NCBI GenBank assembly: GCA_947179485.1
Contig: OX359250.1
Coordinates: 42,974,600-43,038,599, forward strand
DNA length: 64,000 nucleotides
Direction: 5' to 3'
From: Allacma fusca
Lineage: Eukaryota; Arthropoda; Collembola; Symphypleona; Sminthuridae
Positions 1-64,000 of the stretch are shown here, piece by piece; position 1 is the first letter of the stretch; the number at the start of each line of letters is the position of its first letter. A program made the position numbers and the translations under genes. A model generated the notes under the pieces. That model was not told where the DNA came from. It did not search any database and saw nothing but the letters and a program-made list of their open reading frames with translations.

Positions 1-2
1 AG

Positions 3-179
3 CAAAAGAACGAATTGTTGATCCTGAACGATCGGACCCGGCGCTTAAGGGAGAGACTAGGACAGGTCAATCAATCCATAGAAGCGTGCCAGAGTGAAGA
101 GCAGAATTTAAGGAAAGCAATTCAAGAAGCTCAGGACGAGTTGACCAGGCAAGAATCAAGCAAAGAAGAAAAGAAGTAG
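3..179 (+). CDS. C-terminal end of a coiled-coil protein (cut by window edge)
   Basis: This is an open frame running in from the left edge and ending in TAG. It encodes a Leu/Glu/Gln/Arg-rich segment with heptad-like spacing (LLILNDRTRRLRERLGQV...) and a Lys-rich tail SSKEEKK, which suggests a parallel coiled coil. A second, similar coiled-coil tail lies at 312-581: both carry a 'LL...L..R.RRL..' start followed by 'Q....IE', so this may be a tandem duplication. Function unknown. Confidence 0.4.
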   Translation, partial: QKNELLILNDRTRRLRERLGQVNQSIEACQSEEQNLRKAIQEAQDELTRQESSKEEKK

Positions 180-311
180 AAAAATCTACAGAAGAGGACG
201 GTCATTGCCAATACCTGGTGATCAACCACAACTTTCACGGCTCGGTAGAAACCACTACAGAGGCCGAAAATACACCTGTAGAATCATCTACAGAAGAGGA
301 CGAGGATTTGA

Positions 312-581
312 ATGTGCCCCAAGAGGACATTCCCAGCAGGCCTACACGAAATCTCAAAAATACACAAAAGGACATTGTATTACTCAGTGGAACTCACCAA
401 CCGGAGACTGAAGTTGGAGAAGGAGCTGAAACAAGTCCAAGAGGAAATCCAGAGGTCACGGGAGGAGAGTCGGAAATTTACAGAGGAGGCGACAAGGAGG
501 AGACGCGCCAACAAGTCCGACGATACCCCACCCGGAACAGAAGGACAACAGGAAGAACAGGATCACTCTAAAAGGGCATGA
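312..581 (+). CDS. Small coiled-coil ORF of the purine-rich block
   Basis: An ORF of 89 residues. Residues about 28-60 are a charged heptad coiled coil (LTNRRLKLEKELKQVQEEI), followed by an Arg/Lys cluster RRRRANKS and an acidic Gln-rich tail. Its TGA stop overlaps the ATG of the next frame at 578 (ATGA), as in compact viral or coupled reading frames. A second open frame (218-571) overlaps it and ends in a basic RRYPTRNRRTTGR motif; I cannot tell which is the real one. No known family recognised. Confidence 0.35.
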   Translation: MCPKRTFPAGLHEISKIHKRTLYYSVELTNRRLKLEKELKQVQEEIQRSREESRKFTEEATRRRRANKSDDTPPGTEGQQEEQDHSKRA

Positions 582-1209
582 GCAACGCTCGATTCCTAAC
601 ACAAATTCCAGACTGCGTTTGTTTTGGAGCAGATGAAGTAGAATTAACAGTTGGCGAACAAGTAAGGACTGCAGGAGTAGTCCAGCACTGAATGTACTCA
701 ACTACCATCGTTGAGGAATGGCTTCAAAGCCCAGTGCCCCTGCAGTCGCGGAGGTGAGAGAAAGAGAGAGATAGATGTTGGGTTCTGTGGGATGTACTGC
801 TAGTTAGCATGCACCCAACGCTCACTTCATAGTGAGTGGATTTACTGATGCTTCGGGATAGGTGTGCCTCTGTCATAGCTAGACAGTGCACCCTCAGTTC
901 GTCGTGGGATATTATCTCCTTCTATGTTACCTTGCTCTCTCGCCTCCATAGTTTAAGTAAATTAGGTTAAGATTAATCGGGCTGCGTCCCGAAGCGAAAT
1001 TAACATGCTATGTAAATTGAGATACGATTGTTATAGTCTAAGGCTGAATGACAATAAAGATACTTTACTTTACTTTTACAGTTGGCGAACAAGTCAATCT
1101 CATCAGCTACTTACATTACCAAGGACGGAGAAGGTTACGTCTCATAGGCACGTACACGATAGTTGGCCAGGACTTAAACCATCCAAAAATACTGTACCTT
1201 CAAAGGTAG
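578..1209 (+). pseudogene. Small ORF interrupted by a retroposon
   Basis: A frame opens with ATG at 578 (MSNARFLTQIPDC) and is interrupted after residue 28 by the retroposon at 664-1077. Beyond the insertion, sequence of the same character continues to a stop at 1207-1209. The start overlaps the stop of the upstream coiled-coil ORF by four bases. It is part of the purine-rich fossil block. No domain recognised. Confidence 0.4.
664..1077 (+). mobile_element. Retroposon insertion (SINE or 5'-truncated LINE) with 17-bp target duplication
   Basis: The 17-bp word ACAGTTGGCGAACAAGT occurs at 647-663 and again at 1078-1094 and brackets 414 bp of different base composition. The insert ends in AATAAAGATACTTTACTTTACTTTT, a simple-sequence 3' tail typical of target-primed reverse transcription, so it lies in plus orientation. 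I found no convincing Pol III A/B boxes, so a 5'-truncated LINE tail is as likely as a SINE. The insertion splits the ORF that starts at 578. Confidence 0.8.
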
Positions 1210-1236
1210 TACCAGAAAGACATACAGGATGGCAAT

Positions 1237-1536
1237 ATGGCACCGGAAGAAATGATCTACCTATTCAAGGGACAAGAGTTCAATCCCACAACGATCCGGA
1301 GAAAGCCACCAAATTGCAAATTACGAAACCGTCAATTTGGGTACCCATGGTTAGTCAAACCATACAAATCAGAAAAGGACGTTGAAAACGAACAAGCCAG
1401 ATGGAGACTACCTGAGGAACCTATGGAGTCACAAGGACAGTCTACAGAAGGAGAGAGACAGCACGACAAAGGAGTCATACAAGATTTACCGACAATCAAG
1501 ACTTTCAAGTCACGAAGGTACACATCCCACACGTGA
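1237..1536 (+). CDS. Uncharacterised 99-residue ORF of the purine-rich block
   Basis: Begins MAPEEMIYLFKGQEF and contains a basic stretch (IRRKPPNCKLRNRQFGY), an aromatic WLVKPYKSEK segment and a polar tail. Ends in TGA, overlapping the next, longer frame by four bases in a GTGA junction. It looks protein-like in residue mix but no domain is recognisable. A third frame (1382-1606) overlaps it and is probably a shadow. Confidence 0.3.
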   Translation: MAPEEMIYLFKGQEFNPTTIRRKPPNCKLRNRQFGYPWLVKPYKSEKDVENEQARWRLPEEPMESQGQSTEGERQHDKGVIQDLPTIKTFKSRRYTSHT

Positions 1537-2324
1537 GCGAATGGCCAACAGCAGAGGAAGAGAGAGAAAGGGCAACCTGGGAGGAAGCAACAAGACGGGT
1601 AAATAGAAATTATGGGCCAACTAACCGAGACGAGCCAGAGGGGAGAGGAAGAGACCCGCCAAGAAATGGAGCAAACCTAGCATTCAACCCTCCAGTCGGA
1701 AGAGAACGCGGGAGAGCAAGGGAAACCCGAGAGGAAGCAAGACCTGGAGATTCGAGAGGAAGCTCAAGGGACGGATACAGTTCCAGGGACTCCAGGATTC
1801 GGAGGCGTGAACCCGACTCTTCATCTGAAATCCGGAAACGACGGGATGGTGACAGGTCTCGTAACCGGTGGGACAGTCCACCCAACACAAGGATACGGAG
1901 GGACAAAACCCCAACACCGCCACAACCCCCAAGGGAGCCCAGAAACGAAACGATGAGGGAATCACAGTTGGTAACACCCATAGCCTTATCAATACGAACG
2001 TACACGGAGGCGGTAAAAACACCAACCCCGAAAATACTCACCCGAGTTGACCCAATACCACGACAGCCAGCCGTCATCATTGTGCGAGCGGAAACACCGA
2101 CGACAACGCCGGAGCCCATTCCACCACCGGTGCATGTAACACTCTGGAGCGAGGAAATGGAAGAAGGAATCGAACCACCTCGAGGACCAGAGACAGATGA
2201 GTCATCTTCAGAGTCAGGGGAAGATGAGCAGGTGACAATACCACCATGCGCCAAGCAAGGATGTGAGAGACCCCGATGCGTCATCACGACAATCAGAGGT
2301 CCACAGGTGCAGGAGGAATGGTAA
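1533..2324 (+). CDS. Arg/Ser/Pro-rich disordered protein, 263 residues
   Basis: The frame is open upstream of 1533 and I see no clear ATG start near it. The N-terminal half is highly basic, with RD/RE/SR repeats (about residues 30-120) resembling RS-type or nucleic-acid-binding disordered regions. The middle is Pro/Thr-rich, followed by an acidic Ser-rich patch (ESSSESGEDEQ). The end carries two Cys pairs in CAKQGCERPRC. The T-poor composition makes long frames easy here, but the ordered basic-Pro-acidic-Cys layout is more than random. No family assigned. Confidence 0.35.
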   Translation: MSEWPTAEEERERATWEEATRRVNRNYGPTNRDEPEGRGRDPPRNGANLAFNPPVGRERGRARETREEARPGDSRGSSRDGYSSRDSRIRRREPDSSSEIRKRRDGDRSRNRWDSPPNTRIRRDKTPTPPQPPREPRNETMRESQLVTPIALSIRTYTEAVKTPTPKILTRVDPIPRQPAVIIVRAETPTTTPEPIPPPVHVTLWSEEMEEGIEPPRGPETDESSSESGEDEQVTIPPCAKQGCERPRCVITTIRGPQVQEEW

Positions 2325-2632
2325 CATCATCACAAAAAGCGCCTGAAACAGCAACAGAAAGTCAAAAGGAGATAAGACGAACAGTAGCGGAACTATTTGG
2401 ACCAACACAGATGGTCAATCCAATTCCGCCAGGATGGCCACGGAATCTCGTATGCATCCAAGAGGATTCGACACGAGCAGGCAGGCATGAAGAACTGATC
2501 AGAAAAATCAAAGACCAGGAACAACTCATCCAGGATCTGCGTTTATGCAAGATGGACGTCTCAGAGATGCAGAGACAAAAGGACAAGTTAACTCAGGAAC
2601 TGATTGAACACCGTCAAAAATGGCTCGACTAG
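2276..2632 (+). CDS. Coiled-coil ORF, 118 residues
   Basis: Overlaps the end of the upstream frame; a second ATG lies at the overlap itself in an ATGGTAA junction. Residues about 60-115 form a heptad coiled coil (HEELIRKIKDQEQLIQDL, then MQRQKDKLTQELIEHRQ). This is the third coiled-coil tail in the block that ends just where another frame begins, a repeated architectural theme here. Function unknown. Confidence 0.35.
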   Translation: MRHHDNQRSTGAGGMVTSSQKAPETATESQKEIRRTVAELFGPTQMVNPIPPGWPRNLVCIQEDSTRAGRHEELIRKIKDQEQLIQDLRLCKMDVSEMQRQKDKLTQELIEHRQKWLD

Positions 2633-2767
2633 GGAAATACGGTTCACTTTCAACAGGTATGCAGGGAATCTCAGATTGATCCAGCTACGAGCGGATTTCC
2701 AGATACCATCAGAGGTTGGAAACCCAGCCTTGCCACGTCAACGGCAACATCCGGAGAACTGGAGCGA

Positions 2768-3121
2768 GTGCTTGCTCAGGAAAATTCCTCAACCCAGGGG
2801 AATGCCAGCACAACAGTGTCAGCACCGGAAATGCCATCATCACCACAACAAACTGTTGAGATTGCAACTTCGGAGGCATTTATAGCAGGGCAACACCAAC
2901 CAACCCTCAGTGAAGCAGACGATTCCGACGAGACCGGAGGAGAAGACGACCAGGACATTGGTTCGGCGAGGAAGAGGAACATACCCAAGCCAACTCTTCC
3001 ATACAAACGCCACCTCACACACCGGAGATGGCAGCTCAAGTCGGAGGAGGAGGAGGACGCGGAGGACCCATCCCAAGGATTGGTAACAATGTGTTCTCAA
3101 CCCTTCTCATTTTGGGTTTAA
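2768..3121 (+). CDS. Acidic/basic disordered ORF
   Basis: Open frame of 117 codons with no nearby ATG, so it probably continues from upstream. It contains a Ser/Thr/Gln-rich stretch, an acidic run (EADDSDETGGEDDQD), then a basic run with KRHLTHRR and another acidic patch. No fold recognised. The frame beginning at 3028 overlaps it in a different phase. Confidence 0.25.
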   Translation: MLAQENSSTQGNASTTVSAPEMPSSPQQTVEIATSEAFIAGQHQPTLSEADDSDETGGEDDQDIGSARKRNIPKPTLPYKRHLTHRRWQLKSEEEEDAEDPSQGLVTMCSQPFSFWV

Positions 3122-3237
3122 TAATATCTGCCATAGGTCATCAACACGGGAAGAAGCAGTTCAAGAACACGGAGATGCAGATGGATCCCAACATACCCTT
3201 GGTCACCACAACGCCAGTGGTGGTCCAAATTAGATGA
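3028..3237 (+). CDS. Small Gly-rich protein with one membrane segment
   Basis: ORF of 69 residues. A Gly/Arg-rich N terminus (VGGGGGRGG) is followed by a 16-residue hydrophobic segment (FSTLLILGLIISAIGH) and then a Lys-rich stretch. This fits a single-pass membrane peptide. A second hydrophobic segment begins in the next frame downstream (about 3280-3350). Part of the fossil block; function not known. Confidence 0.35.
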   Translation: MAAQVGGGGGRGGPIPRIGNNVFSTLLILGLIISAIGHQHGKKQFKNTEMQMDPNIPLVTTTPVVVQIR

Positions 3238-3325
3238 CTTCAGCCCAGCCAGTGCAGAGGGCTTTGACTATGCCAACCAAGGCTTAGTAGCAGGCGTAGT
3301 AGGAATCTGTGCAACAATATTTGCA

Positions 3326-3853
3326 ATGGTAGGAGTGTACGTCTCGTCATTCATGAAAGCCATCAGGTCACCAGGAAGTCCACTCAAGACGGTACAGATA
3401 CCTCAAGACTGGGTACTCATTGAGGCTCAACTACAGGACCAGAGACCAGTCTGGATGGTAATGCCCGTCAACGCCAGTGAGAAGGAGATGGAGGAATTCC
3501 TACGTGACCCAGGCAAGGCTACAACAGCGTTACCAGGAGAGATTACTCCACGGAACGCACACTACCTGAATGAGACATCCACGGCAAAGATCTGGAACCA
3601 GGCGATAAAGCAGGAGATGGCGATGGAGGAAAAGAGGGAATCGACGACACGCCCCGGAACCAACGTCCGAGGAGGAGGACCGACTACAGGCAGAGAGGGA
3701 TCGTCTGAAATTACCTCAGCTCATCTGGATCATGTCACACGCCATCAAAGAAACACACCACCTGGCCCAGCAGGCTTTGAAAGAATTCGCCATAGGATTT
3801 CTGAAGAAATTTGTGCCACTACCCCTAAATTGGAAAATCGAACTGTTCGATAA
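3326..3853 (+). CDS. Uncharacterised membrane-associated ORF
   Basis: The frame is open upstream of 3326, and the first residues continue a hydrophobic segment (GICATIFAMVGVYVSSFM) suggestive of a membrane helix. After it come about 100 residues of ordered-looking sequence (VQIPQDWVLIEAQL, RPVWMVMPVNASEKEMEEF) and then a low-complexity Arg/Gly/Thr tail. A potential N-glycosylation site (NAS) is present. No family recognised. Confidence 0.35.
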   Translation: MVGVYVSSFMKAIRSPGSPLKTVQIPQDWVLIEAQLQDQRPVWMVMPVNASEKEMEEFLRDPGKATTALPGEITPRNAHYLNETSTAKIWNQAIKQEMAMEEKRESTTRPGTNVRGGGPTTGREGSSEITSAHLDHVTRHQRNTPPGPAGFERIRHRISEEICATTPKLENRTVR

Positions 3854-4151
3854 ATATGGAGGCGAAATTCAAAACGTAATAGGTGAGGTAGTACAGGAGG
3901 CACTAATACACGTTCCAAAGGCTAGGAGGACCAAACGAAGCATTATCACAAGTGACCACCTAGACCAGCTGCAACGACAAATGCAGACGGACCCTCACAG
4001 CTTAACACTAGGAAAGTACTACGTCCACCCTGAACGAGATGTTGCAATAGGTGAAGTAGTCTACTTCATGCTCGCAACTACCATAATGGACGCTAACTGG
4101 ACCATCACCCTTCTCATTCCACACATCTACAATGGCGTCGAGCACATCTAG
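3732..4151 (+). CDS. ORF with dibasic (furin-like) site
   Basis: An ORF of 139 codons with well-mixed residues, including amphipathic helices (HLAQQALKEFAIGFLKKF). KARRTKR followed by S near residue 70 matches the RxKR-S pattern cut by furin in viral glycoproteins. Downstream are aromatic/hydrophobic stretches (VVYFMLATTIM) and an Asn-Trp-Thr glycosylation site. A processed envelope- or capsid-type protein is possible, but this is inference from one motif. Confidence 0.35.
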   Translation: MSHAIKETHHLAQQALKEFAIGFLKKFVPLPLNWKIELFDKYGGEIQNVIGEVVQEALIHVPKARRTKRSIITSDHLDQLQRQMQTDPHSLTLGKYYVHPERDVAIGEVVYFMLATTIMDANWTITLLIPHIYNGVEHI

Positions 4152-4440
4152 GGCGATGAGCTTCACCATTGGGAGGTAGAGACACAACCAGGTGTACTCC
4201 ATGACCACCCGCTATTCCTGAAGGAAGAGGCGAAACAGGATCAAATACGAAAGAAACGGACAGCTTTCGTGGGACCTATCAACGCATGGACACCCATGGC
4301 GTACAGTCGAGAATTCCTGAAGAAACAACTCCAACAAATGTTAACACAGGTGGAGGAAGAGGAGACAACCTCGTCATCGTCAGGTCGACCGATAGGAGTT
4401 CTACAACAACTGGTAAATTTTTATTTATTTTATAAGAATA
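4152..4440 (+). other. Gap between the dibasic-site ORF and the CxxC ORF
   Basis: Holds coding-like, T-poor sequence (charged KEEAKQDQIRKK, then an acidic EEEETTSSSSG stretch), then an abrupt AT-rich run (TTTTTATTTATTTTATAAG) near 4418-4440. A very similar AT-rich run recurs at about 8607-8623, near the right limit of the block. Nothing else identifiable. Confidence 0.3.
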
Positions 4441-4467
4441 TTGTTGTACATCGCCACCACCTTCGGA

Positions 4468-5565
4468 ATGGACACCGGAAAGGACAATGCACCCTTCCTG
4501 AAGGAAGCCCCACGTCAAGCAACGGAAGAACCGGCTTCAATTTCAGAAGAGGAATGGATACTACCGACCTCGGAGATATCCATTACCTGCAATGATGGAC
4601 ATACAACAACACAACCAGGCAGTTTAGAAAGACGAGACATAGATAACAGCACACCACTGGACCAACTTTCAAGGATGGTAGCAGAATTGTCTATAGGCAG
4701 TTCATCAGTGACAGAACTGACCCTGAACGAAGAGTGCATCTCATGCCAAGCAGCACCCATCTTCCAGGCATTACTCCAGGATTCCGGGACATGGAACTGC
4801 AGAAGGTGCAACCACAACGACACGGAACAGGTGACCACGGACACACTCCAAGGTGCAACAGGGACGACATGTGGTTCTTGCAGCGACGGACTCGGTGCCA
4901 TGGCATTGAGAGATAGCGACAGGAATTGGAGGTGTATAGAGTGTGATAACATCCTGAAGGAATTGACCGCAGCACAGGAAGCATCGCCATCAATCACCGA
5001 GATAACAGAACCAACCCCACCCAGTTCACCTGAACCAGAAACTTTTTCGCATCAATGCAACGGGGTCAACAGATCTACCACAACAAGGATACCATGTGAA
5101 AGTTGGACATGTCGAATTTGCCAGCAGACAGTACACTCGGAAAAGAAAAAGAATGCAGACAAGGAAGCCCAAGACAGAGCGGAGAGAGTGAGAGGACTTC
5201 CAGTCAAACGCATCCAAAGGACACGATCTGAACTCGACCAAAAGTTCAATCGGAACACGGTGCCAAACGGTGCATCTCGGATGGCAGGAATATTACAACA
5301 AACAAATCAGAGAAAGCCAGTCGACACGGAAAGAAGAACACCAAAGCGAAGGGACAGGTCACGAAGCATTTCACTCGAGACACTACAAGGTCGACGAGAA
5401 GAAAATCGGGAGGCGACACGATCGCTCTCCCCCACAACTAATGACCTCAATGCTTCAGATAGGCTCACCCCACCCGGGGAAAGCGCCAGGAAAAGGAGGA
5501 GAGGTCGACAACGACGAAGAAAGGGGACAAGTGAACCTGAAACACAGGACGAATTCCGCGTCTGA
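4468..5565 (+). CDS. CxxC-repeat (zinc-ribbon-like) protein with basic C terminus
   Basis: From ATG 4468 the frame encodes about 365 residues, the longest ORF of the block. Three or four short metal-binding-like modules follow a 'W.C..C' pattern: CISCQAA with GTWNCRRCNHN, TCGSCSDG with NWRCIECDN, and ESWTCRICQ. Each pairs two CxxC motifs about 20-30 residues apart, as in zinc ribbons. The C-terminal third is highly basic and Arg/Ser-rich, ending RKRRRGRQRRRKG, suggestive of nucleic-acid binding. No homologous family is recognised with confidence. Confidence 0.5.
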   Translation: MDTGKDNAPFLKEAPRQATEEPASISEEEWILPTSEISITCNDGHTTTQPGSLERRDIDNSTPLDQLSRMVAELSIGSSSVTELTLNEECISCQAAPIFQALLQDSGTWNCRRCNHNDTEQVTTDTLQGATGTTCGSCSDGLGAMALRDSDRNWRCIECDNILKELTAAQEASPSITEITEPTPPSSPEPETFSHQCNGVNRSTTTRIPCESWTCRICQQTVHSEKKKNADKEAQDRAERVRGLPVKRIQRTRSELDQKFNRNTVPNGASRMAGILQQTNQRKPVDTERRTPKRRDRSRSISLETLQGRREENREATRSLSPTTNDLNASDRLTPPGESARKRRRGRQRRRKGTSEPETQDEFRV

Positions 5566-5667
5566 GACTCAAGAGAAACGGAGGAACCACCCGGATACCA
5601 GAGAGATCCTAGCGTTCAGTTCATTGACCTATCAAGCGCAAATTTCCACATAAACGATCACGGATGG

Positions 5668-6030
5668 ATGGTCAATGCAGGATGGGCGAGACACCAACCC
5701 GAGATCGTCATTTTTACCCACCCCGATGAAGTACAACGATTCCAGGATCTGGACATAGTACAGCAGTTCATACGGGAAGTACGGGAGAGCATCCGAAACC
5801 CGTCGGACATTATACACATAAGACTCACAAACGATACGTTGGCGGATATCCCAATAGAAGAGCGCAACAAAAATCAAGACCACGATAGGACACAATGGAA
5901 CATCCCATTAGCCAAGTACAAGAAAGACCAATTTAACAAATGCGGAAAATGCAGAAAACAAATTCAAACAGACCCGGAAAGATTCCCGACATGCAATTAT
6001 GCCAGAGCACCACTCCAGAGCAAAGACTAG
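5668..6030 (+). CDS. Uncharacterised ORF with terminal CxxC motif
   Basis: An ORF of 120 codons with balanced residue use: an aliphatic/aromatic start (NAGWARHQPEIVIFTHPDEV), an amphipathic helix (DLDIVQQFIREVRESI) and a C-terminal CGKCRKQ pair. It follows the CxxC protein in the same register after about 100 bases, so the two may once have been expressed together. Fossil block; function unknown. Confidence 0.35.
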   Translation: MVNAGWARHQPEIVIFTHPDEVQRFQDLDIVQQFIREVRESIRNPSDIIHIRLTNDTLADIPIEERNKNQDHDRTQWNIPLAKYKKDQFNKCGKCRKQIQTDPERFPTCNYARAPLQSKD

Positions 6031-6989
6031 TTAGTTGGGTTAACAGAATGTACAGGGAAACCTTTATAGGGAGGCTACACACCCACCCTCAGGACCAACA
6101 ACCACCTCAAATCAAATTGGAACAACTCCAGAGGGCCCTGAGCACCCTTCAACAATTACCCACTAACACCAAGGAATCCAACCAGGAATACTATGAACAA
6201 CAGGAAGGAATTGATTTCAACAGTCGAGGAGAAGTGATTCGGGAGAGACGAGCTCTATTATATGAGGCAATGGACAGACCAACGGACTTTCGCCGCCTAG
6301 ACGCCAGAGAAAGAGACATCGTCCTGCTATATGGACAGGCTCGCAGAAACATTCCAATGGAGAACACCCGACTGGAAACAATGACGGGAAATCTAAACAT
6401 CTCACCAGGAGCGATGATTCCCAGGCTTTGGACAATCCTGTTCAACGACCAACAAGGACGACGGAGAGGAACCATTCCCCCCAGACTGGAATGTCGAGAA
6501 CACCAGGGAACCTTATATGGACTCACCGGAAATGAAATCCGAAGTCTACTCACGCGCATGTGGTACGACATAGGACCCCAACCAACATGGCTGGAACAGC
6601 AAACCTGGATAGAAAGCTTCCTAGTGAAAGGAGAAGCCATCATCCCCAGAGGAGAGAAAGCATTGGAGATGTTAGCTAACATACCTCCGCACTTACTCAG
6701 TTTTGCAGATTTTGCGAGCATGGCAGAAAGGATGATTACACTCTACCAACAAGAGGAAGCGATTGACGAATGGCAGCGTCTAGGATCACTCAACCAGAGC
6801 ACCGGATCTCGACCCAACCAATTTTCAGAGATTCTACAAGAAATTGGGCAATGGGAAGAATGGATGTTCGCAATGTCGTGTGCAGCCGAAGGAGAGAAAC
6901 CAACAACACTCCATGCTCGAGGAAGAAATGGAGGAGTAGTGACCACACGACGACCCCAAGAAAGCAGGAAAATTCCTATACCTGGATGA
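5940..6989 (+). CDS. Long helical ORF, about 345 residues
   Basis: Overlaps the preceding frame by 90 bases. The first ATG in frame is near 5949. It is rich in charged and aliphatic residues with many predicted helices (QRALSTLQQL, RDIVLLYGQARRN, EIRSLLTRMWYDIG, LSFADFASMAERMITLY) and several conserved-looking Trp residues (WLEQQTWIESF, QWEEWMFAM). This regular helical pattern with low repeat content makes it the most protein-like ORF of the block, possibly structural or gag/capsid-like. I cannot assign a family. Confidence 0.45.
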   Translation: MRKMQKTNSNRPGKIPDMQLCQSTTPEQRLVSWVNRMYRETFIGRLHTHPQDQQPPQIKLEQLQRALSTLQQLPTNTKESNQEYYEQQEGIDFNSRGEVIRERRALLYEAMDRPTDFRRLDARERDIVLLYGQARRNIPMENTRLETMTGNLNISPGAMIPRLWTILFNDQQGRRRGTIPPRLECREHQGTLYGLTGNEIRSLLTRMWYDIGPQPTWLEQQTWIESFLVKGEAIIPRGEKALEMLANIPPHLLSFADFASMAERMITLYQQEEAIDEWQRLGSLNQSTGSRPNQFSEILQEIGQWEEWMFAMSCAAEGEKPTTLHARGRNGGVVTTRRPQESRKIPIPG

Positions 6990-7175
6990 GTTCGTAGCAG
7001 TCAGACTCTGGGAGAGGGAACAATTCCACCGGATGCGGGACAAAATCAGCGAACGACCAGAGGGACCCCATTACCAAGCTTACGTTATGAGAGAGGAAGA
7101 TGAGCGAAGACCCGGAGTAACCTCAATACATCTGGCAAATTCAGCCATCGAAAGGTTTCAAATGCCACAATCGTA

Positions 7176-7523
7176 TTGGAAGCCAGGCTAGCAGAACGAG
7201 AATTGGAAGAATTGGTTCACACGCTGGGAAGACAAACGGACACCGAAATTCTTCTCAGAGATCCTGAACATCAAGTATTAAATACGCTCAGAAGGGACCC
7301 AATCAACGTATTCAAGCAAACCAGATACTTTTTCATCTCCATACCAACGGAAAGAGAACAGCTCATACAAGAGTTAAGGAAGCAACGACAGCGAGCGGAA
7401 CGAGCTCCAAACCCTACCCAATCTCACCCGTTTTTCATACTGACCTTTAGAGCACGAAGAGACGAAGACTCGGACCAGGACACCCCTGAAGAGTCATCGA
7501 ACCAGAAAGAAGAACGTCAATAA
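7176..7523 (+). CDS. Charged helical ORF, 115 codons
   Basis: Opens with a Glu/Arg/Leu-rich helix (LAERELEELVHTLGRQ), then INVFKQTRYFFISIPTE, a further charged helix and an acidic/Gln tail ending KEERQ. The preceding stretch (about 6990-7175) has similar coding character in another register. It is the last substantial frame of the purine-rich block. Confidence 0.3.
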   Translation: MEARLAERELEELVHTLGRQTDTEILLRDPEHQVLNTLRRDPINVFKQTRYFFISIPTEREQLIQELRKQRQRAERAPNPTQSHPFFILTFRARRDEDSDQDTPEESSNQKEERQ

Positions 7524-7960
7524 CCTAACAAGGAGGACGTCGGCCTGACAACCAACAGCTTGTTCATGGCCATCAAAAAGAACCAGCAGGAGGAAAATTG
7601 CCCAATGACGGGAGAAATTCTCGAGGGGAATGTAGATTAGTTCATTTCTGCAAAGGAATGACCTGGCGTAGTTACATTTTTAACAAGACGCTATGTGACA
7701 TCAACCATTGGGATTTACGGCGGATGTTACATAACAGTCAACAAAACAGTGTAGCAATAAGAGAAAAAATCAAATAAAAATAATAACAAAATGTATCGAA
7801 AAACCAAACAAAAATGAAGGAAGTTTTAACTATTCAAATGATCTCATAACCCTAGGATGCAATATGTTGCGCCACAGGAAGTTACAGGTCAGATCTCAAC
7901 CTAGATCTCGACCATCACAATTCTATCCACATTACGGAGAATATACAAACAATAAACAAA
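7524..7960 (+). other. Trailing non-coding part of the purine-rich block
   Basis: No frame of note. The sequence shifts gradually from T-poor to AT-rich (A-rich runs near 7760-7810). It could be a 3' untranslated region of the fossil or upstream DNA of the secreted-peptide remnant at 8078. Confidence 0.25.
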
Positions 7961-7968
7961 AAGAGGAG

Positions 7969-7974
7969 TATAAG
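7969..7974 (+). promoter_or_regulatory. Putative TATA box
   Basis: TATAAG, followed about 25-30 bases later by an initiator-like region (near 7995-8005), lies roughly 105 bases upstream of the ATG at 8078. The spacing suits a Pol II core promoter for the short secreted-protein remnant. Inference only. Confidence 0.35.
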
Positions 7975-8077
7975 ACGGAGGCTCTCAGCTGAGAGTTCTC
8001 ATAATCATCCTCATCACTCTAGAGAGCTCAATACCTGAGGCTACTCAGTGGACAATCAAGACTTATCGAAACTTAAC

Positions 8078-8310
8078 ATGAAGACTCAGTTACTTTTGTG
8101 CCTCACAATGGTGCTTATAATATTGTGACGGACGTACTAGTGGACAGCAAGCCTTTACCAAGGCCTAAGGCGGAGCCTATCCCACCATTGATTGCAGCAG
8201 GACTGGCAGCAGGAGGAGCATGGTTGGAAAAATCCATGTAACCAGCGTTAGCAGTAGGAGGAACGGCCATCACCGCCTCAGCCATGATGCAATAGGATCC
8301 GGACGTACAC
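8078..8310 (+). pseudogene. Decayed small secreted (Gly/Ala-rich) peptide gene
   Basis: From ATG 8078 the frame reads MKTQLLLCLTMVLIIL, a textbook signal-peptide core. Immediately downstream, in other registers, lie a Pro-rich spacer (KPLPRPKAEPIPP) and Gly/Ala-rich hydrophobic stretches (LIAAGLAAGGAWLEK; ALAVGGTAITASAMM), a layout seen in small secreted cuticle or antimicrobial-type proteins. It is broken, at least two interruptions by eye, and no product is claimed. It could belong to the fossil block or be an unrelated host gene. Confidence 0.4.
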
Positions 8311-8589
8311 ATTTTACACCACAAGGAGGACGGACAGCTCCAAGTAGTCCAGTACTACCCGGAGGCACCAACTAGTAAGGGACCAGGAGTTAGACAATGT
8401 TGCAACCGCAGCATTGGTCCAGGACTCAGTGGAGCAACTGATGGGCTGTAAACTACTAAGACCCAACACTTCCAATGCCACCCGGATCACCAGCAGGACC
8501 ACCTTGCAGATCTAAGGATTCAGGCAACAAGGACAACGCAAGAAAGAAGAAAGATGAACGAAATCAACAATATTCATCAAACTGTATGG

Positions 8590-10910
8590 ATAAACTGTTA
8601 AAACTATTTATTTATTTTATACATGACATAATAGGTAACTGTAAGTTATAGAACCAAGTTCTTACACGAGTCATAATCATATATAACATTTGCAAGTATA
8701 TCATCACGAGTATAACAGTCATACAACGAGACAGTAAAATATGACAAGAAACCGATTTTTTTGGAATAGGACAATTTGGCATTCGTAGCAGTCAGCATCG
8801 ACACTTAGGATTTTCTTTCCTACGTTCGTAATGTTCAATTTTTGAACAATTTGGATAAAATGTTTATTTTTTCAACCATCAAAACAATCTAGATGCATTA
8901 AGTACGATCTAATAACTACACTCGCATGAGATTTTCCGTTATTTCCATCGTAATTGTTCATCACAGTAGTCGAGATACGCATACAAACTTTGAGAACCAG
9001 ACAAACGATTTTCCATAATTCTCTCTTTAGTGAGTGGATAGAGACCAGAGTGCGATTTAATTTTTACGCTTAAGCCGTCCCTCGATGGTGACGTCAAGCG
9101 ATAAACTTTCATTAGTTTCCATTTTTTTCTCTTCCACACTTCCAACACTAGCAAAAAGGAAAGTAATTGGGAAATCAGAGTTTGAGTCAGTTTGTAAAAA
9201 GCAACTCCTACGGTGTTATCACAAACGTTCAGTACGGAGAAAGTTATTAACGGTGTCCCAGATTTTGTACTTTACAACTCTTTTGATGACTCAACGGGAA
9301 TTTGATTGAATCCACTAAACAAATCCAGAGTGGAGAAATAAATAATAATTTAATAGAAACATTTAGAGAAGAAATTCGAGTTGTTAGGACAGTCTATAAA
9401 AAACACCTCTAAGGCTACGATCGGATGGATTAAGAGTACACTGTGAGTAGGGTACATATAGCCATAAGTTTGGACACACAAACATAAATAGTCGCGGGAA
9501 ATTGCAATACGGATTGACTAGAAGCTGAAGATACGCCGGACAGGTACCTTAGGGACTTAAATAATTCTGAAGGGTAGTCGAGGCAAAGTAGCTGTCGGTC
9601 AATTATTAAAATCCCTAAAAGAGTAGTATTATAAATTCATGAACTTCACTCATTAATATAATATGAAAATATAAGAAACTATAGGAAGGTCAGGAATAAT
9701 CTTATCATTTTACTTTCTCCAACGCCGAACGACATTTAGTATTGCAAACAAGTGACAAAAGATGTTTCTGTTCAACCAGCATTTAAGTTTCCGTTTACAA
9801 ACACGTTTATAAAGGAATAGTACATAGATACGTTTTCGCTTACATTTTATGATCCCAAAGCAACACAATTCCCATTTGATCCGTCTGAGAATTGCTTGAG
9901 ATCAGAGAAAGTTTGGTAGCAACCGTAGACATTAGGATTCGAGATACAACATACAGCATAAAGATGTACAAGTTGAAAAACACCTGAAGGAGGATAGGAA
10001 TTTTTATATATATATATATACAAACTTGAGAATTTTTAACGTCAGCATGAATACGGTAAATCCTGAAGCGATAATTTGCCCAAAGAGGAAGAATTTTCCT
10101 TCAGAATTACTTCCATTAAATTTTATGCTAAAACCCTCATGTGTAAATCCACTCATTCATTCCTTTAACTAGTAATCAATGAGTTTGTTTCAGTTAACCA
10201 CATTGGATACCAATCGGCAAGTTTTAAGATCTGACAAATTCACCCTTAAAGCAACACCAGCTGCAACCAATTTTTGTGAAATGACAAAGAAAATCATTTT
10301 GAAAGTTGAAATTAGGTCTGTTTTTGTTTTAAGAGTATTATTATCTCGTTAGGTAGTAGCGGGCTTGGACGACATCGTAATCCTTGAGCCTCGCTTTCCT
10401 TATACGGATAGAAGTACTCATCAGAATTCAGATCAATAAACGGTTAGGGAACTTGGCGGAAAGTATGACCAGTTAAGAAAGGAAATACAAACCCCAGCCC
10501 AATATAATCGCTCGATCTGTATTCAAAACTTCAGAAAATGTTAGGAAACAGCGAAAGATAAATCAGGAATGCGAGAAAATTCGATAGCTTAATTCGCACA
10601 ATATACTCAGGTTATAGGCATGCAGCCTAAGGTTAAAATCTTTTACCCAATATTATTCATTTTTCCAGTTCGAAACCTCAAGTATAACATTAAGAAAGTT
10701 GTTTTCAGACACGAGGTACACGATCACAGCTTGCCACATAAACTCTAGCTTTAGTTTGGAAAAGACAGTAAGCTCATAAAAATAGTCATGAAGGATATTC
10801 ATCTGGACACAATTTTTCTACAGAAGCGACAACGATTGTCGGAGCTTCTTCATTTCCGATTTCAGGAAGGATTTTCTCGATTTTTAAATCCTGACGCTTT
10901 TAAAAGAATA
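8590..10910. other. Intergenic DNA, no gene recognised
   Basis: AT-rich with no long frame. A short minus-strand ORF at 8939-9154 and a plus-strand one at 9085-9309 overlap and neither resembles a known family. A (TA)n microsatellite lies near 10008-10020. A weak similarity to 16720-16810 is noted under findings. Confidence 0.5.
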
Positions 10911-11081
10911 CCTTTTGTTGTCGAGTAGATTGAATGATTATAAAAGCTGAGTTAAATTATTGTAAATAATTTAAAAATGTAATATTCTTTAATTTTAAAT
11001 GAAAAACTTATTAACTTTTATGTAAAAAGTTGAAATTATGTTACATCAAGCCATATGATTATTACTATCAATGCTATATAA

Positions 11082-11239
11082 GATAGATAGATAGATAGAT
11101 ATTTATTCAGGTCGATTTCTGGCCTTGGCCCTTACAACCTTTTTGGGCTTTTACACGAATTCTTGAATTGTAGGGAAACGTTTCCCTACAAATAGTTAAA
11201 TAAAATAAGATAAAGTAAAATACCATTTTTTAGCGTCAC
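11082..11239 (-). other. LINE 3'UTR with perfect palindrome and (TATC)n tail
   Basis: In LINE sense it contains AATAAA followed by TATC repeats at the extreme 3' end. A perfect 20-base palindrome (half-site GTAGGGAAAC) sits at 11170-11189. Stem-loops near the 3' end are recognised by the reverse transcriptase in some LINE clades, so this could be the template-recognition hairpin; that role is inference. Confidence 0.6.
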
Positions 11240-13443
11240 TCATTCACAATCATTCATATAGTTTAAATACAGCTGTCTAATCTTAATTGCATAACACCAG
11301 AAATCATACATATTTACATACTCCTGGTGTGTTGAGTCCTGCTTGAACATAGCTGTTATGAAGTTGTTTCTGTTGCAGTTTTTAATGTCTTGTTTTAGCA
11401 GATGTCTTCCTCCTTTATAGTGTGGACACACTAACATTACATGATATATGTCTTCAATGTCATTTGTATTACATATTTCACATTTCGTGCACTTATTTCC
11501 TTCCCATATCCCATAGATTGCGTTCAGTTTGTATGACTTTCCTTTTACACTTACATAAGGTATGTTCCCCCTGATTGATTGCACCAATCTCACTACGTTC
11601 CACTGCAGAGCACTATTGAAATGGTGGCTTTTGTTTACGTGTGTTTTGATACTTGGGAAATGAGTAAACCTGTGGTTTTGCAGGTACTCTTTACTTAGAT
11701 TATTATACTCCTCTTCCATCTTAGCTTCGCAGAACATGTCTTTAACATAGTACATCCAGTTGTATTTATTTTTCACATTATTCTGCATTTCCTTGTAACA
11801 ATTTAGGCTTATGTTATTTTCGTCTTTATTTACGATTCTTTTAATTAACTTAACTGTGGCCTTGAAAATGTGACCTTTGATGTTTACCATTCCCGTTTCT
11901 AATCTTAAAATAAACCCAGGTATTAGTTTTGAGGCATGCAGTATTGTTCTAAGGAAGTTGGTTTGAAAGGATACAATTTTGTCCAAATAACTGAGTGCCC
12001 ACACTGGGGCACAGTAAAGGAGTACAGAGCTTACAAGTGTGTTGAAAAGTTGTATGTGTACATCTATGTTAGTTGTGCGGCTCTTGTATAGTATCGCCAA
12101 TAGTTGACTTTGAGCCTGTTTGGACTTTTCTATGAAGAGTTCCAATGTCTTATTGAATTTTCCAGTGTAAAAGAAGGGTACTCCCAAATACATATAAGAG
12201 TTTACAATTTCAATTTTGTCCTCTCCCCAAACAAATTTGTCCTCTTTCTTTCGGACACCACTCTTTCTGAATATCATTATTTTGGTCTTAGTCAGATTTA
12301 CGGTAAGATTGTTACATTCAAAAAATACTTTCAGTATATTTATTTGTTTCTGCAGCTCTCCCTTAGTAGATGCCACAAGAACCATGTCGTCGGCGTATAG
12401 CAAAATAAGTATTTCAATTACTTTCATTTTTATACCTGTAATTTTACTCACTCTGAGTATACTAACAATTTCGTCAATATAGAGGTTAAACAGGGTGGGA
12501 GATAGGGTTTCACCCTGTAGTACACCCGATAAAATGCTAATGTATTCCGTATATCCGCTTGCAGTCCTTATTTTTGTCTGTGCCAATTTGTATAGGTCTT
12601 GTATTCTATTTATACATTTGCCACTCATACCTAATTTCCTCAGTCTTTCCCACAGTTTGTCATGAGTTATGGAGTCAAATGCCTGCGATAAGTCTACAAA
12701 GAGTGTATATAGCTTGCCTCCCTTTAGTTGCAGGCGCTTGGATATCATGCATTGTAATGCAAATACGTGCTCGGTGCAGCCTTTTCCTTTCCTATACGCT
12801 GCTTGGTTATCGGACAGCGTGTTATTTAAATTACAGAAAAGGTTAAGTCTTCTTGAGATAATATTTGTGAACAACTTAACTAATGTATTGAGCAAGCTTA
12901 TAGGACGGTAGTTCTTAGCATTATTTATGTCCCCTTTTTTGTGTATTGGGGCAGTAATTATTTGACCCCAACTATGAGGTATGCCTCTGACAAGTGTAAC
13001 ATTTAAACATGTTGTAAGATATTCATATAACTGTTCTGTTAGATGTTTGTAGACCTCGTTTGGTATCCCATCCGCTCCTGGAGCTTTATTATTGCTTAGT
13101 GTCTTTATAGCATCTACTACTTCCGAGATTCTAATTTCCATGTCAAGTATGTAGTTGGTGTCAGGCTTGTGACTAGTCAGTTCGTTGGTAACAATGTAAA
13201 TGTCTTTATCACTTTTTTTCAAATACTGCTCTAAAATGCTCGAGCCATTCTGCGTCTGTGATGGTATTGTTTACTACTTTATATTTACTCTCTCTGAAAG
13301 TGTTCAAGGATTTCCAAAATTGAGCAGAATCAGTGGCTTTATTTACCTTATCTCGTAGATCACTATAGTATTCCTTCTTTCGATTCATGCAGTGTTTGCT
13401 ATATTCTGTTTTACTCTTATGTACTTCATTTATTACGTTTGAC
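11240..13443 (-). pseudogene. LINE ORF2, C-terminal part: reverse transcriptase and zinc motif
   Basis: Reverse transcriptase copying element RNA at the nicked target. Visible RT blocks on the minus strand are APGADGIPNEVYKH, APIHKKGDINNAKNYRPISL, DLSQAFDSITHDKLW, SGVLQGETLSPTLFNLY and the catalytic LLYADDMVLVAS (YADD). The C terminus has a CTKCEICN...HVMLVCPHY Cys-His motif typical of I/Jockey/CR1-like elements. The segment 13209-13443 holds the endonuclease-RT linker (VINEVHKSKTEYSKH...). The two parts are out of register across an A7 run near 13214-13220, a one-base indel that disables the frame. The stop is at the 11240 end. Confidence 0.9.
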
Positions 13444-14359
13444 CAGAGCTTCTGCCGGGGACAGGGACGTCCCGTCGGGACACTGGACGGACCGGGACGG
13501 GACGTCCCCGGGGACAAAATAATTGTCCCCATGTCGTATTCGGGACGGGACGGGGACACAAAAAATTGTCCCCATTATATTCGGGACGGGACGGGGACAA
13601 AACAAAATGTCCCCATTATATCGGGGACGGGACGGGGACAAAAAAAATTGTCCCCATTATATCAGGGACGGGACGGGGACAAAACAAATTGTCCCCACTA
13701 TATTCGGGACGGGACATGCTTTTTGGTCGTGTATATAACGGGACGGGACGAGCAAGCACAGCAGAACAAGGATAACGTTTCAGCTTTAATGCTCATGAGT
13801 AAACTATTCTGTGAACACTATTTCACCTTTGTAGAAAATGAGGCTTGTTGCTCAAAAAGTTCAGGAAGAATCTTCTCGATTCTATAAATGCGTTTTTTAT
13901 GTGTTTGATACAAATATTTTTTTACGAAATTTTCCTCATGTTCCGATTTTCGATATGAGAATGTCGACAACTGTTTTCAGTAATTATCGGGACGGTACAG
14001 GAATTTTGTTCACATTCCACGATTTTCGGGACCGGGTACAATATTTTTTTTTAATTTTGGGGACGGGATGGGGACAAGGTTGTTGTCCCCGTGTCCCGAC
14101 TTTCGGGACGGGACCGGGGACGACGTTTTTTAAAAAGTTTGGGGACGGGACGGGGACAAGATTTTTGTCCCCATGTCCCGACTTTCGGGACGGGACCGGG
14201 GACAACGTTTTTATAAACTTTTGGGGACGGGACGGGGACATGGTTTTTGTCCCCGTGTCCCGATTGTCGGGACGGGACTGGGGACAAAGGTTTTTTAAAA
14301 ATATCGGGACGGGACGGGACGGGGACGGGACAAGAATTTTGTCCCCAACAGAAGCACTG
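13444..14359. mobile_element. hAT-like non-autonomous element, 'GGGAC' type (916 bp)
   Basis: Perfect 8-bp duplication CGTTTGAC (13436-13443 and 14360-14367). The terminal inverted repeats are CAGAGCTTCTG... and ...CAGAAGCACTG. Both arms consist of tandem, degenerate GGGACGGGACGGGGAC units spaced by 'AAAATTGTCCCC' words (about 13450-13730 and 13985-14345); the centre is unique and non-coding. The many ORFs here are artefacts of the repeat. It interrupts the LINE ORF2. The 8-bp duplication and CAG start fit the hAT superfamily. Confidence 0.9.
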
Positions 14360-14367
14360 CGTTTGAC

Positions 14368-15437
14368 CAATTACCCTCGGTTCTTTTCGCTTTCCTCAAT
14401 TTTCTTATAGCTCGGTTTACTGCAATTTTTTTCTCTTTACAACTATTATCAAACCATTTTGGGGCTACTGTTTGTCCTTTCATATGCCACCCTTTACAAA
14501 GCATTCCTGATTCTAATGCGGCTTTTGTTATTAAGTTATTCAGGTTCTCAAAGCTGTAATCAGTTCTACTTAGGTCACCTTGCAGTCTTTCTAAGGTATC
14601 TTTGAATAACCTTGCTTTGTCTGTGTTCCAGTGGATTCTATTGCATTCAATTTTTTGATTAAATTTCCCTGAGTACTTATCAAATATAATCTGAACTGGG
14701 AAATGGTCTGATAGTTCTGCCTCAAGTACTTCAAAGTCTAGGATTCTGTTGCATAACGTTGATTTACATATTGCTAGATCTACACAGCTCGCTCCATTTC
14801 CATTGCAGAAGGTTATTTCCCCATCATTGTCAGAGTTTGTTCTTCCATTCAGTATTACAAAATCATTCTCCAAGATTAGGTCATTTAAAATTACACCTCT
14901 TTTGTTAATGCAGTTATCTTTTGTATTTCTAACCTCACGTATATTTAGAGCATTTATGTTTGAACTTAGATTTAATAAACCGCATCTCGCGTTTAGGTCA
15001 CCTATAATTATCACATTCGTATTTACATTTTTTAATTTTTGAAACATTATATCTAATTTGTCATCATACTCGGCTTTAGGGGGTATGTATGAAAAGGTTA
15101 TAAGTAAAGGCTTTTTTTGTTCTACCTTAAGTATACAAAAGTGTATGCCTGTCTCTATTACATTAATTTTAATGTTTGTTTTTGCCCCTATAATAAGTCC
15201 TCCGCTACTTCTTCCCTTAGAGTTAGTTCCATTAATCGTAATTAGGTTATACTTATCTTCGATTTGCTTTAAATTTACCCTGTGCCCTTCCCTCAGCCAA
15301 GTTTCAGACATACAAAAAAGATCAGGATCCTTACCGATTAAAAATTGCATCTTTTCAAAAGAATTTGTCACTAGCCCATTGCAGTTCCAGTAAATAATTT
15401 TACTGACGTCATCAGGTTGTAAGGGTTTGCCATTTCC
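14368..15437 (-). pseudogene. LINE ORF2, N-terminal part: APE endonuclease
   Basis: Apurinic-like endonuclease domain that nicks target DNA. Motifs in order: IIYWNCNGL (the N of NCNG is catalytic), LFCMSETWL (the E of SETW), IIIGDLNARCG (GDLNA) and ELSDHFPVQIIF (SDHFP), each characteristic of the family. The frame has no ATG before the first motif and lies in the same register as ORF1, directly after its TGA stop at 15438-15440, so read-through or reinitiation is likely. It is cut on its 3' side by the hAT-like element at 13444-14359 plus its 8-bp duplication. Confidence 0.9.
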
Positions 15438-16112
15438 TCATTTGGAGGGTTGTCCAGTGTAGTGTTGTTGCCACTCATGTTGCTCTCTTGTAGTCTTCCT
15501 TTCGTTTCTTCTCTGGAATTTTTCTTCAGCCACTCTTGGTGGATCGTCTGGGTTAATAAAGACCTTGATATTCTTCATCCTTAGTTTCTTTCGGGCTTCA
15601 AATACTTTATTCCTGGATGACACTTTTGTAAACTGAATATGTATACTTCTTGGTCGGTCCCCTTTCTGTTTGCCTATTCTCTTCAGTATGTCTATCTCTG
15701 CATTTCTCACCTCGAGGTCATCCACAATAAGTTTTCTTACTTTTTCCTCAAGTTGCTCTGTTGTTTCTCCTGTGTTCTCACTTATTCCCGTTACAATAAT
15801 GTTGCTTCGTCGCATCTCCATCCAGAGTCGGTCGTTTTCTCGTTTCAGGGCTGTGTTCTCCGTCTCCAGCACCTCGCATCTCACATTTACCTTGCTCATC
15901 TGTGTTTGGATTGAGTCAAATTTCATGTTCAGTATGTCCAGTTTTTGCAGAATCTTGTCCGCAATATCTTCTCTAATCTCCCGGCTGCTGCCGTCGTCAG
16001 CTTTTCGTTTCTTGTTCTCCATTTCATTTGTTGTAGCAGGGAATTGCATTAGGGTTTGTGCCCTGTGCTGTGTGGTATATACATTCTCCGGTGATTCTCT
16101 GGGGAAAACCAT
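15438..16112 (-). CDS. LINE ORF1 protein (coiled coil plus RNA-binding domain)
   Basis: An intact frame of 224 residues. Residues about 40-100 form a Leu/Ile heptad coiled coil (ILQKLDILNMKFDSIQTQM...LETENTALKRENDRLWMEM). Residues about 105-185 match the pattern of L1-type ORF1/Transposase_22 RNA-binding domains (RRSNIIVTGI, DILKRIGKQKGDRPRSIHIQF, RNKVFEARKKLRMKNIKVFINPD... read in short pieces). The tail is basic. ORF1 protein binds element RNA and acts as a nucleic-acid chaperone. The stop is a single TGA followed in the same register by ORF2. Confidence 0.85.
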   Translation of the reverse strand: MVFPRESPENVYTTQHRAQTLMQFPATTNEMENKKRKADDGSSREIREDIADKILQKLDILNMKFDSIQTQMSKVNVRCEVLETENTALKRENDRLWMEMRRSNIIVTGISENTGETTEQLEEKVRKLIVDDLEVRNAEIDILKRIGKQKGDRPRSIHIQFTKVSSRNKVFEARKKLRMKNIKVFINPDDPPRVAEEKFQRRNERKTTREQHEWQQHYTGQPSK

Positions 16113-16712
16113 TTTGTTATTAGTCCGTGCTTTTTAGAGTGTGCAGGCTCGGGTCTTTCCTAAAGGTTATATAAGAGTATTCAAGACTTATCTGATACTG
16201 GTGCCTGGCCAGTTACCGAGCGATGCAATGCGTGTTTTCAGCTGTGCATAATGTTGTAACCGCCAGGCTGTTGCCGATGCCTTCCTTAGCTTCTCTTTTC
16301 ACTTCAGACACTTAACTTCTATTATCACTTAACTTATTTGACTGTAGTACTGATAAGAGAGCCCTACTGGTTTTGATGTTTACTGCTTGAAAGTCAGACC
16401 AGAACTTATCAATGCTATATAATGTAATGCTTATGATTTGGAATGAAAAACAGTGTGGACAACTGTATAAGTGGCAGTGCGAGACAAGCTATGATCGATT
16501 ACACATATTCGATACTGATAAGTCTTTTCACCGTGCTATTGTATCTATTGAGAAACAAGTGATAATTGCTAATTAAAGAAGTAAATAATTGTTTGTAATA
16601 CATGCTGAAGTACTTCTTGCATTATTTTGTATAATTGTTGCTGAATATAAGTTCAGCTGGTCCTTCATATTAAAGTGAAAATTAGAGGAGCTAATCGCAG
16701 CCTAACACCTTT

Positions 16713-19091
16713 CACCAACATGTTGAACTTGAGTATATCCACTCGTTCATTCCGTTGACCATGAAAGTCGAATTCAGTTTAAACTATGATTGCACGTTTT
16801 GGATCACAGATAACGCATTCAGAATGTCACCGTTCGAAAGACCCGTTAGAACTTGGACTTGGTGACAAGTAGTAGCGTTTATAAGAGAGAAAGTTTCCTC
16901 AAGACTTTCACCATCTGTTACGTTTCTCATAACTCACAAAGCACGTAGACACAAGTGAGAGGTACAAGTAGGAGAAAGTCCAGAATACTTTCACACCCCT
17001 CTCCAGAGATACGTAGCTCACAAACACAATTAGGAATGGCACCTTTATTTATTATGCAGATAAACACAGCAAGGAGGAAACACAAATAGTTTCCAACATA
17101 AGTAGTCCAAATTTATAATAAATTCTGAAACGTAAGTTCGTTCGGGAAAAATACCGGATTGACGTTTATGGAAATGAGGAGCAAGATTTTGCTTTGCCAC
17201 ACATACGACATGATTTGCAGCAGTTTCAGTGGATTTAAATCGCGTAAGAAAAATCCGACTTCGACCTTTCTATTAAATAATGACCATGATAGGAGTATGA
17301 TTCATAAGTGATAGCAAACCTCAGTACATAAGGTTAGAGTATTTTTCTTGGGAATTCGAACCAAAGCGTCGGAAGATACTTCCATAATTGATTTGTTCTC
17401 GTCCATCACACAACTTTGGAAAGTCCCATATTCTACAGGGCAGGCTTCTCCACATGGTAAAAGTTCATATTTATGATTGAGTATGTCCTTTAAGAGACAG
17501 TTAAACGGAGAATTTAGCATGACCCATGGAAGAGTTTGAAACTTTTAGTATCTCATCACACACTTTTTAGTTAAGGATAGAGGGTACTTGGGTAAACAAC
17601 CAAAAAGGGTAGTGCCAAAAATTAAGGATGTACAATCATGACATGTATTTCAAAGATTAACATTGCTTATAACATTGAATCTCACACAACACATAACAAC
17701 CCTATCTCAAAGAAAAGTATTGATAAAACCGACACTGAACGACACATACAGGTATAACTTTATATTGGACCACGGTTTCAGAACTTAGTGGAGGCGACCA
17801 AAACGATAAGGAAACGCGACCCTAGTCTGACCACGGTCAATAGGAAAGATATAAATTCATTTCGTCATTACACCCCAGACATATACTTACAGTCGCAAAT
17901 GTCATGTAATATGTCTAATTCCAGTTTCCCTAGTGCATAATGCTAGGCAAATAATGCTCCAATTTTTACCAGTGTCTCGGAGACAGCAGCAATCCAACTA
18001 AGACAAAACAATTCAATAACCACATTTCCAGTAACCAGTGTTTTCATCCCAATCCCAAACAAAGAATGTTTAGCATGCATAAACATATTTAGTAAATAAC
18101 AAGGGACAAAAATATCATAATTTTAATGGCAATAATTTCTTCCACATTAATGCCGAATTCAACTCCACCAGACACTTCAGTGATCAATACTTTGCACAAG
18201 GATACTTGTTAGTTCTTGTTGCTATCGCTACGGAAAATAGAATAGGAATTGATCCAAATGAGCTTCACAACTGTTATAAACACATGAGTCCATTGTAAAC
18301 AAATATGAAGGTATACCCATATCTGTAATTACTTGTATATCATCTCGATGTAAACCCATAAATTTGTTGTAGATTTTCAGAAACGTATGATGTAAACCTT
18401 TAACAATATAAACATGCTGAGTAAGACAGATGAATAAATCTCTTCGTCCACTGTCTTCACTCTACATCCATATAGTGTATAGAAACAAGTTGTCCACACG
18501 AAACGAAAGTGGAAATGATAATGATACGCGAACGCTCCAAAATGTCAAAAGTACATAATGGTAAGTGAAATCATGAATATTCAAACAAAATTGTAACACC
18601 GGCTCATATTGAACCAGGTACAACGTCAAGTAATAACTCAATTAGATATTTTTGATCATTTAGAATATTATTGGAAAAATTAGGTCTCACTTTTTCGTCA
18701 TTCACAAAGATGACCCATGAAATATAATGAGATGAAAATGTTAAATGATGAAACAAAATTCTTGTCCGATTATAATGAATGAACATTGAGAGATGATCAA
18801 AATGAGATGAACATAATGAAATTTATTGTCCAATGTTAATAACAAATGTACTTGAGAGATGAATGTAATACCAATAATTAATGTAAAACATGTATGAAAA
18901 TGATAAATGTACAGAAACATTGTAAACATAACATTGAACTTGAATTGTCGAGGTCGACAATGACCAAGAAGAGGAATGTTACATATTAGGAATAAGAAAG
19001 GAATTACCTGAGTCAGATTTAGATGAGCACGCAAATAAAAGCCTACGTGAGAACCTGACTCAAGACAAACCAACGGAAGTTGGGCAATAAG
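16713..19091. other. Intergenic DNA, no gene recognised
   Basis: AT-rich sequence with no long frame. A 72-codon minus-strand ORF at 17302-17520 is Cys-containing (CGEACPVEYGTFQSC) but has no exon context. Nothing else supported. Confidence 0.45.
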
Positions 19092-20915
19092 CAGGGATGT
19101 CAACGATTAATAATCACGATTAATGATTAACGATTAATGATTACTAATTATTAATCATCAATCGTTAATTTAGTAAGCTTGGATTTTTTGAAATAATCAT
19201 TAATTGTAATCGTCAATTAACCGTTTTCAAAAATCAATCATCAATTGTAATCATCAATTAACCGTTTTCAAAAATCAATTATCAATTGTAATCATCAATT
19301 AACCGTTTTCAAAAATCAATCATCAATTTTAATCATCAATTAACCGTTTTCAAGAATCAATTATCAATTGTAATTATCAATTAACCGGTTTCAAAAATCA
19401 ATCATCAATTGTAATCATCAATTTACCGTTTTCAATAATCAATCATCAATTGTAATCATTAATTTACCGTTTTCAAAAATCAGTCATCAATTTTAATCAT
19501 CAATTATTAAATTATAAATGATTAATCGTTAATTGTAAATGAAATTCAAAATTTAGCAAGAAGTAATTTGTAATCGGAAGTGTAGATTTAAGAAGAAGTA
19601 ATGTGTAATAATTGTATTCGTAACTGAAACTTTAGTAAAAACTATTTCGTAATTGTAACCTAACCTAACTTCAGTAAAAATTAATTTGTAATTGTAATCG
19701 TAACTGATATTTTAGCAGCAAGTATTTTCAATTGCAATCATCAATCACTTTTTTCAGTAGTCATTAATCTTAATATATAATACGGAATTCGAAATGGGAC
19801 AGTTTTTCAATAATTTGTCTCGCCTGATGATGTTAGACACGTCAAGCCCAAAAACTTGCGCATTATAAACTTTTAAAAAAATAATTTACTTTAAAAAGAC
19901 ACTGGTAACCATATAAAATAATTATTTTTGTTGCTGTATCATATGCAGTTACTACTTACTACAAGTTCGCAATGATCTGATATTTCTTATTTTGTTTAAT
20001 CAAACTAAGTCTAAAAAATTGAAGCTAAGATTTATTTTAAGACTACCAAAATGTAATCTATATCATATGTAAAACGCAGGTGGCGTCTGTCCGTTCTGAA
20101 CGATCATTTTCCTTATCATTAATTATAATAAATAATGTAATCGGCAATTAAATGTTTAAAAAAATAAACAATAATTGTAATCGACAATTAAATGTTAAAA
20201 AAATAAACAATAATTGTAATCGACAATTAAATGTTAAAAAAATAAACAATAATTGTAATCGACAATTAAATGTTAAAAAAATAAACAATAATTGTAATCG
20301 ACAATTAAATGTTAAAAAAATAAACATTAATAATTGTAATCGACAATTAAATGTTAAAAAAATAAACATTAATAATTGTAATCGACAATTAAATATTTTG
20401 TTAAAAGATAATCGTTAATTGCAATCCTCAATTAATTAATTTTCAAAATAACCGTTAATTGTTAATTGCAATCCTCAATTAATTTATTTTCAAAAGTAAT
20501 CGTTAATTGTAATCATCGATTAAAATTAGTTTTAAAGTAATCGTTTGTTGTAATCATCAATGAAAATTATTTTTAAAGTAATCGTTAGTTGTAATCATCA
20601 ATGAAAATTATTTTTAAAGTAATCGTTAATTATAATCATCAATGAAAATTATTTTTAAAGTAATCGTTAATTGTAATCATCAGTGAATAATATTTTTAAA
20701 GTAATCGTTAGTCGTAATCATCAGTGAATAATATTTTTAAAGTAATCGTTAGTTGTAATCATCAGTGAATAATATTTTTAAAGTAATCGTTAGTTGTAAT
20801 CATCAATGAATAATATTTTTAAAGTAATCTCTAGTTTTAATCATCAGTGAATAATATTTTTAAAGTAATCGTTAATCGTAATTGTTATTTAGTAGTTATA
20901 AGCCCATTAATCATT
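19092..20915 (-). mobile_element. Truncated hAT-like element, 'ATTAACGATTA' type, left copy
   Basis: Starts with CAGGGATGTCAACG and matches the reverse complement of the element at 25771-28303 almost base for base through the unique core (about 19780-20140, near 99% by eye). The match stops at about 20915, where unrelated DNA begins, so the far end is missing and no 8-bp duplication is found. It carries three tandem arrays: 41-bp units (19190-19510), 39/42-bp units (20150-20395) and 41-bp units (20520-20880). Non-coding. Confidence 0.85.
20150..20400. repeat. 39/42-bp tandem array in left copy
   Basis: About six units of a 39-42-bp repeat containing AATGTTAAAAAAATAAACAA and TAATTGTAATCGACAATTA. 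Because 39 and 42 are multiples of three, the array yields repetitive ORFs on both strands (13-14-residue units); these are artefacts. The same array with more units occurs inverted at 26940-27330. Confidence 0.9.
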
Positions 20916-21340
20916 CCATGGAATAACATCTCCCAGGATTGGAACCCAGGAATTGCACGGGGTCCATTCCGTCCGGAATGGAACCCGCAAGGACATCAGC
21001 AACCCCACGTAGTGGATTCATTAAGGAAGACAACATCCAGAAATGGAAGGAATCCATTACCCAAATTTAGTGTTAAATGTTAAGTGTTAATTGTACATTA
21101 TCTCAGTGTTAAGGAACATTAATTGGCCGAATAAAGTGAACTACACAGAAATCAAAGCAAAGCAACCCAAAGCCTTATCAGTGATTAGCGGCATACAACC
21201 ATCATGCACATCACGATCAGGGGATAAGGCGCCCGAACCGGGATACATCAAGTCCCTCTCGTTCTCAACCGAGGATGGGAGGGCAGATGTAACAATATGC
21301 ACTTACCCCCCCCTTGAAAAAAAAAAGATTTAAGAATAAC
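20916..21340 (+). other. Unclassified fragment, possibly LTR-retroelement tail
   Basis: A short frame (about 20925-21083) ends FRPEWNPQGHQQPHVVDSL..., followed by a non-coding stretch with GGCGCCCGAACCGGGAT near 21218-21240. That word resembles a tRNA primer-binding site (compare TGGCGCCCGAACAGGGA of Lys-tRNA-primed elements), but the order of parts does not fit a simple element. It ends in C8 and A10 runs near 21306-21328. Weak evidence. Confidence 0.2.
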
Positions 21341-21430
21341 TTCTACACCCTTTGACCAAATCCGAATAATAAAAGCTTGAAGTCAATGACAGAATTTGAA
21401 CAACCTCCAATGTTTAACTCACCTCTTTAG

Positions 21431-22416
21431 TAGGGCTCCTCACAACTCAAGTTATCACGTTATTTGAACTTGAAGTTGTACTTGAAATTGAATTTTCAAT
21501 TCAATTTTGGCCTCATAGTTGTATTTGACCAATTGCAAATCAATTTTTTAATTGAAAGTCAATTACCGGAAACCAACTCATAGCTTCATTATTTGAAGTT
21601 GTCAATTTCAAGTTGTAATATTTGTACAAATTGAAGTTGAATTGAAATTGACTTGAAGTTGATTCAAATTGAGTTGAACAATTTAACGTGTTATTAAATA
21701 ATACTACCTAATAGTATCAAAATAAAAAAGTATAATGGGTAAAACTAAGTTTCCCCGAGAAGCGTTTTAGACATCTCAAATGATTTTTGCTTCAAAAACT
21801 CAAAAAAATTGTTTTCAAATTTCAGCTGACATTAAATACCGTAAATAACAAATAGACTCAGTCGCTGAATACATGCTTACATATTTGTCAAAGGATTTTG
21901 TTTGTTTTTAGGTGAATGCTTGAACCATCAACTGAATATCAACTAACTATTAAATCAACTATTTTCCCTTTCCGCACTCATAACGACTATCGTTGATTAA
22001 ACTTAAGAATAATTTTAACGCATTTTTCAATTTTAATAATTTTAGATTGTGTATGAACTAGATTTCAGGTTGCCAGCAGCGTGACCCAGTATCTTTTGTT
22101 CATTAAGACAACCAGTGGATTCCCTGAATTTACTGCAAAGCTTTTCCCAACGCGCATGTTTAATTCGTTCAGAAATTGTCAATCTGTCAACTATTTGTAC
22201 TTCAGCAACTTGAAGTTGAATTGACTATGCTTCTCAAATGAAGAGCTTTATTTGTAAGTTGAATTGAAGTTGAACTTGAATGTTCAACTAATATTTTGTT
22301 TCAAATTGAAGTTGACTTCAATTTACAATTTAATTTTTTTAATAAATTGAAGTTGACTTGAAGTTGTAATTGAAATTGTAAGTTGCAACTACTACTTGAA
22401 GTTGTGAGGAGCCCTA
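21431..22416. mobile_element. hAT-like non-autonomous element, 'TTGAAGTTGA' type (986 bp)
   Basis: Perfect 8-bp duplication CTCTTTAG (21423-21430 and 22417-22424). The terminal inverted repeats TAGGGCTCCTCACAACT are identical over 17 bp. Both arms (about 21450-21680 and 22195-22400) are built of degenerate TTGAAGTTGAATTGAA words; the centre is unique and non-coding. TAG start and 8-bp duplication fit hAT. Confidence 0.92.
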
Positions 22417-22424
22417 CTCTTTAG

Positions 22425-22815
22425 CATGTATAGTTTACAAGATCTGAAGCTTTTTATACCCAAGTTTTCCCGTGAGTCTACGGAATTGCCTATCCTAATA
22501 CATTGCAGTTTTTTTAAAGGTCTTCCCCCACAAAAACTTTGATAAAAACTTGCACACATGACTGTCTAATTATTGCAAGCTAGTGTGCAAAATCGTATGA
22601 TGTGCGACCAATGGCTTGGACCCTTAAAAATTAATTACTTAAAAATGCGAGTTGTGGTTGTCATAATCATAATGTTTAATATTCGAGCGGTAACTTGAAG
22701 TCTTTCCAATATTAACAACTAATTTCATTATTTGAGCTTCATGAAAATTTTAGTAGTAAATTACTATTATATGGACTCATTAAGTCAAGAAAATTTTGCA
22801 AACAATTGAATAAAA
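22425..22815. other. Intergenic DNA, nothing recognised
   Basis: AT-rich, no frame or repeat structure of note between the hAT-like element and the fold-back element. Confidence 0.4.
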
Positions 22816-22817
22816 AA

Positions 22818-23552
22818 TGAGGTTTTAAAAAAACCAAAACGAAGATGCTTTTACGACTCTAAAAAGTGAAAAACTAGCATTATTTGGTATGGGAGGAATT
22901 AGAGCAATAATGAACGAAACAAAACATCTCGTGTGCAAACACACACCTATACATTATATATTATTCGGTAGCACCCGCGATGCTTTGTTTCGTTCATTAT
23001 TGCTCTAAATCCTCCTGTTAGGCCTCGATTAGCTCCTTTAATGTTCACTTTAATATGAAGGACCAGCTGAATTAATATTCAGCAACAATTATACAAAATA
23101 ATGCAAGAAGTAATTCAGCATGTATACAAACAATTATTTACTTCTTTAATCAGCAATTATCACTTGTTTCTCAATAGATACAAGAGCACGGCGAAAAGAC
23201 TTATCAGCATCGAATATGTGTAATCGATCATAGCTTGTCTCGCACTGCTACTTATACAGTTGTTACATGTACACACTGTTTTTCATTCCAAAATCATAAT
23301 CATTACTTACATTATATAGCATTGATAGTAATAATCATATGGCTTGACGTAACATAATTTCAACTTTTTAAATAAAAGTTAATAAGTTTTTCATTTAAAA
23401 TTAAACAATATTAAATTTTAAAATATTTACAATAATTTAACTCAGCTTGTAAAATCATTCAATCTACTCGACAACACCTCCCATACCAAATAATAATAGT
23501 TTTTCACTTTAAACATTTTCGTTTTGGTTTTTTGAAAACCTTATTTTTTTTT
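22818..23552. mobile_element. Fold-back MITE hosting a solo LTR
   Basis: The left arm (about 22820-22930, with AAACCAAAACGAAGATG and TGGTATGGGAGGAATTAGAG) recurs inverted as 22990-23015 plus 23477-23552. Removing the LTR (23016-23476) and one 5-bp duplication restores continuous pairing of the arms, leaving about 270 bp with a small central loop. Its own target duplication is unclear because the ends are AT-rich. Confidence 0.75.
23016..23476 (+). mobile_element. Solo LTR (copy 2), 461 bp
   Basis: TGTTAGGCCTCG...CTCGACAACA, i.e. TG...CA ends, flanked by 5-bp duplication CCTCC (23011-23015 and 23477-23481). It is the inverted counterpart of the LTR split at 10916-16707, agreeing over almost its whole length. 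It contains AATAAA in this orientation. It is a fossil left by LTR-LTR recombination; no internal coding region. Confidence 0.9.
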
Positions 23553-23639
23553 AGATCTTCACTCTCTCCTAAATGCGCCTTTCTAGATTCGAGAGTACAA
23601 TAGCCAATTTACATTTAAAGAAGTTCTGTAATGTTAGAT

Positions 23640-24100
23640 TATAATCACACCAATTTTAATGACTGAAATTTGTACACATAAGTGTGGGATTCTTATTAGG
23701 AAAAGCAAATGGAATTGAAAGTACTTTTTAAGTTTTTATAAATAACGTCAGATAAATTCTCAGAATTCGCATTGCTGAAGTTATTTGCTCACTATTTTTT
23801 AATTATTACAAGTCTTTACATCTATAAATTTGATCTTTGTATCCCCTAAAAATATCAACAGGAATTAAGGACTGATTTGTAGGGACCATGGACCATACAG
23901 TAATGTAAAAGCAAGATTAATAATAATGTTGGTATTAAATTAGTATTAGCCAAATATTGAGTTTGAGAGAGAACGTTAGTAGGTCTGAGCGTTGTTCCAC
24001 AATTTTTTGATGATGAATTGCCAACTAGCTATATGAAACGAATTGATAGTCTTGGAATTAATAGTTCACATATCTTATATGAGATTACTTTGCTCGGCAA
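23640..24100 (+). repeat. Duplicated segment, copy 1 (empty-site version)
   Basis: This stretch (from about TGTGGGATTCTTATTAGG to TTCACATATCTTATATGAG) is repeated at 24640-25051 plus 28450-28678. Copy 1 lacks the hAT-like insertion at 25052-28449 and the element start at 28679, so it shows the uninterrupted sequence. No frame is open across it. Confidence 0.75.
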
Positions 24101-24364
24101 AGCTTACTGTTGATATTAAGCCTTCACGACAGGCCTTGATATTGATACGGGATCTATAGCCATTTACTGTTTTGTTTACTATCACAATTCTCAAGTAATT
24201 GCCTCTGTGAAGCACAGGGCTTTTACTAGTTATTATTGGTCTCGACCCGTCCGTTGATTTAAACTTTCGCGGCTTTGGCTTAACAATTCAAACCTTCGCG
24301 GCTCATTTCACTATATATGTATGTATATGTATGCTATGTACTATGTTATTTCACTATATAGCCA

Positions 24365-24475
24365 AGCATGTCGGTGGTATATAGCAAGTCGAGAAGCACA
24401 GCGGGCTGAAACGTTGTCGCAGAGGAGAGCTTTTTCAGCTCGCTGTGCTTCTCGGCATATACCAACTGCTTGCAG
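24365..24475. repeat. Hairpin (inverted repeat)
   Basis: CGAGAAGCACAGCGGGCTGAAA at 24390 pairs with TTTCAGCTCGCTGTGCTTCTCG at 24436, with flanking GGTATATAG/CATATACC also pairing. The stem is about 45 bp with a 15-20-base loop. A 62-codon ORF over it is an artefact. It may be a small palindromic MITE; no duplication identified. Confidence 0.7.
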
Positions 24476-24639
24476 CATACTGGAAGCTCGCAATATTACA
24501 CAATTTTAGATCATCACTTAAAAGCGCTAATCATAATTATTACAAACATTAGACATAAATCATCAAATTTGGATTAAATTAAGTCTGGTAGTGAGAAAAA
24601 CTACGTTCGGTTACAGTTCTGACGAATTTAAGAAGATAA

Positions 24640-25051
24640 TTTTAATGACTGAACTTTGTTCACATAAGTGTGGGATTCTTATTAGGAAAAAGCAAATGGA
24701 ATTGAAAGTACTTATTGCAACAGTTTTTATATATAACGCTAGATAAATTCTCGGAATTTGTATTGCTGAAGTTATTTGCTCACTATTTTTTAATTACAAG
24801 TCTTTACATCCATACATTTGATCTTTATATCCCCTAAAAATATTAGGAATTAAATGTGTAGGAACCATGGACTTTAGTAACAATAGCCATTGAAAAATGT
24901 TGCACTAATATAAATTCCTTTCAGTTTTCCAATTTTAAATTATCAGTGCGTCCAGTGTCTGAGGTTTCAGTTATTACGGTACAACTGAGAAATGTACAAA
25001 TTATAAGAACATAAAAAGTCATATTTGATCCACTAAGGGGTGAAGCACCAT
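24640..25051 (+). repeat. Duplicated segment, copy 2 (left part)
   Basis: Similar to 23655-23900 of copy 1 (shared words TGTGGGATTCTTATTAGG, ATTTGATCTTTATATCCCC). The copy resumes at 28450 after the nested insertion 25052-28449. Confidence 0.7.
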
Positions 25052-25889
25052 CAGGAATGAAATATCGGAAAAATAAAAATTCCGATTCCAATAACAATAT
25101 ATGTTTAAATTTAATTTCGATTTAAATTCCGATTCCGATGTATCCAAATAATTAATTTGGAATTCCGATACCAATTAATTCAAATACTTATAAATAATTC
25201 CGATTTCAGTTCCGATTCTATGCACGTAAGCTATAAATTGTTGTTATTTTTGGCATTTTTAATTCATTCGACCACGTCATTTAAACTGTTTACTCGAACA
25301 AACGACATGTTTTGCAACCTCCAGTAGTCGACCTAGGTTATATTTTTAACTTAATCGTAATGTAGAGAAAAGTCTTCCCACGGTAACCTAAGTTACTCGA
25401 ATACTCAAGATTACAAATGTTACTCGCTAGAGAATTTCTGAAAATTGTGAATCATTTTACCACTTGAACAAATTATTTCAATTTTCCCTTTGCGGGCTAT
25501 AGCTGTTCCACAGAATACATTGGAACATGCCTTTCATTTTTTTTCCAAATTTCTATTGTAGTCGTAGTAAACACGAATAAATGATTCTGCCTTTCTTTTC
25601 ATTTTTATTACTACGATAAAGAACTATTTGCGCAACAATCCATGTACAAGTGTAAAGGGTAGTAAAGGTTCTATGTGAAAGATCGTAAAGGGCTCTTTAT
25701 GGCTGTATAATGCAGTGTTAGAAACGGAATCGGAATTCATCGGAATATTATTAAATTCTAATACCAATACCAGGGATGTTAATTTCCAATTTTGTGATTA
25801 CAATTAACGATTAACGATTACTTCGAAAACAAAATGAATTTATAATTACAATTAATGATTAATGGGCTTATAACTACTAAATAACAATT

Positions 25890-26930
25890 ACGATTAACGA
25901 TTACTTTAAAAATATTATTCACTGATGATTAAAACTAGAGATTACTTTAAAAATATTATTCACTGATGATTAAAACTAGAGATTACTTTAAAAATATTAT
26001 TCACTGATGATTACAACTAACGATTACTTTAAAAATATTATTCACTGATGATTACAACTAACGATTACTTTAAAAATATTATTCACTGATGATTACAACT
26101 AACGATTACTTTAAAAATATTATTCACTGATGATTACAATTAACGATTACTTTAAAAATAATTTTCATTGATGATTACAATTAACGATTACTTTAAAAAT
26201 AATTTTCATTGATGATTACAATTAACGATTACTTTAAAAATAATTTTCATTGATGATTACAACTAACGATTACTTTAAAAATATTATTCACTGATGATTA
26301 CAATTAACGATTACTTTAAAAATAATTTTCATTGATGATTACAATTAACGATTACTTTAAAAATAATTTTTATTGATGATTACAACTAACGATTACTTTA
26401 AAAATAATTTTCATTGATGATTACAACTAACGATTACTTTAAAACTAATTTTAATCGATGATTACAATTAACGATTACTTTTGAAAATAAATTAATTGAG
26501 GATTGCAATTAACAATTAACGGTTATTTTGAAAATTAATTAATTGAGGATTGCAATTAACGATTACTTTAAAAATAATTTTCATTGATGATTACAATTAA
26601 CGATTACTTTAAAAATAATTTTCATTGATGATTACAACTAACGATTACTTTAAAAATAATTTTTATTGATGATTACAACTAACGATTACTTTAAAAATAA
26701 TTTTCATTGATGATTACAATTAACGATTACTTTAAAAATAATTTTTATTGATGATTACAACTAACGATTACTTTAAAAATAATTTTCATTGATGATTACA
26801 ACAAACGATTACTTTAAAACTAATTTTAATCGATGATTACAATTAACGATTACTTTTGAAAATAAATTAATTGAGGATTGCAATTAACAATTAACGGTTA
26901 TTTTGAAAATTAATTAATTGAGGATTGCAA
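25890..26930. repeat. 41-bp tandem array (about 25 units)
   Basis: The unit contains GATGATTACAACTAACGATT followed by ACTTTAAAAATAATTTTCATT, with a few higher-order variants (AATTAATTGAGGATTGCAATT). The left copy at 20400-20880 holds only about half as many units. Confidence 0.9.
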
Positions 26931-26939
26931 TTAACGATT

Positions 26940-27330
26940 ATCTTTTAACAAAATATTTAATTGTCGATTACAATTATTAATGTTTATTTTTTTAACATTT
27001 AATTGTCGATTACAATTATTAATGTTTATTTTTTTAACATTTAATTGTCGATTACAATTATTAATGTTTATTTTTTTAACATTTAATTGTCGATTACAAT
27101 TATTAATGTTTATTTTTTTAACATTTAATTGTCGATTACAATTATTAATGTTTATTTTTTTAACATTTAATTGTCGATTACAATTATTAATGTTTATTTT
27201 TTTAACATTTAATTGTCGATTACAATTATTGTTTATTTTTTAACATTTAATTGTCGATTACAATTATTGTTTATTTTTTTAACATTTAATTGTCGATTAC
27301 AATTATTGTTTATTTTTTTAAAGATTTAAT
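26940..27330. repeat. 39/42-bp tandem array (about 9 units)
   Basis: Inverted equivalent of 20150-20400. The unit is TTTAATTGTCGATTACAATT plus ATTAATGTTTATTTTTTTAA. It generates an 87-codon repeated ORF (27-nt and 39/42-nt periodic), which is an artefact. Confidence 0.9.
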
Positions 27331-28678
27331 TGCCGATTACATTATTTATTATAATTAATGATAAGGAAAATGATCGTTCAGAACGGACAGACGTCACCTG
27401 CGTTTTACATATGATATAGATTACATTTTGGTAGTCTTAAAATAAATCTTAGCTTCAATTTTTTAGACTTAGTTTGATTAAACAAAATAAGAAATATCAG
27501 ATCATTGCGAACTTGTAGTAAGTAGTAACTGCATATGATACAGCAACAAAAATAATTATTTTATATGGTTACCAGTGTCTTTTTAAAGTAAATTATTTTT
27601 TTAAAAGTTTATAATGCGCAAGTTTTTGGGCTTGACGTGTCTAACATCATCAGGCGAGACAAATTATTGAAAAACTGTCCCATTTCGAATTCCGTATTAT
27701 ATATTAAGATTAATGACTACTGAAAAAAGTGATTGATGATTGCAATTGAAAATACTTGCTGCTAAAATATCAGTTACGATTACAATTACAAATTAATTTT
27801 TACTGAAGTTAGGTTAGGTTACAATTACGAAATAGTTTTTACTAAAGTTTCAGTTACGAATACAATTATTACACATTACTTCTTCTTAAATCTACACTTC
27901 CGATTACAAATTACTTCTTGCTAAATTTTGAATTTCATTTACAATTAACGATTAATCATTTATAATTTAATAATTGATGATTACAATTGATGATTGATTT
28001 TTGAAACCGGTTAATTGATAATTACAATTGATAATTGATTCTTGAAAACGGTTAATTGATGATTAAAATTGATAATTGATTTTTGAAAACGGTTAATTGA
28101 TGATTACAATTGATAATTGATTTTTGAAAACGGTTAATTGATGATTACAATTGATGATTGATTTTTGAAAACGGTTAATTGACGATTACAATTAATGATT
28201 ATTTCAAAAAATCCAAGCTTACTAAATTAACGATTGATGATTAATAATTAGTAATCATTAATCGTTAATCATTTATCGTGATTATTAATCGTTGACATCC
28301 CTTACCAATACCGCTTACTTTCCAATTCTGATTATAATTCCAATACCTAATTTTACATTATTTCTAATTCTGATTCCGAATTTATTACTTTAAATTTTCG
28401 GATTCTTTTTCGGTTCCGATTCCAATTCCGATTCCAATTTTCAACCCTGAGCACCATACAGTGTTTCAACAGGGACATTTAATAACAATGTTGGTTGGGT
28501 TTAAGTTGATCAAGCGATTAGTTAAATTCCCCGTGTATAGCCAAATATTGAGTTTGAGTTGAGCGAGAACTTTAGTGGGCTAGAGCGTTGTTCCAAAATT
28601 TTTTGATGATGAATTGCCAAACTATCTTTTTGAAACGAATTGTTAGTCTTACAATTAATAGTTCACATGTCTTATATG

Positions 28679-28771
28679 CAGGGTTGAAAATTGGAATCGG
28701 AATTAAAAATAATGTGAAATTAGGTATTGGAATTGTAATCATAATTGGAAAATAAGTATCGGTATTGGTAT
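28679..28771. mobile_element. Truncated 'CGGAAT'-type hAT-like fragment
   Basis: Begins CAGGGTTGAAAATTGGAATCGG, the same terminal repeat as the right end of the 25052-28449 element (inverted), and runs about 93 bp until another element start at 28772. The paralogous sequence near 24085 lacks it, so the left boundary is firm. Confidence 0.65.
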
Positions 28772-29026
28772 CAGGGTTGGTTTGGTTTAAACCACATGGT
28801 TTTTTAAAATAAAAACCAATGGTTTAAACCAAGGTACAAAACACCTGAAATTTTAACATTTTCAATCCAAAATGCTTATATTTCGTTGTGCACAAAACTT
28901 GCATTTCGAATTCCACCCATTTTAATAGGACTCACCTCCTTTATTACTTTGTTTTTATTTCATCTTTGCCGTGAACTTATTTACTTACAATCAGGGTTGG
29001 TTTGGTTTAAACCAAATGATTTAATC
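28772..29026. mobile_element. 'GGTTTAAACC'-type element fragments
   Basis: CAGGGTTGGTTTGGTTTAAA begins at 28772 and again, in the same orientation, at 28992. Palindromic GGTTTAAACC words follow each. No matching right ends or duplications found, so these are probably truncated or nested hAT-like pieces. Confidence 0.45.
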
Positions 29027-29814
29027 CATACTTGCAGTTTTGGTCCAAATTCAAATTCAGTTCCATTCACATCCCAAAATTTTTCGTGCCGTTCAGTTAA
29101 GTTCAATTCCCCTTTTTAAAATCCTGTCGTAGTTCAGTTCAATTCACTGCGTACTTTCCAGTCGTTACGTTCAGTTCAGTTCATCCTTACAGTATTTTTT
29201 CAAAGTTCAATTCAATTCATTGTATACTTTTCGGTCGTTCAGTTTAGTTCACTTTATTTGTCATTAGCGTGTCAATTACGATATATTTAATAGACATTTT
29301 GTTTTATTTGTATAACTTTGAACTTTGACAGGAGCCAGATTTTTCGCTAAATGGCTGATTAAATAACTGCTTTCAAAACTCCGGTGTTTTGAACGAATTA
29401 TGACTATGGGCTTTCTGATAAACAATCAGGGTAAAAAAACCAAGCGCTTCCAAATTAATAAATCATATAACTATGCTTACAATTATTGGGTTTTTAATTC
29501 ATGCAACTATGACCAAAATGTGCTGAATACTCGTTCTTGAATGTGAAAATCGTTTGCATGTAAGCAATTTGGTTGATTTGTAATTTAATATCATTGAAAT
29601 GGATAATCAAAAACCTGGGTGCAAGTTTCTAAGATTACAAAAATAAAATTTTTGATCATGCAATTAGATATATTTATAATATTCGTTTTGTGTTCATGAT
29701 TATATGAACTTATTTTCAAACCCTGACTCTTAAGTTCAATCATTCAAAAACAACAAGAATAATGGCTAGTTCAGTTCAGTTCACAACTTTATGAACTGAA
29801 CGGCTGCAAGTATG
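29027..29814. mobile_element. Inverted-repeat element, 'TTCAGTTCAG' type
   Basis: CATACTTGCAG at 29027 and CTGCAAGTATG at 29804-29814 form an 11-bp terminal inverted repeat. The arms near both ends contain degenerate GTTCAGTTCAATTC words. No 8-bp duplication seen, perhaps because it sits in the GGTTTAAACC fragment. Centre non-coding. Confidence 0.6.
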
Positions 29815-30210
29815 ACTAAATAATTATATTGTGTATATGTACATTCATTCCAACTAATGACTTCCCAATATTGATTCTTATCACTTGCATATGAAATTCA
29901 TCGATAGTACATAATATCATATAAAAATACTCTGGGTAAGATTCTTAGCATAATACGGAAGGATTAGGGGTAAGGTGGAGGAAAGGAAAAAAGCTTGGCT
30001 GGACCATTTTCTTCTTACAATCTCCTCCTTCCCTTTATCCAGCCAAGCTCCTGGACGGGGATTGCGATGCAACGCCGTCGCAGAAATGACTCGAATTGTT
30101 CTAACTTGATACTACAGTAGTTCAATAATAATTCCTTATTCAAATTATTTCTACAGTAAGCTGAACATAGTAAGGGAGCTAGAGGAAAAAAAAGACCGAT
30201 AATAGTAATC

Positions 30211-31578
30211 ATGTCACGAATTTTATTCGGATATTACAAGGCTCGTGCATTTTACCAAACTGGTAAGCACATACGATTTACTGTATTTCTGACTTTTACG
30301 GAGTCAATCCGAAATTGTGGAATGATTTGGACAATACAAGACATGTGTACCAGTATCGAAAAAGTTTCCGGGAAGAAGATGCTAGGCAGGAGCCGGAAAA
30401 GTATTTTGAGGAAATATCAGAATATTTGCAGTGTTGTGGAAACTCCTGAAATTACCGGTATTCTACTCTTAAACAAGTATAGCGATCCAGATCTCAAATT
30501 GTTCCACTCACTATGTCCCCACGGAAAACTCTTTCACGGGTCAGTGTTATCACGTGCCATGAGAAGAAGCGGAAAAATACACCTTCGGTTCAAATCTGAC
30601 CATGATTTGTTTGTCTGGATGCAAAGGACAATCAAATGGCTTTCGTCAAACTGGGTTTACTTTTCCTCGTACCTACGTAAGTATAATCATTTCTAAATAG
30701 CTGTAGTATAACATGATATTGTTGATTATGATGATATTTGTTATGTAAGTTAATGCCTATGCCTGATGTCTTTTTGCATTTTGTTTATTTGTATTTATCA
30801 TCATCATCATCATATTCATTTTATGTATTTTTGTAGATGGTATTAGTCAGCAGATCGATAATCGGTATTTGGATGGTGCCTATCAACACTACCTTTCTCT
30901 TGGACCAAAGGGGTACTATTTTGGTAGGGCGAAGACAAATTTTACTCTGATGGAGATTGAAAGATGGTATTCCATTGAAGGACCAGAGGAGAAGAAATCA
31001 CTCAATCCAACTCATTTCCGTGTTCACCGACAGTCCTATGGTCATCCCTATGAATCATTCTACATGGAACATAGACAGCATGGTTCAAAAATGTATTTGG
31101 AATTTTGGTATTACAGATGATATCAGGAAATATGCATTTATATTTTTCGATAATGAGACTCGTCGTATATGTACTGACTTTAATAATTAATTATTACAAA
31201 GCATGTACATCTACTCCTGGTTGGAGCTCATTGGTTGAACTTGTACAACATAGAGCCCCATCACCAATCATTGCACATACAGAAATTATTGTTGAACAAT
31301 TCCCGCTCCGGGAATTGGCAATTTCTTCAAATAAGTTCAAACATTTTTTCGAGGAGATCTGGAAAGTTCTGGATGAAAAAATGTTTGATCTGGACTTTAT
31401 TGGAGAACTAGCAAAAAAGCAGAGGGATGAGTCATACGATGATTTTCCTGATTTTGTGTGCACAACTGAACGTGAGATAAAACTTCGTTATTATCCCAAA
31501 TTACCAAGTGTTGATAGTTGTGATGAACCATATGAAACGGATGACGAACATGGGTACTTCCCAAGTTTGCCAACCTAA
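30211..31578 (+). pseudogene. Conserved Polinton gene of unknown function (copy in B)
   Basis: Begins MSRILFGYYKA and is homologous along its length to the minus-strand gene at 40644-42143 in Polinton A; shared short blocks include ILLLN...DPDL, LFHS.CP.GK.FHGS, LRFKSD and WVYFSSYL. A DDE/DEDD-like acidic tail is present. In both Polintons it faces the pol-ATPase pair tail to tail. Fossil; broken in several places. No fold recognised. Confidence 0.6.
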
Positions 31579-31799
31579 CCTTCTGATGACAGTGATACTC
31601 CACAAGTAGAATGTTATCAACAAACTGTATACGACAGCCCCGAAATATCCAATAGGAATTTTGAACTGTATGATCGAAAAATATCTATGCATCATGATCA
31701 GACTATGTCACAGCGAATGAAAGCTAGACCTAGTTGGTACTATTGTAGAGTAGACACTTCTGATGAAGAAGATGAGCATGCAGATGTTGATAATACTGG

Positions 31800-32225
31800 C
31801 AAATTTGAAACACATGATGTATTTGGCATTTCTTGTTAGCACTGTTGCACCTTTTTGATAGAAATTCTGGAGGATAAGCATAACGAATATATTTCTATGA
31901 TGACTCACGACAGAATAAATTTTCTTCTTTCTTTCCCGTTGTGGCTTCCGTCATTAGATCGTCAATTATCACAAGCACTGGGCTCGTTTTTCCTTCATCG
32001 ACATCATACTCAAGCCCTCTCACATACTAAATTTTATTTTCTGCAAGTTTTTGCATTTCAGCAAATAAAACTGGTTGATTTTCAGAAAAGCAATAAATTA
32101 AACGTTCAACTAAGGGGCTCAAAAATGTCATCTCGACGCTTTATTATTTCACTGACAAGAACTGATTTACCAGACTGGCTTGGACCCGCGATAATTAAAT
32201 TACCCGGGACCCTTAATTTGTAATC
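31800..32225 (-). pseudogene. Polinton packaging ATPase (A32/FtsK-like), copy in B
   Basis: The minus strand shows a Walker A motif GPSQSGKS, a Walker B-like IIDDLMTEA and the downstream QNF...KGATVLTRNAKYI block, all matching the ATPase of Polinton A. These ATPases pump DNA into virus-like capsids. Fossil, broken in several places. Confidence 0.75.
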
Positions 32226-32423
32226 AAAATTGCCCCCACTTGCCAATGTTATTTTAAGATATTTTTTCTATTTATTCAATTCTCACACATAAACACAACA
32301 ACATCAGCAATTACAATAACAACGACAGCATATGTGTAATCAATCAGATTTCTTACTTGTAACTAACATATTTATATTTTTAACTATAGACTTAAATATT
32401 TATTGGAATTCAGGAATATCTTT

Positions 32424-33128
32424 AGTAGTGGTTATAGTGGAGGTACCCATGTTAAAATTCCCCATGTTAATTTTGCACGGGTTAAACAAACGGCAGTAGA
32501 CACCCATGTTAAAAAATTACCCACGTTAATTATATGGCAGTAGACACTCATGTTAATTTGAGAACCTACGTCAGTGATATGGTTTACTCGTGTTCGCATC
32601 ACAGCACATACCTAAGTAAATGATCTCGAGTTGCTCATGTTACTAATACTCGTGTTAAATGAGTAGGTATGTACTTCTCGTGTCCATCAAATGGTAGTAG
32701 ATGCCCATTTTAAATAAGTGGGTATGTACCTCCCGTGTTAATTAAATGGCAGTAGATGCCCATGTTAAATAAGTGTGTATGTACATCCCGTATTAATTAA
32801 ATGGCAGTAGATGCCCATGTTAAATAAGTGTGTATGTACATCCCGTGTTAATTAAATGGCAGTAGATGCCCATGTTAAATAAGTGTGTATGTACATCCGG
32901 TGTTAATTAAATGGCAGTAGTTGCCCACGTTAATTAAATGCGTATGTACTGCCCACGTTAATGAATAAGATGTCCATTTTAATTCCATGGGCATGAGTTG
33001 CGCATGTTAAATTCGGACATGGGTAGAATTCCCTCACGGTACCATTCGCACATACAAATATACTCAAAACAATTCTTTCGCGGTCGTAAAAAATCGGGCA
33101 TACTGAAGAAAAAATACATAGCACAAAT
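32424..33128 (+). repeat. Polinton A left terminal inverted repeat
   Basis: Pairs with 50188-50796. It contains about five units of a 55-bp tandem repeat (AATGGCAGTAGATGCCCATG...TGTATGTACATCCCGTGTTA) between about 32680 and 32950. The right arm has fewer units, which explains the length difference. Confidence 0.92.
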
Positions 33129-33468
33129 AGTTCGGGAATTAAATCATTTTATTGATTAATTCAACACAATGAACTCACAATGATTAAGTAATTTTAACCA
33201 AAAGACATTATGATTTGTTTCATGCCAGATAATGATTCAAACAAAGTAAGTCGGGATCATTACAGCTTACCATGATGTGGTAGCTTACGAAATCACGTGC
33301 ACGGGTCTTTGCCTGTGAATCTGTCCCCAAATCTAACGATCCTCATTTTGGCAGAATCTTCAATGGTACTAGGTAAAGTAAAAATAAGCAAAATTATAAT
33401 GTTGTGTATAAATTATTTCATGTTATTGGACATATATTAGAAAATCAAGTTAAAATTGACATAAGTAC

Positions 33469-34044
33469 TTACATATGATCTGAAGGCTCCCAAGTAAGTG
33501 TGATTCCTGGATTCTTTAAAATCCCGTCTACAGTATTAAGGGCAGGGTTCTCAAACAGGATTAAGCAGATGAAACGGTACAAATACGCCAATGTGTAGTA
33601 TTCCGGAATGCGTCTGCTGATGGGTGTGTAAGTGTTGTCCGGAATAACAAGTATGGGTTTTGAGGTTCCATCATGTCCGATTACATCAGATTGATAAATG
33701 ATGCGTAGCTTCCCGAATCCCATGTAATTGCCTTGCATAAACATTATAATTTGTGCAGCAACCCCCATGACTTCAAACAAGTTGGATTGTAATCCCATTT
33801 CGGGCGTTGAGGTCACGGGAAGAATTCCCGTATATGCTGTCCGAATCAGGCAGAATGCTGCCGGTTGAGACTTCACCTCTTGGTAAATGAAGTGTTTGCT
33901 GTTTATGACAAGTTCTTCATCCTGTAGTTTGTTACGTTCCGGACTTGGAGCATCACTTGCACTGATATTGAAACTTGGCTTAAAGCAAATTGTCCGGCTT
34001 TTCAAATTTGCTTTCACACGTTCCATTATTAGTTGGCTAACCAT
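33469..34044 (-). CDS. Unknown Polinton A gene (191 codons)
   Basis: First minus-strand gene inside the left terminal repeat. It has an even residue mix with several aromatic/hydrophobic blocks (AAQIIMFMQGNYMGFGKLRI, YYTLAYLYRFICLILFENP). The frame looks uninterrupted. No domain recognised; it is transcribed away from the polymerase. Part of the fossil. Confidence 0.5.
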   Translation of the reverse strand: MVSQLIMERVKANLKSRTICFKPSFNISASDAPSPERNKLQDEELVINSKHFIYQEVKSQPAAFCLIRTAYTGILPVTSTPEMGLQSNLFEVMGVAAQIIMFMQGNYMGFGKLRIIYQSDVIGHDGTSKPILVIPDNTYTPISRRIPEYYTLAYLYRFICLILFENPALNTVDGILKNPGITLTWEPSDHM

Positions 34045-34379
34045 GGTGATAGACTTGGAGTTTAATTTGAGTTGAAAATAGTTGATGGTGTTGTAATGGA
34101 GGTAGAAATAAAAGGAATGAGTGAAGGCTAGTGAAGAGAAAAGGAATTATGGCAGGGATAAGATCGTTCGTCTTGAGAACGCATTTTTGAAATATGAAAC
34201 CATTTATTGCACATCGATATTGGACAGTATGGCAAGTAAAGAAAAAACAGCTCAGTCGTTTGGTTACAGTTCATGAGTGATAATCCAGTGAGTAATTTAC
34301 CCCTGGTCTTTTGTAAGGATCCGACCGAGTAATTAGTTGGCTTTAATTGGAAACTGCAAAGTGGTTGTTTATTGTAAAA

Positions 34380-35762
34380 TGGAAGTGTGCACTGTTTGTG
34401 GAAAGGGATATGATAACTTGGACAATCATAATGACCAATTTCACATGGACTGGGCAGCAAGTTTTGGACGGGAACCATTCATAGGTAATTAAGAATACTA
34501 GAAATACATTTATTGTTCAGAGTATTTCTTTTGTGAATGAATCATGTTTCCAACAGAATTAATTTACGAGACAAGTTTTTTTAAATGAGTCATTTTACAC
34601 ATTTTAGAATCAGAATTGGAGATGGTCCGTGCGAACACTGATACGGATATGACATTGGAGCAGGAAAATGAAAATGGAATGGAAAAACCCGTTGAGTCAA
34701 TTAGTGCGAGTGGAGATACCACATCAGGTAAGAAATTAATTATTATTATTGTTGTTGTTGTTTTGGCGTTGATGTAGTTACATGAGGTTTTAAATATTAT
34801 TTACTTGCTAAATATGAAATTATTAATTTAAATGGACTTAATAGTTTCAGAAGGACAGAATGAATTCTTGAACGCGGACGATGTGGACAATGACGATAAT
34901 AATGTTGATGGTATTGAGAATGCAGCTCATATTGCAGAAGGAGAGTGTGGGAACATTGCAGTCTTGCGTAAGTAAATAATTACATACGGTCTCCTATTTC
35001 ACTTGCCTTATATTAGATTAGATATAGTGATTCATGCAAGTATATAATTGATAATAATGTAATGTAGGTAACGTAACTGATGGTTTGGCCAATGATTCAA
35101 CTGGAGCTGACAATGAGTCAGATTATCATTTTGGACTGGAATGTAATCAATCGCTATTACGAAATGCTCCTGGGATCAGGATGACGAAGCCAGATGGTAA
35201 AAACTAGTATTCACAGTGCATTTTGTTAAAATAAACTAGAACGAAGTGGATAATATTATCAATTATGCAACTTTTTTTTCGCGTAGATAAAGCCAATAAT
35301 GGTGATTTTCAACGCAACTCAACTAGCTCTAATTTTTTAGAGATTCGCCACGAGACACTTCCTCCTCCGGAAATAATGGCAAGAGACCATATGGAACTGA
35401 CAATGAACAGCCCGGATGCAGCTTTTGGGAATATAGAGCCAACAGGGCAGCGACAAGAGCATCAAATGTCAATGGAACCGGAATTGTATCAGAATGCCCC
35501 AATTCAACTGGAACTGACACCGACAGGACCCAACAACGATTTAGTGCAGAACATGGAGGGGATTTCAAACGAATTCGAATCACACCACCAGGATTCGGGC
35601 ATGGGAGATGTAGACAAGGTGGAGAACCAGGATTCAAAGAACCGGGAGATGTTTTCGGACAAGAGATCCTCCATCGGGGAGAACGTAATGTCTACTTTGA
35701 AAGTGGAGCGAATGAGGAAAACACCATTGGTAATTATCAGCTCAGACGAGGAGAGCAATTAG
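34380..35762 (+). pseudogene. Acidic, intron-containing 5' region ahead of Polinton A polymerase
   Basis: Starts with a C2H2-like finger (CTVCGKGYDNLDNH...H) at 34380. Further short coding blocks are rich in Asp, Glu and Asn and are bounded by GT and AG signals, giving the look of several small exons before the polymerase region. Introns in this 5' zone of animal Polinton genes are plausible, but this is inferred only from signals. Fossil. Confidence 0.45.
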
Positions 35763-35867
35763 GTAATATCTATTGTACTTTTATAGACATGAGTTTTGCA
35801 TAAATGCTGCTTCTGTCGACATATGCTTATGTGTTATCATTTGTTTTCATATTATAGACGAAGCTGA

Positions 35868-38800
35868 TCAAAATGAGGAAGTTGATGAAGGGAATGTGTC
35901 GCAGCAGCAACAACAACAACTACAAGAACAACAACACCATGATGAAGAGAAACTGAGGCTGACAATCCAGTCATATCGAGATCGACTCTGCCCTATATGT
36001 ACAATTCATTTTACTTCCCGTGTAGATTTGGACGTACATAATTTCAATGTGCATAGACATCTCTACTATGTAAGTGATGCACACAATATCCAATTAGGCG
36101 GTAGTTTAAATACTAATGAAAATAATAACTTAGGATTAAGATTTATTATGAAAGCTAATGCTTTTGATACATGCAAGGAGTACTTACTATCAATGAGTAA
36201 TCATACATTTATGTCAATTGACGGTCTTTTTGTTGCTATACGAGGAATTTTGAAAAAAGCAATGGCAGAGATTTTAAAGGAAAAAAAGAGTAGTACGTTT
36301 TTTGCTCATGCAAAGGTATTAATGGACTTTTGAGGAAACAGTTCAAGAAACATTTTTTATTAATTCCATGTGTCACAAGGTGTTAGATAAATGTATGATG
36401 AATGCTACAATGGAATTAATGTGTAAAAAAATGCCAGACGATGTAGCAACAATGACAACAAGGAGTAGTAATTGGAACGTAGTCAATATTTCGGAATTTT
36501 CGTTTACAACTATTCCTTTCAATCCTCTAAGTGGTGGTAATAGTACATATTTTCCTATACCAGAAGGACTGAAGGGAAAGAATTGTGTTGTTAATGTTGA
36601 GAATGAAAATGATAAAAAATGTTTCTTATACTCTGTTTTAGCTGAGTTGAATCCACTATATAGAGGCAGTCAGACAAAAAGAAGTAGGGCGTCAAAACCA
36701 GAGTCATACATTGACACAGCCCATAGAATTAATCATTCATTCTTAAAATATCCTGTTAAGGTTAAAGATATCCCACGATTTGAGAAGCATAATCCAAGTA
36801 TTTCAATCAACGTAATTGGTTATGAGTAAAATGGAGCCAAATACAAAACTAAGGGCGGACATGAGCGAAAAAAAGGAAATGTGTATCTTTTGTACGTAAG
36901 TAGTAATGTAACAGCTGAAAAACATATTGATTTACTCCTAGTAACAGAAAATAATGAGTCATTATGTGTTACTTAAACAGAGTTTAGAAAACCCAACAAG
37001 CGGTTTGTCACGACTTGTTAATGAACAAGGAAAGGGACAAAATTTTTTTTGCTATTCATGTCTTGGCAGATTTGTAACTCCAGATACCTTAGCTAGGCAT
37101 AGAGAAATATGCATAGTCTATAAACCACAAATTACACGTTTTCCTATGAAAAGAAAATACAGGTTTATGGATTTTAACCGAACATTAACGCAATGGTTTA
37201 TAGTTTATGCAGATTTCGAATCAATTCTTAGACCAATCCAACAAGAATCATGTCCTGAAATAACAACTTGCTTAGATATTGATTGTGTATTTGATCATCA
37301 AGAGAACACAACAAAGGTTTCCCAACATTTACCCTGTGGTTATGCTTATATAATTAAACGTCACTCGGGGGAAATATTATATTCGGAAAGGTACCGAGGA
37401 GAGGACGCTCATGAGAGATTCATTGAAAGTATAATTCAGCATACAGATAAATATTTTGAAGAGATTAAAGAATGTCAACTAAGGAATAAAAACGTTCCCA
37501 TTTTGACACCCGAACAGGAAGAACTTAAAGATAGAACAATAAATTGTTGTTTTTGTAAGAAGACGTTTAGGTATGACGAGACTAAAATTATTCATCATGA
37601 CCACATAACAAATCAAGTGGTAGGTTTTGCTCACAATGAGTGTAATATTAATGCAAGGATTCGATTAACAATTTTTTGTATTTTTTCACAATCTCTCATA
37701 CGATTCTCAGTTTATTTTGAAAGGTATTAGCTCTAACAACGAGGATATAAAAAGCGTCAATTCAATTCCACTCACTCATGAAAAACACATGAGTATTTCC
37801 ATGACAACAAAGAAGAATTATGTCATAAGATTTGTGGATTCTCTCAAATTTCTTCCAGACTCATTGGAAAATATAGTGGAGACAGCTCGAAAAGATGGTA
37901 CCGAAATATTTACAACAGTTAAAGAACTGTTTAGAGAATTTTCGGATGAATCAATTGAACTTTTATTTAAGAAACAATACTATCCACAATACATGAGTGA
38001 TTTTTCCAAGTTCCACGAAACCCATCTTCCACCTAGGGAATATTTTTACTCTGCATTGCAGGAGCAAACTATTAGCGAGCATAATTATAGGCATGCAATA
38101 AAAGTTTGGAATGCATTTAATATTCAATCAATGGGAGAGTTTCACGATTTATATGTACTTTCAGATGTTGCATTATTATGTGATGTATTTGAACAATTTC
38201 GGCGGACAACAATTCAAGCTTTTACAGTTGACCCGGCACATTACATAAGCTTGCCGGGTATGAGTAAAGACGCCAGTATATTAATGAGTAAAACAGAATT
38301 CGATCTTATTCAAGATCGGGAACAGTTTCTTTTTATCGAAAAATCTATACGTGGTGGAATAACGCAAACATGTCTAAAGATGGCAGAAGTCAATAATCCA
38401 TATATGGGTGCCCAGTATTGTCCAGATAAGTCACACAGTTACATGCAATATTGGGATATGACAAATCTTTATGGGTTTGCCATGTCTCAAAGCTTACCAT
38501 ACGGAGGTTATGAATGGGTTAGGCAAGCTGATTGGATGAACAAGACAATTCCTGAAATTATTGTTTGGATAATGTCCATAGGGGACGATGATTCCAGGGG
38601 CTATTTTTTCGAGATAGACTTTTTTGTACCCCCTGAATTACACGATTATTTGAATGAATTCCCACCCGGTCCAGAAAAAGAACAAATTGATTTTGAAAAA
38701 CTTTCCCTACACTCTCAAGAGCAATTCCAAAGACTTGGATTTGTTGGTAATCAATTAAAAACACAAAAATTAATTTGTTCATTACTCCCAAAAACCAAGT

Positions 38801-39798
38801 ATGTCTTGCACTATAGAATTTTGAAAGTATATTTGAAATTAGGAATTCAGATAACAAAAGTGCATAGGATTTTGTCGTTTCAACAAAAACAGTGGATGAA
38901 ACCATTTGTAGAATACTGCGCTTTACGACGCTCACAGGCAAAGTCTGCATATGTGAAGGTATTAATGAAGTTAATTCCAAATGTGTGCTATGGTAGAATG
39001 TGTATGGATAAGAGAAAACAAAAGAATAGCAGATTTGCAAGAAGTGGGAAAGAATGTAAAAAATGGGCAAACAAGCCCACATTAGATAGCATGGAAATAA
39101 TTTTCAATGGTGACATGGTAATTTTTTACTTGAAAAAAATGTCCATTTTGATGGATTCAATGATAGCATCAGGGAGTGCCGTGCTTGATATATCTAAAGC
39201 ACACATGTATGAATTTCATTATGAATTTACAAAAAAATACTACCCTGGACCTAAATCACAAATATGTATGATGGACACAGATTCATTTGTATATTTAATT
39301 ATAACTCATGATTTGTACGATGATTTGAGAAAGTACTATTATGAATATAATGACAAAAGATTCGATTTCAGTGTGTACGTAGGTTGTAAGGACAAAAGGA
39401 AAGAATTATTATATACGAATGAACAAAAAGGAGTATTGGGTTTAATGAAAGACGAAATGCCAAATAGTATTTTGGTTAAAGGTGTATTCTTAGCTCCGAA
39501 ATTATACTGCTTACTTAGATTAGATGATTTACAATATGATCATGTATCCTATATCAGAGCTAAGGGTATAGTTAAGAGGGCAATTAAAAATAGATTGAAC
39601 TATGAAATGTTTGCAAAGTCTTTAGAAGAGGGATCAGTTTGGGATATACCAATGACATCTTTACGCAGTTTTAAACATGAATTGTACACAATTACACTAA
39701 ACAAGTCAGCGTTAAGTAGCTTTGATTCCAAAAAATATTGGATAAGTAAATACAACAGTTTGTCATTTGGTCATAGGGATACGTCCATGTTTGAATGA
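35868..39798 (+). pseudogene. Polinton A protein-primed DNA polymerase B
   Basis: Family B polymerase that would copy the element using a terminal protein primer. Motifs visible: a CPICTIHF...H finger near the start, exonuclease motif YADFESIL, Cys-rich/HNH-like segment CCFCKK...HHDH...AHNECN, polymerase motif A region DMTNLYGFAMS, motif B region KLIPNVCYGRM and motif C MMDTDSF. The C terminus ends near SFGHRDTS. Broken in several places. It lies upstream of the ATPase in the same orientation. Confidence 0.93.
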
Positions 39799-39862
39799 AC
39801 TCCTGCATAAAAATGTATCCATACTGTAAATACGTTAATTCTTTATTATTAATAATTCAGGT

Positions 39863-40643
39863 GTGATGAAGGTCCTAATATGAGAACATGTTGCTGTTGT
39901 TTTTGTTACGATAGCTGTTGGTGGAAAATTTTAATGAATAAAGACAGAACAAAAGGAAATAATTTAAAACAGTTATTTTCATTCACAGAAATGCAAGTGG
40001 CGACGAGTTTGATTATAAGCTAAAGGTGCCGGGTAATTTAATTATTGCCGGACCTTCGCAATCTGGGAAATCAGTCCTAGTCTCAGAAATAATTAAAAGA
40101 CGAAATGAAATATTTCATCCAAATGTGGAAAGAATAATATACTGTTATTCCGAATACCAGCCGATTTTATTCGGAGAAATGCAAAATAATTCAAATATTA
40201 AAATCGAGTTTGTCCGTGGACTAGAATATGATGTGGATGAAGGGAACACAATTCCAGTACTTGGAATAATTGACGATTTGATGACGGAAGCAACAATGGG
40301 TAAAAAAGTTGAAAACCTTTTCTGCCGTGAAAGTCATCACCGTAATATGTTTGTGATTCTAATTCTTCAGAATTTCTAGCAAAAAGGAGCAACAGTGCTA
40401 ACAAGAAATGCAAAATACATCATAAGCTTTAAATTTGTAAAAGATTCAACTTTGATTAACATTTTGGGAAGACAAATAAATTTTGGGAAACGAGATGAAG
40501 TTTTGGAATCTGCATACAAGGATTCCACTTCAAAACCACATGGATATGTTGCGATTGATACAAGTGCTACGCAAAAAGATTCTCACAGATATAGATCATG
40601 TGTTTTTCCAGACAAACTATGTACAGTATATGTAAAGAAATGA
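39863..40643 (+). pseudogene. Polinton A packaging ATPase
   Basis: FtsK/HerA-type (A32-like) genome-packaging ATPase. Walker A GPSQSGKS is followed by the Walker B-like VLGIIDDLMTEA, then ILILQNF and the KGATVLTRNAKYIISF block with a C-terminal FPDKLC. Same strand as the polymerase and separated from it by a short gap. Broken once or twice. Confidence 0.9.
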
Positions 40644-42143
40644 TTAAAGCATACAACATTCTTCCTCTTTATTACTGTCATCGTCATCAGACGTGTCTTG
40701 TCTTTGGTAATACCAACATGGGTTATATTTCATTTGGTTTGACACCAATTGGTTATGATGCAACGAAATTTTACGATCGTACATTACCAAATTCCTGTTA
40801 TCCTTTTCAGGATTGTAGGCAATCATAGTCTGGTAATCATCATGATATTTTCTATAAGGATATGACGGAAAGACTTTGATTCCATTATCATCATCGGACT
40901 CCTCATCACAACTATCGTTAGATGGAAGGTTTGGATAATAATGTTGTTTTAGCTCTCGTTTATTACTATATTTATAACCAAAAACGCAACTATTATCTCC
41001 ATGGGCTTTTGCTAATTGTTGAATAAAATTCAAATCAAACATTTTTTCGTCAAGAATATTCCATATCTCTTGAAAAAATCGTTTGAAATAATTAGAATTC
41101 ATTTCAAAGTCATCCTGTGGGTAAGATTTGTCGGGATCCTCGTTGTGAGCTGTGATTGGCCGTCAAACCTTATCTTTAACCAATTCGACCAGTGGATTCA
41201 AGACAGCACATCTGGTGACATTCGGATTCAAATTTCGTGCGAGCTGATAAGTCTTATCGTCTAGAAATATAAATGCTTGTTTTTCGATACCTTCGCGTAT
41301 TCCAAACTCCGAACCCATTGGCATTGATCTGCATGGACGACAATTGAAGTAAAATGACTCAAATGACCCCCTCGTGACTGTCGATGAATACGGAAGTCTG
41401 TGGGTAATATGGACCTCTTGTTCGTAAGAATATCCATGGCATGCCAAGTTTCAATCTCCATTAGTGTAACAGTTTCCCTCATCCGGTCAAAGTAACACGA
41501 TTTTGGCCCTAAGTCAAGACATCCCGGGTAAACATCATCCAAATACCGGTTGTCGATGGGATTGTCCAAGCCGGCTACGTATACAAATATGATTGTAAAT
41601 AGATTATTTCCAAATAACTAATCCATGGTGAATGGCCAGATACATGTATCATTTATAAATATGCTTTCAGTCATACTCACATAAATATGCAGAAAAGTAG
41701 ATCCATTTTGATGAAATAAAGTCGATGGCTCTTTCCATAAACACAAAAACTTCCCGATCAGATTTAAACTTTAGCTTTTTTCTTCCATTTTTTGAGTTGA
41801 CACGAGCAAGTAAACTTCCATGAAAAAATTTCCCTTCGGGGCAAACGGATAGAAACAGTTGGAGATCTGGATCGTTTTCTTGGTTGAGTAGAATGATGGC
41901 TGATCTGCATGGAGTTTCTAAAACACTAAGGAAATAACTTGATATTTCCTCAAAATATTTTGCCGGTGACTGCCTTACAACCTCTTGATCAACATGTTTT
42001 CGATATTGGTACAAATGCCGGGTATTTTGAAAATCTTGCCACAATTTCGGATTCACCCCATAAAAGTCAGAAATATAACGTATGTGTTGGCCTGTGTAGT
42101 AAATACTACTAGCTTTATAATATCCGAACAAAATTCGAGACAT
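40644..42143 (-). pseudogene. Conserved Polinton gene of unknown function (copy in A)
   Basis: Begins MSRILFGYYKASS at 42143 and runs leftward to the ATPase end, convergent with it. It has homology to the B copy at 30211-31578 in every block. The middle part contains DLGPKSCYFDRM and TLMEIETWHAMD; the C-terminal part is acidic (DEESDDDNG, DTSDDDDSNKEEE). The same position and orientation in both Polintons argue that it is a genuine lineage gene. Broken in a few places; no fold recognised. Confidence 0.65.
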
Positions 42144-42179
42144 GTTAAAACACTGTCAAATTAAAAGTATATTAGAGTC

Positions 42180-42240
42180 TCAACAGTAGTAGTAGTAGTC
42201 GTAGTAGTAGCAAGACGAAAAATAATAATAATAAAAAGTT
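42180..42240. repeat. AGT-rich trinucleotide microsatellite
   Basis: (AGT)n with single-base interruptions followed by (AAT)n, between the unknown gene and the conserved hairpin of Polinton A. Confidence 0.8.
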
Positions 42241-42289
42241 TGATCAGACTGGAAAATTTTCAGAACAGTCTAATTTACACGTCTGCGCT

Positions 42290-42400
42290 TTGTCTCTGCC
42301 CATCCTCCCCCAGGAGCCTGGCTGGATAATGGGAAAGGAAGGGGAGGGTAGGGAAAAAGGGTCCAGCCAGGCTCGTTTCCTTTCCCCCACCTTACCCCTA
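42290..42400. promoter_or_regulatory. Conserved hairpin upstream of the unknown Polinton gene
   Basis: GAGCCTGGCTGGATAA at 42315 pairs with TCCAGCCAGGCTCG at 42361, with a GA-rich loop of about 30 bases. The equivalent palindrome precedes the B copy at 29990-30055 (AGCTTGGCTGGA / TCCAGCCAAGCT). Conservation between diverged Polintons suggests a regulatory or replication role; this is inference. Confidence 0.55.
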
Positions 42401-42621
42401 TTCCTTCCGTAATATGACAAGATTCTTACCCTCTCCAGAATAATGCGATTATTATGCATCTACCATGTAAATGTTTAGAGATGATCATGTTAAGTAATTG
42501 ACAAGTTATTCAATTAAAACAATTCTGAGATCTGTGTGATATTTTGTTAATTTTATCGAACATATTTTATTCAAGAATGACATTCATCATGGAAAATGTG
42601 CTTGTCATGGAAGTGGGAAAA

Positions 42622-43209
42622 TCAAATATCAAGTTCATTTTCATCATCGTCGTATGCCACATTTGCATACATGTTAATACAGTTTTCAAGTGCCTGACCC
42701 ATAGCCTGCATATTGTCCCCTTTGAGACTGTAATAATAAGCTAATCTCTGTATCAACCAGGGAATTCTGTTAATGTTCATATTGACAGTCTTGCCCATGC
42801 GTTTAACGTAGATAAAAGTTAAATCGTTTCCCTCATATGGGATAGTACGATAATAACACGTCACCAATTTCTGGTTAAGCGCAGGAGCAGCAACAATCAC
42901 GGGATTAGCAGATGGATCACCAGCAGCAGCAGCAGCAACAGCAGCAGTGTTGTCACTAGTACTGTTTGCCTCATTTTCATCTCCAATACGTTTGAGCTTG
43001 GTAGTAGCAGCCATATCGGTGGTGACATCATCAACAGCAGCAGCAGCAGCATTAGCACCATTCAGGTTAGTCCCAGGATTTAAAACGAATTCGGCAATCG
43101 CTGGTTGCTGATGGAGCATCAATCGGGAATGGTCTTCTATGTTCATCGTTAACCGAATTATCCGTGTTAACCTTGTCCATCGCCAACAAATCTGTACTGC
43201 GAGCAACAC
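42622..43209 (-). CDS. Unknown Polinton A gene with Ala/Asp-rich linker
   Basis: The frame is open from 43209 to 42622; a likely start is the internal MNIEDHSRLM. It contains a polyalanine/CAG-like low-complexity stretch, then an ordered C-terminal region (LVTCYYRTIPYEGNDLTFIY, RMGKTVNMNINRIPWLIQRL, YYYSLKGDNMQAMGQALENC) and an acidic tail DDDENELDI. Function unknown. Part of the fossil. Confidence 0.5.
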   Translation of the reverse strand: MLLAVQICWRWTRLTRIIRLTMNIEDHSRLMLHQQPAIAEFVLNPGTNLNGANAAAAAVDDVTTDMAATTKLKRIGDENEANSTSDNTAAVAAAAAGDPSANPVIVAAPALNQKLVTCYYRTIPYEGNDLTFIYVKRMGKTVNMNINRIPWLIQRLAYYYSLKGDNMQAMGQALENCINMYANVAYDDDENELDI

Positions 43210-43530
43210 GACGATAAGGGATACTTGAAGCCATATCTCCAGACTTTGAACCTATAAGTAGAAACAGATATTTTATGTGATAACTTTTGTCAATACAAGA
43301 TATGTAAAAACCTCAACAACAACAACAAAAAAAACAACAACAAAAACTACATGTGTATACTCAAACGTTACCACTAAAATATATGAATCTACTTACCCAA
43401 TACTTGATTTTTCCGCTTCAAACTGTGTATAATTTCCATTACAGGGGCACGAAAAGCTGAATTTCCAATCATATTTGAATTGAAAATAATAATGAGAAAA
43501 AATTAAGACGACAGAAAGAAATGAAGAGTC

Positions 43531-44121
43531 CTACTGGTTGTAGCTACTGTATGTTGCCAACTGATTCAATCCCTCTGAAATTGAGCATACCATACCCATT
43601 GGTATTGAAACTCCAAAATATGGAGATCCACTGTCTACAAGATCTCCCTTTAGCTTCAACCTTTCGTTTCGTATATTTAAATGGGAATCCCCGATGCCCC
43701 CATGTACTCCACCCACATATAATACCCAACCCTCTTCCAAATATATGCGTGGATAAACATGTCCTTCAATGGGAGTGCTTTGAATACGTAACGTTAGGGG
43801 AATCGAATGAAATGTTTGACTGCTAGATGATGGCGTGCTTCTACGCTTTGTCTCCCAGGCAATAGGTTTTGAATAATTCGGTAAATTGTGACTTGCACAA
43901 CAGCCGTTTTCACGTTTGGAAGCCTGAGATTTAGCAACTTTGCTAGGCAACGAAGATGAACCTTTAAGTTTCATATCTACTTGAGCTTGCGCCATTCCAG
44001 AGTTACAAATAATACAGTTACACTTGTAGGAAATTTTTTCACAAATCCCAGGCGTAGTATTAGAACAAAGACTTTTACGAAAATCTTCAAAAATGTCTGC
44101 ACAGTACGAAAATAGACACAT
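43531..44121 (-). CDS. Unknown Polinton A gene
   Basis: Minus-strand frame of 196 codons; a more likely start is the internal MAQAQVDMKLKGS. A Ser-rich N-terminal half is followed by a conserved-looking segment (HVYPRIYLEEGWVLYVGG, DSGSPYFGVSIPMGMV). It is followed upstream by the integrase gene on the same strand. No family recognised. Confidence 0.45.
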   Translation of the reverse strand: MCLFSYCADIFEDFRKSLCSNTTPGICEKISYKCNCIICNSGMAQAQVDMKLKGSSSLPSKVAKSQASKRENGCCASHNLPNYSKPIAWETKRRSTPSSSSQTFHSIPLTLRIQSTPIEGHVYPRIYLEEGWVLYVGGVHGGIGDSHLNIRNERLKLKGDLVDSGSPYFGVSIPMGMVCSISEGLNQLATYSSYNQ

Positions 44122-44157
44122 GATACTTCCACCGATAACCTATGAATGACTAACTCG

Positions 44158-45094
44158 TTATAACTCTTGCGCATAATAGCAACCGTCCACTGGCGTTTTA
44201 TCATCCGTCTCTAAATAATATGTAAATGGATGTGTGCTGTTTACTTTTGTAATTGTGTAAATATTTTTTTCCCACAAACTGAGGTAACCCTTGTGAAATA
44301 ACTTGCGAGATTCTACTCGTAATACTTTATCTCCAACCTTGAACCTTGGTTTCCCCTTCGGAATCATGTTGTTTCCTCGTTGTCCATATAATTTGCGGTA
44401 CACGTCAACTTCGTTGGATTTTGTAACTTCAGATGGTGCCATGCCGATGCTAGTGTGCTTAGAATTATTGTAATTATTTACGACACTTTGCAAGATCTTT
44501 AAATACTTTTTAGATTTTGTATGGGTTAAATATCTGGAGATTCGTTCAAAAATTGTACGATGTAATCTTTCCACTAAGCACGCCTTTGTAATCTTTAAAC
44601 TCGTACTAAAGTGTTCAATCCCTTTCCTTTTGAAATAATTCTGTCTGTTTTGACATAAACTCTAAACCTGCATCACTTTGAATTTTTTTTGGATAAACCT
44701 TGGATGTTTAAAAAATGATTTCAAGTCCATTTATGACAGTTTCTGGCTTCTTGTTTTTCAACGGTACAAAATATGCATACTTTGAGAAACCATCTATACA
44801 AGATAATAAATACGTTATAAAACTATTTTGTCTCTTGTACCTTCTGACATCAACAAGGTCAATCACATATTGATAATTCATGCATGGAATGTATACTTGT
44901 CTCCGTGGAAATTTTCTTTTTATTGGTTTGTGGTAAGTGTAAGGTTCTAAAGCTGACAAACGATTTTCAACCTCCTTCCTATTGGGCCTGTTATTTGATT
45001 TATTGTTTTCAAGAAAATGTCTAACTCCACCAAAACTGCCTTTTTTACTTAAATCTAAATAATCACCTTCAATAGATGGTTCTTCCATGTTCAC
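44158..45094 (-). pseudogene. Polinton A retroviral-type integrase
   Basis: DDE integrase that would insert the element. The N-terminal part (MEEPSIEGDYLDL... with LSALEPYTYHKPIKRKFPRR) leads to the core with YVIDLVDVRRY and LLSCIDGFSKYAYFVPLKNK, then the downstream VVNNYNNSKHTSIGMAPSEV block typical of retroviral and Polinton integrases. A C-terminal chromodomain-like region (FKVGDKVLRVESRKLFHKGY) follows. Broken in about two places. Confidence 0.88.
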
Positions 45095-45180
45095 TAGTTA
45101 AGTGGCTTTATGGTAATGACGTCACCTACTCACGTTCAGATTACTTTAATTGACGCTGCTGTTAACACCGACACTACAAG

Positions 45181-45522
45181 ATGAATTCCAAACTTAGAAA
45201 ACATAAGCATTTCTTACAGTATATTGCTAATTGTGGCAAGAAACAAAGAGTCAATTGCATTAAAAATGCCAAAAGAACTGAAATAAAGGCATTATGTGAA
45301 TGCATGTTGAACGTTTATAAGGGGAATGTTAAAATTCCAAAGAAAACAGTGCAAAAGCGACTACCATACAAGAATGTCTTTAAAAAAATTGCATCCCGAA
45401 AATATAAAAAAACATCCAAGAAGGAAAGAGCCGTGCTTGTGCAAAGGGGTGGGGCAGCATTTATTCCATTAATTCTTGCTTCAGTTTTGCCGACACTCAT
45501 GTCTAATTTAATAAGCGGTTAA
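45181..45522 (+). CDS. Small basic Polinton protein with terminal membrane segment
   Basis: An intact frame of 113 codons. The first 90 residues are Lys-rich (NAKRTEIKALCECMLNVYKG, KIASRKYKKTSKKER). The last 20 are hydrophobic (FIPLILASVLPTLMSNLISG). Small basic proteins of this kind are common in Polintons and recall adenovirus core/mu-like proteins; the comparison is an inference. It is followed after 2 bases by the next frame. Confidence 0.55.
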   Translation: MNSKLRKHKHFLQYIANCGKKQRVNCIKNAKRTEIKALCECMLNVYKGNVKIPKKTVQKRLPYKNVFKKIASRKYKKTSKKERAVLVQRGGAAFIPLILASVLPTLMSNLISG

Positions 45523-45524
45523 CT

Positions 45525-46355
45525 GTGACCATGGCCAGAAAAACGAAGTTAATTTCCGAATCCGATTACGAACTATTAATGAATGTGAAACGACAAAAAA
45601 TAGATGGCACTGGTGATACCTTGGAAGAACGTAAAACAAGCATACTATCAGAAGACACCCAAATTCCCGATGATGTGCGAGCAATTTTATACAATGACGT
45701 CGCCAGGAGACTTCAAAAACAACGTGCTATTGAGTCTTCAACACCAATCCTTGTATCCTCAACCCCACCGAATCGAAATAATTATACAAGCAGTAATATG
45801 CAACCTGATGAAATTGGACACTCTCTCAATTTAAACACCATCGCTGCATTACCAATGATAAGGAAAGACATTCCTAAACCTGCAATTGCGACAGATGCAA
45901 TAGATTACACTCCTTCTAGAAAGTCCGTGACTAAAAATGAATCACGCATGCATATTAAATCTACACTTCCAATAGAAACAAGTAAAGCGAACAATGGAGG
46001 GAACAAACCCGTCGACAAGAGAGTGCGAGCTGTTTTGAAAACATTCCATGATTCGAATATAACTTCTAATGAAAAAGGCGAGATTATTGTTAATGGCAAC
46101 ACCGTCCCATTTTCTAATATTAATGCTGCAGCAAAGGCATTGGCAACAGGACGTAATTTGGACTCGACAATTGGTTACTCTGAAATCATTCCTCTTCTTA
46201 TAAAAAACAATGTGTCCCATAAGGTTATATCCAAAAATGTTCAAGGTACATGGAAATATTTCATGCCTAACAAGAGTGGTCATTCAACTCCAAAGTCACT
46301 CACTCCCGGGACGAGAATAAATCAAAGAATTATCAAAGCATGGGGAAAATATTAG
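45525..46355 (+). CDS. Unknown Polinton A gene (276 codons)
   Basis: An intact-looking frame directly behind the basic protein. It has a Ser/Thr/Asn-rich middle and an ordered C-terminal part (RAVLKTFHDSNITSNEKGEI, YSEIIPLLIKNNVSHKVI, WKYFMPNKSGHSTP). It ends RIIKAWGKY, 13 bases before the convergent protease gene. Similar proteins accompany capsid genes in other Polintons, but no function is assigned. Confidence 0.5.
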   Translation: MTMARKTKLISESDYELLMNVKRQKIDGTGDTLEERKTSILSEDTQIPDDVRAILYNDVARRLQKQRAIESSTPILVSSTPPNRNNYTSSNMQPDEIGHSLNLNTIAALPMIRKDIPKPAIATDAIDYTPSRKSVTKNESRMHIKSTLPIETSKANNGGNKPVDKRVRAVLKTFHDSNITSNEKGEIIVNGNTVPFSNINAAAKALATGRNLDSTIGYSEIIPLLIKNNVSHKVISKNVQGTWKYFMPNKSGHSTPKSLTPGTRINQRIIKAWGKY

Positions 46356-46367
46356 TTTTAATATGAT

Positions 46368-46892
46368 TTATTTAAATGGTGTACAACATTGTAATGGAAA
46401 TTTTAAATGTTTTGACGATCTTGTTTTTAACAATAAAGTTCGTCTCCCAAATTCTTTAATTTGAAGATCATTTTTTCTTGGATCATTTGAAAATTTATTA
46501 TAAACACTAAGGAGGCAACATCCACGATACATTTTCATTAAAAAATAAATTGCATACAATCCGCATACGTTAGAATTTAGAGACTGCAAACATTTGATAT
46601 TTTCTACAATCTCAGACTCTAATGTTCTAGCAAATTCTGTGAAATCATTAGAATACGATTTAATTCCAAATCCATAACTACAAAACAAATACAATGGTCC
46701 GTACTGTTTTGGTACATATATACTAACCCAATGATTCCCCGGCACGGATTGAGGTTCTTCATTTACAACTAAGGCTATAGGATACTGTAAGCGATTTACA
46801 TACTGGAGACCATCGCAGGGTATTACATCATAGTTTACATTTTTGGGGTTAAACATACTGTCCAGTATCTGACGAATTTGGTTACTATCCAT
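46368..46892 (-). CDS. Polinton A adenain-like cysteine protease
   Basis: Ulp1/adenovirus-type maturation protease. The catalytic His lies in GNHWVSIYV and the catalytic Cys in NVCGLYAIYF, with an intervening acidic/Asn region (PLYLFCSYGFGIKSYSNDF). Length (174 codons) matches Polinton proteases. It is expected to process capsid precursors. It sits just downstream of the major capsid gene, same strand. The frame looks uninterrupted. Confidence 0.88.
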   Translation of the reverse strand: MDSNQIRQILDSMFNPKNVNYDVIPCDGLQYVNRLQYPIALVVNEEPQSVPGNHWVSIYVPKQYGPLYLFCSYGFGIKSYSNDFTEFARTLESEIVENIKCLQSLNSNVCGLYAIYFLMKMYRGCCLLSVYNKFSNDPRKNDLQIKEFGRRTLLLKTRSSKHLKFPLQCCTPFK

Positions 46893-46900
46893 AGTTGTAC

Positions 46901-48274
46901 TTACAAAACGTTATTGAAATCTTTAAAGAAAGCGATTTTGTAACGATCAATATGAAGAATTGCGGGAAATTCCAAGTAGCAGACACAGGTTAGTTCTTTT
47001 GTGGTTGGAGAGTTGAATTTTAATTCCAGCTTTAAGTTCCCATGCTTGGGCGGGACAAAACCTTCCTTGACTTGGGCAATATTATACACGTATAGGGCAA
47101 AGCTTGACTTAAACTGCTCAAATTTTATATCCAATCCAACATCCTCACTCTGTATATCCAAACCCTTGAATAAATTGTCGTAAGCTTCCACGTATAGGTC
47201 CCTGGCGTAATCCAGTTCTAATGGAGTGTTGACAATTTCCCCGTTTGCAGTTAAATTGATATACTTAAGATCATGGTTATGAAACACAAAGGGATTTGTC
47301 TTATGCTCTCCAATAAACGATTTGCTGTCCACCAAACCAATGATGACACGATAAGGGATGATACCCGATAATAAATTTTCGTTTGTAATTTGATGCACTC
47401 CAGGTGAGATTGAGAATTGACGCACCTCGACACGTCTCATCGGCATCGATACATGTTTCCCCTTTTCCAACTCTCGTACGTGTTCCAATGCCAAAGATGG
47501 CATAAGAGTTACTTTCTCAATCAATAGAATTGCCTCTTGAATTTCAATTTTATATTTCACGTCAGTATTTGTAAACAGGCAAAATTCATCTGGGGATCTT
47601 GTAAAAACGAAACGTATGTCAACACCTGGTTAAAGATAACTTGTCTGTGAACATATATCCATAAACGGACGTCCTATAAGTTCGAAAACTTTACTATTTA
47701 GACACTTCTTGTATCTTTTGGTATAACCGTTATCTTTAGTCGTGTCTATAATGTCTGGATCATTCTCTCGAGTAAACATTGCACATGCGAGCTGCGATTT
47801 CTTGTACTCCTTCCCATAGCCCAATATTGTCTCCAAATAACTCTTGTATGGATACAAGTTGCTCTGAGGAGTGATTAAAACCTCATTCAAGTAGCAAGAT
47901 GCTTGCGAAAATAAACTGTGCCGAAAATTATTTACCGGTGCCACTATTTCGTCATTTTTTAATACTGTGTTAGAGGGCTCGAGAATCTTACACTTTAACT
48001 TAAGCTTAGTCGAACGTAGGTCTACATATTGTGTATCATTGGACTTGACATAAAATTGTATCGGAGCAAGCCTATCTTGAATTGTTGTCGCCGGAAAAAC
48101 TGTTTGAATTTGAGTGCCCAATCTTGTAACGTCATATCCTGGATCTGAGAATAAAGACGTCTCGTCTCGCACGTAAGTGTACGGAGAATTATTATTATGT
48201 TTACTGTTTACCGATCCCATCTTGCTAATGGAAGATTGTGGGATAGTCAATAGATTTTTTAGACCTGCCACCAC
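46901..48274 (-). pseudogene. Polinton A major capsid protein (double jelly-roll)
   Basis: The N-terminal part reads FSDPGYDVTRLGTQIQTVFP...IQFYVKSNDTQYVDLRSTKLKL, the typical start of Polinton major capsid proteins, followed by FELIGRPFMDIC. The C-terminal part contains MRRVEVRQFSISPGVHQIT, PYRVIIGLVDSKSFIG and YLEFPAILHIDRY. It would build the icosahedral shell. Broken in one or two places. Confidence 0.82.
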
Positions 48275-48720
48275 GCTTTCGACGCTTTACGACAGAATCC
48301 CTCCTTTTTTGTCTTTGAGTCTCGCTTCTTTTTTGCCTTCCTTTTTGTTTTGTCAGCACGTTTCCGTTTTCGGCTAACCTTCCGCTCCTTACGTCGTCCT
48401 GATCCACTCTGGTTAAAATAATCCCGACCCATAGCTTTTAGTGACTGTACCGAATTTATCTTCAACGCATCCTTAAATCTCGCCCATTTCTAACATCAGC
48501 TACTGTATTTTGTATTGCGCTTAGTGCGTGTGGAAGTACATATTTTTGTGCAAATGGGAGAATCTTTCTTGCAAGCGCGCCAAATATTCCACCGATTCCA
48601 GCACCCCTTTGTCTCCTTGCTCCCGCAAAATAGTACTGTCAATTAGGTACCATTGCACCTCCAATTTGACGAGGCAGGCGTCGATAAAATAGGTCAAAGT
48701 CAGCATTACAATTAAACGGT
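48259..48720 (-). CDS. Basic core-like ORFs between capsid genes
   Basis: Minus-strand frames here encode a short Lys/Arg-rich protein (GRDYFNQSGSGRRKERK... KKKRDSKTKK; 48259-48465), then in the upstream direction a small, more hydrophobic frame (48521-48706). Highly basic small proteins at this place in Polintons are thought to condense DNA. Evidence is composition and position only; the upstream part may be broken. Confidence 0.4.
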
Positions 48721-48727
48721 GTAGTAT

Positions 48728-49720
48728 TCATTTTAAAGTGCGCTTTTCTCGAAACTTTAACGTCACTGAAACTGAAGCAAAGTCAAAATTCACGGGTTCA
48801 CCTGTCTCTGTGAGTATCCAAATGTGAATAATGTCAAAATCTGATACGCACAAGTTTAAAAAGTGAGGGGGTGCGAAAGCATTGTGAGTAATTTCGCCGT
48901 ATTTTCCCTTATATGGTATAATTCGTAGGCATGGAGCTTGCACATCCGCCAGGTATTGAGGTTGAATGATATTACAAAACAAAAAGATTTTCGTGTTTCC
49001 CGCGTTTATAAATACAGGCTGAGTTCCCTTAATTATCATTGGTGCAGTATCTTTTCTGTGGTGAGAGATTGATGCATCAACCTTCTCCCACATTTCTTCG
49101 GGAACAATTGCTTTTTCATGTCTTGCCTCAGAAATGTACTCCATTGGTATATCAACACTAAAGTCTTGGGCTTTGTGACCCGTTCCAAATGATAGTGTAT
49201 AGTAAGTGTCACGCTGATCTAAACCTATAGGCAGCACATTACTATCCATTGCAGGACTATATACCGATTTTGAAAATTCTTCACTAATCATTCCCGTTTT
49301 AAAATCATCAATTCCTAATATTGCGCTTAACTTGGAACTAAAACGTATTTTGTTCACTGTTTTGGATGTTTGTAAAACTTCACAACTAAATACATGACCG
49401 ACAGTAGTTATTTTATTGATTGGACATATTTTTGGCAGCATTTCTAATATATCGGACAAATTACAGACATCCTTTGTTGACAAAAAATCAAACTCTATAA
49501 AATGGGCCTCCCCACTAATTTTGTCGTACCATAAATATTCAATGCTCCCAAGTCTTTCATTCTCCTTAATTATTACATGGCCATAAATGTACGAACAGTC
49601 TACAAGCGCAGCTTCCCAACCATCAGAAGGTAATCTTATAACTCCACTTAACTTATTTTTGAAATTCCCAACCGTATTCTCAGGGAAAATGTTTAAACAC
49701 GCATTGGACTGAAGAGACAC
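48728..49720 (-). CDS. Polinton A putative minor capsid (penton-like) protein
   Basis: An intact frame of 330 codons on the capsid strand. Features: ENTVGNFKNKLSGVIRLP and WEAALVDCSYIYGH near the N terminus, KIRFSSKLSAILGID centrally, and INAGNTKIFLFCNIIQPQYL with a LRIIPYKGKYGEI/HFLNLCVSDFDIIHIWI block near the C terminus. Length, beta-rich look and position next to the major capsid gene suit the single jelly-roll minor capsid protein of Polintons. Family assignment is by position and pattern. Confidence 0.65.
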   Translation of the reverse strand: MSLQSNACLNIFPENTVGNFKNKLSGVIRLPSDGWEAALVDCSYIYGHVIIKENERLGSIEYLWYDKISGEAHFIEFDFLSTKDVCNLSDILEMLPKICPINKITTVGHVFSCEVLQTSKTVNKIRFSSKLSAILGIDDFKTGMISEEFSKSVYSPAMDSNVLPIGLDQRDTYYTLSFGTGHKAQDFSVDIPMEYISEARHEKAIVPEEMWEKVDASISHHRKDTAPMIIKGTQPVFINAGNTKIFLFCNIIQPQYLADVQAPCLRIIPYKGKYGEITHNAFAPPHFLNLCVSDFDIIHIWILTETGEPVNFDFASVSVTLKFREKRTLK

Positions 49721-49967
49721 AAAAAAACCGACATTTTGTCAGTTTTAAAACCAATTCTAGACTAAAATCACAAAATTTTGTTTTCATCATTCATTTATTT
49801 TACCCTTTCAAATTTTCCCTTATGCATTTGAATACTTACTTTCCTCCAACACTCTACTGTACCTCACCAACGGGTTAGCCTAATTTTATTTCTTATAAAT
49901 ATTCAATAATTACCTACTGATACATAGCATTGTTTTCTGATGTTCCAACAATCGTATGGAACTTCCT

Positions 49968-50128
49968 CCGTATGCTATGCCTGCACTCGTAAGGCCTCCC
50001 CTCTGTATGATACACTCCTAAGGTTTCCCATCTGTATGATACACTAGCAAGGTCTCCCCTCTGTATGATACACTAGCAAGGTCTCCCCTCTGTATGATAC
50101 ACTTGTAAGGTCTCCCCTCTGTATGATT
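49968..50128. repeat. 29-bp minisatellite
   Basis: About five units of GTATGATACACTAGCAAGG plus TCTCCCCTCT just inside the right terminal repeat of Polinton A. No equivalent at the left end. Confidence 0.9.
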
Positions 50129-50187
50129 TCAACCTGCGTACGTCTGTTTTCTGAAGAGCAGAAAAGTACAAGATTCTGCCCTGTTTG

Positions 50188-50796
50188 TATCATTTGTGCA
50201 TGCATTTTTTCTTCAGTATGTCCGATTGTTTACGACGGCGAAGGAATTTTTTTGAGTATTTTTCTATGTGCGAATGGTACAGTGAGGGAATTCTATCCAT
50301 GTCCGAATTTAACATGCGCAACTCATGCCCATTGAATTAAAATGGGCAGCTTATTCATTAACGTGGAAAGTACATACGCATTTAATTAACGTGGGCATCT
50401 ACTGCCATTTAATTAACACGGTATGTACATACACCCTTATTTAAAATGGGCATCTACTGCCATTTAATTAACACGGGAGGTACATACCCACTTATTTAAA
50501 ATGGACATCTACTACCATTTAATTAACACGAGATGTACATACATACTCATTTAACACGAGCAGCTGCTGCGTATTTAGTTACATGAGCAACTCGAGATCA
50601 TTTACTTAGGTATACATGTGATGCGAACACGAGTAAACCATATCACTGACGTAGGTTCTCAAATTAACATGAGTGTCTACTGCCATATAATTAACGTGGG
50701 TAATTTGTTAACATGGGTGTCTACTGCCATTTGTTTAACCCGTGCAAAATTAACATGGGGAATTTTAACATGGGTACCTCCACTATAACCACTACT
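50188..50796 (-). repeat. Polinton A right terminal inverted repeat
   Basis: Inverse of 32424-33128, ending CCACTATAACCACTACT. It carries fewer of the 55-bp internal units than the left arm. Similarity is roughly 90-95% outside the tandem part by eye. Confidence 0.92.
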
Positions 50797-50802
50797 ATCT
50801 TT

Positions 50803-50985
50803 ATGTCCAAAAGCAAGACTATTATACTTACTTATCCAAAACTTTTTCGAATCAAAACTACTCAGTGCTTTCTTATTCATTGTAATGGTGTACAGTTCAT
50901 GTTTATAACTTCGTATTGACGTCATCGGTATGTCCCATATAATACCTTCCTCCAGAGATTTTACAAACATTTCATACTTATGTCT
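50803..50985 (-). pseudogene. Polinton B fragment, right part: polymerase C terminus
   Basis: The minus strand encodes KSLEEGIIWDIPMTS, SYKHELYTIT and FWISKYNSLAFGHKD, which match the C terminus of Polinton A's polymerase at roughly four residues in five. It belongs to the same B element whose ATPase lies at 31800-32225; Polinton A inserted between them. The B element is truncated here and unrelated DNA follows. Confidence 0.85.
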
Positions 50986-51505
50986 ATTCTACTAAACGCA
51001 TTGGTATGTATTTCAATGATGTATATGATTAACTCAGGCTGGAATTTAACTCGGGCTAACTTGATTGACGGCGAATAGACTAGCGATACGCGAGATTTAG
51101 AAGGACTAGACTAGGGTAGACTAGTCAGGTATTGAAAGCACATTGAATAGAATAGACTTGACTAGGAAAATAGTGCAATCACTAACACTCCGTTTTCTAA
51201 AAAATACTTCATATTCTATTGCTATAAATATGTAGACGAAATTCACGCATGGAAACAAAAGGATATCCTTGCTTTTTTGAACTGCCTCAACAGCTTGCAG
51301 GTAGTATTTCGTCGTTGAAGAGGTTAAGTAAAATATAGTATACATGTATGTTCATTGCTTTTATTCTAGAAACCATATAATTCATTTTACCTCTTCACCG
51401 TCGACTTACCGCATTTATAATCTTTTACAAGAATTGTATATCTTTTTAATCAAAAGTGAAAATAATACCGCTTGAAGGCATGATATTTTACGTTTATCAT
51501 TTGGG
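50986..51505. other. AT-rich DNA with a 'GACTAG' motif fragment
   Basis: Contains repeated CTAGACTAGG/GACTAG words at about 51075-51130, related to those at 56660-56850, probably a decayed element. No gene. Confidence 0.4.
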
Positions 51506-51965
51506 AACAAGTTTACTTAAGTAGCTCCTCACTTGTTTTGACAGAAGTTGGTACACATGCAATATTTCAGTAGTACATTACGAAACCGGAAAGAAATTGC
51601 CAGCAAGTCTCTAGTTTATGAGATATGAAACGTCAAAGGTCACATTCGCTACTAAATCATAATTTTGGGATTCAGCTTGTAAACCCTGACCGTCAAAAAT
51701 TGAATATCTACCTGGTGTGATCGGTGATTAAAATTAAAAACCTAACCAGAAATAGGAAAACTTCGAAGTGATTAGTCAATAAAAAAGGTATTAATAGGTA
51801 AATATTGTGGTTGAACAAGTAGGCGTGCTAACGGAACTGCAGTTTGCAGCTCTTATATTGGGAACTAGAGGTTGGCTGACAAAAACTCAGTTTTTTAATC
51901 TACTACTGAAATATTGCTTGTGTACCAACTTACTAAAAACTTGACATACTAGAGTAAACTTAAAC
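51506..51965. mobile_element. Fold-back MITE
   Basis: GTTGGTACACATGCAATATT at 51549 pairs with AATATTGCTTGTGTACCAAC at 51910, and the outer parts (AGTTTACTTAAGTA / TACTCTAGTATG region) pair imperfectly. Each arm is about 70 bp and the centre is non-coding. Target duplication not resolved. Confidence 0.7.
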
Positions 51966-53156
51966 TATTATTTTCAATTATCATAGTTTTCCCAGTCAAG
52001 AATCTATGTTGGGTGATCGTTGGCCCAAATAATATTTTGTTGGCTGAAGGAGCGTTGTTGGTTTATCGTTGGTCTCTTTGGGTGGGTGAACGTCGGGCCA
52101 GACTTCGAATATGATGAGGTCATGCGCAGAGAATATTAAAGGCATGGCGCCTGGAATTTTCCCAGACCGGGATTAAAACAATGATTGGAAATACTAACAG
52201 CCATTGTGTATTGCTCAAGTAAGCATTCGCAGTAATATTTACAAGTCATGTTTCGTATGTCATTATAAAATTATAGAAATTATTTAAAGATTTTTTAAAC
52301 GTGGTATCGTTGGTGAAGAGTCCAGACAGTCAGTGTGTGACTTAGTTTTTGGGAATCTGTTTTATTGTCAGTAATATTTGAAGAACACATTTCTCATTGT
52401 ATTAAAAATTTCTTTACACTGATTTGAATTTTAGCCAACGATACAATTGTCAAAACATTGATTGTGCAAACTAGTGAAATTAATGAAATATTACTAATTC
52501 AGAGATATTATTTGATCGAAAGTAGAACTATAATCAATAGTATTTGTACTGCACATTAGTTCATTAAATAATATTGTAAAGATATTGGCTCACTTTAAAC
52601 TTTCAGATAAATTACGAAGAGCTCATGATTTACAATTTACTTCCACCGTGGAATTATCTGACGATTCAGTTGATGAGCGTTATTTTCAAACAAGGAAACG
52701 AAAATCAAAACCTGCCATCAAACTTCAAGAATTTTTAACTCAACCGCCAGCTAAGAACTCCTTAAAACACACAAAATCAAGAATAAGGAAGCGAGTAACA
52801 AATACTTCCGGCTCCGATGAAACCGAGCTAAATGTGGCCAACTTCACGCAAGAAAACAACTAGGTTCTAATGTTTAAAAGTTGGTTTTGTTGTTCCAAAT
52901 ATACCAACTGATTCCAAATGGTGTAGATCAAAATGAAGTTATAAATAGGGGCTCTATTGCAAGTGGAGTCTCAGGCGTTAGTACAACATTGAGAGCTTCC
53001 AAAGTTGTATGTACTGAAGAATTATGCCTAGAGACGGAATCAGTACAACAAAAACTATTTAATTTAAATTCGGAATTCCGACGTATGTCAAATTTTTCTA
53101 TCTACAATAATTGTCAATTTATAGGCTTTCAGGAAGTTGTCCGTAAGGATCTAAAC

Positions 53157-54387
53157 CAGTGATGGGTAACCGAAAATTTGGGTTTACGTTAAGTACTCAA
53201 AAGTTAATGACAGTCTAAATTCGGTTTTCGTTTTCGTTATTGGTTTTTTAGGTATTCGGTTATGGTTATAAACGGTTAGCAGTTGGATTCAATAGCGTTA
53301 ACCGGTTAATAACGGTTAGTATTAACAACCGTGAATACGGTTAATGAAAAGTATTTTTCTGGATTTAAATTAATACAAAACTTCTCTAACAAGTAACCTT
53401 CGCTCCATGCCCGCTCGGGTTCGGAATGAAATTTTGTGGGAGCTTAGGTACCTGACCTAAGGGCCCAGCGAAACCAAAAGTTTGTGCCATCTCACCCTGG
53501 TTTGCGCGGGAAATCGCGAAAAAGTTTTAAAATCGAATTCGTGGTCAAAGAAGCCAAAGAAATAATTGTGACCAACATTGACCAATATGAGGCCAAAAAC
53601 CTAATTGTGACCAATATTGACCAATCTAAGGTCAAGAAGGTAGGTAGAACCACGTATGACGAATCTTCTTCGACGTTCTTTTAACAGAGCATCGACTTTC
53701 GAAAATGAAAATTTCTTATGGGATTTAACATTGTAAAATTCATGTTGGACATGCTCACGAACTAGATTTTAAAACTTCTGCCTAAAACTTCTTCTCGAAC
53801 TTGGGCCGGGTACCTAAGCTCAAACAAAATTTCATTCCGATCCCGAGTGGGCATGGGGCGAGGGTTACTTGTAAGCATGCTTAATTGTTATACATACTTA
53901 GCACTAGCATTGCTTTTATTAATTCCCGAAATGTCTTTGTAACGTTTGTTTTCAGCAAACAATAATGACTTAATGCAAATAGTTTCAGAATAAATACATT
54001 GTCGGTAACCAGTAAAAATGGTATACATCCATTTTCAACCAAACGTAAAATGGCAACTTGTGACTTAAAATTAATCGCCCGGAATTTTTAAAAAGTAAAA
54101 TTAAATCTAACATGGAAATATGGAACACTTTCTATATGTTTGCAAATGTATACTTATGTATCATTATCAGAAATACAATTAGATCATTTATTAAAGATTT
54201 TCAATAACGGATAATAACGTTTTTGTGATTCGGTTTATGTTATTTGCTGTCCAGGGGTTTCGGTTTTCGTTAAGTTTTTGTTAGTCAAGGGGAATATGTT
54301 AAACGTTATTTATAATTCACCGTTACTAGGATTTTATCGATAATAACGTTATTCATTAACGTTAACCAATAACGTTACCCATCACTG
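53157..54387. mobile_element. hAT-like element, 'AACGGTTA' type (1231 bp)
   Basis: Perfect 8-bp duplication ATCTAAAC (53149-53156 and 54388-54395). The terminal inverted repeats are CAGTGATGGGTAAC(C/G). The arms consist of degenerate GGTTA/AACGG/TAACG words (53165-53370 and 54195-54380). It lies in a coding exon of the DUF4806-like gene; with the duplication it adds 1239 bases, a multiple of three, but brings stops. A smaller MITE sits inside it. Confidence 0.93.
53390..53871. mobile_element. Nested MITE with TAA duplication (482 bp)
   Basis: The terminal inverted repeats of about 60 bp begin CAAGTAACCTTCGCTCCATG at 53390 and end GGTTACTTG at 53871. The flanks are TAA (53387-53389 and 53872-53874). 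A 3-bp TWA duplication suggests PIF/Harbinger, though TA-plus-A (Tc1/mariner) cannot be excluded. Higher GC than its host element. A 66-codon ORF inside is probably noise. Confidence 0.75.
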
Positions 54388-55103
54388 ATCTAAACGATGT
54401 CAAGGCGGATTTGGACGTAATTCGGTCTGCAGTTGTAATTCAAAATTTGAACACGAAACCACATTGTCCATTTCGTATTCCAATCATGTGCGACGAAGAC
54501 TTACAATTAGCTGAACATATTTTAGCAGGGGAAACGGAGATCTTTGTACGTTTGAGATTTATTTACTTACAAATGCCAATTTTAGCCAACAACCGTAATT
54601 CCATCAATTCGAACAATCAATGCTTAACTTAGTATATTATTTTTTTGATGGATTTGCACTTCAGAAAACTTGGTGTGTCAGTGTTGGTGGAGTTTCCGCA
54701 GATTCGCACGTTCGAAGAATTCTCAATAGGATATTTGGTCACGAGTACTCTTTGTTATTCAATTTAACAGGACCAGGAGGGAACAAATCGTACAGCAAGC
54801 TTGCTATTTGCCCCATTGTAAATGGTTAGTAGATTTTAGCAATTCGGTTGATTTATAATGTGATTATTGAACGTTGTTTTCATTTTATGATTGCCATATG
54901 ATATTATTTGATGTAATAATTATTTTTGTGTTCACATTTCATCCTTAGACGAAGTAATTGAATCACATAAAGTCACGGAACAAGTGGCGGAGGACGTATG
55001 TGCAAACTTCTTCCGTTACGTAAAAGACCGAAAAGGAGGAAGATCAAAGAAGAATTTGTGGAGTATTTATATCAATTCTCGTCAAGTTTTTGTCTATAAC
55101 TAG

Positions 55104-55930
55104 CCATATCCGGATGTCTGGTTGTTAGTATTATTGTTTGTTGGTTAAGAGTTTTTAAAATTATGTCTGAATATTCTAAAGGAACCAATCAAAGGCAGAA
55201 GCAAATGCAAATACTTTCTTGTATTTTGGTAATATAGAATTGGATGAATACATGTCGATTTCTCTAATAGAATAAAAATTATTTTGGTGTACATTATATT
55301 TTCTTCCTTGAGTTTTGTTATGCATATTTAAAGCATCCATAAGCAACAAAACGCTATGCAAGAATGTTGGTAATACGTGGGAAATCCGACAGCGCCAACA
55401 TGTACCCAACCGTGGTCCAACGTTCGGCCAACGGCCATTTCCAACAGTTGGCCAACCTCCATATACCAACGTTGGCCCAACACATGTTCCTTGACTGGGT
55501 TAGTTCATGAGTGCTTGAGGTTTCACTTGTATTCATTTTTGAGCTACACAAGTGAGTACACTCAAACCGGGGAGTGTCAGGAGTGTTGAAAGAATTTTAA
55601 ATGTTTTATTTGTGACAACTTGTCGTTAATTTTTATGTTAAAAATAATAGTGCCCTAATAATAATGATCCTTCTTTGGAAGGAGTGCAATGCAAATACTC
55701 GCAATAGTTTTCAGTTAATTAGTGCTTAACAAGGTACTTGCACATATTTTTGGGCTGTACTGGTAAGTGCATTGATTCAGGGAATATTCCCAGCAGTACT
55801 GAACAAATCTAATGTTTTATTTATGAGGATTTGTTATTAGTTTGGTTCACTCAGATCGGGGAATACTTTTTGTTACACATTGTAATGAATTACTGCGAGC
55901 ATGTACCGTCTTCCCGTCTTTGATTATATC
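55104..55930. other. 3' end of the TIR transposon and intergenic DNA
   Basis: After the gene stop at 55103 the transposon continues to 55499 as non-coding DNA, with TTGGCCAAC-type words over the last 110 bp. From 55500 to 55930 there is AT-rich intergenic DNA with no gene. Confidence 0.5.
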
Positions 55931-55940
55931 GCCTCATCCA

Positions 55941-56520
55941 CAGGGTTGGCAAGTGGCAAGAATTGGCCTGGTCAATATTGGGTAAAATCCGGTACTAACC
56001 GGCCTGGTCGGGTTGTATAGATTGGTATAAAATGGCCATAATTAATAGTATCCAAATAAATCCACTGTCCAATAAAAACCGGTTTTAACCAAAAAGTACC
56101 ACCGGCTTGGTTAATATTACACATGCATGGACAGCAATGAATAAAACCCACAATGGCTAAAGGAATCCTGCAGAGAACTACCGATCTGCCACAATATTTA
56201 AATTGGGCTGCTAGGTAACTATCGAAAATCGTGTTTATATAGGGAGTAAGTAGGTGCGGGCGTAAAAGAAGCGGAGTTTTAACTTTTTGGACCACGCCGC
56301 GTGATCGGACATAATTGTTACCAATTATTACCACAAGCCAAAAGATGCCGGTAAAATCCAATATCAACCACTGGCCTGGACATTAGATTATTTAACTGGA
56401 TAGTATTGGCGTTTATTATATTTTAGCCAATAAAATCCACATCAAATAAAAACCGGTTGTTACCATTTCTTGCCACTGGATTGGCCTTAATTGATAAAAG
56501 CCGGTTTTTTTCCAACCCTG
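55941..56520. mobile_element. hAT-like element, 'CCGGTTTTA' type (580 bp)
   Basis: Perfect 8-bp duplication CTCATCCA (55933-55940 and 56521-56528). The ends are CAGGGTTGGCAAG and TTCCAACCCTG. Both arms consist of degenerate AAACCGG/TTGGCC/GGTTTTAACC words. A minus-strand ORF at 55972-56367 crosses the motif repeat and is not taken as a gene. Confidence 0.92.
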
Positions 56521-56644
56521 CTCATCCAGCAATCTGGCAGATCCCGAATTATATCTCCTCATCCCGACCTCCCTCATTTTACTCATGAACTTCTGAGTCC
56601 AAGATCAGGATCAGGGCATTCCCTCGTCCATTACATTCGATCAA

Positions 56645-56850
56645 TTCGGTTTTTTTAGTTTTAGTCTTGAATAGGAATGGACTAGGAATTGACTAGGAGT
56701 AGACTAGGAGTTTTAAGAAAATGTGCGAATAGGACTAGACTAGACTAGTGCAAGGAAAATCGTACTGTATAAGAATAGACTAGAATTGAATAGGCACGGA
56801 CAATCCTCCGAAAAAATAGAATAGACTAGACTAGTCAAGCTCGTGGGCAC
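56645..56850. repeat. 'GACTAG' motif element fragment
   Basis: Degenerate GACTAGGA/AGACTAG words over about 200 bp with TAGACTAGACTAGTCAAGC at the right end. Left end and duplication not identified. It lies upstream of the terminal exon at 56924 and may be in its intron. Confidence 0.5.
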
Positions 56851-56923
56851 CAATGAACTTCTGCTCTTGGACAGTATATGTATAACCCCTTGTGGGTTTA
56901 CTAATACCGTGTGTATGATCTGA

Positions 56924-57129
56924 AATTATCAGCTTCCACTCACCGGAGGACCCAATGGAAAGAGAATGGCGATGCTTCAATGATTCTATTGAAACCCGTT
57001 TCACACTTGCCTCCGAGAGTCACTCCGTATGAGTGGCAAACTCTTCGAGAAATGGACTACGACAAGGAACTGTTTCAACAGGAATTTAGCTTGTTAACAG
57101 AAGGGATGAGATGGTTGCCTCGTCGATAA
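56924..57129 (+). CDS. Putative terminal exon of an unidentified host gene
   Basis: A splice-acceptor-like AAATTATCAG at about 56924 is followed by an open frame of about 65 codons to a TAA stop at 57127-57129. The sequence is protein-like and low in repeats (SHLPPRVTPYEWQTLREMDY, KELFQQEFSLLTEGMRWLPR). A poly(A) signal lies about 100 bp downstream at 57228. Upstream exons were not found within the preceding repeat-rich DNA. The family is not recognised. Confidence 0.45.
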
Positions 57130-57920
57130 ATGGGCTAGAGGGGAGGGAGCTGTTGGGCAATTTAATTATCAGACAGTAATTTATATAATATAGAAAGAAC
57201 ATTTAATAATATTGCAATTTTTGAAACAATAAATTTTACTTCAAAATCTTAAGTTCTGAGACTACAAATTTTGACTGGGAAAATGATATGCGAAATATTA
57301 GCAAGATTGTGGTTGAGAATGTTTAATGGAAACAGGATTGCTGAAAGTTTCATAATATGTAATGAGTAAAATAACAATTTATTGTAGGCTAATTTTTAAA
57401 AAGTGCCATTAAAAAATTCATTTCAAATAGAGACGTTTTTGATGCTTGCAAATCTTTATAATTTTCTAGACACTATTTGATGCACGGCAAATGCATATGT
57501 GTAGTGAGACGTTACTGTAGTAGTAGAAGATTTCATGTTCTGTGAGGAGTGACGATAGGCAACAACGGGGAACATGGGTCAAAAAATTACATTTTTAGTG
57601 ACGTCATTTGTGGATTCTGTCCGTTCTCTTGACTTGTAGAGGCTTTAACACGTGTGACTGAATGTACGATGACTTTGGTAAACTCTCAACTGTACTCTAA
57701 AATAAATTACAGTGAATCACAAAAGCAACAACTATAACCTTTAATAATAAATACACTTTTGATAGTATGATGAAATTAGCTACTTCCATAAAATTTTCAC
57801 ACGTGTCTTCAATCAATTAACAATAGTCACACTGAAATACTTGAAAATACACTGGTACAAGCATAATGAAATAATTAGTCTAAAATAGCCTCAGGCTATA
57901 CTGTCACAATTAGTAGCGTA
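57130..57920. other. Intergenic DNA between two convergent host genes
   Basis: AT-rich, no gene. It holds the presumed 3'UTRs of the plus-strand terminal exon and of the minus-strand b561 gene. Confidence 0.5.
57228..57233 (+). terminator. Poly(A) signal AATAAA
   Basis: Canonical hexamer about 100 bases after the stop of the terminal exon, followed by a T-rich stretch. Confidence 0.5.
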
Positions 57921-57923
57921 ATT

Positions 57924-60068
57924 TTAATCATAATAATTGCCCTTCATAAGCATATTCAATTTCCCTGAGTCCTTGTGCGTGTACCACATGGGTCCAAAAT
58001 AACGACGTTGTGGGTTGCTCCAGCATATTAGAGTTGTTAGAATCAAAGCACATAGGAAACAAACCGAAGTGTGCACTGCTAACAGCATTTTTCGCCTGGG
58101 TGCGCCAGGAAGATCTTGTTGAACGTGCGGACGAATGAGTGGGATCGGAACAGCCATGACGTAAGTTCTGGTTTTGTTTACTGCTTTATCCGGTCTCTTC
58201 ATAAAGACCATAAGGATGACATTTATAACCACATCTACAATCAACCAGATAACCACAATCAAGGCGTTAAATTCAAAGGTGAATCCAGACACTTGAATGT
58301 CATTTCTGCCGGAGGGTGACCCAGGGACGTAGAAAGATGTTAGAAGACATAATAACCAAAGAACTCGGGCTACTGTCGCAACCAGGAAGTGTGCAAATAT
58401 TGTCATTTGACGTATTTTCTTTTTGAAGGCTCGAAATGGACTTGGAAATAGAGCGAGCAAAAAGGCGAGTAAAGAAATGTAGCCCAGAATCCAGTGTACG
58501 TACCCCAGAGGGTGTCTCGCAAATCCGAAGAATAAGCGACCAATAAACGCAGATAGCCAACCGCCGAACAGACCTACAAATGCGGTTAAGGCAGTGCTTA
58601 TGTGTATACCATGCCATACGTGGACGTTTACGAATCGCATATTCATGAGAGTCTCTTTGTAGTAACGGGATGTCAAGGTACCAAGTGGGATAACTAGCAT
58701 AGTTGTCATAACCATTGCCATTCCGTGTGTGGTTCGAAGGCCCCAAATTATTTTGCCAATTTCACTGTTGGCAGAAATTCCTTTTGTCCTGGTCAAAGAT
58801 GGGCAACTGGTTTTCCTCGCCTGAAACCTTACCTATACAATGTAATCTCGATTGTCCTTCCTAATACCCTTCCTAAACCGGACTTTTTCTGGTTTCCTTT
58901 TTCCTAAAAATGGGCATATAATTACCCTTCCTATTTCCTTGTCAGATTATTAAATTGCCTAGTAGGGCCTAAAATGTCTAGTTCAGTCTGAATTGCCTTT
59001 GTTCAGCCTTAGTTGGTTGTGTATGCCTTTGCCGGTTTGGTCAAAATTGTATTTTCTTTACGAATAGCGCTGAGAAACAATATGCATTAACATAAGCGGG
59101 TAAATATGATAATTGTCATCATTTAAAATGTATATTGTTAGACGAACACATGATAAGTTCCAAGTTTGGATTTATTTTCTGGAAGATATATTTTAACCTT
59201 AGCAGCATTCAGAATATTAATGTACTAAAAATAAACCCTGTTCACATCACACCATGAAATCTACGGAAACACCGAATCTAGTCGTCTAACTATTAGTGGG
59301 GTCCATATGGGTGGAATTTCTTCAGTTTGTTTTTTACTGTCGTTTATTCAAAGTTATACGGTCCAATACAAATAACTAGCAGAAATCATACAAACCAGTT
59401 TCATCGCTTGCCGCTGGTTGGCATCAAATATGTCTTCCCGGTAGTCCTTCCTAGGATCCTTCCAATTCCCTCACCCTTCCTATGAACTTGCCTATTATTT
59501 TACATATTCTCAGCCTTCCTATTCTATTTCCTAGTTTTTACATAAATTCTACAACTTTCCTAGTTCCTTTCCTAAAAACCTATCCGTTTTGCTTTCCTTC
59601 CTTCCTAGTTGCCTATTAACAAGGCCTAGTTTCAGGCGAGGTGCCCATCTTTGGTCCTGGTGTTATTTCTGGCTGCCTCGCAACCGCCGCAAGTGCCGCC
59701 AGCAGGAAATTGTGGTACATGTGGTACATACTCAGGCCCAACACGGTGGTGAGTTTCGGCGCATCGGAGCCTGTTATTCGGTCCGCTGCTCCAGTGACCA
59801 TGTATGGTTTGAATGCACCGTCCTACAAATCTCTTATAATCGGTACCCACTGACTTCGACTGACATTCGGAGTTTTTAAATGCTGGTTGTCCTTCATAGC
59901 CAACCAAATACGTGTATCCGTAGGCCGTGACCCAGGTATTGTTAGGGAGGCTTGGTCCTAAAGCAATAACTTCGATTGGCGCATCTCTCGGTGGTTCGGG
60001 GTCATAAGATCCGTAGGTAGACCTCTTCACATAAAGTATATTAAAATCGGCCGTAATCATATTCTTAC
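57924..60068 (-). CDS. DOMON / cytochrome b561 membrane protein gene, exon split by a hAT-like element
   Basis: Minus-strand host gene. The lumenal part shows a DOMON-like pattern (GKNMITADFNILYVK, then SYDPEPPRDAPIEV). The C-terminal part (58785 down to 57924, about 287 residues) is a cytochrome b561 domain with five or six membrane helices and candidate haem His residues in RTTHGMAMV, VHVWHGIHI, HPLGYVHWILGY and FAHFLVATV. Such proteins move electrons across membranes (ferric-chelate reductase-like). The coding frame reads from 59662 into 58785 in register once the 860-bp hAT-like element and one 8-bp copy are ignored, so the insertion is inside coding sequence. An acceptor AG lies at 60069-60070. 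Earlier exons lie further right, one possibly ending near 60124. Confidence 0.8.
58794..59653. mobile_element. hAT-like element, 'CCTTCCTA' type, inside a host coding exon (860 bp)
   Basis: Perfect 8-bp duplication GTCCTGGT (58786-58793 and 59654-59661). The terminal inverted repeats are CAAAGATGGGCA(A/C)C. The arms are made of degenerate CCTTCCTA/TTTCCTA/CCTAGTT words (58840-58990 and 59430-59630); the centre is unique. It interrupts the DOMON/b561 gene. Confidence 0.93.
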
Positions 60069-60123
60069 CTTGGGTTTAAAATAAACAAAAGCAAGTTAAT
60101 AAAGTGATAACAACATTACGCAC

Positions 60124-60300
60124 CTTAATCTGAAGTATAAATTATGGCTTTGTGTTTCTAGCATAAGAATTTCATCAGACAAGGAGCGGTAACTATAAAA
60201 ACTAATGCTACTTGTGGGTCTCACTAATTTGAGGTCGGGAAAACTGACTATTTTGCGGGAGTCCTGAAAGTCTGGAGGTGGGGGTGGGGGAGGCGTGAAG
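60124..60300 (-). CDS. Possible upstream exon of the DOMON/b561 gene
   Basis: A minus-strand open frame, KIVSFPDLKLVRPTSS..., is preceded by a long pyrimidine tract (CCTCCCCCACCCCCACC) with a candidate acceptor TTTCAG near 60273 and followed by donor-like AAG-GTGCGT at 60123. It has the hydrophobic-polar alternation of a beta-rich domain (ISFYSYRSL, EILMLETQSHNLYFRLR). Phase agreement with the next exon is uncertain, so this is tentative. Confidence 0.3.
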
Positions 60301-60649
60301 TTCAGTATGTAATTAACAGGAGTTTGGAACAGCATGGGTGACTTCGACTTCTAAGCATTTTTGTTATTAAGTAATTAGTACTGGCAGGTTTCAATTCAGT
60401 TTGGTTTCGAAATACTATTATGTCCAGGGCGAGATTCACACAGTAATAAGATTTCAAGATTTAAAACGTCATGACAACAACAAGGGGCCCACAAGGACGC
60501 ATTTTATTCTTGCACTTGAGAGTATTCATCATGCCATACACAATTTTTCTAACTTGTGAAGTTACAACTGAGAAGCTTATACCGGCTCTCCACCAGAGCT
60601 GCGTTCACCCTGAACATATGATTCCCAACCCTCTATAAGCCATGGAGAG

Positions 60650-61782
60650 CAGGGCTGCGTTCAAGTCAAGTTATTTTAGACAACTTGACTTGAACTTGAA
60701 AAAATTGTCTAAACGAGGTATCCGCACTTGCACTTGATTAATCAAGTTTCTCGAGCAACTTGAGTATTCAAGTACACTTGATATAAATTCATTTAATATA
60801 TCTTGAACTTGATCATAACTTGACGTTCAAGTTGGACACATAACTTGACTTGAACGTGAACTTGAACTTGATTATTGAAGTATTTTTTCGTAAATGAATA
60901 AACAATACTAAAAATTTGGTCCACAATTATTATGGTTAGGTCGTAATTAGGCTAAACTAAACGGCATGCGGAAGATATTCTTTACTTTATATTGCTAAAA
61001 CGTTTAACATACTTGATCGAATAACTAAACATTGTAATCTAATTTCCTAATTTCCATTATTAAGAGACTAGCAATCATATTATTGGCCTGTTATTAGTGT
61101 CGCACTCAACTGGTGAGTGCAACCAGCAGTTATATTCATAAATATTTGTCGTTAATTATGCTCAACAGCTTAGCAAATATTGATTTAGAAGATTGGTGTT
61201 GTTCATCTGCGCCATCATGTTTAATAGCAGCAAAAAATATTCTTACATGGAATAATAAATTGGTCTTATACTTCTTAGCTTCAGAACAGGTGTAGTGAAC
61301 AATCACATCATTTTTATAATGGAACAAGAACCCCGAGTATCAAGGACATCCTTATAAAGCAATTAGTCGGAAATTTTAATTATTCAATTCAAAGTATAGA
61401 AACATTGCACAAGAATTATTCTCGACCACTGGACATCAGGCGACTTTAACGTCGATGGAATAAAAACAAACACAAAGATGTCATTATAATGATAATTGAC
61501 TCCTAATATAATTTTTGTAGTAACATGCGATGATGCCACTATTTAGGCAATGCTTACATTGCTTTTCAGTGACAAAAACACAAGTTATACCCAAGTTTTA
61601 TTGAAGTACTTCCATTCAGTGTACTTGAACTTGACTTGATTATGCAATCAAGTAATAAATTATTAACTTGAACTTGATTGAACGTGAACTTGAAAATTCA
61701 AGTTTAAAATTGCCTACACTTGACTTGAACTTGATACGCACTTGAACTTTTCAAGTTATACTTGAACTTGAACGCAGCTCTG
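60650..61782. mobile_element. hAT-like element, 'ACTTGAACTTGA' type (1.1 kb)
   Basis: The ends are CAGGGCTGCGTTCAAGT (60650) and ACTTGAACGCAGCTCTG (to 61782), an inverted repeat with one mismatch. Both arms (60660-60890 and 61590-61770) are dense in TTGAACTTGA/TCAAGT words; the centre is unique. The flanking 8-bp sequences do not match (ATGGAGAG versus GCTCAGAC), so the duplication is lost or one end has been replaced. A second copy of the terminal word starts at 60594. Confidence 0.75.
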
Positions 61783-62241
61783 GCTCAGACTAGCGAGGCA
61801 GTAGCGCTTCGCTTCTGTTGCAATCGATGAATCTATTGCAGGTTTGGATTTTTTAATATTTATCTATGTCGTCCATTCTTAACACATATTGTAAACGTAG
61901 TGCTATGATGTAACACCATGAACTAGTATCAACCTATACGTTTCCCTATAAATACCTTAAAACAGTTGTATACATGCCAGTGAGTGTTCCCTATTCAAGA
62001 TTAAAGCGCTTGCACATACGGTGTGCGATAAAACGGTTGTGGATAAACTCATCTACGTATTGTAGTAATTTCTCCTCAGATGAACCGGAACTAAGCGGGT
62101 CAAATCGGAGGTTTTTAAGTTTTTGGCCTTTAACAGCTTATTTATTAAAAATTAAAAGAATAAAACTAAAAACAAAAGATTTTGGTCATTTTCTGCATAC
62201 ATATAATATGGGTATTGTGCCGTTTTGATTTTTTGTTCAAT
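61783..62241. other. Intergenic DNA, no gene recognised
   Basis: AT-rich stretch with one 84-codon ORF (61974-62228) lacking any recognisable feature. Nothing supported. Confidence 0.45.
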
Positions 62242-62250
62242 CTGTCACAG

Positions 62251-62862
62251 TCAAACATGGGCCTTTGTATAACCGCAGCCTACATCCTGCCCAGATTCAA
62301 AAATCATCGGCGGCCCCACCTCATAGCTTATTAGCAGAGCTTGTACAATTAAATCATCCCCCATTTACGGCATCCAATAGCGCTTAGCCTACCCATAATG
62401 GTGTATAGGAAAGGCATTCAAGCGAACCCTTGCCTAGAAGGCAGTCCCTCGCCCTCAATCTTTCCTACACATAAGCCTGTATTCGTACCCTTCATATATA
62501 TACATGATAAGCATAATACCTTTATTTGTCCATTTGTTAATCCATCTTCAATGGATGTGCAAACTGCAAACGTAAAACTTGCATTTTAATACCGGCGTGC
62601 AGAGCAAGCTGTAGATCCGTTAGTATGCGTGCGCCATATATGCTAGCCAATCTATATTCCGTCTAGGCAGTTTAGTTTCTGTTTGGCCTAGCCTACTCTA
62701 AAGCCCATAATGTTCCATTATTTGGCAACTTCCCTATATCTTCCCTGTACGCCCATCACTTTTTGGAGCCCATCCTAGACGCTAGCCTAAATTTTAACTC
62801 CATTGTAAGCCAGCCTAGCATTTGTGCCTAGATTCCATCCTAGATCTAGGCTGGGGGCCCAT
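62251..62862. mobile_element. Inverted-repeat element, 'CCTAG' type (612 bp)
   Basis: Flanked by a 9-bp direct repeat CTGTCACAG (62242-62250 and 62863-62871; 8 bp if the ends are shifted by one). The ends carry ATGGGCC / GGGCCCAT. The right arm is dense in GCCTAG/CTAGGC words; the left arm has GCCC/CCTA words. Non-coding; same general design as the hAT-like set. Confidence 0.75.
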
Positions 62863-62871
62863 CTGTCACAG

Positions 62872-63050
62872 TACCATAAAGTTGCGTATCAGTGAGTTTC
62901 GACATATTATATATTAGGGAGCGGGCACAAATGATGTCATACAAAATAGAGACTTTTTATGACTCACTAAGAAATCATTCACTGTCATATCCAGTAATGA
63001 CTGATTGTATATGACATCATTCGTATGTACCAACGTAAGACGAAGTTGGC
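62872..63050. other. Short unique spacer
   Basis: No gene. Contains repeated ATGACATCAT/GTCATA words (62930-63025) that read as a small imperfect inverted repeat. Confidence 0.35.
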
Positions 63051-63058
63051 GTTCTCTG

Positions 63059-63858
63059 CAAGGATGGGAATCGGAATCGGTATCGGAATTATATTCGAAA
63101 ATTTGAGGATTTTAATTCATATTGGAATTCCAAATAATCCCCAGGAAGTATTTTAATTCAAAATCGCATTCAAAAAATTTTTTGGAATCGGAATTGGTAT
63201 TCAAATATTTTTTAATGAATTCCGATTAAAATAAAGTATTGTTTTCAATAGTATATTTCATCAAATGTGCATACTCAAATATAAATTGTCACAATTTTTT
63301 ACTTGCAGCATAGAGTTAATCAAAGAGCATTGGCGAACGTTTTCTTCATCCGAAATTAACGTGCTTCCGCATTATACGTAAAATAGTCGACTTATTAGCA
63401 CTTGTCAGAGGCTTTTAACGGTTGTGCTCAAAACTATTGTTTGTCCTACAGGTTAATTACTCAAGTAATTTAAATCGTTGACACTAAAATTTTTATAGGT
63501 AACTAAAAATGGGCCAAAGAAAATTAGTAACGTTGGAGTTCAAATATCAGTTTACCGTGTTTTTTCCCCTAAATTTATACTTAATGACCTGCGGGGGAAA
63601 CTAGCTTCCCAAAACATTGATGATATCATGTTTTTAAGGTTGAACGTTTTCCGTAATTAATTCTTTGTATTTTCAGTATACTAGAAGTATTCAAATAAAT
63701 ATTCAAATCGGAATTCATAACGAACGAATACTTGAGGATATTTATATCCGTATTAGAATTCATATTTTTCAGTATTGCTATAGGTATTTTAAATCGTTCT
63801 TCGCCTTGAATATTTTAATTCGAATTAGAATTCATATTTTTCCGATTTCCCATCCTTG
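63059..63858. mobile_element. hAT-like element, 'CGGAAT' type with CAAGGATGGG ends (800 bp)
   Basis: Perfect 8-bp duplication GTTCTCTG (63051-63058 and 63859-63866). The terminal inverted repeats are CAAGGATGGGAA(A)TCGG. The arms are rich in GGAATCGGAAT/GAATTC words; the centre is unique and non-coding. Distinct ends but the same motif word as the element at 25052. Confidence 0.92.
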
Positions 63859-64000
63859 GTTCTCTGCCAACATCCAAAAAATTTAATCGTTTGCGATTGT
63901 ATGCGTCATCGTTGGTCGAGTCTGTTTTGTATTAAAGCGGACCAGTGAAAGTAACTATTTTATGAAGCACTTTTATACGACCTATCTCAATTATATTGTC

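Follow-up and report, generated by a model that had tools for sequence, protein, structure and literature searches.

The insertions found in a 64,000-nucleotide stretch of the Allacma fusca genome (contig OX359250.1, positions 42,974,600 to 43,038,599; hereafter the window) are DNA transposons of the hAT superfamily, the arms of which are arrays of short words that differ from family to family, and across families of this genome the divergence of the word together with that of the transposase BED domain is supported statistically. Judging from the sequences, the arms are quite probably arrays of putative transposase BED sites, the copies of which change together and the word of which evolves jointly with the BED domain. 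In the maize Ac/Ds system, non-autonomous elements reportedly have their ends and subterminal repeats (AAACGG) in common with the autonomous partner, but that system is one family, whereas Allacma fusca has many.

The original prediction listed eight insertions with perfect 8-bp target-site duplications (TSDs) and C/TA(G/A)-type ends, and all of them (E1 to E8) were recovered with coordinates exact to the base and terminal inverted repeats (TIRs) agreeing at 8-10 of 10 positions (Table 1). Two weaker-ended insertions, placed at 62251 and 60650, fared differently: the first (E10) acquires a perfect duplication once its ends are reset to 62252 and 62864, and the second (E9) has good ends and arms and no duplication. 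Chance as the source of the duplications was ruled out by 60 shuffles each of Markov and 50-bp block type, since six pairs in the window combine a perfect 8-bp duplication, CA/TA ends and a TIR of at least 9/10, against a mean of 0.05 (maximum 1) for Markov and 0.38 (maximum 2) for block shuffles. At a TIR of at least 8/10 the window holds 12 pairs, comprising the same six, E3, E4 and four inside ATTAACG arrays, with chance means of 0.5 and 1.55 and maxima of 4 and 6, respectively; because chance yields some pairs at this threshold, the calls of E3 and E4 depend on their arms too. Offset controls for the duplications were uninformative, as tandem arrays fill the offsets.

Table 1. hAT insertions of the window with their arm words, duplications and terminal repeats
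Element	Position	Strand	Arms	TSD	Ends and remarks
E1, non-autonomous hAT	13444..14359	+	GGGAC/CGGGAC, 41- and 82-bp units	CGTTTGAC	
E4b, truncated E4-family copy	19092..20915 (far boundary approximate)	-			intact terminus CAGGGATGTCAACG at 19092
E2	21431..22416	+	TTGAAGTTGA	CTCTTTAG	TIR 10/10
E3	25052..28449	+	CGGAAT	AGCACCAT	TIR 8/10; host of nested E4
E4	25771..28303	+	arrays ATTAACGATTA, 41- and 42-bp units	ACCAATAC	TIR 8/10; nested in E3
E5	53157..54387	+	AACGGTTA/ATAACG	ATCTAAAC	TIR 10/10
E6	55941..56520	+	CCGGTTTTA/AACCGG	CTCATCCA	TIR 9/10
E7	58794..59653	+	CCTTCCTA	GTCCTGGT	TIR 10/10
E9	60650..61782	+	TTGAACTTGA	none	TIR CAGGGCTGCGTTCAAG/CAGAGCTGCGTTCAAG
E10	62252..62864	+	CCTAG/AGCCTA	GTCACAGT at 62244-62251 and 62865-62872	weak TIR
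E8	63059..63858	+	degenerate CGGAAT/GAATTC	GTTCTCTG	TIR 10/10

Arm composition was assessed by the commonest 6-mer in the outermost 250 bp, excluding the TIR, relative to 200 dinucleotide shuffles, with p values uncorrected. The proposed construction of both arms from a repeated word held for eight of the ten window elements, whose top 6-mer exceeded all shuffles, and for E10 (p 0.015, test run on 62251-62868), and was not significant for E8, where the word CGGAAT is degenerate (p 0.18). Word-rich arms were revealed in 23 of 24 elements (p <=0.015, uncorrected) and word-rich middles in 4 of 24. All seven autonomous elements tested, defined by a transposase plus a perfect TSD (an eighth, the near-copy L018, was left out), have word-rich arms with words at both ends. 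A scan detected no word-rich window in L024, L028 and L017, yet the arms of the last are word-rich in the 6-mer shuffle test. Among seven 3' stretches fetched, the 5'-arm word was seen again in three (L046, L047 and L048) and was not seen in L045 (of L031), L050 and L051, while the copies of L039 disagree, the 3' stretch L049 carrying GACTGA, the 5' side ACCCGA and another copy, L043, AAGTTC. No clear array was found within ~2 kb upstream of the BED loci L034, L035 and L037. As had been anticipated, words differ between families, and one word common to the whole genome was rejected.

Family patterns matched the genome 886 (E1), 298 (E2), 118 (E5), 487 (E6), 133 (E7), 269 (E8) and 1811 (E9) times, and the reversed pattern gave 0 matches in each of these cases. 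Retention of the words by family members was observed at both ends in 3/3 copies of E2 and in part for E8, where 3/3 copies keep the left end, the left 250 bp containing no more than 1-3 additional exact words, and two of the three align only in part; copies of both families were chosen by a pattern that already contains the first words. Alignment identifies E7 as a deletion relative of an autonomous element carrying the same word: its positions 1-487 (79% identity) and 509-855 (91%) correspond to the two ends of the 3.8-kb L022, and almost its whole length is accounted for by the two end regions of L022 and L052, the latter being 98.8% identical to L022 and having a perfect TSD CTCTTGTG. E5 has both ends and the word in common with autonomous L055, and its derivation from L055 by internal deletion was dropped, since the middle of E5 has no match there; a further E5 match (C1:54876969) has a transposase nearby, but is oriented away from it. 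Transposases with the hAT dimerisation domain (PF05699) occur in the partners of E7 (L022, L052, L053) and E5 (L054, L055). For both families with a relative found, the autonomous element carries the same word, as the original prediction required. Links to an autonomous element were established in this way for 2 of the 10 window families; the partner search covered seven families, all but E3, E4 and E10, and for E1, E2, E6, E8 and E9 a by-eye comparison of the first 100 matches listed for each (those for E1 and E9 falling on part of contig C1 only) with 150 scored of 860 candidate transposase places gave no autonomous partner. No confident bracketing element ends were found at 12 of 20 transposase loci.

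Families with unrelated words have a spacing lag of 41 bp in common, equal to about four helical turns. This register was first seen in window elements; a test on 19 families lying outside the window, a few of which are related to window families through word or end (N18 to E9, A17 to E7), then placed lag 41 highest among lags 20-120 (z 5.3, p 0.002, the floor of the test). With A15, A16o, L041 and L031 removed from the outside set, lag 41 gave z 3.2 (p 0.002, or 0.03 when all lags are considered) and was overtaken by lag 47; E6 and A11 have no lag-41 signal. Among 28 E1 end pairs below 1 kb, the most frequent non-zero length difference is 41 bp. The lag periodogram points to 5.35 bp in the outside set and to 5.65-5.75 bp in sets including window elements, and because of this difference "half a helical turn" is an approximate description. 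Bent DNA generally shows helical periodicity, and both spacings might originate from packing into nucleosomes or from the intrinsic curvature of A/T-rich DNA rather than from the transposase, in line with a layer at 300-537 bp inward where lag 40 is highest, though not significantly (z 2.7, p 0.29 over all lags). We consider such an origin unlikely, if deserving of attention, in view of the non-significant lag 41 in element centres (z 1.4, p 0.08) and in that same layer (z 1.0, p 0.18) and of the signal strength in the GC-richer E1, which is second after E4.

The BED domain (PF02892) was detected above cut-off at 35 genome places, as well as in P0121 and in an exon of L026, while Pfam gave nothing above cut-off for ten reading frames taken from autonomous elements, the BED-like exons lying elsewhere. 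A BED regular expression matched L024 only among L009-L028, and the remaining BED-like exons were identified by eye from translations, including the partners of E7 and E5, where a BED-like pattern is all that was read; the L041 BED, used as a query against PDB sequences, returned no match. For 17 transposase families, the word is the more similar the closer the BED domains are (Mantel r 0.54-0.62, p 0.0001), which lends statistical support to the earlier suggestion that element and transposase specificities diverge together; less favourably, the closest family by word and the closest by BED coincide in 8 of 17. Arms are one-sided in six of these families (L026, L029, L031, L038, L039 and L044), and L039 was represented by the L049 array, the one agreeing with its BED relatives; with L039, L026 and L029 omitted, r is 0.55-0.62 (p 0.0001). 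Common descent alone, that is parallel decay of word and BED from shared ancestors with no functional coupling, would likewise produce such a correlation, given that kinship among transposases should extend to their ends, that the dimerisation domain, uncorrected for BED, correlates with the word at r 0.47-0.51 and that Mantel tests model no tree. Nevertheless, in 14 families the word retains a partial correlation with BED alone, of 0.35-0.49 (p <=0.0024) given the dimerisation domain, against 0.07-0.17 (p 0.09-0.21) for the dimerisation domain given BED; moreover, unconstrained arms should be hardly recognisable at 40-60% BED similarity, yet the words persist. L031 and L041, which have the end CACTGCTGCCCTAGTCTA in common, differ by a one-base switch GACT/GAAT throughout the 5' array, with 17 GAAT and 1 GACT in the 5' arm of L031 against 20 GACT and 2 GAAT in that of L041 (15 and 3 in its 3' arm), and on this combined evidence descent alone is an improbable explanation.

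That the arms are low-complexity sequence only was rejected, as the words track BED and occur at both ends of autonomous elements. These same observations, including that the words follow BED rather than the dimerisation domain, together with the 41-bp register of families with unrelated words and the presence of GACTGA in both L033 and L038 despite 2.2-kb 5' stretches lacking a nucleotide match at E 1e-10, make it very improbable that slippage and snap-back copying at the ends neutrally made and homogenised words with no binding role, even if the arms have a tandem-like structure whose length differs among copies, frequently by 41 bp for E1, and the E1, E4 and A15 arrays resemble plain tandem repeats.

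Under the preferred reading of the arms as co-evolving BED-site arrays, the outer 200-300 bp of each family's ends would be occupied by arrayed short sites of 5-12 bp, most likely gripped by the family's own transposase via its N-terminal BED domains. A multimeric hAT transposase may present several BED domains at once, and many weak sites in helical register could then capture the ends tightly and with family specificity. Arrays would gain and lose units (often of 41 bp in E1), which may enable a new word to spread through the whole array, and a BED variant preferring the new word, or the same events in reverse order, would give rise to a separate, private transposition system; the window's non-autonomous elements retain the arms but lack the gene. 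We infer the role of the words as BED sites, the origin of the register in the ring geometry of the transposase, and this order of events. Tentatively, and with somewhat less than even confidence, one genome might be viewed as housing dozens of mutually private hAT systems which spell a BED recognition code, in which the BED helix sets the word, single-base switches run through whole arrays, and a common scaffold (a half-turn comb and about 41 bp, or four helical turns) follows from fixed BED spacing in the transposase ring.

The principle of hAT subterminal repeats and of diverse hAT/BED motifs is already known (PMC10368747; PMC3143072; PMC8097297), so for the principle the earlier description of the pattern as apparently undescribed goes too far, while the radiation, the BED-word covariation and the 41-bp register were not found in the literature searched. 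Hermes, a housefly hAT element, is described as having an N-terminal BED zinc finger, a ring of four dimers and subterminal AAG(T/C) sites (17 in the left end and 14 in the right), with the position of the first sites mattering to the base (PMC10368747). Allacma fusca elements resemble it in having short subterminal sites near the ends, but the Hermes sites are of four bases and scattered, whereas words of Allacma fusca are mostly longer, fill the arms and vary among many families of one genome with a common 41-bp register. For Herves of mosquito, the motif CGATTCAT is repeated at both ends, its four-fold direct repeat is sufficient for binding, and its authors state that hAT sites differ between elements (PMC3143072); there, one element with a few motif copies is treated, and the text available describes no cross-family covariation, in contrast to the many families considered here. 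CGGBP-like domesticated hAT proteins, combining a hAT BED with the Hermes DNA-binding domain, show diverse motifs on protein-binding microarrays, four hAT motifs agreeing with their own subterminal regions (PMC8097297), and that work, in its accessible part, covers domesticated proteins and a small number of hAT proteins from many species with no arrays, spacing or within-genome radiation described. The present data bear on the question of how a transposase can acquire a new specificity while the element survives. The Allacma fusca genome offers many BED-word pairs, including neighbours one base apart per site, in which the code would be directly readable and testable; the BED domains of hAT transpososomes are predicted to have a fixed geometry, and a supply of orthogonal hAT systems with sequences of both parts at hand is likewise predicted.

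Beyond these insertions, Rfam and tRNA scans gave no matches, nor did Pfam for seven frames of a Polinton-like stretch and its left flank. The truncated copy E4b, absent from the initial list, is 88.6% identical to E4 over 1809 columns.

The eight insertions listed in the original prediction as hAT-like non-autonomous elements (E1 to E8) were checked at the level of sequence letters, and all of them carry perfect 8-bp duplications and matching ends. Pairs with CA/TA ends and terminal inverted repeats (TIRs) of at least 9/10 number six in the window, where two shuffling procedures, each run 60 times, gave averages of 0.05 and 0.38; the TIRs of E3 and of E4, which is nested within E3, reach 8/10. 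Two further insertions had been listed with weaker ends: E10 acquires a perfect duplication (GTCACAGT) once its ends are reset, and for E9 an 8-bp duplication was not found.

Filling of the arms by a short word was assessed in 24 elements, comprising the ten of the window, seven autonomous ones with a transposase place and a perfect duplication (L010, L011, L015, L016, L017, L021 and L025, with L018 omitted as a near-copy of L017) and seven bystanders in the same loci. In 22 of the 24, the most frequent 6-mer within 250 bp of the ends (TIR removed) exceeded all 200 shuffles, the remaining two elements giving uncorrected p-values, as throughout this comparison, of 0.015 (E10) and 0.18 (E8), and middles were word-enriched in four (E1, E4 and the further elements N12 and N18). 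The transposase loci sampled represent 20 of 150 scored places in the genome of this globular springtail, searched as 393 Mb in 91 contigs (excerpts of PMC10427803 give the published assembly a span of 392.8 megabases and six chromosomal pseudomolecules). A transposase frame of L024 is 100% identical, over 98% of the query, to an Allacma fusca protein. For 12 of these 20 places a confident bracketing element was not found, one of them, L022, being resolved afterwards.

Coordinates, arm words and genome-wide matches of the elements and neighbouring features
Feature	Location	Arm word	Genome matches (reversed pattern)	Observation
Window	G000:C9:42974600-43038599			
E1			886 (0)	
E1, distant facing ends	G000:C1:37766218-37768813			2,596 bp apart
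E2			298 (0)	
E4 family, second copy	window 19092 to about 20915			truncated
E5			118 (0)	
E6			487 (0)	
E6, four spaced ends	from G000:C8:60880157 onwards			
E7			133 (0)	
E8			269 (0)	
E8, three spaced ends	G000:C10:63115134, 63118492, 63121850			
E9	window 60650-61782	ACTTGA	1,811 (0)	
E10	window 62252-62864			ends as reset
L011		CTCTAC/TAGAGG		
L015		CCTTCA		
L016	L016:2362-6567	CCTTCA		autonomous hAT nested in the next element
hAT-like element in L016	L016:1926-9515	CTGGTC/GGACCA		perfect duplication GCTCCGTC
L017		AAGGCA/CTTGCC		
L021		CCCTCA/CACTCA		
L025		GAACTC		
Bystander in L009		CGGAAC		
Bystander in L018		ACTTGA		
Bystander in L022		ACATGA		
Weaker bracketing pair in L009	L009:418-7199	CTAGTC (left)		around the locus transposase; perfect duplication TCTGGCGG, ends 9/11; excluded from all counts
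LINE remnant, minus strand	window 11240-15437			reverse transcriptase (PF00078) 11240-13270, endonuclease 14298-15437
Polinton/Maverick-like element	window 32423-50797			
Reading frame, 302 aa	window 57924-58832			

Copies of the families E1, E2 and E5 to E9 were sought genome-wide by a pattern joining the element end to the first word, with one to three mismatches allowed. The expectation that family members keep their words was borne out for E2, at both ends of three copies out of three; in 3/3 copies of E8 the left end is kept, with one to three exact words beyond the searched pattern. Among the matches listed there are at least 29 pairs of facing E1 ends, one of them 2,596 bp apart, a distance that could house an autonomous or nested copy, and the others 425-972 bp apart, and for pairs under 1 kb the most frequent non-zero length difference is 41 bp (13 cases), followed by 1 bp (10 cases). 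The regularly spaced ends of E8 (3,358 bp) and E6 (7,717-7,718 bp), also among the matches listed, are larger tandem duplications carrying the elements.

Autonomous relatives sharing the word, as predicted for each family, were revealed among the matches listed for E7 and E5. At least three E7 matches fall at scored transposase places (100 of 133 matches compared): L022 is 3.8 kb long with CCTTCCTA arms and a 7/8 duplication, and L052, 98.8% identical to it, has the same arms and a perfect duplication. Since E7 matches both ends of L022 (E7 1-487 at 79%, 509-855 at 91%), it looks like an internal-deletion relative. For E5 at least two matches fit transposase places (100 of 118 compared). L055, of 2.84 kb, contains a transposase, AATAAC/ATAACG arms and a 6/8 duplication; both E5 ends align to it at 84-97%, with no match for the E5 middle. 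L054, which shares 94% identity with L055 along 2.8 kb, has an additional E5-like piece; a matching duplication was not found for it.

The relation between word and transposase was evaluated over 36 loci (L009-L044) supplemented with 3′ stretches (L045-L051), retaining families with a word array and a BED or BED-like domain, the N-terminal zinc finger of hAT transposases. This gave 17 families (L010, L011, L015, L016, L017, L021, L022, L025, L026, L029, L031, L032, L033, L038, L039, L041 and L044), with L018, L023, L036, L042 and L043 dropped as extra copies and L009, L012-L014, L019, L020, L024, L027, L028, L030, L034, L035, L037 and L040 as not assignable; words of six of the 17 come from one arm only, and for L039 the 3′ side (GACTGA) was used, its 5′ side being ACCCGA and its copy L043 having AAGTTC. 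Word distance tracks BED distance with Mantel r of 0.535, 0.616 and 0.601 at k 4, 5 and 6, each at p 0.0001 (the lowest value attainable with 9,999 permutations), and with r of 0.550, 0.619 and 0.561 (p 0.0001) without L029, L039 and L026; the nearest family by word is also the nearest by BED in 8/17. The dimerisation domain correlates with the word as well (r 0.48, 0.51 and 0.47 in 14 families). In these 14 families the partial correlation of BED given the dimerisation domain is 0.35, 0.49 and 0.49 (p 0.0024, 0.0002 and 0.0002), and that of the dimerisation domain given BED is 0.17, 0.12 and 0.07 (p 0.09, 0.15 and 0.21); without L031, for which the dimerisation domain is incomplete, the values become 0.42, 0.57 and 0.57 versus 0.13, 0.07 and 0.04. 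Within the limits of Mantel tests, words thus follow the portion of the transposase that binds DNA, and the proposed co-divergence of word and transposase has statistical support for BED.

One pair of families is set apart by a switch of a single base. L031 and L041 have the end CACTGCTGCCCTAGTCTA in common and similar BED helices (STGGVSNLIRHL, SNGGTSNLIRHL); the 226-bp 5′ arm contains 17 GAAT and one GACT in L031, and 20 GACT and two GAAT in L041, the 3′ arm of which has 15 GACT and three GAAT. A perfect duplication GCATTAAT brackets L041 together with its 3′ stretch L046; for L031, a search of 2.2 kb (L045) did not reveal a 3′ arm. GACTGA is present in L033, its copies L036 and L042, and L038, which have related BED helices; L033 and L038 give no nucleotide match at E 1e-10. 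The word occupies both L033 ends (L033, L047), for which a matching duplication was not found.

Tandem units of 41 bp were detected by TRF in several window families, and arm autocorrelation was compared with shuffled 12-bp chunks preserving local words. Lag 41 is on top in 29 families (z 9.8) and still in 27 without E1 and E4 (z 6.4); in the 19 families outside the window it is the highest of lags 20-120 (z 5.3, p 0.002, 500 shuffles), and after removal of A15, A16o, L041 and L031 from this outside set it has z 3.2, with lag 47 on top (z 3.6). Lag 41 is not significant in the centres of 14 elements (z 1.4; lag 40, z 2.0) or in the layer 300-537 bp inward of ten (z 1.0; lag 40, z 2.7). Ranked among 39 triplets, lags 40-42 take places 1-4 in 14 of the 29 families, but place 35 in E6 and 38 in the further family A11. 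For the outside set the comb of lags repeats every 5.35 bp (p 0.0133 when all periods are considered, 0.0033 within 5.15-5.45), and sets including window elements give 5.65-5.75 bp. We read the words as probably placed at intervals of about half a turn, four turns or so being the favoured distance.

Excerpts of PMC10368747 describe BED domains of the ring-shaped Hermes assembly holding short subterminal sites, and cleavage impaired when the first two are displaced by one base; the accessible part of PMC3143072 states that Herves requires CGATTCAT-type repeats, and that of PMC8097297 reports many differing motifs for hAT-derived BED proteins, with four hAT motifs that correspond to the subterminal regions of their own elements. 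The arms in the springtail agree with an enlarged form of this mechanism, with numerous sites per arm and a common spacing. Gain and loss of units would homogenise sites across each arm, leaving them free to drift as a set together with BED, and we infer that the transposase ring may set their spacing. Neither such a radiation nor BED-word covariation nor the register was found among the open-access papers listed. Of the pattern supposed to be apparently undescribed, the kind is already known; what seems new is its scale, the statistical tie between BED and word, and the common register.

As to other features of the window, E1 sits between the reverse transcriptase and endonuclease parts of the LINE remnant. 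The Polinton/Maverick-like element has inverted ends of ~0.7 kb that are 80% similar to one another and both contain a 55-bp tandem unit; between them lies a reading frame with about 35% identity to insect and mollusc proteins, some named DNA-directed DNA polymerase. The 302-aa reading frame, the upstream end of which extends into E7, has a weak chemoreceptor-family match (E 0.009, below cut-off).
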